The notes under the pieces were generated by a model. That model did not search any database and was not told the DNA's origin. It was given only the letters and a program-made list of their open reading frames with translations. From a virus, in the IMG/VR virus record IMGVR_UViG_3300046820_000595, positions 1 through 60,967 of that record: a DNA stretch of 60,967 nt; one strand, 5' to 3'. Each line of letters starts with the position of its first letter. Position 1 is the first letter of the stretch. The position numbers and the translations under genes are program-made. Shown here one piece after another: positions 1 to 60,967 of the stretch.

Positions 1-21
1 GTTGTGGGGTAGCAGGTAAAA

Positions 22-96
22 TGCAGGATGGAGTAATGGTAACTCGCTTGGCTCATAACCAAGAGACTTCTGGTTCAAGTCCAGATCCTGCAACCA
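22..96 (+). tRNA. tRNA-Met (CAT anticodon), CCA encoded
   Basis: A full cloverleaf can be folded. The acceptor stem TGCAGGA (22-28) pairs with TCCTGCA (86-92), the D stem is GAGT/ACTC, the anticodon stem CTTGG/CCAAG carries loop CTCATAA (anticodon CAT), and the T arm is TCTGG-TTCAAGT-CCAGA. The discriminator A is followed by encoded CCA (94-96). A paired first position and the lack of the GGG/CCC anticodon-stem pairs argue against an initiator. It is an elongator Met tRNA, or a tRNA-Ile if the C34 is modified to lysidine. Confidence 0.93.
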
Positions 97-97
97 A

Positions 98-111
98 TTT
101 AGCCGTCTAAA
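98..111 (+). repeat. TTTAG-N4-CTAAA palindrome, copy 1
   Basis: TTTAGCCGTCTAAA lies 2 nt after the tRNA CCA end and 3 nt before the ATG at 115. It takes the place where a ribosome binding site would be. It is one of 12 copies in the window (see findings). Confidence 0.85.
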
Positions 112-114
112 AAA

Positions 115-966
115 ATGTCAAAGTCATTATTAGGTAAAGCATTTCAAGTTGCTAAGAAAGACGATTCAGCAAGAGTCGTATTAAAAAATAATGCTCCATC
201 CACAAAACAAGCATCAGTTAAATTAGGCAAAGCGTTTCAACCTAATGATAATTCTCCATTTGCATCCGCAAATAATTTCTTTGGAGGACTTTCTGGCAAC
301 ACTGTCAAACTCCCCAATAAAATCAATCTTACCAAAAAAGAAATTGCTAAATTTGAACGACCACCAGTAAGCGAGCAGCTCGTAGAGCAATATAGTCCAC
401 TTGAGAGAGCTGTTCAAAATTTAGAGACTCTTAACGATTTGGCATCAGGCGCTTTATTTGTCAATTCATTGGCTTTGTCTAATCCTAATGCTGCTTCATT
501 GCCAAAACCATTTAAGTCACTAAATAAAATTGCTGGCAAAATTGGAGCAAAAAATGATTATGCCGACGTAGCTCTTTGGGCTGTTGATGCAAGCAGAGCT
601 TTACTTGATCCAGAATACAGATCCGAAATAGACAAGGGAATCAATAGGTTTATGGACTCAGGACTTGAAGGATCTGACATGGTTGCGCAAGCTCTTCAGT
701 ATGGGGCGCAAAGGCCAGTTGGTCACGCTGCTGGTTTAATGCGATCATATCAAAATACAGCTAAAGAGCAAAAACGACTTGATGCTGAAAACGTTGTTCT
801 TGATCAAAAGCTTAAAAAAAAGAAAGAGGACAGCAAGTCAGCAATTATTCCAAAGGGATCAAAAGTTGATGATCAAAATGTTGGCAAGTTCAAAAAAGAA
901 GAAGAAGACGCGCTTAAAGCGGCAAGAGATTTTTTCCTGAAATCCAATCAGCAATCCATAATGTAA
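115..966 (+). CDS. hypothetical 283-aa protein, probably virion-associated
   Basis: No family is recognised. The N-terminal half is low-complexity and basic/polar, with the hexapeptide LGKAFQ occurring twice (about residues 6-11 and 37-42), a short internal duplication. The middle is Ala/Leu-rich and helical. Residues about 215-250 are highly charged and Lys-rich, consistent with a coiled coil or disordered tail. The ATG at 115 is chosen because it follows a palindromic motif copy by 3 nt and the ORF has no better start. The gene is bracketed exactly by two copies of the TTTAG-N4-CTAAA motif (98-111 and 967-980), like a discrete cassette. A virion role is inferred only from its place upstream of structural genes. 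Confidence 0.8.
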   Translation: MSKSLLGKAFQVAKKDDSARVVLKNNAPSTKQASVKLGKAFQPNDNSPFASANNFFGGLSGNTVKLPNKINLTKKEIAKFERPPVSEQLVEQYSPLERAVQNLETLNDLASGALFVNSLALSNPNAASLPKPFKSLNKIAGKIGAKNDYADVALWAVDASRALLDPEYRSEIDKGINRFMDSGLEGSDMVAQALQYGAQRPVGHAAGLMRSYQNTAKEQKRLDAENVVLDQKLKKKKEDSKSAIIPKGSKVDDQNVGKFKKEEEDALKAARDFFLKSNQQSIM

Positions 967-980
967 TTTAGCCGCCTAAA
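967..980 (+). repeat. TTTAG-N4-CTAAA palindrome, copy 2
   Basis: TTTAGCCGCCTAAA begins 1 nt after the stop codon of the 283-aa gene. It ends 45 nt before the ATG at 1026, almost the same spacing as copy 3 (46 nt) before the ATG at 7936. Confidence 0.85.
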
Positions 981-1025
981 GAAACGTCTTGAATTATTGG
1001 CGTTATTTGCTAACTTCGTGCAGGT

Positions 1026-3860
1026 ATGAGTATTTCATTGCAACGCTACCCAGTATTTGATGTAGCCACCCCGCTTAAAGACCTATTGTTTTTCGAGGTT
1101 GTTGATTACAATCTACAGGCAAATAGAAACATGTCTTATGGTGATGCGCATCATGATGTAGCAAAATATCCTCATCACGTTCTTGTTTACATTACTCCAG
1201 CAGATAAAGAAGGAAAGTTTTACAGGTTTTATTATGCTGCTAAAAGAGAGAATCAAGACCAATACAATTGGGAGTCGGCTCCTACCCAGATTGGCGGCAT
1301 AACAGTTGATTCTGTATCAAGAACATACATTATTCCTAGAAGTGAATTTAATGTTAGTAGCCCAGCAATTGGCTCGGCAATGCCAGATGTTCCATCAGGA
1401 AAATTTGGAACTGGATGGAAACTTTTTAATGTTATTCAAGGTAGAACATCTGAGCCAGAATTAGATTCTATTTATGTTGTTGTTAAAAGGATTTATGTAA
1501 AAGACACTCAAGCAATTGGTAAAGAATATGGGAAAATTGTAACTGAGGATATTCAGATTAATACATTAGTTCCAGAAAACACTCAACCAGATACGGGCAT
1601 TGAAATCCTTTCATCTCAGGTAACGCCCATTGGAAACGGGTTGGCAACAAAAGAGACTAGGAGTGTCACGGGTGGCGTATGGCCAGATCCTATAGAGAAA
1701 CAAGTGTCCAAGTCGCGGGAGAATCTTATTCCGCAAAAGTTCAGAAGTTTTATTACGCGACTCCTCACATCGCGCAAAGTGGCAAATGTCCCTGACAGCG
1801 TTACGCTTGGCGGAAACGTGGTCGGGAAAGAATACGTCCGCGAGACGCCCGATCGCGTTGACGAAAAAATAATTGAGGAGATTCTGGATGAGAATGTCGA
1901 AGACCTCGAAGGGGAGCAATACGGCAAGATCGTCACTGTTTCCACTTTTGAGAAACTGGTAGAAGAAGGAACTCCTGCTGAGACAGGCATTAACGTAATG
2001 TCCAGTACGGTCACGCCGCTAGGAAACGGCAAATCTATCAAGCAAGACGAAATCGTTAAAGGCGGCTGGCCTAATCCTGTTGAAAAGCAAATATCCAAAA
2101 CGAGAGACAATCTCATCCCCCAAAAATTTAGAAACTTTGTAACTCGGCTTATGGTGTCACGCAAAGTGACCAACACCCCCGAATTTATTATTTTGACTGG
2201 TGATGAGATCGGCAAGGAATACGTAAAGGAGACACCTGACCGTGTTGATGAAAAAGTAACTACTGAAACTATTGATGAAAATGTAGAGCCTTTGACTGGG
2301 GAATCTTACGGCAAAATTGTTACCGTTGAAACAGAGGAAACACTTGTAGAAGAAGGCACCCCAGCAGAAACGGGGATAGCCATTCTCACTTCTACCGTCA
2401 CCCCTCTAGGAAATGGAAAGGCAATTAAGGCAACTGAAAAAGTCAAAGGTGGAGTTTGGCCAGATCCAGTTACAAGAGGGTTGCAAAGAGTTCGCGACAA
2501 CCTCATCCCTCAGAAGTTTAGAAACTTTGTTGTAAGAACTACAACTAGCCGAAAAGTTTCTTCTGCGCCAGAATCAATTACTTTGTCTGGCGATGTTGTA
2601 GCTAAAAACTACATTAGAGAAACGCCTGATCGTTTTGAAGAAGAAACAGTGACTGAAACCGTTGACGAGAACGTAACCCCTTTATCGGGCAAGCAAGTTG
2701 TCACTAATTTTGGTGGCGGTGTAGCAGATACTATTGAAAGCCTCGTTAATGAAGTCGGGGAGGTAACTGGAGGATTTAATGTCGTCTCTGAAAGCGTAAC
2801 ACCTCTTGGTAATGGCAAATTCATTAGAGAAAAAGTTAGCGTGGAAGATGCGTGGCCAGTTCTCCAAGGATCAAAGTATGATCCAGATTTGAACATTTCT
2901 TTTTCTTTTACCGATGAAGTGCGTCCAGCCAATGCGGGAGGGGGGCAAGGCATTGACGTTGACCCACTTGATAAATGGAGGTCTAAAGTAAGAACCCAAA
3001 ACGTATCTGAAATAGTTGAGCAGCTTGCAGATATTCACGTAATACTTCCCACCCAACAAAACATCCAACTTCCAAACACTCTTCAATCTGTAAAAGTTAT
3101 TGTTTCAAGGACACTAGGGAATGGCAACTCCGTAAGCATGGGAAGTTCCTTTAGCCTTGGCATGGATAGCGCAGTTTCGGTGTCTGCGGATTTAACATGG
3201 CAAGTAAAAGAAGGGTATAGCGGTCCAGTTGACGCAGAAATCCATGTTTTTTACATGCCACTTGGAGGCGTGACCGCCGAAGACATACAGACGAAAGTAG
3301 GAGCGCAGCCATGGCCGCAATACGCACCAGTATCGCACAGACTTGTCATTACGGGTCACGGTGTTACAAAATCATACGATAGCCGTAGGTCAGCCGATGG
3401 ATTTTCTATGTCAGAATCCTCAACGGTAACAGCATTAACAAACTCAGCTATTTTGCCTCAGTGCATCAACGACCAGATTGATGTGCAAATTGAATACATT
3501 GACTTGGTAGCACCTACATCGGGCATCGATGAAGCTATTGATGCAGCAGTAGCAGCTCACACTGCTAAAGTTGAAGCTCAAATTGCAGAAGTTGAGTCTG
3601 GTTTCTATCTTGGAATACCAATTACTGCCTCTCAATCAACAGTTTTAAAACAAAGACTTGAATTTAATTTGAGCGAAGCTAGATTTGTAGGCGACTTAGT
3701 TTTGGCCGACTTTCCCGTTAAAGTCAGACCAGCGACAATTTCTCCTACATCCCCAGCAGCTATTGTGGAAGGAAAGTATGTTTACAGCGCAAATGTTCAA
3801 CAGTATGCGTATGGAATGGTTCGCGTGACAGCGGTCGTGGTAAATTTAACAGGAGTATGA
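1026..3860 (+). CDS. putative tail fibre/spike or other structural protein with three ~130-aa tandem repeats (944 aa)
   Basis: Residues 1-165 form a unique N-terminal domain. Three tandem units follow, each starting YGKIVT, at about residues 168, 299 and 428. Each contains TPxGNG, a WPxPxxK/R-type segment, LIPQKFR, SRKV and ETPDR motifs. A fourth degenerate unit (VVT...TPLGNGKFI) follows at about 555. The C-terminal third is beta-rich and ends in a short helical segment. Long repeated beta-rich architecture and its place upstream of other putative tail genes suggest a fibre or baseplate-type virion protein, but no family is recognised. The repeats have diverged at DNA level and the first two are GC-richer than the flanks. 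The next gene starts 1 nt after its stop. Confidence 0.7.
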   Translation: MSISLQRYPVFDVATPLKDLLFFEVVDYNLQANRNMSYGDAHHDVAKYPHHVLVYITPADKEGKFYRFYYAAKRENQDQYNWESAPTQIGGITVDSVSRTYIIPRSEFNVSSPAIGSAMPDVPSGKFGTGWKLFNVIQGRTSEPELDSIYVVVKRIYVKDTQAIGKEYGKIVTEDIQINTLVPENTQPDTGIEILSSQVTPIGNGLATKETRSVTGGVWPDPIEKQVSKSRENLIPQKFRSFITRLLTSRKVANVPDSVTLGGNVVGKEYVRETPDRVDEKIIEEILDENVEDLEGEQYGKIVTVSTFEKLVEEGTPAETGINVMSSTVTPLGNGKSIKQDEIVKGGWPNPVEKQISKTRDNLIPQKFRNFVTRLMVSRKVTNTPEFIILTGDEIGKEYVKETPDRVDEKVTTETIDENVEPLTGESYGKIVTVETEETLVEEGTPAETGIAILTSTVTPLGNGKAIKATEKVKGGVWPDPVTRGLQRVRDNLIPQKFRNFVVRTTTSRKVSSAPESITLSGDVVAKNYIRETPDRFEEETVTETVDENVTPLSGKQVVTNFGGGVADTIESLVNEVGEVTGGFNVVSESVTPLGNGKFIREKVSVEDAWPVLQGSKYDPDLNISFSFTDEVRPANAGGGQGIDVDPLDKWRSKVRTQNVSEIVEQLADIHVILPTQQNIQLPNTLQSVKVIVSRTLGNGNSVSMGSSFSLGMDSAVSVSADLTWQVKEGYSGPVDAEIHVFYMPLGGVTAEDIQTKVGAQPWPQYAPVSHRLVITGHGVTKSYDSRRSADGFSMSESSTVTALTNSAILPQCINDQIDVQIEYIDLVAPTSGIDEAIDAAVAAHTAKVEAQIAEVESGFYLGIPITASQSTVLKQRLEFNLSEARFVGDLVLADFPVKVRPATISPTSPAAIVEGKYVYSANVQQYAYGMVRVTAVVVNLTGV
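1527..2694 (+). repeat. three tandem coding repeats within the 944-aa protein
   Basis: Units run roughly 1527-1919, 1920-2306 and 2307-2694 (131, 129 and about 129 codons). They are in frame and start at the YGKIVT motif. Amino-acid conservation is strong while third positions differ, so the duplication is old or under selection for protein structure rather than a recent copy event. Confidence 0.85.
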
Positions 3861-3861
3861 T

Positions 3862-5130
3862 ATGAGCAGTGATCCAGACTACGCAAGCATTGTCCACAAC
3901 GAAGAAGCTACTGCGGAGCTTAGAATCGCAAAAGCATTGGAAGAAGCCAAAGCGGAAGCATCCCGCATTGCTACTGAGGCGATCAACGAAGCGTTAAAAG
4001 CCCGAGACCTTAAAAACGCTCCTCTGTTTGGGAATGAAATACGAGACGCAACACAGGTGAATTACCGACCAGCGTTGCAAATGGAGCGCGAAAACATAGT
4101 AAAAAAATCTGAGCTTCCTACCCTAAAAAGGGACATTCCTCCCTTTTTGTCAGACGAGGAAAAAATGTTTTTGCCAAACAGAAGAAAGCCCTATGCTTTT
4201 TGCTTAGATGTTTATGGGGAAACAGTAGGCATTTGGCCGGGCGTGCTACTCACTGCGCGAACCATGATTTCGGCTTTGTCGGAAGATGGCAGAATTAGCA
4301 TTTCTGGGCAAGACGCAATCCCCACAACCGACATCGTTTATGCTGATAACATAGACTACGACGTAGAAGCCCCAACGGAGTTACCGTGGGTCGGAGATGT
4401 GTATGGGTATTGGGAGGCAAATGACCAAGGAGAGGTGACGCTTTTTGATATTCGAGGACCAGAAAAACCAGATGCTGAAAGCATAAGCGCGTTAAGCCAA
4501 AGCATGCAAAGGGATACGCCAGCAGGAAAGTATTGCATTTTAATTGGAAGTGTCTCCGTAGATAAAGTTGTAAAACAACACGTATCTAGCGACATCCCGT
4601 GGTTTGTAACAATTCTCAGAGGACCACACGGATCTAGCAGTTATTCTGGAACAAGCGATTCAAGCGGTTCAAGTGACTCTGGTGGCTCTACAAGCGACTC
4701 TGGCGGCTCTACAAGCGGTTCAGACAAAAGCACCTGTATCGTTCCTGCATCATGGGCTAGGACAGGCTACACCGCTTTGTTCACCATGGAAAGCCCCGAA
4801 GTGGTCTTTCGAGATGCTTTCAAAGACTTGCAACTCCGAAAAAAAGTGAGCAGGTTTTTGATTGACCCTCGGTTTACGGAAGCGTGTGTTGCCCACACAA
4901 TCAGGGCGATTGGTTATTCCGCGAACAAACCACACCCTCTCGGAATATCAGTAGAGCACGGACAGTTGGTAATCGAGAAGCCTTTATTTGCAGGAGACAT
5001 GATTGCCCAAGTGGAAATCACAGGCATTCGTCGAGGGTTCTACGGAATGCGATTCCCGCTCCGCGATGCAGAACAATTTAAAGCAAACGAAGCAACGCTG
5101 AATGCAGCATATCCCGCCAAAAATCTATGA
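3862..5130 (+). CDS. structural protein with Ser/Gly-rich linker (422 aa)
   Basis: The protein has an N-terminal Ala/Glu/Lys-rich helix (about residues 12-50), then a globular beta-rich region (about 100-250). A low-complexity Ser/Gly/Asp/Thr linker (about 254-290, repeats of SDSGGST) follows, and then a second globular domain to the end. The ATG at 3862 follows the upstream stop by 1 nt and has a GGAG 8 nt upstream, one of the few Shine-Dalgarno-like sequences here. It overlaps the next gene by 4 nt (ATGA). Position and linker architecture suggest a virion appendage. The Ser/Thr-rich linker is a plausible glycosylation target for the glycosyltransferases encoded just downstream (inference). 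Confidence 0.7.
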   Translation: MSSDPDYASIVHNEEATAELRIAKALEEAKAEASRIATEAINEALKARDLKNAPLFGNEIRDATQVNYRPALQMERENIVKKSELPTLKRDIPPFLSDEEKMFLPNRRKPYAFCLDVYGETVGIWPGVLLTARTMISALSEDGRISISGQDAIPTTDIVYADNIDYDVEAPTELPWVGDVYGYWEANDQGEVTLFDIRGPEKPDAESISALSQSMQRDTPAGKYCILIGSVSVDKVVKQHVSSDIPWFVTILRGPHGSSSYSGTSDSSGSSDSGGSTSDSGGSTSGSDKSTCIVPASWARTGYTALFTMESPEVVFRDAFKDLQLRKKVSRFLIDPRFTEACVAHTIRAIGYSANKPHPLGISVEHGQLVIEKPLFAGDMIAQVEITGIRRGFYGMRFPLRDAEQFKANEATLNAAYPAKNL

Positions 5131-5555
5131 GTTATGGAGCAGCAAAATCTTCTGGGTCAATATCGGAAAGCAGCGGGTCTAGCAGCGACTCGTTTTCAAG
5201 CAGCGGATCTAGTAGCGGATGCAGCGCACCTGCTTCAATAAGTCAACAGATTCGAGAAGAATTTGAGGGATACGTCCAAGCAGATCAAATCATAAGCCTG
5301 CAAAACTCAGGGTATGACCCCTTGCAGCACAACATTGAAGTAGTGCTTACCAGCCCCATTATTTTGGATTACGGAACGATTGGCGGGGTCAGCATAACAG
5401 GTGCGGATCAGTTTGAGGACACTTTTACTGTTGGATACTCTATCAGCACGGAAGATGGGTTATTGCTGCTCACTGTTATTGCCGAGGGGTATACAGAGTC
5501 CCCCGCATTAGGCGTAATACAAGGACTTCTCACCGTAAACTTTTCTTGCAAATGA
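5127..5555 (+). CDS. small Ser-rich putative structural protein (142 aa)
   Basis: Residues 1-35 are almost entirely Ser/Gly with a few acidic residues, the same composition as the linker in the preceding protein. The remainder (about 36-142) looks like a single beta-sandwich domain (alternating hydrophobics such as IEVVLTSPIILDYG). The start overlaps the previous stop (ATGA) and the stop overlaps the next start (ATGA at 5552), so the genes are translationally coupled. No family recognised. A virion surface or tip protein is a reasonable guess from the Ser-rich tether plus a small beta domain. Confidence 0.72.
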   Translation: MSYGAAKSSGSISESSGSSSDSFSSSGSSSGCSAPASISQQIREEFEGYVQADQIISLQNSGYDPLQHNIEVVLTSPIILDYGTIGGVSITGADQFEDTFTVGYSISTEDGLLLLTVIAEGYTESPALGVIQGLLTVNFSCK

Positions 5556-6883
5556 CTAGGCTTATCGCACTCTACTGGGACACTAACCCGACAAGGATGG
5601 CTGAAATCAACCATGCTTTATGGCAAAACGTCCAAAACCCTGACATTGACGAAGTGGTTCTTTTGATTTCAGAAGGAACGCAAAGTCGTTTGCCTGAGAA
5701 TCCTAAAATCCGATACATCGAGCTTCCAACGCAGCGACCAACCTACAAAGAAATTTTTGACACTGCCAACTCGTTGCTCACTTCTCCACATGATCGCACA
5801 GTCCTGATAAACTCAGATTGTTATTTCGAGGTAGGAGATTTGGCAAAACTGCAAGGCGCAGACTGGCGGCAATTCATGTTTGTTGTGACACGCAGAGATG
5901 AGGGAACTGACGGCAACGACCTTTGGTACACTGGGCAAGACGCGTGGATATTTACAGGGAGAATCCGCCCGATGAAGTGGCTTGATTTCACCCCTGGCAG
6001 TCCCAAGTGCGACTGGTATTTAGCGTGGCTTGCGAGACATGCTGGGTATCTGATTGCCAACCTCGAAGGTGACATGACGTTGTGGCATCTTCACAAAAGC
6101 GAAATACGAACGCTAAATCCCATTGTTTCTCCCCCTCGGCATTTGCAAGTCGGGGAGATACGCGAGATCAAGCCCACTCGCTTGGCGAGCATTCCACACC
6201 CGCAAAATGTCCGCACAGGAGTCATAGCTTACTCTCTTTACGGAAGTGAAGCGATTTACTTGCACGGTGCTTGCATCAATGCCGAAATGACCCGACACAT
6301 CTACGCAGGGTTTATCCCACGTTTTTACATCGACGAAACCGTGCCATGCGACATTGTAGCAAGGCTTGTCGAGTTACATTGTGAAATTGTTTGGATGCCG
6401 CGACACGAAGGACACGAAGGCGCATTGTGGAGACTCAAAGCGTTAGAAGACCCTAGTGTAGATTTTGTTTGCATCCGCGATGTCGATAGCAGATTGTCAT
6501 ACCGAGATCGAACAATGTTCGAGCAATGGGTGCAATCAGGGTTTGAATATCACGCTGTCCGAGATCACCCATGGCACAAAAACCCCGTAATTCTCGCGCA
6601 CTTCAATTCGCGCAAGGCTTTCACACTCCCAACCATGGAAGGGCTGTCAAAAAGCTACGGGCAAGACGAATGGTATTTCGCCAATAGGGTTCTTCCTTTG
6701 CTTGGCGATTCGGTAGCATACCACGACACTTTTTGCTCGTCAGCTCCGTTGCAAGGCGCAAAACTGTTTTCGCATCCCCTCAGTGAAGACTGGTCTTACT
6801 ATGTAGGAGTAAAAATATGGCCCGACGAGGGCATGGACCCAGCAACGCTTGCCCCGATATTTCCAAACACAAATACCAATTAA
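5552..6883 (+). CDS. two-domain glycosyltransferase (443 aa)
   Basis: The N-terminal domain begins with a Rossmann-like strand (RLIALYWD) and contains a TVLINSDCYFE stretch like the nucleotide-sugar-binding acidic motif of GT-A enzymes. The second half contains FVCIRDVDSRLSYRDR, an acidic DxDSR signature as in hexosyltransferases, followed by aromatic-rich segments with WxxxPVIL-type composition. This suggests two fused glycosyltransferase-like modules. The ATG at 5552 is preferred because it overlaps the upstream TGA. Substrate unknown: virion Ser-rich proteins or host surface glycans. Composition is GC-richer than the 8-28 kb block. Confidence 0.72.
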   Translation: MTRLIALYWDTNPTRMAEINHALWQNVQNPDIDEVVLLISEGTQSRLPENPKIRYIELPTQRPTYKEIFDTANSLLTSPHDRTVLINSDCYFEVGDLAKLQGADWRQFMFVVTRRDEGTDGNDLWYTGQDAWIFTGRIRPMKWLDFTPGSPKCDWYLAWLARHAGYLIANLEGDMTLWHLHKSEIRTLNPIVSPPRHLQVGEIREIKPTRLASIPHPQNVRTGVIAYSLYGSEAIYLHGACINAEMTRHIYAGFIPRFYIDETVPCDIVARLVELHCEIVWMPRHEGHEGALWRLKALEDPSVDFVCIRDVDSRLSYRDRTMFEQWVQSGFEYHAVRDHPWHKNPVILAHFNSRKAFTLPTMEGLSKSYGQDEWYFANRVLPLLGDSVAYHDTFCSSAPLQGAKLFSHPLSEDWSYYVGVKIWPDEGMDPATLAPIFPNTNTN

Positions 6884-6884
6884 A

Positions 6885-7865
6885 ATGCTACTTGACTACT
6901 ACGACCGCATCATTGTTATCAATCTCAAGCACAACCCTGACCGCCTAAAACGACTGCTCAAGCAAATTGAACCTTACGCGCCCGAAAGCAAGATCCGCGT
7001 GCAAGAGGCAATTTACGGGCAAGAGCTTTTTGCTCCTGCATGGTGGAAACAAGGAAATGGCGCATGGGGATGCTTGCAGAGCCATATCAGAGCGTTGCAA
7101 GACGCATGGCAATCGGGAGACGAAAAAACCCTCATCATCGAAGATGATGCCATTCTTGACGCAAACGGATTTGATTACTTTCAAGTGCTCATCAACAACT
7201 GCCCCGACGACTGGGCGCAAATGTATCTCGGGGGACAACATCAGCATCAACCAGAGATTGAAGATGGGTATTTCATCGGCAGAAGTGTAAACCGAACCCA
7301 CGCCTACGCCGTGCAGAGACATGCCATACCCAAAATTCTGCAACACATTCAGCATTACCCTGACTACGGAACATGGAGGCATGTCGATCACCAGCTAGAA
7401 CTCGCGCACATGCGGAAAGACTGGAAAGTCGTTTGTCCTGTTTGGTGGCTTTTTGGGCAAGGAGAAAACAAGAGTGGAATCAATGGCAGAAGTCACCCTG
7501 ATAAATGGTGGGACTGGGCAGATCCAGAGATGATAAAAGAATATCCGTGGGTAGTTGTAGACGACACCACGAATGAAGAGGAACTAGCAGCGTGTCGCCA
7601 CGCTCTACATTTCGGTTGGTCATTGGCGCAAGACGGGAAGACCGACGTAGGGATGCAGCTTGGCATGTCAAAAAGAAACCGATCAAACCTGACAAAAGCG
7701 ATTAACACCATTGCAAGAGAGGCGTGGGATATGAGAAAGCTCCCTGCTGTTTATTTCGGAAACGAAGATTACAGAGACGTGTTTCTCAAAACGACAAACC
7801 CTAAGACATTGCCATTATCAGAAGTAGGTATTTTTGATTTCAAAAAATGGTCTAATGAATTTTAA
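6885..7865 (+). CDS. glycosyltransferase family 25-like protein (326 aa)
   Basis: The start IIVINLKHNPDRLKRL is the classic opening of GT25/LPS-biosynthesis-type transferases. It is followed by GAWGCLQSHIRALQ (the conserved GCxxSH segment) and LIIEDDAIL (the EDD acidic motif). The rest contains Trp-rich segments and a less recognisable C-terminus after about residue 210, which may be a separate domain. The ATG at 6885 lies 1 nt after the stop of the upstream transferase. An upstream extension would overlap that gene. The GC-richer run ends here, exactly at a palindromic motif copy (7876-7889). Confidence 0.85.
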   Translation: MLLDYYDRIIVINLKHNPDRLKRLLKQIEPYAPESKIRVQEAIYGQELFAPAWWKQGNGAWGCLQSHIRALQDAWQSGDEKTLIIEDDAILDANGFDYFQVLINNCPDDWAQMYLGGQHQHQPEIEDGYFIGRSVNRTHAYAVQRHAIPKILQHIQHYPDYGTWRHVDHQLELAHMRKDWKVVCPVWWLFGQGENKSGINGRSHPDKWWDWADPEMIKEYPWVVVDDTTNEEELAACRHALHFGWSLAQDGKTDVGMQLGMSKRNRSNLTKAINTIAREAWDMRKLPAVYFGNEDYRDVFLKTTNPKTLPLSEVGIFDFKKWSNEF

Positions 7866-7875
7866 TTGTCTTTAA

Positions 7876-7889
7876 TTTAGCCGACTAAA
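7876..7889 (+). repeat. TTTAG-N4-CTAAA palindrome, copy 3
   Basis: TTTAGCCGACTAAA begins 10 nt after the GT25 stop and ends 46 nt before the ATG at 7936. A TATTAT hexamer at 7915-7920 could be a -10 box, but no convincing -35 box is seen, so the motif may stand in for upstream promoter contacts. Confidence 0.85.
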
Positions 7890-7935
7890 AACAGATTCTT
7901 CTTGCAATTCAATGTATTATCTGTAAAGTCGGCTT

Positions 7936-8604
7936 ATGTCTCAGTCGCTTACATTTGCGGAAGCTCAGCAGCGTTTTGCCAACCTAGTTACAACTGAGGT
8001 GAATATTGCCGATGCAATTCAGGAAGTTGTTGATCGCGCTTATGAAATGGGGCGCTGGAGAGGTATGACTGAAGAGATTGTATGCAATAACAACCCCAAT
8101 GTGACATTTGTTGAAAATACGGAAAAGGAAGAAATTTACATTGATTTCAATCCAGACATATTTGATGGCGCTATTGGGTTTAGATACAAGTCCCGTGGGT
8201 ATTACATCAAAACATTGATTTCTCTTTATCAAGAAGACCCGAGCGTAGGCATTGGCTATTTCATTGACCTTGGTGATGTTGTAGTTAACAATGTCATTTA
8301 TCGTCGCTATCGGATGCCGCTGCACTGGCAGATGCCCACAGAGCCTCTCTACGCCCTCATGAAGAAGGTTAGCATCAACCCACTAGAAGATGACACGATC
8401 CTCCCAATCAAGAGCATTGGCGCGTTAAAGGCTGGCATTCTTGCCGTAGCATACGAAAACGTAAACGACATTGAGAGATCGGAGATTCACTGGCAAAGAT
8501 TTGCTCAGCTTATGGAGAAGGCTCAAAAGCAATACAATGGCAATCGTAAGATTCACATTCGTATCAATGACAACATGAAGAAACGTCCAACGCAATTCAG
8601 ATAA
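7936..8604 (+). CDS. putative head-tail connector/adaptor-like protein (222 aa)
   Basis: The C-terminal part (about residues 150-205) reads as a LKAGILAVAYENVNDIERSEIHW pattern followed by a Lys-rich helix. This resembles the C-terminal helix of podoviral adaptor/tail tubular A proteins, where an L(K/A)xGxLAxxYExxxDxxxAxxYW pattern is common. The N-terminal part is helical with a basic RWRGM segment, and the middle is beta-rich. Assignment is by motif resemblance and by place in the virion block. It could equally be an unrelated structural protein. The next gene follows as TAATATG. Confidence 0.5.
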   Translation: MSQSLTFAEAQQRFANLVTTEVNIADAIQEVVDRAYEMGRWRGMTEEIVCNNNPNVTFVENTEKEEIYIDFNPDIFDGAIGFRYKSRGYYIKTLISLYQEDPSVGIGYFIDLGDVVVNNVIYRRYRMPLHWQMPTEPLYALMKKVSINPLEDDTILPIKSIGALKAGILAVAYENVNDIERSEIHWQRFAQLMEKAQKQYNGNRKIHIRINDNMKKRPTQFR

Positions 8605-8605
8605 T

Positions 8606-10051
8606 ATGGGTGCTAAAAGAAAAAATCAACAAGAAGATCCAGACAAGTATTTCGGAAAAGAAGATTACTTCAAGAACAAGGATCAACAACGCCGTGCTGT
8701 AAACAATCTACGTCGTGAAGAGCGTAATGCTCGGATTATGCAGCAAGGTCTTACACGTAATATCAAGAAATTGATTAGAGATGAAAAAGACCCTTCTGGT
8801 TTAATTAGAGCAGCTGAAGCTCTTGGTGTGAATCCTGTTGGTGGTGGAGGTTTTGGTGAAGAAGCGTCCGATAGGGATGCTCGTCTAAAATTAGAAGCCG
8901 ATCAAAATTTTAACGCATTAAAACGAGCAGAAGAACAAAGATTTGGGAAAAACAAACCTAATGCTCCCGCCAATGCTCCAGCTGGCACTGATGCTTCTGC
9001 ACCCGCGACGACAACCCCACCTGCCGCACCAACTGCCACTACTCCAACAGTTGCGGGAACTGAAGATGTATCACCAACTAAACTCGATGCTGGATTAATG
9101 ATGGATGATGCTGGTGGTAAATACTCCACAGATTTAGCCAAAAGAGCAAATGCTGTATTGTCTGAAAAGGGTGACAGTAAACAATTCGAGCAAGGCTTGT
9201 CTAATGCAATGGGCATGGCTAAAACTCAAAAAGAAATTGATGAATTAAGACAAGTGGCAATTGAGTCAGGCATTCCTGTTGATCGTTTTAATGCTCAAGC
9301 TAATCCGTCTTTATTGCAAGGCGCACCTGAGTGGGCTAAGGATGTCAAAAACGACTCTACATTCAAAGGCCAAGACTTAACTAGGTTTGGTAATATGACC
9401 AGAGAAGAAGCTCGTGCAAAACTCATGAGTGAACGCGCATCAAAACTAATGGGTGGATTCAATAAAGCTGGTAGACAACTTAGCGAAAAAGAAGAAAATG
9501 AAAACAATCTTAGTAGACGAACTGCTGAATATTCACAGCAATTAAAAGACCTAAAATCTTTTGAGGCTACTCAAAAAGCTGACATGGCTAGAAAAAAAGC
9601 CATTCAGGACAAATATCCAGCAATGACAGATGAAGAAAGAAAGTCTATGATGGGTCTTGCTGATCGCGCATTTGCTCAAATTGATAAAGCTAAAAATCTT
9701 TCTTATGAAATTTCTAATTATGGAACATTTGGTGGACTTAGTGAACAAAGCGCGCCTAGTAGTTATCAACCTGAAAAAGACCCAGAGTATTTAAAGAATC
9801 TTGCGAGAGCAAGAAATAACATGGCTGCTCAATCAAAAGCAGATGCAGAACTTGATAAAGCTATGCAAAATTCCCAAGATGACGCAAGAATCGGAGATAG
9901 TGTTGATAGAGAAATTGCAAACGTTTTTCAGGATAATTTCAACAAACAACAAAGATACCAAAATAGACCTGAAGCAGTATTGTTTAGAGGCTTTTCAGAA
10001 GCCACTAGAAATGTAACTAAAAGAATCCTTGAACTAAATTTATTTGAATAA
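8606..10051 (+). CDS. alpha-helical putative internal virion protein 1 (481 aa)
   Basis: Highly charged, Lys/Glu/Arg-rich N-terminus. A Pro/Ala/Thr linker occupies about residues 118-150, followed by long helical, Gln/Ala/Lys-rich sequence with coiled-coil character to the end. No family recognised. It is followed closely by a similar-sized helical protein and the giant protein. By analogy with podoviral core proteins such as T7 gp14-gp15-gp16 it may be ejected with the DNA (inference from order and composition only). The ATG at 8606 overlaps nothing and follows the upstream TAA by 1 nt. Confidence 0.65.
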   Translation: MGAKRKNQQEDPDKYFGKEDYFKNKDQQRRAVNNLRREERNARIMQQGLTRNIKKLIRDEKDPSGLIRAAEALGVNPVGGGGFGEEASDRDARLKLEADQNFNALKRAEEQRFGKNKPNAPANAPAGTDASAPATTTPPAAPTATTPTVAGTEDVSPTKLDAGLMMDDAGGKYSTDLAKRANAVLSEKGDSKQFEQGLSNAMGMAKTQKEIDELRQVAIESGIPVDRFNAQANPSLLQGAPEWAKDVKNDSTFKGQDLTRFGNMTREEARAKLMSERASKLMGGFNKAGRQLSEKEENENNLSRRTAEYSQQLKDLKSFEATQKADMARKKAIQDKYPAMTDEERKSMMGLADRAFAQIDKAKNLSYEISNYGTFGGLSEQSAPSSYQPEKDPEYLKNLARARNNMAAQSKADAELDKAMQNSQDDARIGDSVDREIANVFQDNFNKQQRYQNRPEAVLFRGFSEATRNVTKRILELNLFE

Positions 10052-10055
10052 CAAT

Positions 10056-11498
10056 ATGGCTAGCCCCTTTGACAGAGTTACGGAGTCTGATCGGATGCGT
10101 GTTTTTGAAGACACTCAATCTTTTGAAGCAGAACTTGCAGCAAAAAACAGTGCTATTTTCGACGCTGAATTAAAAAGAATGTCTATTGATGACATTAACA
10201 CAAGGAAATCAAAAGAGAATGAAAGAGATCAAGTTCTTGCGGAATATGGTCAATCAGTTATCAGCTCAACAAGTGATCCAATGGAGCGTGTTCGCAGGAC
10301 ACAGAATTTTCTTAGCAACCCAAAAAACGCTAAATACTCCAAGGAGATTATGGCAAACTCAGCCGCAGCTGCTAATATGTTCACAGCTGCAAATCAAAGC
10401 TCTATTCAATCATTGGCGCTTAAAGACGCTGAAAGAACGGATGACTTCAAAACTAAACAACAAGCATTAATGGAAAAAGTGGCTGCTCAAGAATTAACAA
10501 ACAAGGAACTTGAAGCAACCCAAAACCAATACAATTTTGAAAGAGAAAAGTTTGAAAACGAAGAACAAGCAATGGGTGTGTTCAGAAATATTACTTCAGG
10601 CATTCCGCTTGAAACAATGAGACCAGAAACAAGGGCTATTGTTGAATCTAAAATAACTGAGGCTGATAAAAAGATTAGAGAGGCGGCAACTGCGCAAGCA
10701 AGATTCAAAGCTATTCGCGACTATGCTTCTGCATTTGGACCATTAGCTCAAGCAAGCCAAACATTCACCACTCTCAAATCAAACTTAGCAACAAGGCATA
10801 ATGCGACTATTGCTAGATTGGAAGAAACTCATAGAGATGCTTACAAACTTTGGTTGATAGGCAATAAAGCAAAACCTGAAGCTGAAAAAGAACCTGAAAA
10901 TTTTGAAACGTTTTTAATATCTTCTGCATCAAGCGATGAAACTAATGCGATTAGGCAAGACATTGCAAAAAACAAAGATTCTCAAAGAGCAATTGAATCT
11001 CTTATGCACCTTTCTAGTATTAAGTCAGAAATGAAAAGCTATCTTGATGCTGTAGGATCATCAGATTTTTCAGCACCTATTTTAGTGCAAAGACAAGCTG
11101 GTAGGCTAACTCAAAGAATGAACCTAATTATTGATGCGCATAAGAATGAGACTGAAATCGAAAAAGCTGAACTAGACAGAATGAGAGTTCAATCTACTGT
11201 TGACAAGAATCAAGCAACAGCTGACAATGCAAGAATCGCCTTGCTTAACAAGCAATATCAAACAAGGCTTAATACTATTCAGAAAGAGAAATCAACAAAC
11301 ATTAGAAGGAGAAACGAAATTACAAACATGCTTCAAGAAAGCGACCCTGGAAAGAAACCTGCAAAGCCTGATGATCTCAAGGAGGAACTTCAAACCCTTG
11401 TGAAGCAATATGAAGCTTTGGATAACGAAAAAAATAATCTTGTCCTCCCTTCCGTTACTAGCCCAGAATCCTCTGGCGCAATTCCCGAGATTCCTTAA
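10056..11498 (+). CDS. alpha-helical putative internal virion protein 2 (480 aa)
   Basis: Nearly entirely predicted helix with Glu/Lys/Gln/Ala composition. Long coiled-coil-like segments (about residues 55-230 and 350-460) are broken by a short unstructured C-terminus rich in Pro/Ser. The ATG at 10056 (AACAATATG) is preferred over an upstream TTG at 10044 because the same AACAATATG context precedes the small gene at 45486. No family recognised. Its position between another helical protein and the giant protein suggests a shared internal-core or ejection role. Confidence 0.65.
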   Translation: MASPFDRVTESDRMRVFEDTQSFEAELAAKNSAIFDAELKRMSIDDINTRKSKENERDQVLAEYGQSVISSTSDPMERVRRTQNFLSNPKNAKYSKEIMANSAAAANMFTAANQSSIQSLALKDAERTDDFKTKQQALMEKVAAQELTNKELEATQNQYNFEREKFENEEQAMGVFRNITSGIPLETMRPETRAIVESKITEADKKIREAATAQARFKAIRDYASAFGPLAQASQTFTTLKSNLATRHNATIARLEETHRDAYKLWLIGNKAKPEAEKEPENFETFLISSASSDETNAIRQDIAKNKDSQRAIESLMHLSSIKSEMKSYLDAVGSSDFSAPILVQRQAGRLTQRMNLIIDAHKNETEIEKAELDRMRVQSTVDKNQATADNARIALLNKQYQTRLNTIQKEKSTNIRRRNEITNMLQESDPGKKPAKPDDLKEELQTLVKQYEALDNEKNNLVLPSVTSPESSGAIPEIP

Positions 11499-11530
11499 AT
11501 AGCAACAATCAATAAAACATTACATAAAAT

Positions 11531-14500
11531 ATGATCAATCCATTTGAAGACGAAATTTTTACAGCTCCTTCGATTGCCAAAGCTCCTGATGACGCAATTG
11601 CTACAGAAGAAGATGATAAAAGCAAAGAGGAAGTTGATAAAAATTATGATTACTATGGCATCAATTTGCCAGACGATAAGAATCCCTTCAAAAAGATTGA
11701 TGCGGCTTCATGGTTTACTAATCCAGAGGCAAGAAAACAACAAGCTGCTACGCTTGCTGAGCAAATAGCAGATGAATACGAAAACTCTGACGTTACAGTT
11801 CCAGTCATTAGGAATGGTAAGGTAGAGCAAGTAAAGGCATCTAATAACGGCGTTTTAACTGATGCAGGGCAACATGCGCTGGCTCAAACATTGATGATGA
11901 TTGATCAAGCCAGCAAAGACCCTAGTGGTGGCGCAAGAAAGAATCCATTAACTGGCAAGACAGAAGCAGCTTTTGGCAGTAAGTTCCTGACTCCTTACAA
12001 TGCTGATGAGAAACTTGCTGAAAGAGAAAAGAAAAGAGTTGCTGGAGAAAAAGGTGAATACGGCGCTACTGAATATCAATTAAGCAATGATCAAGTTTTT
12101 GATTATGGACACGTATCCAAGGTTATTGATGCTTACGCAAAAATCAATGATGTTAAGCCAGATGAATTGAATCCTGAGAGCTTTGATGCAAAGAGCTTTT
12201 TGGATTTGCGCGGCAAGGTTAAACAAGCTCTTCCAGAAGGAATGCTTGAGCTTGGTGCTGAACTAGATCAAACCAAGGCTCCAGTTCTAGATGACAAGTC
12301 ACAAAAGATTTTTGATAAAGCTCTTGGCAGGTATTTTGCTGAAAAGAAAATGGGCGACAAACTTGTCGATGTTTATGATGGTCAGCCAATTGTAAATTAC
12401 GAAGCTCTTGCTGAAACTGGTGATCTTAAAAGATTTGAGTCTGAATTAAATGGGCTAGAACTAGCTCCTTCAGCTAAAAAGATTTTTCTTTCTTCATTTA
12501 AGAAGGAGTTTGAAGGGCAAGCTGCTAGCTTGTTACTTAAGCAAGCTCAAGGAGATATTTACAGTGATGATTCGACAAAGCCAATTTTAGAAGCTGCTGA
12601 AAAAGGACAAAGTTTTTATAACCTACTTAAAGAAGATCCATACGCATTGCAGTCTACTGGAAGCAACACGCTAGACTTCATGAAAAGAGTAGCAGATCAC
12701 GCAACTAGCATTACAGCAGGGGCTACATCATCAATTGGAAGCATAGGGCAAATGTTTCTTGCTGGCGGAGCTAAGGCAATGGGATTTGACGAATATGCAG
12801 CAGATGTAGTTTCTGGCATTGCTACTGTTTCTGATCAAATTGGCGCTTTTAGGGAAACTCGTGGTTTTGGAAAAGATCAACTTGATTTAGGATTGTTTAG
12901 TGTTACAACTGGGGATATTCATCAATTGATAAGTGAAGGCGCTATTGCTTTTGCAACAATGGGTGCTTCTGCATTATTGTCCTCATCAAGAATTGCGGCA
13001 ACAACCACAATTAAGGGTGCTGTCAACATCGGCCTTCAATCTGCTGCTAAAAAGATCACCGAAAAATCTGCCAAGTCTGCATTGAGTTCTCTTTCTCAAA
13101 ATTTAATTAAGTCCCAATCAGTTATTGGTTCCGTGTGGAAGAATGCTAGCAAAGCAAGAACATTGGATAATGTATTGGCAACCACTCTTGAAGGATCGTT
13201 CCGTTCAGCCGCATCCGCTTGGGGAGAGTCATATCAGAAAAACATTGATAAAGGCCTTTCTAATGTTGATGCGTTTAATGATTCAACTGGTCAAGCGGTG
13301 GCTAATGGATTGGCAACATTTGTTGCTGGTGCAATCATGAACTCAATTGCTCCAGGTCTTGATAAAATCAATGTTGCACCTGATTCAGGTTTATCGTTAA
13401 CGCAAGCAATTAAAAACACAATCGCAAATAGGGCTGCGCAGAAAAGCATTTCAAGTGGTTTGAAAAGCTTCCGTAATAACATAAAGAATAGAAATGATCT
13501 CGTAAAAGGAGTTGCTGATACAATTCGTGAAGAGGCTTCTAAGCAGGGGCTTAAAAACTATCTTGGTGGAGTTGCTGTCCAAGGACTTGGTGAAGGCATA
13601 GAGGAATCAATGGATGCTGCTTTAGCCAATGCTTTGGATCAATACTTAAACAATTCTGAGGAGGCTCGTAAAGAGTTTGAAAAGAAAGGGTATTGGAATC
13701 AAATAATTAAAGCTGGTTTCCTTGGAGCTATTATGGGTTCTGGCATGAGCACGATTTCAAGAACTTCTGATAGGAATCTGCAAATTGCCGAAGACGCAAA
13801 GGCAGCGATGTCTAGTTTCATAAAGAAAGTTCCAGAGTTGGCTAAGTATGCTGATCAAGAAATTATTGTTCAGGGCGCTAAAAAGGATGCTCCTGAAATT
13901 AAAACTACGATCAATCAGATCCTTCAAAACGGCACTTTGGACCAACAGGTAGAAGCTATTGCTAACATTGGTAAGACACGCGCTCAAAATCTTCTTTCGC
14001 CAACTAAAGTGGGTGGGACACAAGGCACTGGAATTACGCCAGCAGCAGACGCGCAAACTTCATTAGCTGAGAATAAGCTACCTACTGCCGATGCTACTCC
14101 ATCTTTAGAAACTGGTTCTGCTCCAGTAGAAGAAACTGTCTCTCCGTTTAAGAAGTCTGCTACTGGCGCTGTTGATTTCAAGACTGCTGAATTTAATGAC
14201 ACTGATAAAGGCGTATCATTTGAGGTTTCTTCTAATGCGCCTAAATCACAAGGACTTCAATTAAAGATTGCTGCCACTCCCAAAACTGTTGATGGCAATG
14301 TGGAAGTTGAATGGTCGATTGAAAAAGAAACCCAACCTAATTCTGGACAATATCAGAAGATGAGAGCTAATGGTAGAGATTCTGCCGTAAAAGCATTTGG
14401 AGAAGAGTTTGTTGCTGGTATTGAAGCATCGCAAAAACAAGCTGCTGGAGCTGACCCAGTTGCTTCACAATCTGCTGTTACGGCTCTTAATAGCCAATTG

Positions 14501-17500
14501 GCACAATTACGCCCAACACAGCAACCAACTACAACAGAAACAAATGCTGAAGCCCAGCCTAAAGAAGAAGCTCCTACTGAGCCACAAAGCTTTACATTGA
14601 CTGATAACACTGGCGGACAATCCAATGTTAAGGCGCTAGTATCCAAGAAGGAGAACTTGTCGTCTTATGCTTATGAGAAAGCTCATGGAACTAAAGCTCC
14701 CGCTGGCACACTTGAGCCTAAAGCTAAAACCACAACGGCAACTGTCATGGTTAATGGCAATCCACAAAGCGTTCCCGTAACCTCATACACAATTGACGGC
14801 AAGGATGCGGATTTGCATAGTGTTACAATAGGTGACAATGAAACGGTTTTCTTTAAGAAGTCTGATTCCGTTAACGCCATTAAAGGTGCGGTTCAAGGAG
14901 CTAGTAGAGTTATGATGAAAGGTGAATTGGCCAGCAAAAACGATTATGCTGAGCAATTGCAATCTACTCCACCGCCTACTCAAAAACCTGAAAGCAAGCA
15001 ACCAGCAAAGTATTCACCAGAATCATCTGAACAAACTACTGAAAGCGGAGCTGTTTTCACTACAAGAACACGACTATCTACAGGACAAGAACAAGTATTG
15101 TGGAAGAAAACAAAATATGGTCGAAAAGTTGGAGATAAATGGGACGCAGGGTTTCCAGAAACCGTTGTATCGGTAGAAAATAAGACTACTACTGGAATGC
15201 CAGAAGAATACACTGTTGCGGAAGTGTCTAAGATTCTCCACGGTGAAAGAAAAAATGGCGAGGTAGAACTCACCATTCGTGACATGACTCCTGAAGAAAT
15301 AACAGAAGCTAAATCCAAAATGGAAAAAGCAAATGCTCAACGTCGCGAGCTTGGGATAAAAGAAGAAGTTGTTCCAGAAATCCCAGTCGCTAAAACGCCT
15401 GCTACAGAAGCCAGTAAGCCTAAAGAAAAGTCTCAAGCTCCTGCGCCTTCTAAAAAGAAAAAAGAAGAAGTGGATGAGGATGATGGTCCGATTAAAGGGG
15501 TGAATAAACTTGCTGAACCACTACGTAAAATCGCAAGGAAATTCAAAGGCATTGCGTCTAGTATTGGCGCTCAGATTATTATTGTTAAGGATGATGCTGA
15601 TCTTCAGCAGCAAATGAAAAACCTTGGTTTTGATGATCAAGCAATCAAAAATGTTGGAGATTCTCCAATGTTCTTTTCTCCTGATGACAATGTAATTATT
15701 GTTCGTTCAAATCGAGCAAATGAATCTAATTTTGAAAAAGGAATCAAACATGAAATTTTTCACGCAGTTGAAAAAATGTTTGCAGCTAGCGATGCTGGAA
15801 AGAAACTTCTAGGGGAGATTGATATTGCCAAGTTGGTTAATGACCCAGAGGTAGTTGAATACATGAAGAAGGAGTATAGCAAGTCTTACCCTGACATGAC
15901 CAATAATCAAAAGTTTGGTGAAATTACACGCGCGTTTGTTGCTGGCAAGTTGCATAAGAACACTCTTGGCCAAACTGCGTTCCAGAAATACTTGAAAGCA
16001 TTCTTGAAGTTTGCTCGTAAATTCACCAAGAAAAACACTGAGCTTAAATCCTATCTTGATGGATTAGAGAAATTCTACCTTGATACGCTTCAAGATTACA
16101 AAGCTGAAGCTGGTATTGTTGCTAGTGAGTCGTCTGGATTCAAGTCATGGATTGGCGGCATCCTTGCTTCTGGCATTAAGGCAGCTAAGATGAAGTTGTC
16201 TGGCTTTGAATCAACAAGCTCCATTAAAGCTAGCGATGAGGATATTGCCAGAATTGCTGATGAAGTGCGCGGCGATATTATTGAGCAGGTCAATGCGGCC
16301 GCAGCATTCAATAAGCCTCTCAATGCTGTTACGTTGCTTGAAAACATTAGCAAGAACATCAATGATACTCACTTGGGTATCAATAAGACAATGGACGCAA
16401 ATAGTAAAATTGCTGTCCTTCAAAATGTTCTCAAAGGATTGGAAGGTAATGATATTGATCAAACTGTTAAGGACGCAATTGCTAGTGCAATGGAGTCTGT
16501 TAACTCCGATAGGTCTGACTTGTTGATGAGCGTCCCCGATGAAAGCCAAGAGGTTCTTGATAGCGTCGAGGAGAAGAAGCAGCTTAGCAGCTGGACTGGT
16601 GTTCGTAGATACATTAAAGCAGAAGATTTGTTTAGTGATGTCAACGTGGTTAATCGCCGTGGCTTCCCAGATCAAGACTCTGAAGTTGGCGAGCAAAATG
16701 AATACACCAATTCTTACATTAGTGTTGATTTTAATAAAGAGGCGCAATCGTATCCTGACCTGGGCTTGAATCCTGGAGATGTTGTTGAGATGCTTGATTC
16801 TCTTGGTAATGTTACTGGCGTATTGGTTTACAGTCATTCTGTAGAAGTTGCCAGCCAGCAAGACGGGGTTAAGCGTTTGCAGTATCGCTTTATTAAAGGT
16901 GAAACGGTTGCTAATGGTAAAATCACTCCATTTGCCGCTATTCGTCAGGCGCAATACTCTCAAGAGTTTTACGATATGTTTGCAAAGTCTGGCATTGCTA
17001 AGACAATGTTTGGTGATGTTAATGGCAGAACTGTGATTAATACTCCTGAAGGATTGATCAAGATGGTATTTGAATCCCTTGTTGCTAAGAATGCAAAAGG
17101 CAAAGCTGTAATTAAGCAAGGAGACAAAACGCTTTCGTTTAAGGATATTTTTGTATTTCAGAAAGATAAAGACAATAAATCTCTAACTCCGTTTTATTTT
17201 AATGCTGGTGATGGGAAGATTTATGTTGATCCAGAAAAGCTTTCTACAAACTTTGCTTTCATTGAAAGCTCTGCGCTTAACAGTGATGGTAAAAAGCAAT
17301 CCACCGCCTTGCTTGTAGCTTCTACTGTAAGAGCAGCGATTGAGGAGGAATTGCTTCACCTTGCGACAGTTGGGACATTTACGCAACAAGAGCTTGCCGA
17401 GTTTGCCGATGATCTTCTTAAACGCAATGCTTTTGAAGGAATTGTGTATCAAGTGCGCAAAATGCAACGCATTACGAGTCCTATTGACTCAATGACGGAT

Positions 17501-20500
17501 GGAGAAAAAGCTATTGTTGCTACTGAGGTTCTTTCCTTCTTGCATCAAAAGTCTGCGGAAGGCGCTACTTATGGCGATCAATATGAAGAACTTTTTGAGC
17601 TTGCTGCTGGTAAAGGCAGTGCAAGGATACAGACTGCTAAGGCTTATGGTCGCCGTATGCGTTACATGCTTGGTGCTCGCGCTGCGACATCGTTTATGTC
17701 TCCACGTATGCAGAAAATGGTGGAGGTTCTCAACTCCCGCAAAGCTGAAATGGGAGTCAATCGCCGTGCTACAAACATGTCTGAATTGATTGCTCGTTTC
17801 AACCAAGAGCAGTTCCGTGGCAGTAAGAAAGCTATGCAGGATGCAATTAACCAAGCATTTGTTAATCAAGCTGCTGAAGTTAATGATCTGCGCCAAATGC
17901 TTAAGGAGAATGACATTCCTGTTCAGAATATTTTGGATATCAATTTTGAATTAAATACAGTTTCTCTTGTTCCTGAATTTAGCGATTACTACAGACTCAA
18001 ATATGGGCAAAAATCCCTTGATGACCTCAATGACTATTTTAGCCGACTAAACCAAAATGAAGCCGTTGGCAATTTGGCTGACTCCGTGCGCACTGCTCGC
18101 TCTAGAATGGATTCTCTGCGCTTGTTAATGGATACCACCAGTGAGCTAGATCGTCTTGTGGAAATGGCGACAAATGGCAATTTTGACGAATTGTCAGAGT
18201 ATTTGGAGAATCCAGAGAATCAAGGAGTGTTTGACTTGGGTTCTTTGATTCAAGTTCTTAATGGTCTTAAATACGATACGAATATCGCAAAGGGTATTGA
18301 GCGCGACAAAGCTAGAATTGAAAACGCATTTAACGCTGTATTTGATCCTCAGAAACAAGTAGCCAATAAAGATCAGGCTATTGGATACCTGTCCAATTTG
18401 CTTTCTAGGTATTATCAGAAAAATGAAATTGAAACAGATTTGGAATTTGTTGAGCGCATTGCTTCTGAAATGAATCAAAGCAAAGAGGAGTTGATTCAAA
18501 CGCTTCAATCCATGGCGCGTGAACAAGGTGGCATGTTTACATCCAATGAAAACTCTGCTCGTAGCAGCATTGTTGAACGTGATAGCAGGGATAAGCTGCT
18601 GGCATTGCTAAAAGAAAAGAACAATGCTCAACCAGAATCTCCTATTCGCCCAACGTATTACTCTTACGCGCAAGCTGTAAGTGACTACAATGATTTGGTT
18701 CTTAACTACGCCGATATCCTTCTCAATAAGAACTTGAGTGAAGTTGATGAGTTCGGCCGCAACTTTGCCGATGTCACAACTGCCCTAGAGAACCCTGCAT
18801 CAACCCTGACCTTTAATGTCAATTTGTTTGGATACAATAACGAGCTGGCTACAACGGCAATGGGTCATCGTGCCGCAAGAACAAAAGCGCTAAGTGACAG
18901 TCCTGACGATGCTGCATTCAAAGCTACTTTTGCATACCAACAAGCTTTTGTCGGCCGCATTATTAGTAATGACAGAAATGATGCCATTGATAAAGTTGTG
19001 CGCATTGAGTCTAATGCTGCATTCCTTGGTGAAGAGGCTTACAACGATTTCTGGATTGCTCGCCTTTCTGGTGAAGTGCCAACCATTGGCGGCTTGCAAA
19101 TAAGCTACAAGGACTATCATACAACAATGGGCTTTCAACCATTGATCACCAGAGAACGCGCTTCCGATGGCACAGTGGAACCAGAAGACCTTTCTTTGTA
19201 TTTGCTTAAGCTTAGAGTTCCTGATGCAGAAATTGATTTTAGCAGCAAGATTTCTGGCAAGAAGCCTTCTATTCGGAACTTCAGAGATAACTTCTTAAAG
19301 CTAGCTCAAAGTGATGCGGCAACAAAAGAAGCTGCCGCGAGACTGATTACTGAGCAGCTAGTTGATGTTGCGCAAATTGGCAAGTGGATTAGTGACCTGC
19401 AAGACTTGATTGGTTATGACAATAAAACTGGTTTGTTTGATGTTGTTGAGTCATTGAATAACAAGGAAACATTTGCTTCTAAGTTTGCTAAGCAATTGAT
19501 TTATCGCATATTTGACAACAAGCTTGTTGTTGGTGGAACAAAGGGTTTGACCGTTAATGGCGCTGACCCAATGAATCCAACATTGTTTGAGCATTTGCAA
19601 TTGATTCAAAGAGTTTACGACGCAACGCATCCAGGAAAATCTGGTAAAAAGGAAGTCAATAAAGATGATCAAGACTTATTGTTGTCGTCACTTCCAATTA
19701 TCCTTGAGCAGATTGACGCATTGAATAGCGATATTGGTCTGGCGCGGAAAACCAACTCTCGCTTTAAGAGTCAGTATGTTGCTTCTACAATCATGGGCGA
19801 TATTCGCTTGATTCAGGAGCAGGGCGCTGAAGGTATCCGTGCAAACGCCGAGCTAATCAAAGCTATTCAGGATTCTTATTTTGACATCCAAGCAATGGAG
19901 GATGCTGAGTGGCTTACAAATTACCACACTAAAAACGGCCCAGTTGGATACAGCGGGGTCACAGCTCTTCAGCTTATTGATTCCTTTGCTAAAATTCCCA
20001 GTTCTGCAATGAATGAGTATTTTGTTACTCAAGGAATTCAAGGCACTAATGTAGCTGCGTTGCTCCAGAGATACTACCAAGCTCAAGAAATGTATGCAGA
20101 ATTAGGCATGGGTTCTCCAAGGGCTAAGGATAGTGACGGAAAGACTACTTACGCTCTAGACAACCTTACGTTTAACACAGTTGAGCGTGTTGGTGATCGC
20201 CCGAGCGAAACTGACGAGGAGTTTAATGATGATCGCCCAGCCTTGAATAGAGGGCAAGAAACGGCTGGAACTATGCCTCAAGGCTATGAAGGAACGCAGG
20301 AGCAACTTGAATCTCAGAGACGCAAATCCTTGATGGAAGAAGTCAAGAGAATCAAGTCTTGGATGTTTGCTTCTAGTGTAAGTATATTCCAGTTATTTGA
20401 TGAAAATCTTGAATTGAGTTACACCAGCAAAATCAACACGAATAGAGCTAAAACGTTCTTCCGACTTTTTGCTGAGGCGCAAGTAAATGGTGAATCGAAT

Positions 20501-23500
20501 AAAGAATCAAAACAAAGATTGCTTAACTTGGTTAGGGATCAAATGGTCTTCCTTCATTACAAGTATAACACTAATGAGATTTCAGTAGATTCTCCTTTTG
20601 TTGTAATTGCTGACAATCTTTTCAATTACAAGCACCCAATGGAATTTCTGTTGGATGTAGCTGAAGCCATTGCTGAGAAAGAAAGAGCGTTTATCAATGA
20701 TCTTCAGGCTCACTCCAAAGACGTTGGTGTAATGGTTGCCAAGGAACTCGGTAAAAATGTCGAAAGCAAAAAACAAGCTGACTTGAATGGCGATGGAAAC
20801 ATTGACAATGTTAATGCACTTGCTTCTGAGTCTTTGTTGAAATCGCTTCAAGAGGATATTGATAAAGGCAAGCTTGTTGATGGCACATTATTCCATGCGC
20901 AAATGTTCAAGATGGGCAGTAGCCAAAGCATGATGGATTCTATTCTTTTGGAAAAAGCTCCATTGTTTTCATCATTGCTTCAGTCGATGCCCAATTTGAT
21001 CATTTATCAGCCATCCCAATACGAAGGGAAGCGCAATTTCATTGAGAACAATATTGAGTTTGCAACCCTACCTAATAATGACGTTGTTTTGTATATTGGC
21101 AATGCAACTGGGCTTGGCTCTAGTAAACAAGCAGAATTGCTTGAGCGTGTATTGACGGCTCGAATTAAGCAAGAAATTGGCGCAAATGGAACACAGTCTC
21201 CTTTAGCCGCCTCAATTAAGCAAATAGCTTCCACGATTAGAGAGCAAATCAATTACGTTTTCAGCACGACTCCTGAGCGTATTAGACAAATGGAGGAAAA
21301 AGCGTTTAGTGTTATTAACGGAAATCCCAATATTCCTACCAATGTTGTTAATACGCTTGTTGAACGCTATCGCAAAGCGCTTGAGTCCGATGCTGCCAAT
21401 AAGTTATCAACGCTAGGAAATCCAGCAAGTCGCGATAAGTTTGTTTCTGACATTGTTGGTGACAGGGCTGGCGATATGCAGTTGTTCTTGGATAACTTGC
21501 TTAGCGCGGATGTTGAATCCAATGAGAATAGTATCCTTCAAGACATTAAGCTGATTGTTGACATGTTTACCAATCCAGACACATACAAGATTCTTAGCGC
21601 AATCAAGTCTCCTGAAGTTGAATTAACTAGCACTGAACTTGATCCTAAATACAAGGAGTTCTTTGACACAGCAATCAATCGCTTTGTTTCTGAAGAAGTT
21701 CAAAGCTCGATGGTTTACGATATTGCATTGGAGCAGGGCGCTAATAACGCATTTGATGAAGACAATCTTGGAGTGTTCACCCCCGAAGCTGATACTACTT
21801 CATTCATTGTTGATGAAATTATTAGCTCTTGGAGTGACAATTTCCTGAGTGGCGAGCCAAAAGAGGATGCGAATAACGCAAGAAAAGAAAAACAAATTAA
21901 GAGCGTTATTGAGAATTCTCCTTTGGATTTGGTTAAGAGGGTTGTTGATGGATTGATTGTTGTTAATGAGGTTAAGGGTGGCAGAGAATCCGTTAATCTC
22001 ACTTATGATCAAATTGCCACAACGACAAACATCCTGAAAGAAGTAGCACCTACTCCAGACTTTATGTTTGAGTTTGTGTTTACCGAAATGGTTCATGCTC
22101 TTGCTCCTCATAATGAAGCTCGCTCTGTTCTTGATGGAACTGCGCCAGCTCCTATTGGACGGCCGCAAAATGTTTTTGAGCTGCTGCAAACTAGCTCTTT
22201 CCCAGTATTGATGAATTCAACTGGTCAAGGCAATTTCCGTTCAAGCTACAACATTACTAACTTTTACTACAATAAGGCTCCAACCACCAAGTTGTTTGAA
22301 ATGCGCCGTAAAGAAGCGTTTGTAAGCAGCTTGGCATCCGCTACGCCGATTGGCCAAGAATTACTTCAATACGTCTATGATGGCGCTGACAAGTCTGGTC
22401 AATATGCAGTTCAGCGCATTGACTTGATTGACGCTCAAGACACGTTGGCTGCTTTGCGCAATCAAATCAAGGATGTCATTGGAGAGGATATTTTCAATGA
22501 AGCTGTTGAGAATCATGAGACACTTGAATCGAGAAAGCAAAAAGACATCGAGGATGCAAATGCTAGAATTGAAGAAGTAGATCGCCAGATTCAGGCATTG
22601 AGAGAGGATGGCTTAAAGCAATTGGAACAAGTGTTATTGGATAATGCTAGGGGTAATTACAACGAGTCAATTGATACAATTCTAGACCTGGCTGTAAACA
22701 TTGCTGGTATTGTTCATGATATTGGTCAAAAACATCAAGTTGCTACATCCGCTGTTGTTAAGGACGCCTCCAGTGAAAGCGCGTTGGAGAAGTTGAATAA
22801 TTACCAAGAGTCAATTACCCAGCTTGAGCGCATTGACAAAGAAATCAAAAATCATTTGAGAGACAATTCTGGATTGATTTCTGACCCAGTTGCTTACAAT
22901 AAGGCTTATTTTGTTTTGGTGCTAAATCATAATGCTTATGCTGGTCATGCGCGTAACGCTTTAAATTCCTATGCTAATGAAGTTGCTCAATCTATTGCGA
23001 GGAACTCATTCAATAAAGCTTATGATTTGATTTCTGACGTTTCTGCTTTGCAGGAAGCTGTTGTGCAATCAATTTCAAGGGGATTAAATACATACACAAT
23101 TAACGCTGAAACCATTACTCCTCAAAATTCCGCAAGTATTAATCAATCGCTTTCAAGATTTTTGATGACAACTGGACGTAAAGCTAGTGCAATGAAAATT
23201 GCTCGCGATTTGTCCTCTCCCTCAAATGTAAGCGCATTGCTTGAAAGAGTTCAATCTAATCAAGCATTGACCAATTTGATGCAGGAGCAAGTTGATGCAA
23301 TCATCGCAAGCCCAGATACAAACGATGCCGTTAAAGAGCTGTTTAGCCGACTAAAGAAAAAAGAGCTTTCTAAATCAATGAAAGAAATTGTTTCTAAGTT
23401 TGATCCAAAATTATCTTTGAAGCAAATCTCTGACCTAGTTACTACTGAACTACTAAAAAATCCTAAATTAGTAGATAGACTTGGTAAGGAGATGTTTAGT

Positions 23501-26500
23501 GGCGATGTCAAAATGGCATTGAGAAAGAGTGCAGAATTCGCTAGCGCTGAACTAGGCGCTGAAAGAGAAGGCTTTTCTCACATTATTGCTAGTAATATAG
23601 CAAAACAAATTGACGACCTGAATGACCAGAGAGAAGCGCTGCTTAGAGCATTGGCTCGCCTTGAGGTTGAAAGCAAGGGGGAAAGTATGACATTAATGCA
23701 GCTGAGTAAGAAGTTTTCATTTGATGAGAAATCAACTATTGAGCGCATTCAAAGAACTGCTTCTCCTCAATTTGACGCAAGACTCAATCTTGTTTTTGAT
23801 ACAAGAAGACTAGACAATAGCCCAGATTCAATGGCTACCAAGAAGAGAATTCTTAGCAGCGTTGCTATCATCAATGAGGCCGCGAGACTATTCCTTGAGA
23901 AAGAAGGAGAGAACATGCACCGCGCATTGTATGAGGATGTAGAAATGTTTGGTCAAGGATACGACCTTATTCAGGACTTTAACAATGTCATTGACTTGGC
24001 GCGTTTAAGAAACTCTTTGCAATTTAGGGCAGATGAAATGTTTGCATTCCGCGCCGATGAGGCATTGAACACTCTTGTCACTGAAGCCGATGAGAAGGCT
24101 GTTCAATTGTTCGGGGTCACGGTGCAAGACATGGTGACAAACAATATGTCTCCCGCTGTTGTAGAAATTGTCAAGGATGGGCAATTAACTAAATCCCATG
24201 TAATTAGAGAAAGTAAAAATGATGAAATAGAGGAGCGAGAAATGAAGCTAGAGACAATTGGGCTTCATAACATCGTAAGTAAAAAAGAAAGACTAAGAAG
24301 AACCGCATTGTTTATCAATGACCAGTTTTCTTCCAGTATGTTTATGCCAACAACTACCAAGCTGGCGGAGGAGAACAACAAGTCCTACTTGGTTTACAGC
24401 ACTAACGCTAGAAATGAACTAGCTAAGAACAAGAGACAAACCAAAGCCGACTGGAATGTAGATGAGAAGCTCAAAGAATTAATCTTCCAAGCTGCACAGA
24501 ATCCGCCATCTAGGGGAGAAGGGGGACTAAAAACCCAAACACACAAAAAAATCACAACTGATCTCAACAAACAAATCAGCGACTCTTTAGCCAACGAAAC
24601 AAAACTTCCAAAGGAAACTACTGTTGGCGAATTGATCAAGATTGCTACAAACAGATTCACCTCATTCCTTATTAAGAACACAATCAATAAGGAGATGGGC
24701 GCTTTTGCTCAAGGCATCCGTGTGAATGGCTCGATCAAGCGGACACGCGCCATGAGTGACGAGGAATTTGAAACTGCGTTTGATGATGTGTTTGCATTTG
24801 CTTCAAATCCAGACAATGACGCGACCTTGCAGACTGCTGGCTTTGAACGTCTGGGCAAGAAAAAATCAGACTACTCACTGAGTGAAAAGAAAAACTTGGT
24901 GGAGAAAGCTTATGCGGCCGCAATTAAGGAAAACGACTTCCTTGATCCTGACAGCAAGGTTAGCCAGTCTATTGCGTTTTATGAAAAGCAGTTGGTTGAT
25001 ATTGTCACCATGCTTAACAGTGATGAGATTGGACCTCAAATGGGGAACTTTGCAGAATACATCAGAAGCGCTGAGCGTTCAATTGGAAAATTGGTCAACA
25101 TCCAAACAGCTGTAGATTCTGCATCAGAAGTTAATCCATACACTATTAGTCGCGCTGTCATGGACTTAGATTTGAGTCACAATTGGTCACGCCTGTATTC
25201 AATCCTTTACGGACGAGAAACACTCAACAAGCTAGTTACTGGCGCTCTTAACGCTAAAACAGATGACGGGCAAGTTACTACTTTTAGCGCTCACGAAAAT
25301 GCCTTAGTTCGCCGCAAATTTTCAAAAAGTTATGGAGCATACAATGAAGCTCTAAACCTCATTGGATTGCTTGACCATGGATTGGACGGAAGTAGTGGTA
25401 GAAACCGTTTCAGCGCTGAATATCAGTCATTCCAAGATAGAGTTGGAAAGGCATCTAAAAACCTTAATAATGACTTCGTGAAAGGCGCTAAAGCCATGGT
25501 TATTGCTTCGCTCAGAGGTATTGCTGTAGCAAATGAAAAAGACAATGGATCAAATGCTCAATACGCCAACAGAGTTTGGATGTGGGCAAACGCTTGGAAA
25601 AACGGAATGAAGCAACATGAAAAACTTGAGAATGATCGTCAAAAAGCACACGAGCAAGGAAACAAATTCATGCGCTTTAGCAACAGAATCATGAAGAGGG
25701 GGCGCAAGCAAGACAGGGAGAGAGCTGGAACTGAATTGATTAACAATCTCATTACTGATGAAGTAAACTCAATCGTCAACATCATTAACATCAATCACAC
25801 TAAGCCAGAAATGCTTAATGCAAGAATTGAAGCAATGATTAGCAAGCTTGAGTCTGGATACGAACCTTCAGACCTTACTGCAATTAGAGAATATTCTGAC
25901 GCATTGCTGTCTGAATTCACGGAAATCAGTGAAGCATACAGAATTACTCAGGCATTTGCTAGCCGCGACAACAGAACTAAAATCTCTGATGAGCAACTAC
26001 TTGACTCCACAGTCATTTCTGATGTTTTGTCTAAAAATTATTCTGTGTTCCCATTGCGTTTTGGATACGTAAAGAATCCATTGCACGTAAGCCATGAGGC
26101 ATACAGCCACAATAAAGCTCCAATTACGGACTTTATTGGAATGGAACAAGGTGTGATTAACTACCAAGGAAAACGAACTGGCTTAATGGAAGAAGAGTCG
26201 GATAAAGATGCTATTCGACCACTGGACTTAAATCCCTTCACGGCTCCTGACCAAATCGCTAAGGATGCAATGTATCGCATGTATGTTGCGCCTACTTACA
26301 AAGTAATCAACAAGTTGCTCGGCAAGAGTTCAACCGACAATGCAAGACAATCTATTACAACAAATGGATTTTTGCACGGCGTAGCTAATGCTACAAACAC
26401 AGATAGCGAAACAACTTCTAAATATCCATATATCGCGGCATACATCATGGATACAATCGACAAAACGATTAAAAATGACAAGCCAGAGAATGTTGAAGAT

Positions 26501-28027
26501 AGTATTCTTGCTGATTACTTAAGAGCTAGCGCAACTTTAATTGCTGTTAAATACCTTGTTGAACCATGGCAAATTGTTTCTCAGGGCATTATTCCAGCAA
26601 TAAGCAAGTATTTAACAATCAAGTTTACAAATTTAATTGTAGCAACACAAAAAGACACAGATATTTTGATGGAGGCTTACAAACATGCCGCAATGGGATA
26701 CAGAAACCCCAATAGCCAAATAGCTAGATTTGTAAAAGAAAACAGCATCAAGAATTATAAGTGGTTAACTGAGGGAACTGACACGCGCCAAGAGCAAATC
26801 TCTTTAACGAGATACGAAGGCGAATCAAAAATTTCCTCTGCATCCAAAAAGATTCTTTCTACAACTCAAAAAATTGGAGAAAAATACTTAGACACAGTAA
26901 TTGGTGGGCCAGAAAGAGCAATGATTCAATCTATTTATGCTTTTGAATTATTCAATCAACTGCAATTGGTAATGGGTCCTGAAGCTCCCGCTACACTTGA
27001 TGAAATGTTTGAAATGGACCCAAGCGAGATCAATACATTAGCAAAAACCAAAGCTGACATCATGGTCACTGATTTCATGGGTCTTGGAGACAAAGCGAAA
27101 AAAGCTGCGGCTTACAACATCAAATCAAAAAGCGCTATTGTTAACATGCTTATTCAGTCGTTTACTAGATTTGGAAACCACACATCTACAGTTGAAGCAA
27201 ATAGAGGTGTCTTTTCTGAGTATTTGTTCAACAATTACATGAGAAGAAGGGGTTACGCAAACAGCGAGTTTACAAAAGATGCTATTGAAAATATTGTTGG
27301 AACAACTCTTCAAAACAGCTTGTTCTTTTTGACTAAATTGCCATTTCTTGTTCCTGCCGCTACGTATGCAGCTAGCATTCTTTATGAATTTGTTGAAGAA
27401 CTATTCTTTGATGACGATGAAGAAGATGAAGATAATTTGGAAAGCATTGCTCAAAGAGCTTCAGAATGGGCGACATCATTAACTCAGTTTGATGAAAATG
27501 GATTCTTGCCATTGCAAATGCTCAAAGAACAAATGTTTCCTAAAAACATGAGCGTAACAAATCCAAGCACTATTGCCGAAGAAGGTTATAGCGGTGCTTA
27601 TTTTGAAATGATTAAAAAAGCTGGAGTTGATATAGCTTGGGATACTACTGGTGTATTACCGAATTCAACAGCGGCATCATTGCTTAGTTACATACCGGTT
27701 AAATCTTTTGTAAGACTTGGAATTGGATCGGCAAAGGACAAGTTTACTGAAAGCGAAAAAAGTGATTACAGCGAAATGCAAAGAAAATCATGGCTAGCTG
27801 AGCGCTTTGCAGAAACATTCATTATGCCAATTACAGAACCTGCTATAGCAGCAAACAATGTTAAGAATCTAATGCTTAACTACGCTCTGCCTAAAGACGG
27901 TTACGAAGGAATTAGCACTGGTGAGTTCCTTAACGGTATTGTAACTGGACTGCTTGGAACTAGAAATAGTCGGCGCTCAGTGCCTAAACGTCACGCCGAA
28001 CAAGGTGGTTGGGGAGTTGAGAACTAA
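11531..28027 (+). CDS. giant virion-type protein, 5,498 aa, with zincin HExxH motif and hydrophobic segments
   Basis: One uninterrupted 16.5-kb frame, about 27% of the window. Residues 1-350 are acidic and helical. Hydrophobic, Gly/Ala-rich segments that could cross or insert into a membrane lie at about 395-430, 466-500, 590-610 and 725-740. A Pro/Thr/Lys low-complexity stretch spans about 820-1300. A metallopeptidase-like domain follows with HEIFH at 1407-1411 and a downstream FGEITRAF (Glu1464) that could be the third ligand. About 1550-5200 is long helical, Asn/Asp/Lys-rich sequence. A strong hydrophobic segment at about 5256-5285 is followed directly by a run of Asp/Glu. This fits large 'polyvalent' or ejected internal phage proteins carrying enzymatic domains. 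T7-like or N4-like RNA polymerase motifs were looked for and not found convincingly. The stop overlaps the convergent gene at 28024 by 4 nt. Confidence 0.85.
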   Translation: MINPFEDEIFTAPSIAKAPDDAIATEEDDKSKEEVDKNYDYYGINLPDDKNPFKKIDAASWFTNPEARKQQAATLAEQIADEYENSDVTVPVIRNGKVEQVKASNNGVLTDAGQHALAQTLMMIDQASKDPSGGARKNPLTGKTEAAFGSKFLTPYNADEKLAEREKKRVAGEKGEYGATEYQLSNDQVFDYGHVSKVIDAYAKINDVKPDELNPESFDAKSFLDLRGKVKQALPEGMLELGAELDQTKAPVLDDKSQKIFDKALGRYFAEKKMGDKLVDVYDGQPIVNYEALAETGDLKRFESELNGLELAPSAKKIFLSSFKKEFEGQAASLLLKQAQGDIYSDDSTKPILEAAEKGQSFYNLLKEDPYALQSTGSNTLDFMKRVADHATSITAGATSSIGSIGQMFLAGGAKAMGFDEYAADVVSGIATVSDQIGAFRETRGFGKDQLDLGLFSVTTGDIHQLISEGAIAFATMGASALLSSSRIAATTTIKGAVNIGLQSAAKKITEKSAKSALSSLSQNLIKSQSVIGSVWKNASKARTLDNVLATTLEGSFRSAASAWGESYQKNIDKGLSNVDAFNDSTGQAVANGLATFVAGAIMNSIAPGLDKINVAPDSGLSLTQAIKNTIANRAAQKSISSGLKSFRNNIKNRNDLVKGVADTIREEASKQGLKNYLGGVAVQGLGEGIEESMDAALANALDQYLNNSEEARKEFEKKGYWNQIIKAGFLGAIMGSGMSTISRTSDRNLQIAEDAKAAMSSFIKKVPELAKYADQEIIVQGAKKDAPEIKTTINQILQNGTLDQQVEAIANIGKTRAQNLLSPTKVGGTQGTGITPAADAQTSLAENKLPTADATPSLETGSAPVEETVSPFKKSATGAVDFKTAEFNDTDKGVSFEVSSNAPKSQGLQLKIAATPKTVDGNVEVEWSIEKETQPNSGQYQKMRANGRDSAVKAFGEEFVAGIEASQKQAAGADPVASQSAVTALNSQLAQLRPTQQPTTTETNAEAQPKEEAPTEPQSFTLTDNTGGQSNVKALVSKKENLSSYAYEKAHGTKAPAGTLEPKAKTTTATVMVNGNPQSVPVTSYTIDGKDADLHSVTIGDNETVFFKKSDSVNAIKGAVQGASRVMMKGELASKNDYAEQLQSTPPPTQKPESKQPAKYSPESSEQTTESGAVFTTRTRLSTGQEQVLWKKTKYGRKVGDKWDAGFPETVVSVENKTTTGMPEEYTVAEVSKILHGERKNGEVELTIRDMTPEEITEAKSKMEKANAQRRELGIKEEVVPEIPVAKTPATEASKPKEKSQAPAPSKKKKEEVDEDDGPIKGVNKLAEPLRKIARKFKGIASSIGAQIIIVKDDADLQQQMKNLGFDDQAIKNVGDSPMFFSPDDNVIIVRSNRANESNFEKGIKHEIFHAVEKMFAASDAGKKLLGEIDIAKLVNDPEVVEYMKKEYSKSYPDMTNNQKFGEITRAFVAGKLHKNTLGQTAFQKYLKAFLKFARKFTKKNTELKSYLDGLEKFYLDTLQDYKAEAGIVASESSGFKSWIGGILASGIKAAKMKLSGFESTSSIKASDEDIARIADEVRGDIIEQVNAAAAFNKPLNAVTLLENISKNINDTHLGINKTMDANSKIAVLQNVLKGLEGNDIDQTVKDAIASAMESVNSDRSDLLMSVPDESQEVLDSVEEKKQLSSWTGVRRYIKAEDLFSDVNVVNRRGFPDQDSEVGEQNEYTNSYISVDFNKEAQSYPDLGLNPGDVVEMLDSLGNVTGVLVYSHSVEVASQQDGVKRLQYRFIKGETVANGKITPFAAIRQAQYSQEFYDMFAKSGIAKTMFGDVNGRTVINTPEGLIKMVFESLVAKNAKGKAVIKQGDKTLSFKDIFVFQKDKDNKSLTPFYFNAGDGKIYVDPEKLSTNFAFIESSALNSDGKKQSTALLVASTVRAAIEEELLHLATVGTFTQQELAEFADDLLKRNAFEGIVYQVRKMQRITSPIDSMTDGEKAIVATEVLSFLHQKSAEGATYGDQYEELFELAAGKGSARIQTAKAYGRRMRYMLGARAATSFMSPRMQKMVEVLNSRKAEMGVNRRATNMSELIARFNQEQFRGSKKAMQDAINQAFVNQAAEVNDLRQMLKENDIPVQNILDINFELNTVSLVPEFSDYYRLKYGQKSLDDLNDYFSRLNQNEAVGNLADSVRTARSRMDSLRLLMDTTSELDRLVEMATNGNFDELSEYLENPENQGVFDLGSLIQVLNGLKYDTNIAKGIERDKARIENAFNAVFDPQKQVANKDQAIGYLSNLLSRYYQKNEIETDLEFVERIASEMNQSKEELIQTLQSMAREQGGMFTSNENSARSSIVERDSRDKLLALLKEKNNAQPESPIRPTYYSYAQAVSDYNDLVLNYADILLNKNLSEVDEFGRNFADVTTALENPASTLTFNVNLFGYNNELATTAMGHRAARTKALSDSPDDAAFKATFAYQQAFVGRIISNDRNDAIDKVVRIESNAAFLGEEAYNDFWIARLSGEVPTIGGLQISYKDYHTTMGFQPLITRERASDGTVEPEDLSLYLLKLRVPDAEIDFSSKISGKKPSIRNFRDNFLKLAQSDAATKEAAARLITEQLVDVAQIGKWISDLQDLIGYDNKTGLFDVVESLNNKETFASKFAKQLIYRIFDNKLVVGGTKGLTVNGADPMNPTLFEHLQLIQRVYDATHPGKSGKKEVNKDDQDLLLSSLPIILEQIDALNSDIGLARKTNSRFKSQYVASTIMGDIRLIQEQGAEGIRANAELIKAIQDSYFDIQAMEDAEWLTNYHTKNGPVGYSGVTALQLIDSFAKIPSSAMNEYFVTQGIQGTNVAALLQRYYQAQEMYAELGMGSPRAKDSDGKTTYALDNLTFNTVERVGDRPSETDEEFNDDRPALNRGQETAGTMPQGYEGTQEQLESQRRKSLMEEVKRIKSWMFASSVSIFQLFDENLELSYTSKINTNRAKTFFRLFAEAQVNGESNKESKQRLLNLVRDQMVFLHYKYNTNEISVDSPFVVIADNLFNYKHPMEFLLDVAEAIAEKERAFINDLQAHSKDVGVMVAKELGKNVESKKQADLNGDGNIDNVNALASESLLKSLQEDIDKGKLVDGTLFHAQMFKMGSSQSMMDSILLEKAPLFSSLLQSMPNLIIYQPSQYEGKRNFIENNIEFATLPNNDVVLYIGNATGLGSSKQAELLERVLTARIKQEIGANGTQSPLAASIKQIASTIREQINYVFSTTPERIRQMEEKAFSVINGNPNIPTNVVNTLVERYRKALESDAANKLSTLGNPASRDKFVSDIVGDRAGDMQLFLDNLLSADVESNENSILQDIKLIVDMFTNPDTYKILSAIKSPEVELTSTELDPKYKEFFDTAINRFVSEEVQSSMVYDIALEQGANNAFDEDNLGVFTPEADTTSFIVDEIISSWSDNFLSGEPKEDANNARKEKQIKSVIENSPLDLVKRVVDGLIVVNEVKGGRESVNLTYDQIATTTNILKEVAPTPDFMFEFVFTEMVHALAPHNEARSVLDGTAPAPIGRPQNVFELLQTSSFPVLMNSTGQGNFRSSYNITNFYYNKAPTTKLFEMRRKEAFVSSLASATPIGQELLQYVYDGADKSGQYAVQRIDLIDAQDTLAALRNQIKDVIGEDIFNEAVENHETLESRKQKDIEDANARIEEVDRQIQALREDGLKQLEQVLLDNARGNYNESIDTILDLAVNIAGIVHDIGQKHQVATSAVVKDASSESALEKLNNYQESITQLERIDKEIKNHLRDNSGLISDPVAYNKAYFVLVLNHNAYAGHARNALNSYANEVAQSIARNSFNKAYDLISDVSALQEAVVQSISRGLNTYTINAETITPQNSASINQSLSRFLMTTGRKASAMKIARDLSSPSNVSALLERVQSNQALTNLMQEQVDAIIASPDTNDAVKELFSRLKKKELSKSMKEIVSKFDPKLSLKQISDLVTTELLKNPKLVDRLGKEMFSGDVKMALRKSAEFASAELGAEREGFSHIIASNIAKQIDDLNDQREALLRALARLEVESKGESMTLMQLSKKFSFDEKSTIERIQRTASPQFDARLNLVFDTRRLDNSPDSMATKKRILSSVAIINEAARLFLEKEGENMHRALYEDVEMFGQGYDLIQDFNNVIDLARLRNSLQFRADEMFAFRADEALNTLVTEADEKAVQLFGVTVQDMVTNNMSPAVVEIVKDGQLTKSHVIRESKNDEIEEREMKLETIGLHNIVSKKERLRRTALFINDQFSSSMFMPTTTKLAEENNKSYLVYSTNARNELAKNKRQTKADWNVDEKLKELIFQAAQNPPSRGEGGLKTQTHKKITTDLNKQISDSLANETKLPKETTVGELIKIATNRFTSFLIKNTINKEMGAFAQGIRVNGSIKRTRAMSDEEFETAFDDVFAFASNPDNDATLQTAGFERLGKKKSDYSLSEKKNLVEKAYAAAIKENDFLDPDSKVSQSIAFYEKQLVDIVTMLNSDEIGPQMGNFAEYIRSAERSIGKLVNIQTAVDSASEVNPYTISRAVMDLDLSHNWSRLYSILYGRETLNKLVTGALNAKTDDGQVTTFSAHENALVRRKFSKSYGAYNEALNLIGLLDHGLDGSSGRNRFSAEYQSFQDRVGKASKNLNNDFVKGAKAMVIASLRGIAVANEKDNGSNAQYANRVWMWANAWKNGMKQHEKLENDRQKAHEQGNKFMRFSNRIMKRGRKQDRERAGTELINNLITDEVNSIVNIININHTKPEMLNARIEAMISKLESGYEPSDLTAIREYSDALLSEFTEISEAYRITQAFASRDNRTKISDEQLLDSTVISDVLSKNYSVFPLRFGYVKNPLHVSHEAYSHNKAPITDFIGMEQGVINYQGKRTGLMEEESDKDAIRPLDLNPFTAPDQIAKDAMYRMYVAPTYKVINKLLGKSSTDNARQSITTNGFLHGVANATNTDSETTSKYPYIAAYIMDTIDKTIKNDKPENVEDSILADYLRASATLIAVKYLVEPWQIVSQGIIPAISKYLTIKFTNLIVATQKDTDILMEAYKHAAMGYRNPNSQIARFVKENSIKNYKWLTEGTDTRQEQISLTRYEGESKISSASKKILSTTQKIGEKYLDTVIGGPERAMIQSIYAFELFNQLQLVMGPEAPATLDEMFEMDPSEINTLAKTKADIMVTDFMGLGDKAKKAAAYNIKSKSAIVNMLIQSFTRFGNHTSTVEANRGVFSEYLFNNYMRRRGYANSEFTKDAIENIVGTTLQNSLFFLTKLPFLVPAATYAASILYEFVEELFFDDDEEDEDNLESIAQRASEWATSLTQFDENGFLPLQMLKEQMFPKNMSVTNPSTIAEEGYSGAYFEMIKKAGVDIAWDTTGVLPNSTAASLLSYIPVKSFVRLGIGSAKDKFTESEKSDYSEMQRKSWLAERFAETFIMPITEPAIAANNVKNLMLNYALPKDGYEGISTGEFLNGIVTGLLGTRNSRRSVPKRHAEQGGWGVEN
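18038..18051 (+). repeat. TTTAG-N4-CTAAA palindrome, intragenic copy 4
   Basis: An exact TTTAGCCGACTAAA (identical to copy 3) sits inside the giant gene, where it encodes F-S-R-L-N. An intergenic promoter role is not expected here. A binding or boundary site remains possible. Confidence 0.8.
23342..23355 (+). repeat. TTTAG-N4-CTAAA palindrome, intragenic copy 5
   Basis: Exact TTTAGCCGACTAAA inside the giant gene in the same reading phase as copy 4 (F-S-R-L-K). A one-mismatch version, TTTAGCCAACGAAA, occurs at 24586-24599. Confidence 0.8.
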
Positions 28028-28389
28028 ACGTCTTGCCTTTTAACCGCATCAAGTAGAATTGTTCCTGACTCTAAGCGTTTTGTGATAATCTCCCTTGCTG
28101 TTGGTGTTACTGGTTTCTTGCTCAACAAGAAGCGGATAGCATCAATAAGCAGGGGGATAACGCGCAATGATTCAAATTTGACCATCTGTGGAGTGATTAC
28201 GGACACAACTGGAGTGGCTGCATTAACTTCGTCTAATGGTGCGTCATCATTTGATAACGCCGCTGAATCGCCATTCAGGTCTTCAATTTGGTGCGTAACT
28301 TGTAGTTCTTCATGGCTAGTTACTTCTGGTGGAGCAGCTAGTTGTTCTTCGTCAATTACTTGTAGTTGTTGTTTTTTTGGTCTTGCCAT
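28024..28389 (-). CDS. hypothetical 121-aa protein
   Basis: Starts with MARPKKQQ, a basic AT-hook-like N-terminus, followed by an acidic disordered half (about residues 10-60). A C-terminal helical region (about 68-121) has an LIDAIRFLL amphipathic helix. Leader on the coding strand is A-rich (AACAAACAAACATTATG) without a Shine-Dalgarno sequence. It is the last gene of the - strand block and converges on the giant gene with a 4-nt tail overlap, leaving no room for an intergenic terminator. Function unknown. Confidence 0.75.
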   Translation of the reverse strand: MARPKKQQLQVIDEEQLAAPPEVTSHEELQVTHQIEDLNGDSAALSNDDAPLDEVNAATPVVSVITPQMVKFESLRVIPLLIDAIRFLLSKKPVTPTAREIITKRLESGTILLDAVKRQDV

Positions 28390-28467
28390 AATGTTTGTTT
28401 GTTAAATTTTGGTGGTGCTAGAATGGGCCACCGCTCCAACCTATGCCGAACCCTCTAGCTGGGAGAA

Positions 28468-28491
28468 CAGAAAGGAACGTATTCCTTCGGC
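28468..28491 (-). terminator. possible weak terminator/processing hairpin
   Basis: On the - strand AAGGAA-TACG-TTCCTT forms a 6-bp stem with a UACG (UNCG-type) tetraloop just after the HNH gene stop, followed by a T-rich stretch (TCTGTTCTC). An alternative GCCGAA/TTCGGC pairing (28486-28491 with 28445-28450) shares two bases with it, so the two folds compete partially. Confidence 0.3.
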
Positions 28492-28495
28492 AAAA

Positions 28496-28786
28496 TTATT
28501 GCATATTGAGGAAATTGGGTTTTGGGGAAACAAGCCATCCCTCTTCTTTAGCTTGCTTTGAATTGTGGTGAACCCATTCATGGCATTCATGGCACAATGG
28601 TAGGATTACACAGCAGAAAGCTCTTGTCGTGCGCCTAAACGGATGATGTGGCTCAAAGTCTCCATTGAAATGTTTCCAATTGTTTCCCTTGATTCCGCAA
28701 CGAGCGCAAGCTGATGGGATATACACCTGCAAAATGCGCTTGTATTGCTCAAGCCATTCAGCTCGCTTCTCTGATACGTGTCTCAT
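28496..28786 (-). CDS. HNH endonuclease-like protein (96 aa)
   Basis: The order CARCGIKG (CxxC), then FEPHHPFRR (His-His-Pro) and LPLCHECHEWVH (CxxCHxxxH) is the zinc-stabilised HNH/beta-beta-alpha metal arrangement. The protein is small and may act as a free-standing homing-type nuclease or a packaging-associated HNH protein. There is no intron next to it. Start overlaps the stop of the upstream gene by 4 nt (ATGA), so it is translated as part of the - strand operon. Confidence 0.8.
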   Translation of the reverse strand: MRHVSEKRAEWLEQYKRILQVYIPSACARCGIKGNNWKHFNGDFEPHHPFRRTTRAFCCVILPLCHECHEWVHHNSKQAKEEGWLVSPKPNFLNMQ

Positions 28787-29061
28787 AAGTCCAATGCTTT
28801 CTTAACAGCCTTTAGGCAAATGTCATAAATCATCTTGTCTTTTTCTGACAAGGCTCTTCCTTCATCAATCGCGCTATCTCTAATATGATTCATTGCAAGT
28901 TGTGTGGCTTCCAATAATTCTGGAGATGCGGCGGCTAAATAAGCATCAGCATGACGAGAGATAAACCCATCAAAGACAACATGAATTCTGTTTTCAACTT
29001 TAACAAGTTTTTCGTGGTGTATAGTAACCCTCCATGGAGTAGCGCTAATTACTTGGTTCAT
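28783..29061 (-). CDS. conserved small phage protein with ASPELLEA motif (92 aa)
   Basis: The segment YLAAASPELLEATQLAMNHI is the hallmark of a widespread small phage protein family of unknown function (A-APELLEAL pattern). The N-terminus (to residue 35) is a beta-hairpin-like region (WRVTIHHEKLVKVENRIHVVF). Overlaps both neighbours by 4 nt. No function is known. Confidence 0.8.
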   Translation of the reverse strand: MNQVISATPWRVTIHHEKLVKVENRIHVVFDGFISRHADAYLAAASPELLEATQLAMNHIRDSAIDEGRALSEKDKMIYDICLKAVKKALDL

Positions 29062-29468
29062 TTTACTGCTTCAATGTAGTGATATGGAGAGCCTTGAGGT
29101 TTGCCAAAAAATGAATCCGACCATGCAAATTCACCATCAATATATCGGCCTACAGCATAATGAATAGGTGACACAGAAGTCAAAGAGGTTCCTTTATAAA
29201 CCCATTTATTAAGGCCTATTGGCAATGTAGGGAGCGGAATGTCTTGCAAGCCAGGCGGGAACTCATTGTCGCTTTCACTTTGCTCGACAAGAACTTCTGA
29301 AATAACTGGCTTAGACTCAACATAACCAACACATTTCAGGATTTCAAATTTTTGATTGACCTGATAATTCGCCAATCTTTTAGCTTCGGCAATAGCGCTT
29401 TCAAGGTTTTCATGCTTGCGGCTTGGGCCTGATCCATGCCTGTTGTAAACGTAATAGTATTCTTTCAT
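29058..29468 (-). CDS. hypothetical 136-aa protein
   Basis: Unrecognised. The N-terminus MKEYYYVYNRHG and following helix (SAIAEAKRLANYQ) suggest a small alpha/beta domain. The C-terminal half has YAVGRYIDGEFAWSDSFFG, a beta-rich stretch. The start at 29468 is chosen over a longer in-frame extension that would overlap the RNA ligase gene by 80 nt, because TAATATG (stop, 1 nt, start) is a recurring coupling arrangement in this phage. Confidence 0.7.
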   Translation of the reverse strand: MKEYYYVYNRHGSGPSRKHENLESAIAEAKRLANYQVNQKFEILKCVGYVESKPVISEVLVEQSESDNEFPPGLQDIPLPTLPIGLNKWVYKGTSLTSVSPIHYAVGRYIDGEFAWSDSFFGKPQGSPYHYIEAVK

Positions 29469-29469
29469 A

Positions 29470-30123
29470 TTAGTGTTTTGATTTAGGGAGTTCATCTTTG
29501 TCGAGCGTCTTCTTGAAGCCCACATTGGCGGCTGTATGAAAGACAACAATGCCTTCTGGATTCATAAACCCTGGAGCAGCTTGGCTTCCAGTAGCTCCCA
29601 AGTAAGTAAGGGTAGCTTCGATACGCGCCGTATCAAAAATACCTTTGTAAAGAACAGGAACAAGACCTACGCATGGAGGAAGAACATCTTGATATTTTAA
29701 CACTTGTGGATTTTGACTTGGAATGATTTGAGGTTCTTGGCCGTGCAAGCACCAGCGAGTTACATTAAAGAGGCTCAAGCGCCTTTCTGAGAGGCCATAC
29801 TTCCTTTGGATGCCTTGCCCCCACCATTCGCCAAAATGCGTTCCTACGCCAAGTTTGAGCAATTCCTGAGCATTGTCGTAAACCCATGAGGCAAATCCAA
29901 AATTGTCATCAATGAGAGTGATCCATTTGGTTCTACTGCCAGCAAGCATTTTGTAGTTTAAACCATCTGCTCCAAGCCATCCAGTAATAGCGTAAGGGTC
30001 ATCTTTGTGACTGCCTTGCGTAATGTGAATACTAGCATTGGTTCCGTCAATTTTCTCGGTGACGATGCACTCTCTGGATAGTCTGCCCATTTTGGGGAAT
30101 TCTTTAAATGTTGGTGTATTCAT
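29470..30123 (-). CDS. RNA ligase, minimal adenylation-domain type (217 aa)
   Basis: The nucleotidyltransferase motif I is CIVTEKIDGTNAS, with the AMP-accepting Lys at residue 24. Motif III-like FGEWWGQGIQRKYGL lies at about 97-111, and downstream GLVPVLYKGIF and PEGIVVFH resemble motifs IIIa-IV, before a C-terminal Lys-rich GFKKTLDKD-type motif V. This matches the RNA ligase/Rnl2-like family. The usual C-terminal accessory domain is missing (217 residues against about 330 in T4 Rnl2). Expected role is sealing of nicked RNA such as cleaved tRNAs, a common counter to host anticodon nucleases. It is preceded by an unusual structured leader (30146-30240). Confidence 0.85.
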   Translation of the reverse strand: MNTPTFKEFPKMGRLSRECIVTEKIDGTNASIHITQGSHKDDPYAITGWLGADGLNYKMLAGSRTKWITLIDDNFGFASWVYDNAQELLKLGVGTHFGEWWGQGIQRKYGLSERRLSLFNVTRWCLHGQEPQIIPSQNPQVLKYQDVLPPCVGLVPVLYKGIFDTARIEATLTYLGATGSQAAPGFMNPEGIVVFHTAANVGFKKTLDKDELPKSKH

Positions 30124-30145
30124 AATTTGATTTGGTTAAAATTGA

Positions 30146-30240
30146 ATTGCATTAAGTGTCATGTTTTAAAGTCTTTGTGGACAGGCACTCTTCCCATTTA
30201 AGGGATTTATCCTGGGTCGCCACCCCAGCCTTAATGCAAT
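30146..30240 (-). ncRNA. structured RNA element / leader of RNA ligase gene
   Basis: A perfect 11-bp inverted repeat (ATTGCATTAAG and CTTAATGCAAT) closes a 95-nt element containing at least two internal hairpins: CTGGG/CCCAG (30212-30216 with 30224-30228) and TCCC/GGGA (30192-30205). The closing stem ends 22 nt upstream of the RNA ligase ATG on the transcribed strand. A multi-branched fold at that position suggests a regulatory leader or small RNA. It matches no riboswitch class I recognise. Confidence 0.45.
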
Positions 30241-30254
30241 AACCGATTAGTCGG

Positions 30255-30353
30255 TCAGACTGGCTGCACTCTGTCCAGAGCGTGGTTCGTCTTTAGCCAT
30301 TGACTATCTGGTTCACCGATCACCAGCAGGTTTCTCGCGTCCAAGAAAATCAT
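30255..30353 (-). CDS. possible 32-aa ORF or fragment of a decayed gene
   Basis: Begins MIFLDARNLLVIGEP and stops just before the ACCGA/TCGGT hairpin. In another frame a protein-like stretch (TECSQSDRLIGYCIKAG) continues downstream to a stop at 30152-30154 without its own start. A single frameshift near 30290 would join the two, so this may be a broken gene. Confidence 0.3.
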   Translation of the reverse strand: MIFLDARNLLVIGEPDSQWLKTNHALDRVQPV

Positions 30354-30369
30354 TCCCTACTCCGTTGCG

Positions 30370-30477
30370 CTAAACGGGATCACACGTTAATTCGTGCTCG
30401 ATGTTGCGCGACCGACCGCGTGGGAAGGTTCGTGTTGCACCCGTGGTGAAACAGAGGCGTTCTGAGAAAGTTTTCAT
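30370..30477 (-). CDS. possible 35-aa ORF
   Basis: ATG lies 4 nt after the stop of the upstream 92-aa gene (TGAAACCATG), so re-initiation is possible. The product is short, basic and Thr/Arg-rich (begins MKTFSERLCF). No family recognised, and composition alone cannot show that it is translated. Confidence 0.3.
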   Translation of the reverse strand: MKTFSERLCFTTGATRTFPRGRSRNIEHELTCDPV

Positions 30478-30481
30478 GGTT

Positions 30482-30760
30482 TCATCGTGGTGTTGCCAGA
30501 GATTTTGGTGTGATCCACCATTCTTGATATTTCAAAATTTCGCGCCCTGATTTGTCCACCCCAGACGGCTCGAAGCCTCTGAAGTATATTCCATGCGTCG
30601 AAGCCGAAATGATTTCAGGGGTGCGGATTTCAGCGAGTATTCGCCCCATCGTAGTCGTTGGGTCATCCCACCATAGCAATCGCTTTTCATAGCAGGTCAT
30701 AGTCCCGTTGATTGGTTTCGATGGTTTTGGAAGTTGTTTTTGTAGTTTTCCGGTAATCAT
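30482..30760 (-). CDS. hypothetical 92-aa protein
   Basis: Short protein with Lys/Pro/Gln-rich N-terminus (about residues 4-18), then a compact domain containing LLWWDDP, GIYFRGFEPSG and WWITPK aromatic motifs. The ATG at 30760 is chosen over a TTG two codons upstream. GC-richer than the surrounding AT-rich genes, consistent with separate acquisition. Function unknown. Confidence 0.65.
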   Translation of the reverse strand: MITGKLQKQLPKPSKPINGTMTCYEKRLLWWDDPTTTMGRILAEIRTPEIISASTHGIYFRGFEPSGVDKSGREILKYQEWWITPKSLATPR

Positions 30761-30799
30761 AATCAAAGAGGTTAATAAGCGAATGACAGCAGGCGCTCT

Positions 30800-31018
30800 T
30801 TATGTCGACTTAGCTATTGTAAGCGCAACCAATAAAGCATCTACGTCTTCCCATCTCATGCAACCAGCAAGCTTTATATTTGTTTTTTCTTTTCCCATAA
30901 CTATAAATGAGCATCCTTCTAAATTAGACCAGTCATTTACAACTACTTCAATGTTATCATTTTTGACAATGACTTCGCTGACTTTGTTTGTCATTGTTTT
31001 TAGTTCTAAATCTTGCAT
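30800..31018 (-). CDS. hypothetical 72-aa protein
   Basis: Small alpha/beta protein: beta strands around VIVKNDNIEVVVNDW and SFIVMGKEKT, then a C-terminal helix (DALLVALTIAK). The leader on the coding strand contains AACAAACAAAACAACATG, the same A-rich non-SD context found before several other genes here. Unrecognised. Confidence 0.7.
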   Translation of the reverse strand: MQDLELKTMTNKVSEVIVKNDNIEVVVNDWSNLEGCSFIVMGKEKTNIKLAGCMRWEDVDALLVALTIAKST

Positions 31019-31088
31019 GTTGTTTTGTTTGTTGAAATTTGGTGGCCTGTGCGCATCGGCATTGTGAGCTTGACTTATCCTTGGTTGG

Positions 31089-31172
31089 TTACGACCAACA
31101 CTCAGAGGGATTTAGTTGCAGGCTTTCATCCGCAGACCGTTTTATTCTCTGTCTTTCCAGAGTGTCAAACAT
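31089..31172 (-). CDS. possible 27-aa ORF
   Basis: Begins MFDTLERQRIK. Its first codons lie in the first copy of a 21-bp direct repeat, and it ends within a GTTGGT/ACCAAC hairpin. Too short to be confident. It may simply be part of a structured leader for the 72-aa gene. Confidence 0.2.
   Translation of the reverse strand: MFDTLERQRIKRSADESLQLNPSECWS
31146..31166. repeat. 21-bp direct repeat, copy A (intergenic)
   Basis: Identical over 21 bp to 31386-31406 and containing an internal hairpin CTCTG-N6-CAGAG. A shorter relative, CTCTGTCCAGAG, occurs near 30269. This copy is intergenic. Confidence 0.8.
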
Positions 31173-31222
31173 GCGTATTTATTAACCTTCTCCAGCATGT
31201 TAGAGTATGAAAAGTTTTGTGG

Positions 31223-31495
31223 CTAGATGGCACAACCTTGGATCGAATCTGCCATTTTCATAGTTAATCCATCACTATTGAAACCACATTCCAACCCCCG
31301 ATCAGGTCGCTCATTCAGATGTCGTGTTTCATGCCTGAAACCGTATGCTCTATTGAATGCCCTCATTTCGGAGGCTGGGATGTGGTCTCTGTCTTTCCAG
31401 AGTGTCCCGATTTTATACAAGCTATTGGAGAATTGGTTTCTCCGCATTTTCCAAAACTTGCTTTGGGGCCGTGCCTTCCGTCTCGTTGCGGCCAT
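31223..31495 (-). CDS. hypothetical basic 90-aa protein
   Basis: Arg/Lys-rich N-terminus (MAATRRKARPQSKFWK) followed by SLYKIGTLWKDRDHIP and FRHETRHLNERPDRG. The segment TLWKDRD is encoded by the second copy of the 21-bp repeat. No family recognised. A second protein-like frame (31363-31614) overlaps its N-terminus, so the true gene structure could involve a frameshift. GC-rich relative to its surroundings. Confidence 0.5.
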   Translation of the reverse strand: MAATRRKARPQSKFWKMRRNQFSNSLYKIGTLWKDRDHIPASEMRAFNRAYGFRHETRHLNERPDRGLECGFNSDGLTMKMADSIQGCAI

Positions 31496-31614
31496 GCGCT
31501 TCTACTTTCGTAGGGACGACGCAGAAATCTTTGGTAAGCGTTTTTTAGGATGCGCTTCCCCCTTTTGCCCCTGCTCGTTGAGTCCTCCCAATCCGCGAGG
31601 AAATCTTTAGTCAA
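31363..31614 (-). CDS. possible overlapping or frameshifted ORF (83 aa, TTG start)
   Basis: Reads MTKDFLADWEDS then a basic helical stretch (KRILKNAYQRFLRRPYESR) that looks genuinely protein-like up to about residue 38. After that it overlaps the 90-aa frame and loses protein character. Its only start is a TTG lying inside palindrome copy 6. It could be the 5' part of the same gene as 31223-31495, separated by a frameshift. Confidence 0.25.
   Translation of the reverse strand: MTKDFLADWEDSTSRGKRGKRILKNAYQRFLRRPYESRSAWPQRDGRHGPKASFGKCGETNSPIACIKSGHSGKTETTSQPPK
31386..31406. repeat. 21-bp direct repeat, copy B (coding)
   Basis: Exact second copy of the 31146-31166 sequence, here inside the 90-aa ORF. 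The pair spans 240 bp. Confidence 0.8.
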
Positions 31615-31619
31615 CTAAA
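31606..31619 (-). repeat. TTTAG-N4-CTAAA palindrome, copy 6
   Basis: TTTAGTCAACTAAA (TTTAGTTGACTAAA on the - strand) immediately follows the stop codon of the primase-helicase gene, whose last base is at 31620. Confidence 0.85.
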
Positions 31620-33446
31620 TTACGCCCATGGAGCTTTGGAATACATAGGGCGAACAACCCCAGGATTAGCAAGGAAGCGCTTTGTTTCTTTGTCAAACCA
31701 CGTGTTGGTCATCGGTATCTCGCCAGTAGCTCGCTGCTTGCGACAAATCAATTTGCCACATGGAGTTGATTCCCAAAACTCTTGAATTGCTGTTTCTGGA
31801 TAGTCATTGGCTTTCATCTCGGCCATGCGTTCATGTTTGGATACATCACGCCAAACAGTAATAATGTTGTCAGGCATATTACCCCACTCGCTAGCGCCTT
31901 GAATCTCGGCAATTGCGGGTGGACTACTAATGCCTTCTCCACTCTTGCGTGGGTGAGCAACAACATGAACATGCACGGGATAGTTGGAGGCAAAGACACG
32001 AATAGCATCAATAGCTTCAGCTTGGGCTGTATTGTCGCCGCGATCAACATCCATAGTCATAACATTGTCGATGACAAAGTTGGTAACTCCATAGCGTTTG
32101 TGCGCATGGATGAACATATTGATGAGCTTTAATGGGTTGGCTTTTTCCCTGCTCTTGTAGATGAATACGTTTTCACTGAGATACTTGTATGCCACCTCGA
32201 AATCAAGGGAGTTAACAATGTCTCTATTGCCAGTCATGTTCATCAGGATTGAACCAAATGTCCGTTCTGGCGGCTGCTCAAACGAAGCAACTACACTCAT
32301 CACCCCACGCGCAGCTAAATTCGCTACTTGGTTTTGAACTGCTTGTGATTTGCCTTGGCTGGTGTAACCAAACCAAAGGGTAATCTCATGCTTGCGGAAT
32401 GTGAGGTCAAAGCCAGGAATAAAGAATGGGTCACCATCGAGAAGGTAGTCACCGCGCATGAAGTCCATAACGCCGTGCTTCATCTCTACAGCATCAACAA
32501 TCTCGTCAAGCTGACCCTTAGCAGTGGATTCAATCAAGTTGGCAATCTCATTGCCACGATTGGCCTTAAGCATGTCATTGGCATCTTTAAGGGGGAGATT
32601 GACAATGATGCAACGATCAACGCCAAGTCGAGCAGCTACATCAGCAGCGCATTTACGACCAGCATTGTCGTTATCCATGATAAGAACAATAGTGTCAAAG
32701 TAAGAAAGATACTCGTAATCCTCCTTGATCCAGTTCATGTTTGACACTCCAGAGGGAATTGAAACGGCTGGCAATCCAATTTCATACATTGCCATAGCGT
32801 CCCATTGACCTTCAACAATGATCAAACGATCTGAATTTGAGGATGGATCACAAACATCTTTACCAAACAAGTTGTGGATTGGGTTAACGCTGCTCCACAT
32901 AACCTTCTCATTGTTTGGCATCCAATGTTTAGTAAGGCTAAGTTTAGAGTCGCAGTCATAGTGGGGGAAGATTAGCTCGCCTTTAGCGCCAGATTTGACG
33001 TTGTAGGCTTCTAATGTCTTTTGACTAATCTTGCGCGATGCAGCGTAATCAATGCAATCCTTCGTCAATGGCATTAGCGAATTGGCCAACTCATCATAGT
33101 TGGTTGACTTGCTAGAGCCAGAGAAGTTTTGAATTGGGGATACATTAAGGAAATTACCTAACCATGCAATGCTAGCAGGAATAGACATGCCTTTAACCAT
33201 GGATACCAGCTTCCAAGGACTACCCTTGATTGATGGATTAGCATGGTCATAGAACTGCCCAATGTTGTATGCTTTGGTTGAGATACTGAGGCTTTCACCA
33301 GGATTGCCATCAATATCGCCAATGCGATAGCAACCAGTTTGCTTTTTAGCATTTGGGAATAGCGTAAGAACAAACTCATCAATGCGAAATTCTAGCTTCG
33401 CTTTGATTTCCTGTAGATCGTAAATGGTTTTGGTTTCTTTAATCAT
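31620..33446 (-). CDS. DNA primase-helicase, T7 gp4/Twinkle-like (608 aa)
   Basis: The TOPRIM primase core has LIIVEGQWDA (catalytic Glu at about 212) and IMDNDNAGRKC (metal-binding DxD at about 258-260). The RecA-type DnaB-like helicase has Walker A GYTSQGKS (about 360-367), Walker B FVIDN (about 457-461) and a VHVVAHPRK segment (about 493-501). The N-terminus lacks a Cys4 zinc ribbon, so template recognition may differ from T7 gp4. The protein would unwind the fork and prime lagging-strand synthesis. Its start overlaps the upstream gene by 4 nt (ATGA-type coupling). No polymerase gene is adjacent. Confidence 0.93.
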   Translation of the reverse strand: MIKETKTIYDLQEIKAKLEFRIDEFVLTLFPNAKKQTGCYRIGDIDGNPGESLSISTKAYNIGQFYDHANPSIKGSPWKLVSMVKGMSIPASIAWLGNFLNVSPIQNFSGSSKSTNYDELANSLMPLTKDCIDYAASRKISQKTLEAYNVKSGAKGELIFPHYDCDSKLSLTKHWMPNNEKVMWSSVNPIHNLFGKDVCDPSSNSDRLIIVEGQWDAMAMYEIGLPAVSIPSGVSNMNWIKEDYEYLSYFDTIVLIMDNDNAGRKCAADVAARLGVDRCIIVNLPLKDANDMLKANRGNEIANLIESTAKGQLDEIVDAVEMKHGVMDFMRGDYLLDGDPFFIPGFDLTFRKHEITLWFGYTSQGKSQAVQNQVANLAARGVMSVVASFEQPPERTFGSILMNMTGNRDIVNSLDFEVAYKYLSENVFIYKSREKANPLKLINMFIHAHKRYGVTNFVIDNVMTMDVDRGDNTAQAEAIDAIRVFASNYPVHVHVVAHPRKSGEGISSPPAIAEIQGASEWGNMPDNIITVWRDVSKHERMAEMKANDYPETAIQEFWESTPCGKLICRKQRATGEIPMTNTWFDKETKRFLANPGVVRPMYSKAPWA

Positions 33447-33847
33447 TGGTTAATTGTTTTTTTATTAAATTCAGCAATAGCTTCTGTAACTGAAACTAAT
33501 CCGATAATATCTGAAATTGTTCCTACAAGACTTGTGACCAAGTTAACGTGCATAGCATCTGCTAATGGAATCAATGAGATGAAACGTTTAATTTCTTTCT
33601 CGATGATTTCATAGCCGCGATTATCGCTAGCGGTGTCAATTTTTTTGAGTTCTTCGCTCATTTCTCCACTACTCCTAATATCCTCAGTGAGTGCTCCTTG
33701 AATATACGAAGTTAGCTCAATAAAATTGAAGACGATATCTTTTAAGTGCTGATCTTCATCACTCCATTCTCTGTCTTCACTGTGTTCTCGTTCAGGTTTA
33801 TCACTAGGTCGCCCTGTGGTTCCATCAATGCTTTGGTTCTCTTCCAT
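33443..33847 (-). CDS. hypothetical 134-aa protein, long overlap with upstream gene
   Basis: N-terminal 35 residues are acidic, polar and probably disordered. The rest is helical with two hydrophobic helices (HLKDIVFNFIELTSYIQGAL and NLVTSLVGTISDIIGLV). The only ATG before the protein-like region is at 33847, giving a 106-nt out-of-frame overlap with the 3' end of the 324-aa gene. The overlapping part encodes the disordered N-terminus, as is typical of overprinting. Function unknown. Confidence 0.65.
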   Translation of the reverse strand: MEENQSIDGTTGRPSDKPEREHSEDREWSDEDQHLKDIVFNFIELTSYIQGALTEDIRSSGEMSEELKKIDTASDNRGYEIIEKEIKRFISLIPLADAMHVNLVTSLVGTISDIIGLVSVTEAIAEFNKKTINQ

Positions 33848-34716
33848 AAGTTGCTTTCTTTGTCGTAAATGACGTAATCCACAGTAGCGTCTTTGCAGGC
33901 TGCAATTAGGTCTTTGATTTGTGATTTGTCAGTCAATCCAATAATAACTGAATTGCCTAGTCGTTTAATAATGCTAGCCATGCTGCGCACATCTTTAGCG
34001 GAAAGATCAAGCTCAACTGCTTTAGAAAGCAATAGGTCTTTGTCTTCTTTTTCAATCTTGGCGTAATATGCTTCTTTGTGGTGACTGAAGGACAATGGAT
34101 ATTTACGTCCATTATATTCCTTAAACACCCCAACGGCAGTAACGATTGTGTTGTATGCTTTGTCTGAAATCTCAGAAACTTGGCTTACGTCAAACTCATT
34201 GCCAAAGTAGCCTTCGAGTTCTGCTGTAATGCTGCCAAGTAGCCATGTTGAGTAGTCGTCAATTTTGTTTGTGGTTTCACGCGCAACAAAGATGCGATCA
34301 ATGACTTTGTATGCTTGTTCAAGAGTTGGTGGATTGTCAGCACGTAGAGTTGCTTGGCCACCTTCCCTGATAACAAAGTGCTCTGAAATAGGATTGGTGA
34401 CAATCTGAATCATCGCTGCAACATCGTCAGCTTTGTCTTCTGCTTGACCTTCTACAACTTCTTGATATGTAATTACTTCCATGGGCGCGAAGTCGTCACA
34501 TGCTTCTTGTGGCGCTTCTCTCGACAAGCAGACAATGAACTCATCTACTTTCTTCTTGAGAACGCCAGTGTAAGCATCGCTTTTGATACTTTTTCCAGCT
34601 CGATAATTAGCAATCAGTTCTGAAATAATGTCAAAAGGAATCGAATACTCCTCGCTAAGGAATGGGATTTCTTCGTCATTTACAATGACTCCATCTAGAT
34701 AAATGTCTTCACTCAT
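33742..34716 (-). CDS. hypothetical 324-aa protein
   Basis: Acidic alpha/beta protein of unknown family. Contains a helical N-terminal region (FDIISELIANYRAG), a central segment with LEQAYKVIDRIFVARE and YNGRKYPLSFSHHKEAYYAKIEKEDKDLLLSKAVELDLSAKD, which reads like a compact DNA-binding or regulatory module, and a short beta-rich C-terminus. Located between primase-helicase and DUF932, so a replication-linked role is plausible but unproven. The 3' 106 nt are also used in another frame. Confidence 0.75.
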   Translation of the reverse strand: MSEDIYLDGVIVNDEEIPFLSEEYSIPFDIISELIANYRAGKSIKSDAYTGVLKKKVDEFIVCLSREAPQEACDDFAPMEVITYQEVVEGQAEDKADDVAAMIQIVTNPISEHFVIREGGQATLRADNPPTLEQAYKVIDRIFVARETTNKIDDYSTWLLGSITAELEGYFGNEFDVSQVSEISDKAYNTIVTAVGVFKEYNGRKYPLSFSHHKEAYYAKIEKEDKDLLLSKAVELDLSAKDVRSMASIIKRLGNSVIIGLTDKSQIKDLIAACKDATVDYVIYDKESNLWKRTKALMEPQGDLVINLNENTVKTENGVMKIST

Positions 34717-34719
34717 GTT

Positions 34720-35070
34720 TTACTTTTTATTTTTTGTTGTTTTTTTGGGCGTAGAAACCAAGTAGTCTAATACATCGCGCCAAAGTTGCGGAGATAATGA
34801 TTTCTTTGATTCATCTTTATTGAATTTGTGAACAATAAAAGTCTTCAAGCAGATGACTTCAAACTTTACGCTTTTACGTTTCAGGTAATTTGCAAAGCTC
34901 AATGCAGATTTCTCTGAATTGAAATATCGCTTCATCTTTTTGCTGAACTCATTAGACAGAATCATATATTTGTATTTGCTGGGAACAGGAATCGTTCGAT
35001 TCTTAAACCAAAAACAAAATGGCTTCAGCCAAAATGGAGCAGTTAATTTAGTTGGTAGTTTGATTTTCAT
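34720..35070 (-). CDS. hypothetical basic 116-aa protein
   Basis: Very basic throughout, with an aromatic N-terminal stretch (FWLKPFCFWFKNR), a helical middle (EKSALSFANYLKRKSVKF) and a Lys-rich tail (KKTTKNKK). Probably nucleic-acid or membrane binding, but no family recognised. Overlaps the upstream gene by 4 nt. Confidence 0.7.
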   Translation of the reverse strand: MKIKLPTKLTAPFWLKPFCFWFKNRTIPVPSKYKYMILSNEFSKKMKRYFNSEKSALSFANYLKRKSVKFEVICLKTFIVHKFNKDESKKSLSPQLWRDVLDYLVSTPKKTTKNKK

Positions 35071-35378
35071 AATTTATGGCTTTCGATTACAACGCCATTG
35101 AACTCAATGAGATGACATTCACTGGACCTATTGATTAGTAGCAAGCATTTCTCTCTGCTTTCAGAGACTCTGATTAGCTCTCCATCTAAGATAACACCCC
35201 ATAAAACCCTGGTCGATTCTGGAATTGAATTGTATTCCCAACGATCAAAGTCCCATGATGGGCAAACCGTTACTTTCCAAGGGTCATTGCTTCCTGCTTT
35301 TCTGTAGTAAACAGGACTACCTTCAGCGTGTGCTTTAATTGCACGAATTGTTTGTTCTTTATTGATTTCCACTTTCAT
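35067..35378 (-). CDS. hypothetical 103-aa protein
   Basis: Starts MKVEINKEQTIRAIKAHAEG followed by a beta-rich domain (VYYRKAGSNDPWKVTVCPSW, RVLWGVILDGELIRVSES). The ATG lies 4 nt downstream of palindrome copy 7, which also contains the stop codon of the DUF932 gene. Function unknown. Confidence 0.72.
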   Translation of the reverse strand: MKVEINKEQTIRAIKAHAEGSPVYYRKAGSNDPWKVTVCPSWDFDRWEYNSIPESTRVLWGVILDGELIRVSESREKCLLLINRSSECHLIEFNGVVIESHKL

Positions 35379-35382
35379 GATT

Positions 35383-35396
35383 TTTAGTTGGCTAAA
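35383..35396 (-). repeat. TTTAG-N4-CTAAA palindrome, copy 7
   Basis: On the - strand TTTAGCCAACTAAA supplies the last codons and stop of the upstream gene (L-A-N-stop) and ends 4 nt before the next ATG. It spans a stop/start junction. Confidence 0.85.
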
Positions 35397-36382
35397 GCCA
35401 TTTCTGAGTTAAGGAGTTTTTCACCGCGACGCACATTTGCATCCCAGTCGATTTCAAATCGCGTAGCTGCAAGCGTTTTTGTTGATGCTGACGCACCCCA
35501 GTTACTTGTGTAAGATTGAGCATCAGGATCTTTGCGATTAGAGGACTCATGAGTTTCAAACTCTGTCAATGCTTGGAATGCGTCAAGTCGTGTCCGACCT
35601 TCGTTACCCTTACCTCGCTCAAACAACTCACCAATGCGAGCTACTTTCTGAATTAAACCATTTGTTGCGTGTTGCATATTACGTCCCTGAATGCCAGCTG
35701 CCCAAGCACGGGCTTCATCTCGACTGCAAGAGGCTTCATGCGCGCGCTGCAACAAGGACTTGTAGAGATTAGACGTTCCTGCAAATTGGTCAATAGCATT
35801 GATCAATCTTTGCACATTTACTTCAAGCATCGCCGTGTGCTTTGCTTTGCCAATCTCTTCGCCGCTTTGCATGGATGCCATGAATGTATTATGACAAACT
35901 GTGCAGAAGCTCAAATATTTGGCCGTCATCGCCGTGGATTTGTCGAACGAGTCAAGAACAGTGATAAAGTCCTTAAATTCGCGTCCAGCAACCTCAAAGC
36001 CTTCCGATACCTTAAGTGAGCAGAAAAGCTTCTGGCGGTTATCTACAGTGCCAGCAGAGATAATCTGGTAAGGAGTCTCGCCCATGCCTTTACGAATAAC
36101 TTCCCAAAACATTTCCACTGATGATGGATGATAAGAGGGAGCGTAAGGTTGACCAACTGGAAGCCAGTCGTCAGTTGCGAGCAAGATTTTGGAATCTGGA
36201 TTCTCTACATAAATATCAGGCAGTCCTTCAACTTGTGATGGTCTATTGAAGAAAATAGAGGATTCTTGAACCTCAAAGGGCATTGAGTTTTCGCGTGTCA
36301 CTTCATCAACAATAGTTGTGAGTCCGTGCCATGCTTGGCCAATCCCTGCTTGGATGTCTCGTTTTTCGATTTTGTGTGCCAT
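35384..36382 (-). CDS. DUF932 / phage-plasmid-like protein (332 aa)
   Basis: The N-terminus is typical of DUF932 (TIGR03299-type): GIGQAWHGLTTIV, then VENPDSKILLATDDWLPVGQPYAPSYHPSSVEMFW, LFCSLKV, and YLSFCTVCHNTFMASMQ followed by AKHTAMLEVN. These proteins are common on phages and plasmids near replication and recombination genes. Biochemical function is unestablished. The leader (AAAAAACAAACAAAATG) is A-rich. Transcribed divergently from the + strand gene at 36423. Confidence 0.88.
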   Translation of the reverse strand: MAHKIEKRDIQAGIGQAWHGLTTIVDEVTRENSMPFEVQESSIFFNRPSQVEGLPDIYVENPDSKILLATDDWLPVGQPYAPSYHPSSVEMFWEVIRKGMGETPYQIISAGTVDNRQKLFCSLKVSEGFEVAGREFKDFITVLDSFDKSTAMTAKYLSFCTVCHNTFMASMQSGEEIGKAKHTAMLEVNVQRLINAIDQFAGTSNLYKSLLQRAHEASCSRDEARAWAAGIQGRNMQHATNGLIQKVARIGELFERGKGNEGRTRLDAFQALTEFETHESSNRKDPDAQSYTSNWGASASTKTLAATRFEIDWDANVRRGEKLLNSEMALAN

Positions 36383-36422
36383 TTTGTTTGTTTTTTCTGT
36401 TGTTTTTGGTTATTGTTTGCTC
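36383..36422. promoter_or_regulatory. divergent intergenic region
   Basis: Forty bases separate the starts of two divergently oriented genes, so both 5' control regions must lie here or inside the flanking coding sequence. It is T-rich on the + strand (A-rich leader for the - gene). No clear -35/-10 pair is visible. Confidence 0.4.
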
Positions 36423-36956
36423 ATGAGAGCATCTGGTATTTCAGTTAATCCACCTGTAAAGGTGATGTGGGAGGGGAGAATTGTTCCTGTAAGTGATCCT
36501 AGACTGTCAATTAGGCATTTGGATATTCCATTTGAAAAGCGTGATGCTTTTTACAAAGCGGTTTACGATGTTGCTCCTTACCTAGTTACTGATGTCGAGG
36601 CAATTACGCCTAAACGTGTTCATTTTGGTGAAGTTCAACAATACCTCAAGGCACTAAAGTCGCGTTGGGTGGACTCAAGGATTCCTTTAGCCGACGAAAA
36701 GACGGCTGTTAAAAGAGCCAAGATTTGCGCTGAGTGTCCTGAGAAGGTCAAGATTTCTGGTTGCTTTGGTTGTAGTGGTGTATCCAAACTTCTTTTGCAT
36801 ATTCCAAGAGACTTTTTTGCACATAACATAGGATGCGGCAAATGCTCTTGTTACCTGAATAACAAAGTGTGGATGTCTGAAGAAGTGCTTAATGTTGACA
36901 ATAGGGATATTGAATACCCTAGTCATTGCTGGATGAATGAGGCAAAATATCCATAA
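36423..36956 (+). CDS. Cys-rich zinc-binding phage protein (177 aa)
   Basis: Contains the cysteine array ICAECPEKVKISGCFGCSG ... IGCGKCSCYLNNKVWMSEE ... SHCWMNE, consistent with two zinc-knuckle sites and typical of a conserved phage family of unknown function. The N-terminal 100 residues are a globular domain with FGEVQQYLKALKSRW. The ATG at 36423 is used because upstream extension would run antisense through DUF932. This is one of two places where a + strand gene interrupts the - strand operon. Its 3' end overlaps the convergent gene at 36919 by 38 nt. A one-mismatch palindrome motif (TTTAGCCGACGAAA) lies at 36686-36699. Confidence 0.75.
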   Translation: MRASGISVNPPVKVMWEGRIVPVSDPRLSIRHLDIPFEKRDAFYKAVYDVAPYLVTDVEAITPKRVHFGEVQQYLKALKSRWVDSRIPLADEKTAVKRAKICAECPEKVKISGCFGCSGVSKLLLHIPRDFFAHNIGCGKCSCYLNNKVWMSEEVLNVDNRDIEYPSHCWMNEAKYP

Positions 36957-37209
36957 ACTTATTCATTGCATCAACAGAATTTGAAAACGTCCATCCTTTG
37001 CTACCCCATTCTTCATTGCTAGGAGGAAACTCTGCTGGTGGAAAATAATTTCCTGCAATTTCTCTTCCATTATGTGACTTAATAATAATAACTTCCCAAG
37101 TTTTTATTGTTCCAACTTTTGGAGAACCACAGAAAACGCCAACATTACCTTTTCTTGTTAAGAGTTCAAAGTCATATCCATTTTTAGTGTAGCTAGTTAA
37201 TTGCTTCAT
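36919..37209 (-). CDS. hypothetical 96-aa protein
   Basis: Small beta-rich protein (FELLTRKGNVGVFCGSP, TWEVIIIKSHNGREIAGNYFPP) with a polar helix at the C-terminus. No family recognised. Its 3' end overlaps the convergent + strand gene by 38 nt. Confidence 0.7.
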   Translation of the reverse strand: MKQLTSYTKNGYDFELLTRKGNVGVFCGSPKVGTIKTWEVIIIKSHNGREIAGNYFPPAEFPPSNEEWGSKGWTFSNSVDAMNKFMDILPHSSSND

Positions 37210-37609
37210 TGTTTTGTTTTTGTTCTTTAGTTACTTTGGCATGGCAGTTGACGCATAAGACCCTAAATCCATCGACTTCACAGAATAGCCTTTGAGCAAA
37301 TCCTGGTAGGTCATTAAAGTCATTAAGAGAACCAGCAGGGATAATGTGATCGGCATTAACTTCTTTTCTTGGGAATTCGCCGTAGCACATAGAGCATTGA
37401 TAGTGCATGGCTATTCGGCCAGTTTTCTTGTTAACAATCTTTGCCGTCTCCGCTTCTTTCAAGCATTGATATTTAGGTTTCCACCTAGACGATGCTTGCC
37501 TTAATGCGCTTCTAATGAATTGAAAGAATCTAGCTTTTGTCCATTCTCCATTGCAATAAGGCTTTTCAATGTCGCGTCGTTTCTTGATCTTTTTCATGGC
37601 AGATTTCAC
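37193..37609 (-). CDS. HNH endonuclease-like protein (138 aa, or 134 aa from 37597)
   Basis: YQCSMCYGEFPRKEVNADHIIPAGS provides CxxC plus the DH-I-P histidine of the HNH core, and FRVLCVNCHAKVT provides the second CxxCH. The N-terminus is basic and helical (RFFQFIRSALRQASSRW) for DNA contact. It matches the phage HNH family that acts as homing or nicking nuclease. The start at 37597 (MKKIKKRRD) would reduce the 44-nt overlap with the upstream gene. Confidence 0.85.
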   Translation of the reverse strand: MKSAMKKIKKRRDIEKPYCNGEWTKARFFQFIRSALRQASSRWKPKYQCLKEAETAKIVNKKTGRIAMHYQCSMCYGEFPRKEVNADHIIPAGSLNDFNDLPGFAQRLFCEVDGFRVLCVNCHAKVTKEQKQNNEAIN

Positions 37610-37799
37610 AAGAAAACTTCATTGTTTGCAATTTGTCACGCATTTTCTCGCTTACTCCCGCTTCTGGAAAACGAATGAATGACATGTGATGCCAAGAGTA
37701 ATAGCGCTCAATATCATTGTTGACTTCTTTTGCAGTGATTGAGCTTCCGCAAAATGCGCATTTCAACGCAACTTCTTCTAATGGGATTGTTTCAGGCAT
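37566..37799 (-). CDS. small zinc-ribbon-like protein (77 aa)
   Basis: Two Cys pairs, CAFC (about residues 14-17) and CEIC (about 64-67), with WHHMSFIRF between them. This is consistent with a treble-clef or zinc-ribbon fold as in small HNH-associated proteins. Overlaps the following HNH gene by 44 nt. Function unknown. Confidence 0.7.
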   Translation of the reverse strand: MPETIPLEEVALKCAFCGSSITAKEVNNDIERYYSWHHMSFIRFPEAGVSEKMRDKLQTMKFSCEICHEKDQETTRH

Positions 37800-37883
37800 A
37801 AAAAAAGCAGGCTTTAATCGGTCTGCCAGCGATTGTTACTGATTTAATGCAAATTTTCTCCAAGTTGGAATAACGACATTCTC

Positions 37884-38435
37884 TCAGAATCCAGCTTCAG
37901 AATCTACTTGTTCTGGTTCTTTGAGTTGTTTTTCACCAAACCACCATAAAGCCGCAATCTGAGGGGCGTTCTCAGTGATCTTATTGACGATTTGATTGTC
38001 AATTTCCATGTGGATAAGAGCTTGTTGAAGTTCATAGGTGAATAAGGCAATTTGGCGAGCCATGACATCAAGGCTAATCTTGCCGCTGCCACCGCCATTT
38101 GATGGAGCAGAATTGCCTGTAGGAGCGCTTTGAGCAGAATCACCGCCTTCGATGGTCACATTCTCAGCAGTAATGCTTGTAACGCCATTGTAGTCGTTTC
38201 TTTTGATAGCGCCAACGAAGGTGACTGTATCGCCTTGATTGATGTTGAGATTGGCTGCTGCACCCCATAGGCTCATCTTGGATTTACCAGAGCTGTCAGA
38301 TACGGTGATGTTCCGCATAGACTTGCCAGTTTTGGTAACAGACGCAGGAAATACGCTGTCAACTTTAACTGGACCGAGGGACAAGGCAGAGCCTTTTGGT
38401 GACAAGTTTAATACTTGATGGATTGATGTAGACAT
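37884..38435 (-). CDS. OB-fold protein, candidate single-stranded DNA-binding protein (183 aa)
   Basis: Residues about 15-95 form beta strands typical of an OB fold (RNITVSDSSGKSKMSLWGAA, GDTVTFVGAIKRN, GVTSITAENVTIEG). A Gly/Ser/Asn/Pro linker (about 96-118) and a helical C-terminus ending in acidic residues follow. Architecture (OB domain plus flexible linker) and the neighbouring exonuclease fit an SSB-type role in replication or recombination. The tail does not end in the canonical DDxPF-type peptide. Confidence 0.6.
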   Translation of the reverse strand: MSTSIHQVLNLSPKGSALSLGPVKVDSVFPASVTKTGKSMRNITVSDSSGKSKMSLWGAAANLNINQGDTVTFVGAIKRNDYNGVTSITAENVTIEGGDSAQSAPTGNSAPSNGGGSGKISLDVMARQIALFTYELQQALIHMEIDNQIVNKITENAPQIAALWWFGEKQLKEPEQVDSEAGF

Positions 38436-38480
38436 AATTGTTGTGGTGTTATTGTATCTTTTTCTTTGTTTTTGTCTAGT

Positions 38481-39314
38481 TTATTGTTCTGCTTGGTATT
38501 GGGGGCATACATGGGCAAATCCGCAAAACGATTGGCAAAAAGTCTTTTCCCCTGGGCGTTTCTCAATGATTTCCCCAGGTTTTTGATCTTCTGCTGCTTC
38601 AGCGTGTGAGTCATAAACTCTACGAGCGCGTTTCGCATCTGGTTTCTTTACAGCATAAGTATCAGGCTTAGCCCATTGTTCATCCAATGTGCATTTCCTT
38701 GGCTCCCCAAGCGAAGCTTTATGATGTTCTTCGGCCGAGGCAAGTAATGTCTTTTCTGCAAACCCATGGTCATAAGGATGGATAAATATCCGAATTGGAG
38801 TTTTGGGATATGTCGGGTCTACTTTAGACTGCATGTATTTCCAGTCACGCTGGAAGTAAACAACGCCAACATATTCGCATTCAATCCCGTTCTTGATGGC
38901 TAGATTGGCATTTAGCTGCACCTGCTTGTAGTGTTCTGGCTTTATTACCTCCTGAACTCCGCCAGTCACTTTGTAATCATAAAGGCATCTGTTCTCCCAG
39001 TAGTCCATTTGACCAGACACAACAACCTCATCGCCAAGAACTTCAATCGTTGAGAAGTTGCGAATCTCAGCCAGTTCGTTTTCTTCTGGTCGGCAATACT
39101 TTTCTAGAATAGCATGAACGGCCGTGCCTAGAAGCGCCATGAATGAAGCATACTCATCCTTTACTGCTGGATGATTCTTTGCCAAGAATGTGCGCTGTGG
39201 AGGGCTGACAAGCTGTGTAACGCTGTAGTCTGATTTGCCCTTGGTGTATTCATTTGCTTTTAATGCCCGTGCAAATGGTGATGGCATTGATTGAATTTGT
39301 TTTTCTTCATTCAT
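38481..39314 (-). CDS. PD-(D/E)XK exonuclease, RecB/Cas4-like (277 aa)
   Basis: GTAVHAILE (His of motif I), VSGQMDYWENRCLYDYKVTGG (Asp of motif II and the D-Y-K motif III) and QVQLNANLAI (conserved Gln/Tyr-type motif) give the RecB-nuclease signature. The C-terminus CQSFCGFAHVCPQ supplies three closely spaced cysteines. Together with another Cys they could hold an Fe-S cluster as in Cas4/AddB-like nucleases. It likely resects DNA ends for phage recombination, alongside the OB-fold protein. Overlaps the upstream gene by 4 nt. Confidence 0.85.
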   Translation of the reverse strand: MNEEKQIQSMPSPFARALKANEYTKGKSDYSVTQLVSPPQRTFLAKNHPAVKDEYASFMALLGTAVHAILEKYCRPEENELAEIRNFSTIEVLGDEVVVSGQMDYWENRCLYDYKVTGGVQEVIKPEHYKQVQLNANLAIKNGIECEYVGVVYFQRDWKYMQSKVDPTYPKTPIRIFIHPYDHGFAEKTLLASAEEHHKASLGEPRKCTLDEQWAKPDTYAVKKPDAKRARRVYDSHAEAAEDQKPGEIIEKRPGEKTFCQSFCGFAHVCPQYQAEQ

Positions 39315-40525
39315 AATGATGTCTCAGTGATGTTTAGATTGTAAGCCCAGATAAGTCGAGCAAGGTTTTCGCACAGGTATTGCTCATAACTGCGAGACTC
39401 ATCTGTGTAGCCTTCGCAATGACTGAACTCCTCGATCAGCGTGGAAACTAAGTAGTCTTGATTCTTAAAAGCTGCTCCAGTGACATTTACCACGTCAGGA
39501 TTGTTGCCTTCAACAAAGGCAATTAGATTTCTATCTTTGATTTCTACCATGCGAATTTGATAATCTGTTTTGAATCCAGCATTTTTAAGCGCCTCTAAAG
39601 CAAGATTGAGCATACGTGATTGAATTTGAGTAAATTCAACAACATTATATTCAACTTTCTTGCCTTTCAAGACTTGGCTTTTAATTGTTTTGTTGATTTT
39701 GTCTGGATGCAATGCTGTTAATTCTTTGATTTTTTCTTCCATTTCTGGGTGAATGGTTGTCATCCAAGGAATGTCAAATTTTCCTTCGTCATAGCCATCA
39801 GACAGCAAGAAGCCAGTTTTTCTTTCATCCCATGCTGATTCAAGAATCGCTCGCATAATCATTGTTTCAAACTGATACTGATTCGCCATTGTTCTGTCTT
39901 CAGTAAGCAAAAGATTGGTCAGAATGTTGTAGCCATATTTGCAATCTGGTCTTTCGTCAACTAAAATGCCTTTCAAATAAACTTTGCCTTTGTATTCTCC
40001 ATCGAGGATTTGATACTCGCTATTCTCAAAGACAATGTTTTTGTCGTATGATTGGTTGTTACTCCCAAGGAAATACAAGTGAGCTGATTCATAAATCTCG
40101 CAAAGAGCACTTGATTCAATAGTGATTACTGTCCCGTGCGCAATTTGAGGATTGCTTTTACCAACTTCCATGTATCCATTTTCATCTAAGCAATTACTCC
40201 AGAGTTCTCGAATTACCGCCCAGTCTTTCCAGTGATTACCATAATGGGTTGTGAACGGTAGTTGAGTGTCATTGCAGTAAATGATTTCAACATTTTTGCC
40301 TCGGAAGTCTTCTGTTTTTGTTGTAAATGAGTATTGAGACTCTTCGCCTTGATTGAATGTGGTAAATGTAATTGGCCAGTTTTGGCGCATACAAATAGCA
40401 ATAGCGTATTTAAGACCAGTGCCAAATTGACCAATTGGGTTGTCACTGTTTGGCTTGGAACTAAGACCAACAATAGACCATGCTTTGGAGTCAATGATAG
40501 TTGGCGTAACGAAATGAATTTTCAT
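39311..40525 (-). CDS. GHKL ATPase-like protein with zincin-like C-terminal motif (404 aa)
   Basis: Near the N-terminus, NPIGQFGTGLKYAIA resembles the G-x-F/x-G-x-G-L-K glycine-rich ATP lid of GHKL ATPases (Hsp90, gyrase B, histidine kinases), preceded by a short acidic/Asn region. At the C-terminus VSTLIEEFSHCEGYTDESRSYEQYL resembles a metallopeptidase helix (HExxH...E) with the first His replaced by Glu. A fused ATPase plus protease-like module is unusual. Related phage proteins are annotated as ATP-binding with no known role. Overlaps its downstream neighbour by 4 nt. Confidence 0.65.
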   Translation of the reverse strand: MKIHFVTPTIIDSKAWSIVGLSSKPNSDNPIGQFGTGLKYAIAICMRQNWPITFTTFNQGEESQYSFTTKTEDFRGKNVEIIYCNDTQLPFTTHYGNHWKDWAVIRELWSNCLDENGYMEVGKSNPQIAHGTVITIESSALCEIYESAHLYFLGSNNQSYDKNIVFENSEYQILDGEYKGKVYLKGILVDERPDCKYGYNILTNLLLTEDRTMANQYQFETMIMRAILESAWDERKTGFLLSDGYDEGKFDIPWMTTIHPEMEEKIKELTALHPDKINKTIKSQVLKGKKVEYNVVEFTQIQSRMLNLALEALKNAGFKTDYQIRMVEIKDRNLIAFVEGNNPDVVNVTGAAFKNQDYLVSTLIEEFSHCEGYTDESRSYEQYLCENLARLIWAYNLNITETSL

Positions 40526-40809
40526 TTTTCTGTGTATTTTAATGGTTGTTTGTTTTCGTATTTGAATGTGTCAACATTGATAAATTCATTTAACAACTGA
40601 ACACATTCTACAACATCCTCTAGCGGAGCTATCAATAGAGCATCAAGATCGAGTCTAGGTCTATTGTTTGCTTGATACGCTAAAAGAAGAATTGTGTATG
40701 AATTAATATCAAATCCTGGAAGAGCATTGGCTTTGAATGCTTTATCCGCAAGGATGTTAATTTTTTCTCTGATTGGTGGATTAACGTATAATTTGTGAAA
40801 TGCTACCAT
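40522..40809 (-). CDS. hypothetical 95-aa protein
   Basis: Helical protein (REKINILADKAFKANALPGFD, LLAYQANNRPRLDLDALLIAPLEDVVECVQLLNEF). The ATG at 40809 is chosen because a longer form starting at 40830 would overlap the tRNA-Arg gene. Function unknown. Confidence 0.68.
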   Translation of the reverse strand: MVAFHKLYVNPPIREKINILADKAFKANALPGFDINSYTILLLAYQANNRPRLDLDALLIAPLEDVVECVQLLNEFINVDTFKYENKQPLKYTEK

Positions 40810-40822
40810 ATTAGTAAAATGT

Positions 40823-40899
40823 TGGTGCATCCATCAGGATTCGAACCTGAAACCACCGACTTAGAAGGTCGGCGCTCTATCCAATTGAGCTATGGATGC
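40823..40899 (-). tRNA. tRNA-Arg (TCT anticodon), CCA encoded
   Basis: On the - strand the acceptor GCATCCA pairs with TGGATGC. The anticodon stem-loop is CCGAC-CTTCTAA-GTCGG (anticodon TCT, reading AGA/AGG). The T arm has the canonical GGTTCGAATCC, and discriminator A is followed by encoded CCA. It abuts the stop codon of the RadC-like gene (40900) with no spacer, so it is probably processed from the same transcript. It would favour AGA/AGG codons, which are common in the AT-rich phage genes. Confidence 0.95.
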
Positions 40900-41391
40900 T
40901 TAAATGTGACCAGCCTCTTTGAAGCTAAAATAAGGAGATCGTCCAATTTCTGGCTCTCCTATAATTACGTGATCAATAAATCGTATTTGAAGCATTTCGC
41001 TTGCTTCACGAATTCTTGTTGTCAGTTGGCTATCTGCTCGGCTTGGGTTTGGGTCGCCAGACGGATGATTGTGCATCAATGCAAAGCCAAATGCGCCAGT
41101 GCAAATAACTGGTCTAATAACTTCACGTGGATGAGCTAATGTTTCGCTGACAGTTCCTACTGAAATTTTGTTGTAAGCAAATGGTTTTAGTTTTGCATTA
41201 AGCAATACGCAAACTAATGTTTCTTTATCAAACTCATGGCAAGAAGCTTTTTCAATAACTACTTTCCAATAATCATATAACAACTCAGGAGAATCTACTG
41301 TTTTGTAATAAGCATCCTCCTTAACTGTTGAGATTATGATTCGTTGAGTTATTCCTGATTTTGTTTTAATGCAGGGAAGACTTCTTTTCAT
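40900..41391 (-). CDS. RadC-like JAB/MPN-domain protein (163 aa)
   Basis: HNHPSGDPNPSRAD (about residues 107-120) is the JAMM metalloprotease motif HxHPSGxxxPSxxD, with a catalytic Glu candidate upstream. The N-terminal helix-hairpin-helix of full-length RadC is missing. This is the short JAB form frequent in phages and mobile elements near recombination genes. The role is debated and it is not shown here to be a repair protein. Overlaps the DUF3310 gene start region by 26 nt. Confidence 0.88.
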   Translation of the reverse strand: MKRSLPCIKTKSGITQRIIISTVKEDAYYKTVDSPELLYDYWKVVIEKASCHEFDKETLVCVLLNAKLKPFAYNKISVGTVSETLAHPREVIRPVICTGAFGFALMHNHPSGDPNPSRADSQLTTRIREASEMLQIRFIDHVIIGEPEIGRSPYFSFKEAGHI

Positions 41392-41611
41392 TTGTTAATT
41401 TATTGAGAAATTTTATTCTTCGATTGATTTCTTGGTTTAGATACCATTGAGCTTTTTGCAGGTCTTCAATAGCGTCATGTTTCAAATCTGCTCTCCAAAT
41501 GTATTTAACTGCGTTACCAAGGCAGAAATTCATGTGTTCAGTAATTTGAATACATTCAATTCCAGATGGGTGATCTGTGTAGTGTTTTGGGTTGTTTACG
41601 TTGTCGTTCAT
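41366..41611 (-). CDS. DUF3310 protein (81 aa)
   Basis: NPKHYTDHPSGIECIQITEHM and FCLGNAVKYIWRADLKHDAIEDLQKAQWYL match the DUF3310 (SaV-like) signature almost in full. This family is widespread in phages and described as nucleotide-metabolism associated. The exact reaction is uncertain. Overlaps its upstream neighbour by 4 nt. Confidence 0.92.
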   Translation of the reverse strand: MNDNVNNPKHYTDHPSGIECIQITEHMNFCLGNAVKYIWRADLKHDAIEDLQKAQWYLNQEINRRIKFLNKLTNEKKSSLH

Positions 41612-41829
41612 TGTTGTGTTTGTTGACTTTTTATTTTATTGCCTAGCTCTGGGTCATCCATGCAAATAATTGCTTTTAACAAAGAGTAAATACTTGCTCT
41701 GCATAATTGCCAATATGGTTCACCCATTCGATTGAAAATAGCTTCTTTTGCATCCCATATTTCTTGATATGCTCTAAACAGTGAATGAGCTTCAGGAGAT
41801 AAATGATTTGGCAATTCTAGCTTCTTCAT
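41608..41829 (-). CDS. hypothetical 73-aa protein
   Basis: Helical small protein (LSPEAHSLFRAYQEIWDAKEAIFNRMG, ASIYSLLKAIICMDDP). No family recognised. Followed by DUF3310 with a 4-nt overlap, so translation is likely coupled. Confidence 0.7.
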   Translation of the reverse strand: MKKLELPNHLSPEAHSLFRAYQEIWDAKEAIFNRMGEPYWQLCRASIYSLLKAIICMDDPELGNKIKSQQTQQ

Positions 41830-41834
41830 TAGTA

Positions 41835-42089
41835 TTAATAAGTTAAATGAATTGCCATAAAATCCAATAAATGTTCTTTATCATTACCCATGGTTTCTCT
41901 TCCATGAGATTTAGCTAATCTCCTTTGCAGATTGATGCAATCGTGAATTGAGGCGCTAAGCGTAACATGAGCAATTAAATCATTTCCTTCTGGTCCACAA
42001 GCTGGCCATGGCTCGTTCCAATGAAGTATTGTTTCGTGGCGCGATTCTAAAAGACTTTCTATTTTTTCATTAAGTTCTTTGTCATTCAT
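41835..42089 (-). CDS. hypothetical 84-aa protein
   Basis: Helical protein with a His/Trp-containing N-terminal part (SRHETILHWNEPWPACGPEG) followed by DLIAHVTLSASIHDCINLQRRLAKSHG. The ATG at 42089 overlaps the thyX stop as ATGA and is preferred over a longer frame start inside thyX. Function unknown. Confidence 0.68.
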   Translation of the reverse strand: MNDKELNEKIESLLESRHETILHWNEPWPACGPEGNDLIAHVTLSASIHDCINLQRRLAKSHGRETMGNDKEHLLDFMAIHLTY

Positions 42090-42787
42090 AACCAATCTTT
42101 CTTCTCCACGCATGGCTTATGCGTTTTCACTAACTCGCCAATCATCGGGAACTCTTGGCAAAACAACTCCAGCATCTGCAAGGCAAGCTCACGATGCTCC
42201 TTTTGGGCGTGTTTATCGCACCGCTGCCAGAAGTATGTCATCCATGAGCGCACTGAGCCTTTGACATAAATTGTGGTCAGTGTCGCCAGCGGGAGGATAC
42301 TACGCGCTGTTTCAGGTGATGCGCCATTCTCAATTAAATAGCGGTAATTGACAGCCTCCATTTTGCATCTGCTTTGCGCCCATTCGCTATGTGGCTTCAT
42401 TGGCTCACCTGATCCTTGCCGATTTCCGCCTTTTGCTTTCTCGCGAATCTCTACATGATCGTAGTCAAGATCAGACACTTCCGAATACCGTTGGCTAAAC
42501 TCTTGGAAGCGCATCGACCAGTGCCTGAGAATCTGCGCTGCAATCGCCCGTGACGTTGTGACTTCAAACGCAATGTCCACCATGTCAAATGGCGACCAAT
42601 GGCCTTCCCTGACGAGGAAAGCAAGAAGCTTATCGCTTGTCTCTGTGTTGTGCTGGTTGCTAGGATTGCTGATTCGCGCTTGGTAAGCGATGAACTCCTC
42701 GGCTGTGAATGGTAATCCTGTGTTCTGGTTGATGACCCGTGGCTGGGTGATTGATATGATTTGTGGTGGTTTCATGTTGTTATCCAT
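42086..42787 (-). CDS. thyX: flavin-dependent thymidylate synthase (233 aa)
   Basis: FEVTTSRAIAAQILRHWSM followed by RFQEFSQRYSEVSDLDYD corresponds to the ThyX motif region (RHRx7S) with FAD and dUMP contacts. SILPLATLTTIYVKGSVRSW is the conserved C-terminal segment. It converts dUMP to dTMP using methylene-THF and FADH2, raising dTTP supply in the infected cell. The third residue of RHR is Trp here (RHW), a departure from the usual motif. GC-richer than its neighbours. The start overlaps the 59-aa upstream gene. Confidence 0.93.
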   Translation of the reverse strand: MDNNMKPPQIISITQPRVINQNTGLPFTAEEFIAYQARISNPSNQHNTETSDKLLAFLVREGHWSPFDMVDIAFEVTTSRAIAAQILRHWSMRFQEFSQRYSEVSDLDYDHVEIREKAKGGNRQGSGEPMKPHSEWAQSRCKMEAVNYRYLIENGASPETARSILPLATLTTIYVKGSVRSWMTYFWQRCDKHAQKEHRELALQMLELFCQEFPMIGELVKTHKPCVEKKDWL

Positions 42788-42959
42788 TCCAATAATTTTG
42801 CATGGCGAAAAGGCTTTTTCCGCGACTCCAAAGCGTTAGCGTGAAACAGGCTAGGCTTACCTCAACGCAGAATCCATTCCACTTTGGGGACATGATTGTG
42901 AATCCAATCGTGAATGATCGGACAAGTTTAAGTGTTATTTTGTAGGTCATTAGTTTCAT
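42780..42959 (-). CDS. small hydrophobic 59-aa protein coupled to thyX
   Basis: Reads MKLMTYKITLKLVRSFTIGF, then a Ser/Pro-containing turn and VEVSLACFTLTLW, a second hydrophobic stretch. It may be membrane-associated. Its stop TAA overlaps the thyX start region (ATGGATAAC), the type of tight coupling seen elsewhere in this operon. Unrecognised. Confidence 0.5.
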   Translation of the reverse strand: MKLMTYKITLKLVRSFTIGFTIMSPKWNGFCVEVSLACFTLTLWSRGKSLFAMQNYWNG

Positions 42960-43015
42960 GTTGGTTGGTTAAGTAGTTCCCAAGTTTTAGATGATGAAAA
43001 TAATTTTCAGCGGCT

Positions 43016-43357
43016 TTATGAATTTAAAAATGCTTTCATTGATTCAATTGTTTTCAATATTTCTTTTATCGAAACAGGGTCTACTTCAATATCGTTTTGA
43101 TTTATGACACGAAAAGGATATGGCTGTGCATTTGCTAATTCTACAATATGCATGAGATAGCGACGATAATCACCAAAAGTCCATGTTTTTCCGCCATCGT
43201 CAGAATATTCGTAATAATAGAATTTATGCTTCATGTTAAATTTTCTTTGTTGCTCCCGAAATTTAGCAAGCTCGCAAAAAGGACATTGTTCAGGAGTCCA
43301 GCCATAAGTAATTGTTTCGTCTCCACAACTATTGCATTCTTCATGATATTTGCCCAT
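43016..43357 (-). CDS. zinc-ribbon-like protein (113 aa)
   Basis: Two Cys pairs, CNSCGDE (about residues 8-11) and CPFCELA (about 25-28), make a classic zinc ribbon at the N-terminus. The remainder has aromatic, acidic beta-strand sequence (KFYYYEYSDDGGKTW) and a C-terminal helix. Function unknown. A small DNA- or RNA-binding role is plausible. Confidence 0.68.
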   Translation of the reverse strand: MGKYHEECNSCGDETITYGWTPEQCPFCELAKFREQQRKFNMKHKFYYYEYSDDGGKTWTFGDYRRYLMHIVELANAQPYPFRVINQNDIEVDPVSIKEILKTIESMKAFLNS

Positions 43358-43381
43358 TGGATTAATTTTGTTATTTTAATA

Positions 43382-43744
43382 TTATGATTCTTCTTTTGAA
43401 GAATTGATTCGATCTACGATTTTATTGATTACTTCAACCATTTTATTGATTGCTTTTTTCCCTTTCGGAGTAATCAAGTAGATAACGCTTGGCTTATTGT
43501 TTGCTTCTCGTTTGCCAGTAGGGTCATTTTGCCTCTCAATAAGTCCAGCATTTTTGAGATTCATGCGTTTCATTTTATGCGCATGTCCGTTAATGCTTTC
43601 TCCATTATACAATTTCCAAAGCAATTTCATGTCACACATGCTTACTTTCTCTTTAGTAATCTTGTCTCTTACTTTTTGAGAAAATGATTTCCATGTAACT
43701 CTGGCAGTTTCATTTAATATGTCATCAAATGTTTTATTCATCAT
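43382..43744 (-). CDS. winged-helix DNA-binding protein, MarR-like (120 aa)
   Basis: The core CDMKLLWKLYNGESINGHAHKMKRMNLKNAGLIERQND followed by PSVIYLITPKGKKAINKMVE has a helix-helix-wing pattern: recognition helix, short beta hairpin with Pro-Ser, and a C-terminal dimerisation helix. It could be an autorepressor of the early block. A second winged-helix candidate lies at 45636-45995. The start may be either of two adjacent ATGs (43744 or 43741). Confidence 0.65.
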   Translation of the reverse strand: MMNKTFDDILNETARVTWKSFSQKVRDKITKEKVSMCDMKLLWKLYNGESINGHAHKMKRMNLKNAGLIERQNDPTGKREANNKPSVIYLITPKGKKAINKMVEVINKIVDRINSSKEES

Positions 43745-43773
43745 CTTCTTTATCCAAAATCATCTCAAGGTGA

Positions 43774-43833
43774 CTAACTTGCGTTTAATTTATCTAATGT
43801 GTCCAAGGCGCTATTTACAAGGTCACGTATCAT
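43774..43833 (-). CDS. possible 19-aa ORF
   Basis: Begins MIRDLVNSALDTLDKL with an ATGA overlap with the stop of the upstream 77-aa gene, which suggests translational coupling. Too short to be certain. Confidence 0.3.
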   Translation of the reverse strand: MIRDLVNSALDTLDKLNAS

Positions 43834-44063
43834 ACGTTCTCCTTTCTTGCTGCGAGCATTGCGTCTGCGTATTCGAAAGAGGCCTTTACGACTGTTTCAG
43901 GTCTTACATCTATAGGATTCGCTAAAATCCCCTGCAAAGCCGCCGCCGCGAAGTAATCGCGCAGGGTCATGCCTTTTTGAGCTTCGATGATGCTCGAAAC
44001 GCCTTCCGCTGTTCTGGTTACCATGCTTGAAGCAATCGGCCCTCCATCGTCAATCTTACTCAC
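43830..44063 (-). CDS. conserved small phage protein with RDYFAAAALQG motif (77 aa)
   Basis: GMTLRDYFAAAALQGILANP and ASFEYADAMLAARK are the hallmark of a small protein family common in phages infecting many hosts, with no known function. Starts and stops overlap its neighbours by 4 nt (ATGA). Confidence 0.85.
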   Translation of the reverse strand: MSKIDDGGPIASSMVTRTAEGVSSIIEAQKGMTLRDYFAAAALQGILANPIDVRPETVVKASFEYADAMLAARKENV

Positions 44064-44347
44064 TTAGCACCTCCTTTCACGGCGGCGAGGGCTTTTTCAA
44101 GCTGCTCAATAGTCTTAGTCGTCACCGCTCCACGCTTGGCGTGTTCGATTGTGTATCTATTTGCCGCCGTGGCAAGATTGTCGCGCTGCTTCTGGATCTC
44201 ATCAAGCTCTTTTTCTAGCATCCCTGAGAAACGATACATGCCAGCAATTATCAGCCTAAGGGCTTCTTCAGTGTTGTAGTTCCCATTAGGGATCGCTTTC
44301 AGTCTCTCAAACTCTTTGTCTGTTCTTGGCATTTTTTCTTCGTCCAT
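44060..44347 (-). CDS. coiled-coil protein (95 aa)
   Basis: Heptad-like sequence from residue 35 to the end (LEKELDEIQKQRDNLATAANRY, TIEQLEKALAAVKGG). The ATG is 2 nt downstream of palindrome copy 8, whose - strand sequence TTTAGCCAACTAAA directly precedes the start. Function unknown. Confidence 0.72.
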   Translation of the reverse strand: MDEEKMPRTDKEFERLKAIPNGNYNTEEALRLIIAGMYRFSGMLEKELDEIQKQRDNLATAANRYTIEHAKRGAVTTKTIEQLEKALAAVKGGAK

Positions 44348-44349
44348 GT

Positions 44350-44363
44350 TTTAGTTGGCTAAA
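44350..44363 (-). repeat. TTTAG-N4-CTAAA palindrome, copy 8
   Basis: TTTAGTTGGCTAAA, read as TTTAGCCAACTAAA on the - strand, ends 2 nt before the ATG of the coiled-coil protein and starts 10 nt after the stop of the next upstream gene. Confidence 0.85.
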
Positions 44364-44373
44364 TTTTGTTTTG

Positions 44374-44751
44374 TTACAAATTCGCGAGGAAATCAGAAGA
44401 CAGTTTATTTTCATAAGCAAGATTAAACAATCTTAGTTTCCATTCTTCGGGGGCGCTATAATCATGAATGTTCTGAAGATCCATAATTAAGATTTCATGT
44501 CGATCTGGAACTTTACCTTCTAATACCAATGTTTTCCATTGAGTGTTTTTGTTTACATCATCAAAGCTTGGGTCGTATTCACAGTCGGAAATCAAGCATC
44601 CAGCAGCACATTTCAATCCTTCTTTGCTTCGATAAGCGCAACCTGTTAATCCTTTGGAACGTGCTTTCTGAGTTAATAAATGAACAGCCACTTGGTCAAA
44701 AACTTCTTGAGCCGTAGCGTCATTCAATGTTTTCAGTGTAATTTTTTTCAT
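44374..44751 (-). CDS. paralogous small protein A, CaYR...CAxG family (125 aa)
   Basis: MKKITLKTLNDATAQEVFDQ, then CAYRSKEGLKCAAGCLISDCEYDP and a helical C-terminus. It shares the cysteine-containing block (CxYR...KCAxGxxI.D..YDP) with the protein at 48140-48511, and more weakly with 47755-48135. The start at 44751 is chosen because only from there does the N-terminus match the paralog. Confidence 0.72.
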   Translation of the reverse strand: MKKITLKTLNDATAQEVFDQVAVHLLTQKARSKGLTGCAYRSKEGLKCAAGCLISDCEYDPSFDDVNKNTQWKTLVLEGKVPDRHEILIMDLQNIHDYSAPEEWKLRLFNLAYENKLSSDFLANL

Positions 44752-44785
44752 TGACTTGTATTTTGTTTGATTTAATTTGAAACCC

Positions 44786-45070
44786 ATGGACAAGAAGCCC
44801 ATGATGAAAAAGCTAGGTCTTGAAGGTTACAACAAACCCAAACGAACCCCAAGCCACCCCAAGAAGAGCCATGTTGTTATGGCTAAGGAAGGAGATAAGA
44901 CTAAATTGATTCGTTTTGGTGAGCAAGGCGCAAGCACGGCTGGCAAGCCTAAAGCTGGTGAGTCTGAGCGCATGAAACAAAAGAGAGCGTCGTTTAAGGC
45001 GCGTCATGGAGCTAACATTGCTAAAGGCAAAATGAGTGCTGCGTGGTGGGCCTCGAAAATCAAATGGTAA
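44786..45070 (+). CDS. DUF6321-like basic phage protein (94 aa)
   Basis: KSHVVMAKEGDKTKLIRFGEQGAS ... RASFKARHGANIAKGKMSAAWWASKIKW closely follows the DUF6321 pattern found in many aquatic phages. Lys/Ala/Arg-rich. First of a + strand cluster of small basic proteins inside a - strand region. The ATG at 44786 is 9 nt inside the longer frame, which opens with TTG. Confidence 0.85.
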   Translation: MDKKPMMKKLGLEGYNKPKRTPSHPKKSHVVMAKEGDKTKLIRFGEQGASTAGKPKAGESERMKQKRASFKARHGANIAKGKMSAAWWASKIKW

Positions 45071-45074
45071 AACT

Positions 45075-45251
45075 ATGAAATCCAAAAGCAAAGTGAACCA
45101 GTCGGGCAATTACACTAAGCCTACTATGAGAAAGCAATTGTTCAATAAGATCAAAGCTGGCACTAAAGGCGGTGATCCTGGAGAATGGAGCGCACGCAAA
45201 GCACAGCTCCTTGCCCGTGAATACAAAGCTAAAGGGGGTAAATACAAATGA
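45075..45251 (+). CDS. basic phage protein, NYTKP...WSARKAQ family (58 aa)
   Basis: SGNYTKPTMRKQLFNKIKAGTKGGDPGEWSARKAQLLAREYKAKGG is a recognisable phage pattern seen repeatedly next to DUF6321 and DUF5872 genes. Very basic. Start 4 nt after the preceding stop. Overlaps the next gene start by 4 nt (ATGA). Confidence 0.85.
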   Translation: MKSKSKVNQSGNYTKPTMRKQLFNKIKAGTKGGDPGEWSARKAQLLAREYKAKGGKYK

Positions 45252-45481
45252 AGAAGCCACAAGAATCTTTAAAGAAATGGACTGAACAGAAGTGGAGAAC
45301 ATCTGATGGCAGTCCATCTAAAGGCAAGAAGCGTTATTTGCCAGACGCTGCTTGGAAAGCACTTTCACCTGCGCAAAAAGCCGCTACTAATGCAGCCAAA
45401 GCTAAGGGGAATAAACAAGGAAAGCAATTCGTAAAGCAGCCTAAGAAGGTTGCCGATATTGCTAAACAATACAGAAAATAA
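45248..45481 (+). CDS. DUF5872-like basic phage protein (77 aa)
   Basis: LKKWTEQKWRTSDG and GKKRYLPDAAWKALSPAQKAATNAAKAKGNKQGKQFVKQPKK match the DUF5872 consensus: PDAAWKALSPxEKAAT with a basic GKQFVKQPKK tail. Part of the four-gene basic cluster. Likely nucleic-acid binding by composition; function unknown. Confidence 0.87.
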   Translation: MKKPQESLKKWTEQKWRTSDGSPSKGKKRYLPDAAWKALSPAQKAATNAAKAKGNKQGKQFVKQPKKVADIAKQYRK

Positions 45482-45485
45482 CAAT

Positions 45486-45608
45486 ATGATGAACAAAGGT
45501 TACGGGAAACCGATGGCAGCTAAGGCTGCAATGGCAAAGCCAATGGCTAAGAAGGTTGCTAAGAAAATGGCAACTAAATCTAAAGGTGCCATGAAGAAAG
45601 CTAAATAA
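45486..45608 (+). CDS. histone-tail-like Lys/Ala/Met-rich peptide (40 aa)
   Basis: Almost entirely Lys, Ala, Met and Gly (MMNKGYGKPMAAKAAMAKPM then KKVAKK-type repeats). It resembles H1-tail or AlkB-like condensation peptides, consistent with DNA compaction. Preceded by AACAATATG. Ends the basic-protein cluster just before the terminator. Confidence 0.72.
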   Translation: MMNKGYGKPMAAKAAMAKPMAKKVAKKMATKSKGAMKKAK

Positions 45609-45612
45609 GACT

Positions 45613-45650
45613 AATGGCCTAGCTGCTGATGGTGGCTAGGCTATTTTCTT
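45613..45650 (+). terminator. rho-independent terminator after basic-protein cluster
   Basis: Stem GCCTAGC (45617-45623) pairs with GCTAGGC (45635-45641), extended by AAT/ATT and a G-T wobble to 11 bp, followed by a T-rich tract. Placed between the + cluster and the convergent winged-helix gene. Confidence 0.82.
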
Positions 45651-45995
45651 TTTCTTTCTTGTCCCATTAGGTTCATTCTTGAACTCCTTAATGTTTACGG
45701 GAAAGAAAGCCAAGAGCTTTGCGCATGACTTCATTCCTGCTTCTGAGAGCTTGTAATGATAGGAGATGTTACCTCTGTCATTTCTTAGTTCTTTAACATT
45801 AAATGCCCATTGCATACGTTTCATTGTCGTTTGCACTTTAGGCTCCCCCATTAGTCGAGCAACCTCTACGCATGTGCAATAGCCATAGGCTTCCTGTAGC
45901 TCAAGCACTGCTAAGATAATGAATGCTTCTCTGTAGGTGATGCCAAGGCTATTGATGTTTCTTGTAAAGCAATTGATTGATGACAATTTATTCAT
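45636..45995 (-). CDS. winged-helix-like protein (119 aa)
   Basis: YREAFIILAVLELQEAYGYCTCVEVARLMGEPKVQTTMKRM followed by ELRNDRGNISYHYKLSEAGMKSC is a helix-turn-helix plus beta-wing arrangement of the MarR/PadR type. The start at 45995 is preferred over 46079 because the longer form would overlap the upstream gene by nearly 100 nt. Potential regulator of the early block. Confidence 0.62.
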   Translation of the reverse strand: MNKLSSINCFTRNINSLGITYREAFIILAVLELQEAYGYCTCVEVARLMGEPKVQTTMKRMQWAFNVKELRNDRGNISYHYKLSEAGMKSCAKLLAFFPVNIKEFKNEPNGTRKKKKIA

Positions 45996-46206
45996 TGATT
46001 GATTGTAGTAGGATTTCTTGCAGCTCGGCAACTGTATGTCGCCAGTATTTGTATAAACTACTGACAAACTCAAATCCAATCACATCTGGGTAAACTAATT
46101 GAATTGCTTTGTTGATGTCTCCTCCTTGATCAAAGTCCTCGAATGGAATTGTATGAAGAAGAGCGTCAGGTTTGTATTTGCTTAGGATTTCAATGATTTC
46201 TTCCAT
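45988..46206 (-). CDS. hypothetical 72-aa protein
   Basis: Acidic N-terminal helix (EEIIEILSKYKPDALLHTI), then FEFVSSLYKYWRHTVAELQEILLQSI. No family recognised. Overlaps the following gene start by 8 nt. Confidence 0.68.
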   Translation of the reverse strand: MEEIIEILSKYKPDALLHTIPFEDFDQGGDINKAIQLVYPDVIGFEFVSSLYKYWRHTVAELQEILLQSINE

Positions 46207-46208
46207 AT

Positions 46209-46688
46209 TCAGCTTATTCCAATTGTGTCTAGTGTAATGTTGATTGCTTTTAATGAATCAGGATTCTCAAGCAATCGTAGTGGATTTTGATTGTTTACGC
46301 CATTCAACTTAGCCTTGATTTCTTTGCGCAATTCTTTTTCGTCAATGCATTTGATTTTCTTAACATATTCTGCATGTTCCGCCATCAACTTGTCCAACTC
46401 TGGCGATGTCACTTTAGGGTAATTAACATTGCAATACGGCTCTTGGCATCTGCTGTAAATATTAATTCTTGGTGTTACAACGATTGTGGGCGATTGATTT
46501 TTAATCGCTTTAATTGCAGCTTTACGAATTTTGGGTTCAAGGGTGTCAATCTTTTTGCTGCATTCTTCATTGATTATTGCTTGCCTTTCCTTTGCGCGAA
46601 TAACCATTGCCTCAATGATTTCTGCTTTGGTAGGCTTTGGTTGAATTGTCGCTGGGATTGCAAGTGCTGTAGTAGTTGTGTTGCTCAT
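46209..46688 (-). CDS. hypothetical 159-aa protein
   Basis: Thr/Pro-rich N-terminus, then a long amphipathic helix (TKAEIIEAMVIRAKERQAIINEE). A short Cys pair (CQEPYCNV, about residue 83) and a basic helical C-terminus follow (RKEIKAKLNGVNNQNP). Unrecognised. Confidence 0.68.
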   Translation of the reverse strand: MSNTTTTALAIPATIQPKPTKAEIIEAMVIRAKERQAIINEECSKKIDTLEPKIRKAAIKAIKNQSPTIVVTPRINIYSRCQEPYCNVNYPKVTSPELDKLMAEHAEYVKKIKCIDEKELRKEIKAKLNGVNNQNPLRLLENPDSLKAINITLDTIGIS

Positions 46689-46696
46689 AGTTTTGT

Positions 46697-47053
46697 TTAT
46701 ACAAGGTCTTTGACGAATTTTCCGTTAACCATTTTGCCTGTGCGCTTAGAAATAACGCCATATGCTTTCTCGGTGCATTCTTCTAGGCTAATGTTTAACA
46801 TCATACAAATTCCCACAAGGGTCACTACGATGTCACCAATGCCATCCTCAATCTCTGCAAGAATCTCATTCTCTTGGTCATGAGTATCAATGGAAAATGA
46901 TTTTCGCAGTAAGCGGGTTTGAAGGAGACGCGCCAAAGCAATCTTTGTTTCATCTACTTCTTCTTGTGTTTTCTCGATTTGTTTTAGCGGATTACTGAAT
47001 GCAATGATTTGCTTATCAATAAACCATTGTTGGATTAGTGGTATTGTGTTCAT
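46697..47053 (-). CDS. MazG-like nucleotide pyrophosphohydrolase (118 aa)
   Basis: EKTQEEVDETKIALARLL and ENEILAEIEDGIGDIVVTLVGICMML give the EExxE...ExxD helical NTP-PPase motif of MazG, with ...AYGVISKRTGKMVNGKFVKD downstream. It would remove (d)NTPs or ppGpp-like alarmones, a common phage countermeasure to starvation. The ATG at 47053 overlaps the upstream stop (ATGA). Confidence 0.87.
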   Translation of the reverse strand: MNTIPLIQQWFIDKQIIAFSNPLKQIEKTQEEVDETKIALARLLQTRLLRKSFSIDTHDQENEILAEIEDGIGDIVVTLVGICMMLNISLEECTEKAYGVISKRTGKMVNGKFVKDLV

Positions 47054-47376
47054 GATTCTTCCCATAGGTTAAGTGTTTTCAAAAAGGCTTCTGCTCTTTG
47101 CGCGGCGGTGGCAAAAACGCTGTCTGCCCATGTGAGGTATCTATCGTTCCTTGGTGCGTCAGCAAGAATGTCTAAGTATTTTTGCTCATCATTTTCTGAT
47201 AGCGTTTTTTCCGCTTCGTTCATCGCGTTAAGGTCTTCTGGGTAATTAGGAGGGTCGTATGATGCATTTCCCGATGGGACGTGTAGCCAATCCAGTATTT
47301 TCGCGGTATGCGGTTTAGGGTTAGGAATCCACCCACAAGCCTCAGCTATCTTGATTCGTTGTTGTTCTGGTGTCAT
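47050..47376 (-). CDS. phage ABA sandwich-like protein, copy 1 (108 aa)
   Basis: IKIAEACGWIPNP ... PNYPEDLNAMNEAEKTLS ... ATAAQRAEAFLKTLNLWEE matches the pattern of phage ABA-sandwich (DUF2591-type) proteins. It is a tandem duplicate of the next gene, with which it shares long identical stretches at both ends. The ATG at 47376 overlaps the upstream stop (ATGA). Confidence 0.83.
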   Translation of the reverse strand: MTPEQQRIKIAEACGWIPNPKPHTAKILDWLHVPSGNASYDPPNYPEDLNAMNEAEKTLSENDEQKYLDILADAPRNDRYLTWADSVFATAAQRAEAFLKTLNLWEES

Positions 47377-47753
47377 TCTTCCCATAGGTTAAGTGTTCTT
47401 AAAAATGCTTCTGCTTGTTGTTCTGCTGTAGCATCAAGCAATGTTTCTACATCCCATTCATTACGATTTACAATGCGCCCTTTAATAATGTTCGCGAGGT
47501 GATCATTGAATATGTAACGATATCCCCAGTCCTTTTTCCATAAAGCTTGTTTAGCTTCATGCATCGCGTTGAGGTCTTCTGGGTAATTAGGGACTTCAGC
47601 GTATGTTGCTGCACCACCATGATGCTCTTCACAATACCAGAGCCTGACTCCATTTGGATCGGGTTTGCCTTTACGCGTTGTTCTGCGTAGCGGCATGATG
47701 CGAAATAAACCACAAGCCTCAGCTATCTTGATTCTTTGTTTTTCTGGTTTCAT
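47373..47753 (-). CDS. phage ABA sandwich-like protein, copy 2 (126 aa)
   Basis: Same family and same terminal motifs as copy 1 (IKIAEACGLF, PNYPEDLNAMHEAKQAL, ATAEQQAEAFLRTLNLWEE) but with a divergent centre. Start codon lies immediately after palindrome copy 9 with no gap, TTTAGCCAACTAAAATG on the - strand. Confidence 0.83.
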   Translation of the reverse strand: MKPEKQRIKIAEACGLFRIMPLRRTTRKGKPDPNGVRLWYCEEHHGGAATYAEVPNYPEDLNAMHEAKQALWKKDWGYRYIFNDHLANIIKGRIVNRNEWDVETLLDATAEQQAEAFLRTLNLWEE

Positions 47754-47767
47754 TTTAGTTGGCTAAA
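47754..47767 (-). repeat. TTTAG-N4-CTAAA palindrome, copy 9
   Basis: On the - strand it carries the last three codons and stop of the upstream gene (L-A-N-stop) and abuts the next ATG directly. A 15-nt relative with one extra base lies at 48483-48497, inside the next-but-one gene. Confidence 0.88.
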
Positions 47768-48135
47768 ATAGATGGCAATAGTTCTTTTGAGTAGCGCTTC
47801 CATATTTTTTGGGCGTTAATCAATCCTTCTTTGCTTATTTCGTTTTCAAGGAAATTTCTAGAATTGTCGTGCCAGTCTTGTAGTTCTTGCCAAAATCCGT
47901 ATTCATTACCTTGATACTCTGGCAGTAGTAGCTTTTGAATTTCATTCCAACAGCGCTCTACTGAATGCTCTAATTTCTCTAGTTCCGCTTCTTGATTGAG
48001 GCATCTGCCAACTGCGCATTGTTTAAGATTTACTGGGTCGCGATAAAAACACCCGCCATTGTCTCTTACTGCTCTGTTGGATGGGTCTGAGTAGAACTCA
48101 AACGTCTCGATCATAATTTGTTCTTTAGTTTTCAT
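47755..48135 (-). CDS. paralogous small protein B, related to CaYR...CAxG family (126 aa)
   Basis: Contains CFYRDPVNLKQCAVGRCLNQE, the same C-x-Y-R ... C-A-V-G pattern as the proteins at 44374 and 48140, in a longer helical frame. ATG at 48135 (MKTKEQ) is used because the extension begins with TTG. Function unknown. Confidence 0.72.
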   Translation of the reverse strand: MKTKEQIMIETFEFYSDPSNRAVRDNGGCFYRDPVNLKQCAVGRCLNQEAELEKLEHSVERCWNEIQKLLLPEYQGNEYGFWQELQDWHDNSRNFLENEISKEGLINAQKIWKRYSKELLPSILAN

Positions 48136-48139
48136 ATGG

Positions 48140-48511
48140 TTATTCAAAGATTTCTGTTACGATTCCAAATCTGTCAGCAAGTGACTTCAATTTGTCTTCC
48201 CATTGAAATTCTGGGTAAGTGTCGTGAATCGACTGGAGCATTGTAAGCAATTCTAAATGATCGCTGATTTTGATTCTTTTGTCTCTTACTAAGCATTGAA
48301 TTGCCGAGTCGGAAACCATATCAAATACTGGATCATACTCATCATCTGCAATAATTACTCCTACGGCGCATTTAAGGCCATCTTCCCCCCTGTAAGCGCA
48401 TTTACCATTGTTCATGCACCTTTGGTTTTGATTGAGCAAATGCTGCGCTACAAACTCAAATACTTCTTGAGCTGTTGAATCTTTTAGGTTGGCTAAAGTG
48501 ATTGTTTTCAT
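48140..48511 (-). CDS. paralogous small protein C, CaYR...CAxG family (123 aa)
   Basis: MKTITLANLKDSTAQEVFEF ... CAYRGEDGLKCAVGVIIADDEYDP closely matches the protein at 44374. The pair looks like an old duplication. The start overlaps the 29-aa gene as ATGA. Confidence 0.75.
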   Translation of the reverse strand: MKTITLANLKDSTAQEVFEFVAQHLLNQNQRCMNNGKCAYRGEDGLKCAVGVIIADDEYDPVFDMVSDSAIQCLVRDKRIKISDHLELLTMLQSIHDTYPEFQWEDKLKSLADRFGIVTEIFE

Positions 48512-48597
48512 GGCTGTGATGTTGGTGGTGTATCAATCCAACAAAAAATGATAATCAATACAATGATTGCTAAAACTAATTGCATTCCTAAGTTCAT
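48508..48597 (-). CDS. small membrane protein (29 aa)
   Basis: Single hydrophobic helix LGMQLVLAIIVLIIIFCWID, then PPTSQP. ATG preceded by TAAT (stop of the upstream gene, 1 nt, start) and stop overlapping the next start (ATGA). It is too well embedded in the operon to be chance. Likely inner-membrane; function unknown. Confidence 0.62.
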   Translation of the reverse strand: MNLGMQLVLAIIVLIIIFCWIDTPPTSQP

Positions 48598-48598
48598 A

Positions 48599-48991
48599 TT
48601 ACTTTTGGGTGAAGGATAAAAGTGCTTCGGCGTGGAGCATTGCAGCTTCTTTGGTGAGATGAACAATGCCTTTGTCCATTGTATGGAAATCCCAACTTTC
48701 TCCACGCCATATGTATTTCACAACATTATCTGCTGATCCAATGGATACGTCATAATACTCTTGCCCGTCTTCAAGTGGTTCTCGCACAGGCTCAGGCACC
48801 TCGTAGCCGTTAATGTTGATCGTGCGTGGTTTGCGGCGGTAATCGGTTCCCTTATCCCACATAGGATGTTGGATCATCGGCTCCCATTTATTGTCATATT
48901 CGTAAAACCACTCCCACCGTTTCCACGGTTTATCAGTTTCCATCGCGTCTTGCGCGTAAAGAGCCATCAATTCTGCGTGTTTATGCTTCAT
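48599..48991 (-). CDS. conserved phage protein with HKHAELM and YRRKPRT motifs (130 aa)
   Basis: Starts MKHKHAELMALYAQDAMETDKPW, then DYRRKPRTININGYEVPEPVREPLEDGQEYY. These motifs recur in small phage proteins of unknown function. The C-terminal half has a Trp-rich segment (KYIWRGESWDFH). Overlaps the upstream gene by 4 nt. Confidence 0.75.
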   Translation of the reverse strand: MKHKHAELMALYAQDAMETDKPWKRWEWFYEYDNKWEPMIQHPMWDKGTDYRRKPRTININGYEVPEPVREPLEDGQEYYDVSIGSADNVVKYIWRGESWDFHTMDKGIVHLTKEAAMLHAEALLSFTQK

Positions 48992-49377
48992 AATTTTTGC
49001 AGTAGTTCAGTTGTTCGTTTTTCAATCTCGATCAACACCAGGTAGGCTTTATTCCTTAATGAATGCACAGCAATCAACCTAAGTTCTGGAATTCCGATGA
49101 CAGAACTTACTCTATCACGCATAACTCCTATGTGGTCAGCGAAAACCAATCCTAGATGTCGCAGCTCATCATCCAATGGATACCCACCTAGTTCATCTCT
49201 AGGCAGATTTTTACAGAGTTGACCGCAAGCGCAAGTCACCCAGTTGTCTGCAGCTGATTTGGCAGCATCAACCTCTGCTAAGTTTTGACATAAATCCTCA
49301 GCGGAGCGTTCCAAGAACAGAAACCAGTTAAAATTTGAGTTAAATGGGTCTGCTGAGCCTTTTTTTGATTTTTTCAT
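48988..49377 (-). CDS. hypothetical 129-aa protein
   Basis: Basic N-terminus (MKKSKKGSADPF) followed by aromatic FNWFLFLERSAED and a helical body with a CACGQLCKNLP motif. The start at 49377 is preferred, since the longer frame runs back into the terminator hairpin at 49399-49434. Function unknown. Confidence 0.65.
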   Translation of the reverse strand: MKKSKKGSADPFNSNFNWFLFLERSAEDLCQNLAEVDAAKSAADNWVTCACGQLCKNLPRDELGGYPLDDELRHLGLVFADHIGVMRDRVSSVIGIPELRLIAVHSLRNKAYLVLIEIEKRTTELLQKL

Positions 49378-49398
49378 AGTCTTTGCCTGTGCTTGCAT

Positions 49399-49434
49399 AA
49401 AAAAAGGGAGAAGGGCGCTAGCCCCTCCCCCTTT
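49399..49434 (-). terminator. rho-independent terminator of the first early transcript
   Basis: On the - strand a G/C-rich arm pairs with CCCTTCTCCC (9 of 11 bases around a CTAG-type loop), followed by seven consecutive T. It lies just after the stop at 49448, so the first two genes of the leftward block can be a separate transcript, with read-through feeding the rest. Confidence 0.85.
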
Positions 49435-49447
49435 AACCATACACTAC

Positions 49448-49831
49448 TTAGAAAACTTCATCAGTGGATGGCGCTTCGCCTTTACCGATCGCCTTGAGAT
49501 ACAGCGGAGATTCGATAAGCTCCTTGTATGCTTCCATGTCCATGATTTCCATGGCTGCGATGTTTTTTGGTGGTTGGCAGCCTGTTGAGCGGCCGCCTCC
49601 AGGAAGTGCCTTATCCCATGCTCGGATAACCGTTACCTTGCCGATTGTGGCGGCTACGTCCAGCGGTAAGCCAGTGGTTACGATCTCCTTGCCTTCGCCC
49701 TTAGCGGTGCCAATAGCAACCTGTGTGGGCAAGGTGAGGCCAAATACAACTTGTGCATCGGCTACTGCGGATGGCATTACGTTTTTCAGCGTGTTCAGTT
49801 CTTGTTCGTCTCTTACGTGTAGCAATTTCAT
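49448..49831 (-). CDS. hypothetical 127-aa protein
   Basis: Beta-rich start (MKLLHVRDEQELNTLK) followed by VVFGLTLPTQVAIGTAKGEG and TIGKVTVIRAWDKALPGGGR, a Gly-rich region that could bind nucleotide. C-terminal acidic tail. A + strand frame across the same bases (49464-49889) is judged a shadow. No family recognised. Confidence 0.7.
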   Translation of the reverse strand: MKLLHVRDEQELNTLKNVMPSAVADAQVVFGLTLPTQVAIGTAKGEGKEIVTTGLPLDVAATIGKVTVIRAWDKALPGGGRSTGCQPPKNIAAMEIMDMEAYKELIESPLYLKAIGKGEAPSTDEVF

Positions 49832-49906
49832 ATTTTATTCTGTTTTGATGTTAAATTTGCGTTCTTGGTATGCGCAACCCACCTCGTAATCACAATGATT
49901 ACACAA

Positions 49907-51490
49907 TCAACTAAAGCGAAGCTTCTTCTTCGCTACGTGTTGAGCTTTCTTGAGTGACCCTGTAAGCTCAAGCGCCCACACAATGGACGCAAGGCGGGGT
50001 GACATATTGGAAGCATTGAGCTTTTTAGGCTCTTTAGTCGGCGCAACTGCGCGATGCCCTGAAGCATTAACGCATACAGTTCCGTATTGACCACGATGCT
50101 TCTCAACAACTGGTGCAGTAATAAGACATTCTGGGATGTCATTGACAATCTTGATGTTGTCTTTCGGTGCTACATAGTCTGACACTGGCAAGAACGTATC
50201 TTGACGCACTGGGTTACGTGCTGGAAGTCGATACTGATTCTTGATTTCGTATGCGGATGGAACACCGAAGAAGCGCTTGCGATTCATCTTGCTGCCACGA
50301 ACATTGAAATAGGATTTCTCCACATTTGGATATTCTGTGTAAGCAAGACATTCTTCTAGCGCGTCGAACATGTAAGCATGTTGCCAATGCGCTTCCATTT
50401 CGCTAATACGGGCGATTTCAGCCTCATTGACGTGTCCCTTGGCTCCTACCATGTATTTCTGGTAAAGCTCCTTAGAACGCTGTTTTACGCGCTCATGGAT
50501 AAGGTCTACCCATTCGTCTTTGACAGCGCCATTGGTCATGAAGTCGATAAGCTCGCCATTTTCGGCGGCTAAATCCATCATGATAAGCTCTGTGGGAGTC
50601 ATGGTTGATTCATCCATCTTCTCGCCGTTGTATTCCATCATGAATTGAGCTTGATGTGATTCATCGAACTCGAATCCATAATCCATTGCCATTTCATCAT
50701 CTTCCTCGCGGATGAGTCCCTTGATAAGAGAATACTCAACTTCGGAGATACTGGCTGCTTGATTGTGAACGTCACCTGTGATGACCTCACCAGCCTCTGT
50801 TACGGCAAAGCGCGATGGCGTAATCTTCGCATCACGCATGGGTGTGACAAGAACAACCCATTGATTGCCAATCTTGGCTGTAACGGTTGTCCCTACAAGA
50901 TCATCGTTATTGCACAAGGCTTTTACGATGTGAGTCCAGTCACCATTAATCCTACGACCGAGGCGCGTAGCAACTGCTTGCATTGCGCTTGTTGGGTTAT
51001 CGTGGAGAACTGGGGAGAACTTGCCATCCTGCGTTCCAAGATCGACACGGATGTCGCCGTGCTTGAATACATAGCGAGCAGGAACATGCTTGAATGTATT
51101 GTTCTTGGTCAATCCACCCTTGAACGGAGGGAACTGAGTGAACATGGCATCAACCCACTTACCACCAACCTTAACGGCGGGGTCAATTGATTGATATGAC
51201 TTACGTAGGTTATTGCTAACCCACTTACGGATGCTCTTCTGACGCTCTATGCAGCAGAATACTATGGCAATAGCTGCGCGAGGATCATACTTCTCCTCAT
51301 TGCAGATTGCTTGCAATTCACGGCGCAAGCGAGAAGGAACAGCACCAAGGCTATTCACTACCCAGTTACGGACGTAGGGCGGGAGAAAGCCACGCTGAAG
51401 CATAGCATACTCCGTATCGCTGATTAAATTCTGCCCATACGAATCAGCGTAAACGTATGGTTCTTCAGTTGTGTTGGTTATTGTCATCAT
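49907..51490 (-). CDS. hypothetical 527-aa protein, first gene of the leftward early block
   Basis: The largest early protein without recognised function. Helical N-terminus with Cys pair (IVFCCIERQKSIRKW), a beta-rich centre (GNQWVVLVTPMRDA, GEVITGDVH), a long acidic helical stretch (MDYGFEFDESHQAQFMMEY), and a C-terminal region ending in basic KKAQHVAKKKLRF. It is the promoter-proximal early gene, transcribed divergently from terS with a palindromic operator candidate between, so a regulatory, host-takeover or replication-initiation role is plausible. There is no motif match to known replication proteins. Confidence 0.7.
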   Translation of the reverse strand: MMTITNTTEEPYVYADSYGQNLISDTEYAMLQRGFLPPYVRNWVVNSLGAVPSRLRRELQAICNEEKYDPRAAIAIVFCCIERQKSIRKWVSNNLRKSYQSIDPAVKVGGKWVDAMFTQFPPFKGGLTKNNTFKHVPARYVFKHGDIRVDLGTQDGKFSPVLHDNPTSAMQAVATRLGRRINGDWTHIVKALCNNDDLVGTTVTAKIGNQWVVLVTPMRDAKITPSRFAVTEAGEVITGDVHNQAASISEVEYSLIKGLIREEDDEMAMDYGFEFDESHQAQFMMEYNGEKMDESTMTPTELIMMDLAAENGELIDFMTNGAVKDEWVDLIHERVKQRSKELYQKYMVGAKGHVNEAEIARISEMEAHWQHAYMFDALEECLAYTEYPNVEKSYFNVRGSKMNRKRFFGVPSAYEIKNQYRLPARNPVRQDTFLPVSDYVAPKDNIKIVNDIPECLITAPVVEKHRGQYGTVCVNASGHRAVAPTKEPKKLNASNMSPRLASIVWALELTGSLKKAQHVAKKKLRFS

Positions 51491-51518
51491 AATAATGATA
51501 ATTCGTTGTTATCCATAG

Positions 51519-51564
51519 CGAAGCTTCGTCTTGACAACCATTGCCAATCCAATAAGCTAACGCT
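51519..51564. promoter_or_regulatory. divergent promoter region with CGAAGCTTCG palindrome and sigma70-like -35/-10
   Basis: On the + strand TTGACA (51531-51536) and TAAGCT (51553-51558) are 16 bp apart, which would put transcription start at or just before the terS ATG (51565), so the message could be nearly leaderless. A perfect palindrome CGAAGCTTCG (51519-51528) sits 2 bp upstream of the -35, placed to act as an operator for both directions. On the - strand the first early gene starts at 51490. Confidence 0.6.
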
Positions 51565-52041
51565 ATGAAAATTGATAAACCACGGCGGGGAAGACCACCA
51601 CGGATTGCAGACGAAATCTGGGAAGATATTGAAACCAGATACGTTGCAGGAGAAAATTCGCTCAAGGAATTGGCTGCGGAATACAATCTCTCATACGAAA
51701 CTGTAAGAGACAGAAGCAAGCTGAAGCGTTGGCCGAGTGCCAAGAGAATCGAACATGCTTTATCCCGCACGGATTTACCCCCATCTGACGCTGCTAAGCA
51801 AATCGCAGACAAATGGGCGGAGCGAAAGGAACAAATGAGAGAGAGAATCTACCAAGGAAGCAAACGCGCATTAGATACATTCTTTGCTCTCTCACCTATC
51901 CCTCAGGATTGGGCTGAAGCCGAACGCGCGGCGAAATTACTTGATAAAGCAATCAACCCAGAGGAAGGCAAACAAGATAGCAACATCAACCTAGCTATCC
52001 TCACTAATGGCTTTAACCCATCACCAATAGTCGATCTTTAG
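51565..52041 (+). CDS. terS: small terminase subunit (158 aa)
   Basis: AT-hook KPRRGRPPRIAD at the N-terminus (about residues 7-15), then a helix-turn-helix SLKELAAEYNLSYETVRDRSKLKRWP (about 32-55), a coiled-coil-like middle and a short acidic C-terminus. Assigned by the order with large terminase and portal. A transcriptional regulator is the alternative. Unusually, 1.9 kb separates it from terL. Start 7 nt after the proposed -10. Confidence 0.72.
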   Translation: MKIDKPRRGRPPRIADEIWEDIETRYVAGENSLKELAAEYNLSYETVRDRSKLKRWPSAKRIEHALSRTDLPPSDAAKQIADKWAERKEQMRERIYQGSKRALDTFFALSPIPQDWAEAERAAKLLDKAINPEEGKQDSNINLAILTNGFNPSPIVDL

Positions 52042-52652
52042 CCAATATCCCCATCTCCTTAACGCCATTCACTCATACCATTAACCAAATCTTACCCGAT
52101 TTATGCCTTATTTATGCCCAAAAAAGGCTACAAACAGGAATAAAAGTGGTAGATGAGCAGAAAATCTGTCTATTGTGGTTAAACTTGGCTAAAGAAATGG
52201 CGTAAATCAGGGGAAATTGGGTGTTTTCCCGTGTTTTTGGAGACAAAACTTGGCTAAACTGTAATTTAGTTGGCTAAAGTGTTTGCCTGTAGAGGGAGGA
52301 TTAGTTGCGCAAAAGCTAGGGATCACCCATGATTTTACGAAAAACTTACGTTATGACGCATTTTTTCCTTGATCAGGGGGCATTCGCCCATCCATTACTA
52401 GTACATGTGCTAACGCTAATGAATAATCATTAACATTAAACATGCGCATTGATAACCAATTTGACAATAATGGTGGGGTCTAGCCCTTGGGTGTTTGCCT
52501 GCCATTAACGCGCATTAGCCCATTAGCTACGTCACGTCTTTGCCTGCTACTCCTCCAATTGTTTAAGACCATAGAGGTCAATAAAGGAACTACTTGTGGT
52601 AGCGCCCAAGACAACGCACCAGACATAAGCCTGATGCGCTGATGATTGGATG
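52042..52652 (+). other. 611-nt non-coding region with motif cluster (possible origin or packaging region)
   Basis: No ORF of useful length. It holds palindrome copy 10 (52265-52278), two copies of AAACTTGGCTAAA (52181-52193 and 52246-52258), repeated TTTGCCTG sequences (near 52281, 52493 and 52540) and an AATGA-ATAA-TCATT inverted repeat near 52421-52434. Such a region between terS and terL could contain a replication origin, a pac/cos site or late promoters. The sequence alone does not separate these. Confidence 0.5.
52265..52278. repeat. TTTAG-N4-CTAAA palindrome, copy 10
   Basis: TTTAGTTGGCTAAA within the terS-terL gap, 84 bp from the first of two half-matching AAACTTGGCTAAA sequences. 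The three share GGCTAAA. Confidence 0.85.
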
Positions 52653-52814
52653 CTAGAGCGTGTAATGCTCTTTAAGGTGCGCCCATGTCACCGTGTAGCG
52701 TTTACCGCTAGGGAACATGAGCGTTACATTGTGTGGGTCAGTGTTAACCACGACGACCTTCCCTCCAGCCTTTCGACGGAGAGTGTCGCCTTTCCTTGCT
52801 TGCGTTACTTTCAT
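52653..52814 (-). CDS. small protein with beta-rich core (53 aa)
   Basis: MKVTQARKGDTLRRKAGGKV then VVNTDPHNVTLMFPSGKRYTV reads like a small SH3/KOW-type fold. ATG overlaps the previous gene stop (ATGA). Function unknown. Confidence 0.55.
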   Translation of the reverse strand: MKVTQARKGDTLRRKAGGKVVVVNTDPHNVTLMFPSGKRYTVTWAHLKEHYTL

Positions 52815-52990
52815 TTGATTGGTGGGAGAGTGAAGGGTTTGAATGTCTTGAAGATGCGGCACAGCACCCATCTAGGATGTTGCGCAGGACATTTAAGAAG
52901 AACCATCGGAGCTGGCTTGTATGGCCGAGACTCAAGATACTTCATTGCTGCATTCATTCCGTCTACTTGTGTTAACTTATCAGTTGTCAT
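52811..52990 (-). CDS. small basic protein (59 aa)
   Basis: MTTDKLTQVDGMNAAMKYLE, then PYKPAPMVLLKCPAQHPRWV, ends PFTLPPIK. ATGA overlap with the following 53-aa gene supports coupling. No family recognised. Confidence 0.5.
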   Translation of the reverse strand: MTTDKLTQVDGMNAAMKYLESRPYKPAPMVLLKCPAQHPRWVLCRIFKTFKPFTLPPIK

Positions 52991-53113
52991 ATTAGTGTAT
53001 TCTGTTATTGCGCTGGACTCGTCAGTATGGTGCGCAGTTGTTCGTCCTAAACCATAGACTCCTTACGGGAGTTACTCGTGCCAGTTTAGAGACATGGCTG
53101 GTCTTGATGGAGG

Positions 53114-53308
53114 TTACTCCCACATCTCTTTAGATGGGTAGTCCTCGCTTGCCCAATCAGGCATTGGCTCGAACTCCACCGCTTTCGCAGCTTCGTAGCT
53201 GCCAAGCTCACCAAGTTCGGTTGCCGCCACTGAAGCAATCCGAAGATCGCCAATGGCAATTGCGTGTGCTTGGATGCGATGCCCAAGCTTTTGTAGTTCA
53301 CTAGTCAT
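53114..53308 (-). CDS. small protein (64 aa)
   Basis: Helical start MTSELQKLGHRIQAHAIAIG, followed by ASVAATELGELGSYEAAKAVEF and an acidic/Trp tail. ATG at 53308 chosen because only two residues precede the helix. Function unknown. Confidence 0.5.
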   Translation of the reverse strand: MTSELQKLGHRIQAHAIAIGDLRIASVAATELGELGSYEAAKAVEFEPMPDWASEDYPSKEMWE

Positions 53309-53373
53309 ATTCGTTATGGTCTGGTTCAAGCTGGTCCACCAACGTGGTAGGTTGCAGCGAGAGGAATATGACC

Positions 53374-53387
53374 TTTAGTTGACTAAA
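53374..53387. repeat. TTTAG-N4-CTAAA palindrome, copy 11
   Basis: TTTAGTTGACTAAA, 66 bp upstream of the 64-aa gene start on its - strand side and within the region leading to terL. It overlaps a CGGGT/ACCCG hairpin (53386-53402). Confidence 0.85.
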
Positions 53388-53505
53388 CGGGTTTATAACA
53401 CCCGAATACGTGTCTGGGCTTGGAACCAGAACTGCCGCATTACACCGCCGAAGCGATGTCCTCTGCGAGGATGAGCAGTTTTAACGCCTTGCTCAGGGCG
53501 ATGCC

Positions 53506-53754
53506 TTACCAGCTTCGAGTAACCAAGCATCGCTTGACTATCTCTGCGATTGTATTGTCAATCTCCTGAACCGCACTCATAATGAATCCAGTGCCAGAGC
53601 CAAGACCGCAAGGCACTGACCTGCAATCAGCAGGATGCTTGTTCTCATGAGGGAACGATCCATCAGGAAGCAAGGCTAGTAATCTTTCCTTCCTTGCTTG
53701 CAGTTCATTGATTGCAGTTGCAGCGGATGTCGGTAGTTCTAGTATCGTAGTCAT
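53506..53754 (-). CDS. small helical protein (82 aa)
   Basis: MTTILELPTSAATAINELQA then ERLLALLPDGSFPHENKHPAD and IMSAVQEIDNTIAEIVKRC. Leader AATACAATACTATG lacks a Shine-Dalgarno sequence. Probably a real early gene but unrecognised. Confidence 0.5.
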   Translation of the reverse strand: MTTILELPTSAATAINELQARKERLLALLPDGSFPHENKHPADCRSVPCGLGSGTGFIMSAVQEIDNTIAEIVKRCLVTRSW

Positions 53755-53892
53755 AGTATTGTATTGTTGTGTGTAGCTCAAGGGGGCCACGGGTGTCACC
53801 TGACTCCCCAATAGCACCAAACTCACTACACAGACTGAAGGGAACATTCATGAAAAAATTCTCGTAAAAAAATTTCCGCATAAAAAAATCCC

Positions 53893-53906
53893 TTTAGTTG
53901 GCTAAA
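53893..53906 (+). repeat. TTTAG-N4-CTAAA palindrome, copy 12
   Basis: TTTAGTTGGCTAAA ends 60 nt before the terL ATG (53967). A run of A and a GTGGGTGT repeat lie between. Positioned as a regulatory site for the head-gene transcript. Confidence 0.85.
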
Positions 53907-53966
53907 AAAATTTTCTTTTGATTCTGTGGGTGTGGGTGTTATTGTGTGGGTGTGAGTAGTTATGGA

Positions 53967-55679
53967 ATGAATTGGCCGACTGGGGTAAATCAGTTGACGA
54001 TTGAGTTATGGTGTTTTGCGCATAGGGTGTGTAGTCCTGATGAGAGGTTTGGGCATTTTAAGGCTGCTGTGGATTTGGCATTTAACTGTCAGGGGAGCTT
54101 AAGGAGGGTGATATGGAATCGGTGGACTATTCGGATGATACGATCCGCTATTGGGAATTGGGAGAAAAAGAGATTTTTGGGTGTGGCTGGGTGTAGTTCT
54201 AGCGGCAAGAGTGATGGATACGCTTTGTATGCTTTGATGCATTATTGGAGTCGTCCTGCGGATACGTTTGTGTTTGTGATGTCGACGACAAAGAACGATG
54301 CACGGAATCGTATTTGGAAGAGCTTAACGCAATTGTTTGGGCAAGCACAAAGGATGGGATGTCCTGGGAAGCTAAATGACTCTGTTGGGGTTATTAAGGG
54401 TGTAGACAAGGCAGGGAAGATTAGTCGAAACAGCGGCATTCAGTTGGTGGCTGCTGGTAAAGCTGACGCTGGCGAAGCGAGTAGTGGCTTGATTGGTATT
54501 AAAAGCCCTAATGTTGTGGTGATTGCTGACGAGATGCCGAATTTGGGTGATGGCATTTTGGAGGCAGCGTGGGACAACTTAACATCGAACGATCGGGTAT
54601 TTTTTGCTGGATTGGGCAACCCTAATTTGTTTAGTGACCCATTTGCTGAATTGTGTGAGCCAGCCGCTGGTTGGGCATCCATCACTGAGGAGGATGAAGA
54701 ATGGAATACAAAATATGGGTCGTGCATTCGTTTTAATGCCGAACTAAGTCCAAGGATTGTTGACCCTGACGGGGAGAAGTATTTCTGGCAACCAGATAAA
54801 GCGTATTGTGAAAGGATTGCTGACGCTCGCGGTGGAACTAAGAGCCGTGGCTACTATCGTTTCGTAAAAGCGTTTTGGTGTCCCGAGGGTGCTGGAAATA
54901 CAATTTACCAAGAAAGCGAGTTCAGGATTAACAACGCATTGGATTCTGTGGAGCCAATATGGGATTCACAGCCAACAACGATTACGGCATTAGACCCAGC
55001 TTTTACTCGCGGCGGGGATAGAGCTTACAGTGGAGTTGCTAAAATTGGAAAGGTGGACGGCAGGGATCATTTGCATATTTGCCAATACAAGGCATTAACA
55101 GAAGACACGTCCGACAAAAAAAATCCGCTGTCGCATCAATTGGTTTTGCAATGGAAAGAATTAGCTGACGATTGGGGCGTAACGCCATTCAAAGCAGTTC
55201 TTGATGGAACTGGTAGCGGTATTGCTTTTGGTCATATTGTGGATAGCTTATGGAGTCCTGCGGTGAGTAAAGTGAATTTTAGTTCTAAGCCGTCTGGAAG
55301 AAAGGCGTATTTCCGTGGGAAAGAAATGGAATACTACAACAAAAATAGCGAGTTGTGGATTCAGCCAAAGGAATTTATTCGTAGTGGGCAAATTACTGGG
55401 GTAAATAAGGAGCTAATGGCCGAGCTTTGCACCAGACAGTATTACAGCAAGGAGACTGCTAAATTGCGCGTGGAGGGTAAAGAGGAGCATAAAAAGAGCA
55501 ATAATGGGGAATCCTGCGACATTGCAGACATGTTTTTATTATTGGTTGACAAAGCAATCAGTATTGGTATGTTCCACTCCGAAGAGGTTAAACGTGTGAG
55601 TAAAGTCACGCGAACCAATTGGTCAAAAATTGCCCGTAAAAAACAAGTTAAAGCTTGCTGTGGCAGAAAATTAAAATAA
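53967..55679 (+). CDS. terL: large terminase subunit (570 aa)
   Basis: ATPase: Walker A GCSSSGKS (about residues 74-81), Walker B VVVIADEM (about 183-190) and the C-motif-like GLGNPNLFSDPF. Nuclease: TALDPAFTRGGD (catalytic Asp about 343), VLDGTGSG (about 413) and SCDIADMF (about 525). It translocates and cuts concatemeric DNA. The ATG at 53967 is chosen; an upstream GTG at 53946 is possible. Followed by portal with 8-nt spacing. Confidence 0.95.
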   Translation: MNWPTGVNQLTIELWCFAHRVCSPDERFGHFKAAVDLAFNCQGSLRRVIWNRWTIRMIRSAIGNWEKKRFLGVAGCSSSGKSDGYALYALMHYWSRPADTFVFVMSTTKNDARNRIWKSLTQLFGQAQRMGCPGKLNDSVGVIKGVDKAGKISRNSGIQLVAAGKADAGEASSGLIGIKSPNVVVIADEMPNLGDGILEAAWDNLTSNDRVFFAGLGNPNLFSDPFAELCEPAAGWASITEEDEEWNTKYGSCIRFNAELSPRIVDPDGEKYFWQPDKAYCERIADARGGTKSRGYYRFVKAFWCPEGAGNTIYQESEFRINNALDSVEPIWDSQPTTITALDPAFTRGGDRAYSGVAKIGKVDGRDHLHICQYKALTEDTSDKKNPLSHQLVLQWKELADDWGVTPFKAVLDGTGSGIAFGHIVDSLWSPAVSKVNFSSKPSGRKAYFRGKEMEYYNKNSELWIQPKEFIRSGQITGVNKELMAELCTRQYYSKETAKLRVEGKEEHKKSNNGESCDIADMFLLLVDKAISIGMFHSEEVKRVSKVTRTNWSKIARKKQVKACCGRKLK

Positions 55680-55687
55680 AAGAAGGC

Positions 55688-58009
55688 ATGTCACTACAAG
55701 AAAGCACTAAGGAATTGGATGTTATGGCCGAAGGGCTAAAGGGCATTGACAAGGAAACTGGCAAGGCTCCCAAAGAGCGCATGTTACGTCCTGCTGCTTT
55801 GCGTAGTATTCATGATAAGAACATTACCGACGATGAAGTTGGCAGCTACAATCGTAGTTTGGTTCAAGCCGATATGGATTTTGCGCCTCCATTTGATGAA
55901 AAAGAGTTGGCGGAAAAAGGACAAGGAGACAGATTTAACTTTAACACAGGCGAAGCAGCCGCAATTAAAAATGAAGCAGTTAGTGGTTACGTTGATATAT
56001 ACAGCACTCCGACAACGATTGCTGAAATTCCTCTCAAGAACATTGAAGAGCCGATGAAGAGCCTTTATGAGAAGATCATGGCGGAAGAATTTACTTCCAT
56101 GGATCGCGCTCATGATTCCTCGTTCCCAACATTCTTGCAGCTTTGCGACCTTTACGTAACTCACGGGGTTGCTATTGGTTATTTTGAAGACAAACAAACA
56201 ATGCACTTCAAAGTTGGTGGTCTTGACCGATTCAAGTTTCCACGCAAGACAACAATCATCACAAGCGATTTGACGCTTTGCACGTGTGACTCAACAATGT
56301 CAGTTATCGACTTGTATCAAAAGATTTCTGGAGATACGCCACTTAAAGGCTGGAATAAGGATGCCGTTATTAAGGCAATTGTAAATGCTGCATCCCAAAA
56401 AGCAACGCGCTGGAACGAATGGGAAAAAGTTCAAGAGGACATTAAGAGCAATGACGTTTATCTTGAGTCTCAAGTTGATGTCATTGAATTGGTTTATGGA
56501 TGGGTTGTAGAATTTGATAAGAGTGTTTCTTTTTACATTACAACCAAGAATGGACACCTGCCTGGAACTACTGAAGCTGAAGAGGAGTTTCTTTTCAAAG
56601 AAGTAAGCTACTACAAGAGTGTTCAAGAGGCGTTTCAAATTTTTGCTTTTACCATTGGTAACAATGCTCGCATCCATTCTGTTCGCGGCTTGGGTTATTT
56701 GATTTATCAGATTTGCAATGCAATGAATGTGCTGACATGCAAAATGATGGATAATGCGCGTGTTGAAGGATCAATGCTTTTCCAAGCTGGCACACAAGAA
56801 GACTTGGAGGACTTGGAGATTATCGACTTTGGTGGTGGCATTGCTTTGCCGCCTAGCCTAAGCATTCCAGCAAGAGGGCAAGCAGCCAATCTGAATAACT
56901 CAATGGTTCCAGCTATCAATCTCGGCCGTGGTCTTCTTGATCGCGCTACTGGTGGACTTAGCGCTGGCAACATGATTCTAGCTAACCAACAAGATCGTAG
57001 AACTAAGTTGGAAGTGTCTGCTCAATTGGACTGGATCAACAAACTCAATAGCTTTGCAATCAATTTGTTTTATGGCCCACTCGATCATTTGATGCGCGAA
57101 AAAGTTAAACGTGCATTCACTGTGCGCCAACCAGATCAAAAAAGCAGAGAGATGGTGGAAAGCATGAAGGAACGCTGCCGCTTGCGTGGAGTTCCCGATA
57201 TTGTTTTTGACCAGATTGATTACGAGAAGGTTAAAGCTCAACGCATTATTGGCACTGGTTCACGTGTTAGCCGTGTAATGATTTACGATCAATTGCAACA
57301 AATGTATGCGAGCATGGATGAAATCGGCCGTAAGAACTTCACCTTTGATGTTGCATCCGAACTTATTGGCGCTGATAAAACTACTCGCTACTTTGGTAGA
57401 ACGGAAGAGCAACGTCTCCCTATGGATGCAAAAATTGCAGAACTGGAAAATACTCAATTGCTACAAGGTCAACAAGTTGCGCCAATGGATGGAGAAATGC
57501 ACATTGTTCATATTCCTCGCCACTTGGCAGCCCTTGAAGAAGGATTGCAAGGAGTCGAGAATGGTCAAGTTGATCTTATGGAATACGCTGTATCGCGTTC
57601 TCCATTGCACGAACACCTTATCCAAACGCTACAGATCACAACTGTGCAGCCTGAGATTCAGGAGGAATACAATTCTTACGTGCAACGCGCACAGCAAATT
57701 GGTGAAATCATTGTTAATGGCATTCGTGCTTACAATAAACAGCAGCAACAAGCGGAAGAAGAAGCCGCTCAACAAGCCGCTCAAGGTCAGCCACAAGGAC
57801 AAGGTGAGCCTACAACTGATCCAGTAAAAGCGCAGGAGGCTAGAATGAAGCTCCAAATGCAAGCTGAAATTCATCAAGAAAAACTTCGTCAAATGAAAGA
57901 GCTTGGACAACAGAAGATTGTCCTAGAAACTCAAAAAGCAATGAGTCAAATTGCTGCAAAAGACGCAGAAACCCAAGCTAGAATTGAAAGAGCTAGAGCC
58001 TTGGGCTAA
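55688..58009 (+). CDS. portal protein (773 aa)
   Basis: Position directly after large terminase and before scaffold and capsid. Size and helix-rich C-terminus with Gln/Ala-rich barrel-like tail (YNKQQQQAEEEAAQQAAQG) fit a podoviral-type portal. The central region has a long helix (GYLIYQICNAMNVLTCKMMDN) and a Gly-rich loop (FGGGIALPP). The start at 55688 (MSLQESTKEL) is used rather than a TTG at 55655 that overlaps terL. Confidence 0.85.
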   Translation: MSLQESTKELDVMAEGLKGIDKETGKAPKERMLRPAALRSIHDKNITDDEVGSYNRSLVQADMDFAPPFDEKELAEKGQGDRFNFNTGEAAAIKNEAVSGYVDIYSTPTTIAEIPLKNIEEPMKSLYEKIMAEEFTSMDRAHDSSFPTFLQLCDLYVTHGVAIGYFEDKQTMHFKVGGLDRFKFPRKTTIITSDLTLCTCDSTMSVIDLYQKISGDTPLKGWNKDAVIKAIVNAASQKATRWNEWEKVQEDIKSNDVYLESQVDVIELVYGWVVEFDKSVSFYITTKNGHLPGTTEAEEEFLFKEVSYYKSVQEAFQIFAFTIGNNARIHSVRGLGYLIYQICNAMNVLTCKMMDNARVEGSMLFQAGTQEDLEDLEIIDFGGGIALPPSLSIPARGQAANLNNSMVPAINLGRGLLDRATGGLSAGNMILANQQDRRTKLEVSAQLDWINKLNSFAINLFYGPLDHLMREKVKRAFTVRQPDQKSREMVESMKERCRLRGVPDIVFDQIDYEKVKAQRIIGTGSRVSRVMIYDQLQQMYASMDEIGRKNFTFDVASELIGADKTTRYFGRTEEQRLPMDAKIAELENTQLLQGQQVAPMDGEMHIVHIPRHLAALEEGLQGVENGQVDLMEYAVSRSPLHEHLIQTLQITTVQPEIQEEYNSYVQRAQQIGEIIVNGIRAYNKQQQQAEEEAAQQAAQGQPQGQGEPTTDPVKAQEARMKLQMQAEIHQEKLRQMKELGQQKIVLETQKAMSQIAAKDAETQARIERARALG

Positions 58010-58014
58010 TCTTT

Positions 58015-58251
58015 ATGACTGAAATTGAACAACAAACATTAAGTAGCTTGCTCTCCAACCCTGCAATGCAAAAGGCATTGGAAGAGGTTGCGGCAACTCG
58101 CAAAAAATCTGACATGGATAGCATTGAAAAAGCAGCCTTGTCTCAAGCATACAACGTGGGTCTTTTAGCTGGTCTAAACGGATTGCTCGAAGTTGCTAAA
58201 ATCAAACAAACATTAAGCATAACACCAAAAAAATTAAAGTATGAATCCTGA
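58015..58251 (+). CDS. small head-region protein (78 aa)
   Basis: Helical (MTEIEQQTLSSLLSNPAMQKALE, then LSQAYNVGLLAGLNGLLEVAK). Sits between portal and scaffold with 5-nt and overlapping spacing (11-nt overlap with scaffold). Small portal-scaffold gap proteins are common and their function is generally unknown. Confidence 0.72.
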   Translation: MTEIEQQTLSSLLSNPAMQKALEEVAATRKKSDMDSIEKAALSQAYNVGLLAGLNGLLEVAKIKQTLSITPKKLKYES

Positions 58252-59422
58252 AGACAACGACTTGGGCGGAGATGATATTTTTTCCGCAATGAACAGCGAG
58301 TTCCCACCCATTGACAGCGATGGCACAACTGATCCAGTTGATGATGGCGGGAGTAGTTTTGCACCTAATAACGAACCAAAAGAAGATAAGCCAAATGAAA
58401 GCAAGCCTAGTGAATCGGATCAAGTATCAGATGATACCAATCTTGATGAAGCTGATGATTTTTTCAATGATGATGACTCTTCTAATAATGATGAGTTTAG
58501 CGAGGAGTCTTTCGACAAAGAGACGGAAACACTTTCGCAAGGAATGGATAAAAAAGCATCCGATAAATTTAAGGAGCTACGCAATGAACTAAAGCAATTC
58601 AAGCAAAAGACTAAAGAGGTTTCTGTTCCTGAAGATGTTCAGGCGAAACTAAAAGACCTTGAAATCAAGGCAGCTGAAGCTGAAGGGTTGCGCCAACAAG
58701 TTGAAGAGCTTTCTTCGGTCAGCGCAAAGGTAAAGGTTGAACAAAGCAAAGAATACAAAGAGCGTATTCTTGTTCCAGTAATGGAAATCCTTACTGAGGC
58801 TGATGCTATTGCTGAAAAGCACGGAATTGAGTCAGATGTCATTCAGGCAATTATCCGTGAACAAGACAAAGAAACTCAAGTCGGATTAATTCATAGTCAC
58901 CTTAGCGATCTTAATGAGCTTGAAAAACAAGATGTTTATCGCATGATTTTTGACTTCAAGAATCTTAGTAAAGCGCGTGAAGAAATGCTGGCTGACGCAA
59001 GCAGCAAACTAAGCCAATTAGAGGCGGAGCAAATTGCTGAGCAAAATCGCATTGCAGCAGAAGAAAAGAAAGCTGTTCAAGAAATCCAAGTTAGTATTTG
59101 GGATAAATACAAAGAAATTATTCCTGGCTTTGTTAATGAGGATGGAGAGCCAACTGAAGATTGGAACAAATTGCGTAATCGAGCTTTGTCTATTGACTTC
59201 AGTAAGGCTGCTGGCAAAGACAAGGCTTACGCTGCTTTCGCTGGCGTTGCGCTTCCGCATGTAATCAAAGAATTGAATCATGCCAAGAAAATGCTTAAGG
59301 AATATAGCGGAAAAGAAGCTAATGAATTGCTTCGTCGGCCAAAGCTAGGGCAAGCTCCTGTAAGCGAAAACAACGATGATACAGACTTCCTTTCGCTCAT
59401 GCGCAAAACAAAATTCAAATAA
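58241..59422 (+). CDS. scaffold protein (393 aa)
   Basis: Acidic Ser/Asp/Asn-rich disordered N-terminus (about residues 1-95), then long coiled-coil helices (LRNELKQFKQKTKE, VQAKLKDLEIKAAEAEGLRQQVEEL, SKLSQLEAEQIAEQNRI). The C-terminal basic region (LMRKTKFK) is likely the capsid-binding tail. Typical podoviral/phage scaffold composition and genome position (between portal and major capsid). Confidence 0.87.
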   Translation: MNPEDNDLGGDDIFSAMNSEFPPIDSDGTTDPVDDGGSSFAPNNEPKEDKPNESKPSESDQVSDDTNLDEADDFFNDDDSSNNDEFSEESFDKETETLSQGMDKKASDKFKELRNELKQFKQKTKEVSVPEDVQAKLKDLEIKAAEAEGLRQQVEELSSVSAKVKVEQSKEYKERILVPVMEILTEADAIAEKHGIESDVIQAIIREQDKETQVGLIHSHLSDLNELEKQDVYRMIFDFKNLSKAREEMLADASSKLSQLEAEQIAEQNRIAAEEKKAVQEIQVSIWDKYKEIIPGFVNEDGEPTEDWNKLRNRALSIDFSKAAGKDKAYAAFAGVALPHVIKELNHAKKMLKEYSGKEANELLRRPKLGQAPVSENNDDTDFLSLMRKTKFK

Positions 59423-59435
59423 GTAAAAAAAATAA

Positions 59436-59464
59436 TTGACTAATGCTGCTATTTGAGCTAATTG
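59436..59464 (+). promoter_or_regulatory. possible sigma70-like promoter upstream of the capsid gene
   Basis: TTGACT (59436-59441) and TAATTG (59459-59464) with 17-bp spacing. The spacer contains the left arm of the nested hairpin, so promoter and terminator overlap. Confidence 0.35.
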
Positions 59465-59510
59465 TTCCTCGAACCATTTGAGGTGCATGGTTCTAAATAG
59501 CAGCATTTTC
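59442..59510 (+). terminator. nested hairpin between scaffold and capsid genes
   Basis: A 13-bp outer stem (AATGCTGCTATTT at 59442-59454 with AAATAGCAGCATT at 59495-59507) encloses an inner GAACCAT/ATGGTTC stem (59471-59477 with 59487-59493) and is followed by TTTC. It works as a rho-independent terminator but is larger than usual. It could be an attenuator or processing site that sets the scaffold:capsid ratio. Confidence 0.65.
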
Positions 59511-59546
59511 CGTTGGCTCGGTCGTTATCCGTTCTAGATATTACTG

Positions 59547-59570
59547 CTACAGGATTCATCCAGTAGTTTT
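59547..59570 (+). terminator. second hairpin in scaffold-capsid gap
   Basis: CTACaGGAT...ATCCaGTAG (59547-59566), stem of 8 bp with an A-A mismatch, followed by TTTT. It lies just before the capsid gene and may be part of the same control region. Confidence 0.4.
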
Positions 59571-59600
59571 ACTTCTTAACATTTAACATACTACAAAATT

Positions 59601-60967
59601 ATGGCTAACGAAATCAATGACTGGCTGCTCCGCGAATCGGGCAGAATCACCCCTAACATTAACCAAAAAATGATGGCCAAGACTACCCCTTGGCTTACCC
59701 TGCACTCTCGTGAACAATGGGAAGAAGGCATGGGTCACACTCTGAAGACTTTTGTTTTCAACCGTGCTGAACTTACTGAAGACCCAGTTGACTGGGCTGA
59801 CATGTTCGACGAACCCGATGCTCCCGATGGTGGCAGCTGCGTTCCTCCTGCTGACGAAGTTAAATTCAGCCAATTGAGCCGTGAGTTCAATCTGAAAACC
59901 AAAGCTATTTGGGGTCCCAACATTTGTGTTAACAACCTTCGCTACACGTTTGTTCGTGAACAGCAAATGCAAGCCTCGATTAAGGCTCTTGCTGACCAAG
60001 CACGTGAAACGTGGATTGAGCGTTATCGCTCGGAATACACTCGTGTTGCCGACAACAAGGCTCTTGCTAACGCTTCCTTCTCGCTTGACGGTGGCAAATA
60101 CGACTCGTTCGACTTCCCAAGTCCAGGTGCTACTCCAGCAGTATCCATTCTTACTCAAGGTTTCCTTGATTATTGCTATGAATACCTGAATCATCAAGGC
60201 GCTCAAGAAGGCTCGATGGGCATGTCTGAGTCCCGTCCTGTTTATGGTCTTGTGACTAGCGCTCGCACTAGCCGCAACTTGATCATGGCAAATCCTGAAG
60301 TTCGTGAAGACTTCCGTTACTCGTCTCAAAACGAGAAGCTTCTTGCTCCTATGGGCGTGAAGTGGAACTACGCTGGCTTTACTCACTTGATTGACGACAA
60401 GACTCCTCGCTGGAACTGGCAGGCTGCCACGTCCGCTACTGGTGCAGTTGCAGGAACGACCCTTACGACTAGCGCAGCTTCTACGCTGACCGTTGGTTCG
60501 CAGGTTTACATTGGCTCAAATAAATACATTGTTCGTCGTGTTCTCAGCGGAACTACCTACACTGTTTCCAGCGTAACTGGTGGTGCTCCTACCGCACAAA
60601 CCGCAGCTGTTTACAGCGCATGGGTTAAAGTGCCTGAGTTCATCAAATCGCAAAGTGGTGTTGTCATTCCAAACCCTGCTTGGTTGTCGGCTGAGTATGA
60701 AGATAGCTTTATCTTCCACCAAAAAACTGAAGTGTGCTTGATTCCTAAGCCTCTTACGAATGTTGCTGGTGCTAAATTCGACCTTGTTAATCACGCTGGT
60801 GAGTTCTCTTGGAAGAACTACGCTGACGAAATCAAAAACCCTGATGGAACGATTGGTCGTTTCCGTGGTGTTCTCACCTCTGGAACTCGCCCTGAAAATC
60901 CTGAGTTTGGTATTGTCATTCGTCACAAAGCATGTCCGAACGCTTTCGGCATGATCACTGACTGCTC
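59601..60967 (+). CDS. major capsid protein, truncated by the window end (455 codons visible)
   Basis: MANEINDWLLRESGRITPNI start, then LREFNLKTKAIWGPNICVNN-like and FLDYCYEYLNHQGAQEG segments typical of HK97-fold major capsid proteins of podoviral type. Residues about 277-340 form a Thr/Ser/Val-rich beta-like insertion (VAGTTLTTSAAST ... TVSSVTGG), consistent with a surface loop or Ig-like domain inserted in the fold. No stop is reached before the window ends. Confidence 0.82.
   Translation, partial: MANEINDWLLRESGRITPNINQKMMAKTTPWLTLHSREQWEEGMGHTLKTFVFNRAELTEDPVDWADMFDEPDAPDGGSCVPPADEVKFSQLSREFNLKTKAIWGPNICVNNLRYTFVREQQMQASIKALADQARETWIERYRSEYTRVADNKALANASFSLDGGKYDSFDFPSPGATPAVSILTQGFLDYCYEYLNHQGAQEGSMGMSESRPVYGLVTSARTSRNLIMANPEVREDFRYSSQNEKLLAPMGVKWNYAGFTHLIDDKTPRWNWQAATSATGAVAGTTLTTSAASTLTVGSQVYIGSNKYIVRRVLSGTTYTVSSVTGGAPTAQTAAVYSAWVKVPEFIKSQSGVVIPNPAWLSAEYEDSFIFHQKTEVCLIPKPLTNVAGAKFDLVNHAGEFSWKNYADEIKNPDGTIGRFRGVLTSGTRPENPEFGIVIRHKACPNAFGMITDC

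Follow-up and report, generated by a model that had tools for sequence, protein, structure and literature searches.

The palindrome TTTAG-N4-CTAAA recurs through a 60,967-nt stretch of viral DNA (IMG/VR record IMGVR_UViG_3300046820_000595; hereafter the window, to which positions refer unless another genome is named), and related phages share a wider family of such sites, of which this is the form found in one lineage. We put at about 60% the probability that a phage-encoded regulator binds these palindromes, the likeliest candidate being a 324-aa protein with a predicted helix-turn-helix domain of the ParB/Noc/KorB type.

The phage family to which the window belongs is apparently undescribed and known from metagenomes alone. 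Its terminase and portal (53946-59422) gave no match in Pfam, PHROGs or 50,697 phage records; the terminase, portal and ParB-like proteins have no relative among named phages, and the terminase and the ParB-like protein have none in 84,980 bacterial and archaeal genomes. A Shine-Dalgarno signal is absent in eight genomes of the family (2-16% of genes vs 8-17% at random positions), so the host probably comes from a group that does not rely on one.

Copies of the palindrome in the window

All 12 exact copies listed in a preliminary description of this DNA were confirmed (Table 1). One hundred dinucleotide-preserving shuffles contained 0.17 copies on average and 2 at most, in line with its estimate that chance would give well under one and far from an equal frequency in shuffled sequence, which by its own criterion would have spoken against the motif. 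With up to one mismatch allowed, the window holds 20 copies vs 3.4 expected. Two of the three near matches described earlier are one-mismatch copies, while the one at 48483 proved to be a 15-bp form. The centre is indeed usually YYRR (10 of 12, the exceptions being CCGT at 98 and CCGC at 967) and, as had also been described, ten of the 12 are intergenic or span a junction: intergenic DNA makes up just about 8% of the window, yet 10 of the 12 exact copies are not wholly within a gene.

Table 1. Palindromic sites of the window, the gene of the proposed binding protein, and putative capsid genes of relatives that have an upstream site.
Feature	Position	Strand	Context
Site TTTAGCCGTCTAAA	98..111	+	directly 3' of tRNA-Met, 3 bases before ATG of the 115-966 gene
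Site TTTAGCCGCCTAAA	967..980	+	immediately 3' of the stop of 115-966
Site TTTAGCCGACTAAA	7876..7889	+	flanked by 6849-7865 and 7936-8604
Site TTTAGCCGACTAAA	18038..18051	+	within the 5498-aa giant ORF, sense
Site TTTAGCCGACTAAA	23342..23355	+	within the giant ORF, sense
Site TTTAGTCAACTAAA	31606..31619	+	right behind the stop of the primase/helicase gene (-); antisense to that gene
Site TTTAGCCAACTAAA	35383..35396	-	stop/start junction; heads the run 35378 > 35070 > 34716, which includes the ParB-like gene
Site TTTAGCCAACTAAA	44350..44363	-	2 bases before ATG of 44060-44347
Site TTTAGCCAACTAAA	47754..47767	-	overlaps a stop codon, abuts ATG of 47373-47753
Site TTTAGCCAACTAAA	52265..52278	-	non-coding stretch
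Site TTTAGTCAACTAAA	53374..53387	-	non-coding stretch, just 3' of the twister-P5 ribozyme
Site TTTAGCCAACTAAA	53893..53906	-	between the 53847 gene (-) and the terminase gene (+)
One-mismatch copy	24586..24599	+	in the giant ORF
One-mismatch copy	36686..36699	+	in 36318-36956
15-bp variant TTTAGCCAACCTAAA, one base longer	48483..48497	-	
324-aa protein, ParB/Noc-type helix-turn-helix domain predicted (residues about 128-254)	33742..34716	-	proposed binder
Putative capsid gene with upstream site, G019	6326-7783		
Putative capsid gene with upstream site, G024	57260-58729		
Putative capsid gene with upstream site, G026	21270-22763		

Several other features lie near individual copies. A lone half-site TTTAGCC follows the 52265 site by 6 bases (52252-52278). 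The non-coding stretch upstream of the terminase gene contains a twister-P5 ribozyme (53414-53467, - strand; Rfam RF02684, 51 bits, E 1e-7) about 26 bases from the 53374 site, and the same flank is conserved beside sites of the relatives L058 and L067. The small early genes 47050-47385 and 47373-47753 (both -) are a paralogous pair, the 47754 site standing directly before one of them, and 44374-44802 and 48140-48511 (-) are a second such pair.

Half-sites and spacers in related phages

Among IMG/VR records, 47 loci encode relatives of the window's terminase. A motif search in related phages, which the preliminary description had proposed, found the exact 14-bp pattern in close relatives (at least 75% terminase identity) and almost none of it in distant ones, which share the arms at other spacings. 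Distant relatives carry the half-site TTTAGCC / GGCTAAA 13-30 times per genome, the second half often weakened to RRCTAAA. A de novo dyad search, run genome by genome, recovered 30 copies of TTTAG-N6-CTAAA in the 76-kb genome G019, 28 of TTTAG-N5-CTAAA in G024 and 13 in G026, 12 of TTAGC-N3-GCTAA in G013 and 15 of TTAG-N6-CTAA in G016. TTTAG/CTAAA arms were the top-ranked dyad in the window, G008, G013, G019, G024 and G026, and no alternative arm sequences were enriched in this search; both arms therefore appear to be read as sequence.

When half-sites are scored as TTAGYY / RRCTAA and the spacer as the base pairs between them, the lineages separate by spacer: 0 in the window; 0 and 1 in G008, G003, G006 and G009; 1 in G013, G024 and G026; 1 and 2 in G014; and 2 in G016 and G019. 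Some genomes thus carry two spacers, and shuffled sequences hold approximately no half-site pairs at these spacings. A spacer-1 form also recurs at the same place within a 78-aa gene of close relatives (58164 in the window, 18929 in L054, 15959 in L058), which could reflect a protein-level constraint (LLAGLN).

Constant arms, near-symmetry and drifting spacing together speak for a dimeric DNA-binding protein and against an RNA hairpin or a T7-type promoter. A hairpin in the RNA, or a translation element, lying directly before start codons would account for self-complementary arms beside an ATG in phages that have no Shine-Dalgarno signals. It would not account for arms that never co-vary, only TTTAG/CTAAA-type arms being enriched, nor for copies within the giant gene that have no start-codon role, and its stem would be 5 bp and AU-rich. 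We rejected this reading on the ground that no alternative arm sequences are enriched, and consider it very improbable.

Direction and placement of the sites

The inner four bases are directional when sites are oriented with neighbouring genes. In the left, + transcribed block of the window the + strand reads TTTAGCCG(A/C/T)CTAAA, i.e. TTTAGCC(G)(N)CTAAA, and in the right, - transcribed block most copies read TTTAGCCAACTAAA or TTTAGTCAACTAAA on the - strand; the site at 31606, just behind the primase/helicase gene, is the exception. Two copies overlap the end of a gene: at 35383 and at 47754 the upstream gene takes its stop codon from the motif (..LAN-stop), with 4 bases in the first case and none in the second before the next ATG.

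These tendencies hold across seven long genomes with 123 sites, of which 71 have an intergenic centre where intergenic bases make up only about 10%. Directional sites are sense in 50 cases vs antisense in 17. The first ATG lies 0-9 nt downstream of 23 of 56 co-directional intergenic sites, compared with 10 of 56 in the reverse direction, a closeness due in part to the short intergenic gaps of phages. No base beyond the palindrome is conserved across lineages, and no -10/-35 or other flank was found around the sites. Orthologous genes share a site across lineages (score 15 vs 4.3; 0 of 2000 permutations): a site stands before the ParB-like gene itself in four genomes, before the portal gene in three and before the gene preceding the giant gene in four. 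In three distant genomes a putative capsid gene (Table 1) has its site 27-30 bp upstream, farther off than the 0-9 bp found elsewhere.

Such positions would also suit promoters of a phage-encoded RNA polymerase, with leaderless or near-leaderless mRNA starting at or just past CTAAA, next to the ATG. The sites are directional, adjoin ATGs and occur in phages with no Shine-Dalgarno signal, and the 15-bp form TTTAGCCTGACTAAA matches the T3 promoter at 12 of 15 positions, a comparison chosen post hoc. Against such promoters, PHROG and Pfam scans of the window's proteins give no RNA polymerase, no initiator or other base is conserved outside the palindrome, near-perfect symmetry and spacer changes of 0, 1 or 2 bp are atypical of such promoters, and no gene start follows the sense copies inside the giant gene. 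A search with PF00940 (T7-type RNA polymerase) found no match in the phages, but the control genomes were silent as well. On balance we regard promoters as a distinctly unlikely explanation.

Sites within the giant gene

A single 5498-aa ORF (11531-28027, +) takes up 27% of the window; scanned in two halves, it gave no Pfam match. Homologues of 14-18 kb are present in all long relatives, and in six of eight genomes the giant gene holds 2-4 sites. Their number exceeds that in synonymous-codon shuffles in the window, G008, G014, G019, G024 and G026 (e.g. 4 vs 0.01), and the giant genes of G013 and G016 have none. No in-frame start codon right after these sites could account for them.

Sites are also spaced more evenly than random in the two densest genomes, G019 and G024 (p 0.001 and 0.003), and in one further genome (0.045). 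Even spacing in three genomes and the excess within the giant gene suggest a second possibility, namely that these sites let a ParB/Noc-like protein condense the phage DNA, anchor it or segregate it, and that they stand at gene starts where stop-containing palindromes are tolerated; the sites of Noc, too, are dispersed around a chromosome (PMC4331003). Gene control is favoured instead by the orientation of sites with transcription, by the target genes that lineages have in common and by the sites that precede the regulator's own gene, and PHROG scans yield no ParA. A purely architectural function therefore seems unlikely to us, and the giant-gene copies together with the even spread leave room for architecture as a second role of a regulator.

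A candidate binding protein

The 324-aa protein is encoded in all 8 long genomes, and part of its sequence is laid out like a ParB helix-turn-helix domain (FDVSQVSEISDKAYNTIVTAVGVF ... LSFSHHKEA). AlphaFold models were built from 8 and from 25 homologues, the 25-row alignment giving a pLDDT of 88, and were aligned to solved structures by VIA-align 2. For the 25-homologue model, DNA-binding domains of ParB, Noc and Spo0J occupy rows 1-9 and 11 of the PDB list (Z 6.6-7.8), and an independent full-length model places them at ranks 1-8 and 10. The best match, Noc bound to its site (6y93), aligns over 110 of 116 residues at 3.5 A with a Z of 7.8; the fold matches to ParB-type domains thus stay below Z 8, and unrelated rows reach 4.2 or less, apart from Raf1 at 5.9-6.8. 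Foldseek E-values for the model were non-significant, and Foldseek alone ranked chance matches first; the ParB signal comes from the VIA-align 2 re-alignment and from the sequence pattern noticed beforehand. Structure prediction thus supports a ParB-type DNA-binding domain at the level of the fold.

Sequence searches with the 324-aa family (Pfam, PHROGs, PDB profiles) gave no relation to ParB. The arms of the KorB operator, recognizable in the phage sites, prompted a search for the KorB domain PF08535, which had no match at the 324-aa gene in 8 genomes and one weak match, in the primase gene of G008. The N-terminal CTP-binding motifs (GERR, ENIQR-like) were found in none of 8 family members, and for that reason we do not file the protein as a ParB. 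Towards the C-terminus, where members of the ParB/Noc/KorB superfamily have their dimerisation domain, the prediction shows a small domain of five strands (about residues 279-321). In the putative recognition helix two residues, N189 and T190, never vary, as would fit a constant half-site contacted by this helix.

With the 324-aa protein as sole query we retrieved 43 loci, many of them close relatives, and 42 contain at least one site, the exception being only 5.5 kb long. They hold 145 sites in 539 kb (2.7 per 10 kb), compared with 1 in 204 kb (0.05 per 10 kb) of control loci that were found through thymidylate synthase or a primase and lack the protein, a co-occurrence that would be equally expected for further core proteins of these phages, the 527-aa protein and the small terminase among them. 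Long contigs outside the discovery set have 14-21 sites each vs 0-1 for the reversed pattern.

The sites may accordingly belong to another DNA-binding protein, be it the 527-aa protein, the small terminase or a host factor. The 527-aa protein (49907-51490, -) is kept in nearly all relatives, its gene divergent from that of the small terminase (51565-52041); the 158-aa protein is likewise conserved in the family, combines a helix-turn-helix with matches to small terminase families. A small terminase, however, needs few packaging sites rather than 12-30, the 527-aa protein matches no DNA-binding family, and a host factor would leave the lineage-locked drift of the spacer unexplained. We judge another binder improbable. 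The winged-helix proteins proposed at the outset are unlikely binders: sites occur in all eight genomes, whereas the protein at 43382 has no homologue in the seven others and that at 45636 has one only in the nearest. The former, moreover, gave only weak winged-helix matches.

Comparison with known systems

KorB silences plasmid genes from operators of the form TTTAGC-G/C-GCTAAA, in which the central base may be G or C. The operator (OB) of plasmid RK2 has arms TTTAGC..GCTAAA (PMC11790492), and the likeness extends beyond these equal arms to many copies over the replicon and a regulator with a ParB-type DNA-binding domain (PMC11790492). One base separates TTTAGC from GCTAAA in the KorB operator, however, as opposed to 2-4 in the phage sites, and the gap from TTTAG to CTAAA is 3 there and 4, 5 or 6 here; since the length of the centre differs, the phage sites are not KorB operators. 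The systems also differ in that one is a plasmid's and the other a phage's, the KorB Pfam domain was not found in the phage protein and CTP-clamp motifs are apparently absent from it.

Stoperators, at which the L5 repressor acts, have a common orientation (PMC6550527). Those of cluster A mycobacteriophages resemble the sites described here in their genome-wide copies, single orientation relative to transcription and lineage-specific consensus that changes along with the repressor (PMC6550527), but are asymmetric, bound by a monomer (PMC9283540) and belong to temperate phages. The phage sites are near-palindromic and no lysogeny genes were found, neither an integrase nor a CI-type repressor being among the PHROG scan matches, so they are not stoperators in the strict sense. 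SAS/ESAS elements of cluster K mycobacteriophages are similar in number (11-19 copies), single orientation, location 3-7 bp before start codons and an upstream stop codon sometimes within the repeat (PMC3203893); in contrast, SAS is non-palindromic and contains AGGAG, ESAS consists of 17-bp inverted repeats with spacers of mostly 4-13 bp, and both are confined to non-structural genes (PMC3203893). In Bacillus phage SPbeta, a 15-bp intergenic repeat (SPBRE) is likewise bound by one phage master repressor, MrpR (PMC10516654), which differs in its tyrosine-recombinase fold and its control of lysogeny. Noc sites (16 bp) are, like the phage sites, scattered, there round a chromosome, and the Noc domain that reads them is the best match of the phage model (PMC8429893); Noc sites and parS differ in their half-site, and the CTPase N-terminal domain of Noc and the membrane or segregation roles were not seen in the phage. 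A dozen or more sites per genome, mostly at gene starts, and a ParB-like protein encoded in every genome checked suggest a genome-wide regulator with its sites. A small number of temperate phages and plasmids have such systems, which are not known from this group, and by analogy the 324-aa protein may be a regulator of the KorB or stoperator kind.

Discussion

Three functions had been proposed for the palindromes at the outset: operators for a phage regulator, a promoter or translation element, and shared cassette boundaries. Operators are the best supported of these, given the drifting spacing, the co-occurrence with a gene and the recurrence of the same target genes. Cassette boundaries are contradicted by copies inside the giant gene and by the want of a conserved flank. 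A promoter or translation element fits the data less well than an operator, if not so badly as to be firmly dismissed.

Our model is that a dimer of the regulator would read two TTTAGCC half-sites, which abut in the window's lineage (14 bp) and stand 1 or 2 bp apart in relatives (15 and 16 bp). Bound where transcription units start, such dimers would control when those units are read, perhaps by repression rather than activation, occupancy blocking or stalling RNA polymerase at gene starts. The sites before the regulator's own gene in several relatives would permit autoregulation by the 324-aa protein. Since sites stand both at the starts of transcription units and at this gene, when or how strongly genes are expressed across the genome is probably set by the protein, much as KorB acts on plasmid RK2 or the L5 repressor at its stoperators. 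As these phages have no Shine-Dalgarno signals, a site abutting an ATG need not disturb ribosome binding. The copies in the giant gene may act on elongation or help to organise the genome.

A bolder version, which we hold to be doubtful and offer as speculation, is that a clamp-less ParB/Noc-type protein serves as both global regulator and genome organiser in these lytic-looking phages, from near-even sites that include those in a 16-kb gene, and that its dimer geometry has been repeatedly re-set (0, 1 or 2 bp) around a fixed recognition helix.

Altogether, an uncultured phage family gains a candidate master regulator and its sites from sequence alone. Constant half-sites with a spacer of 0, 1 or 2 bp amount to a natural experiment on the co-evolution of dimer and operator and, if our reading is true, the use of the ParB-type DNA-binding domain would extend to phage-wide gene control.
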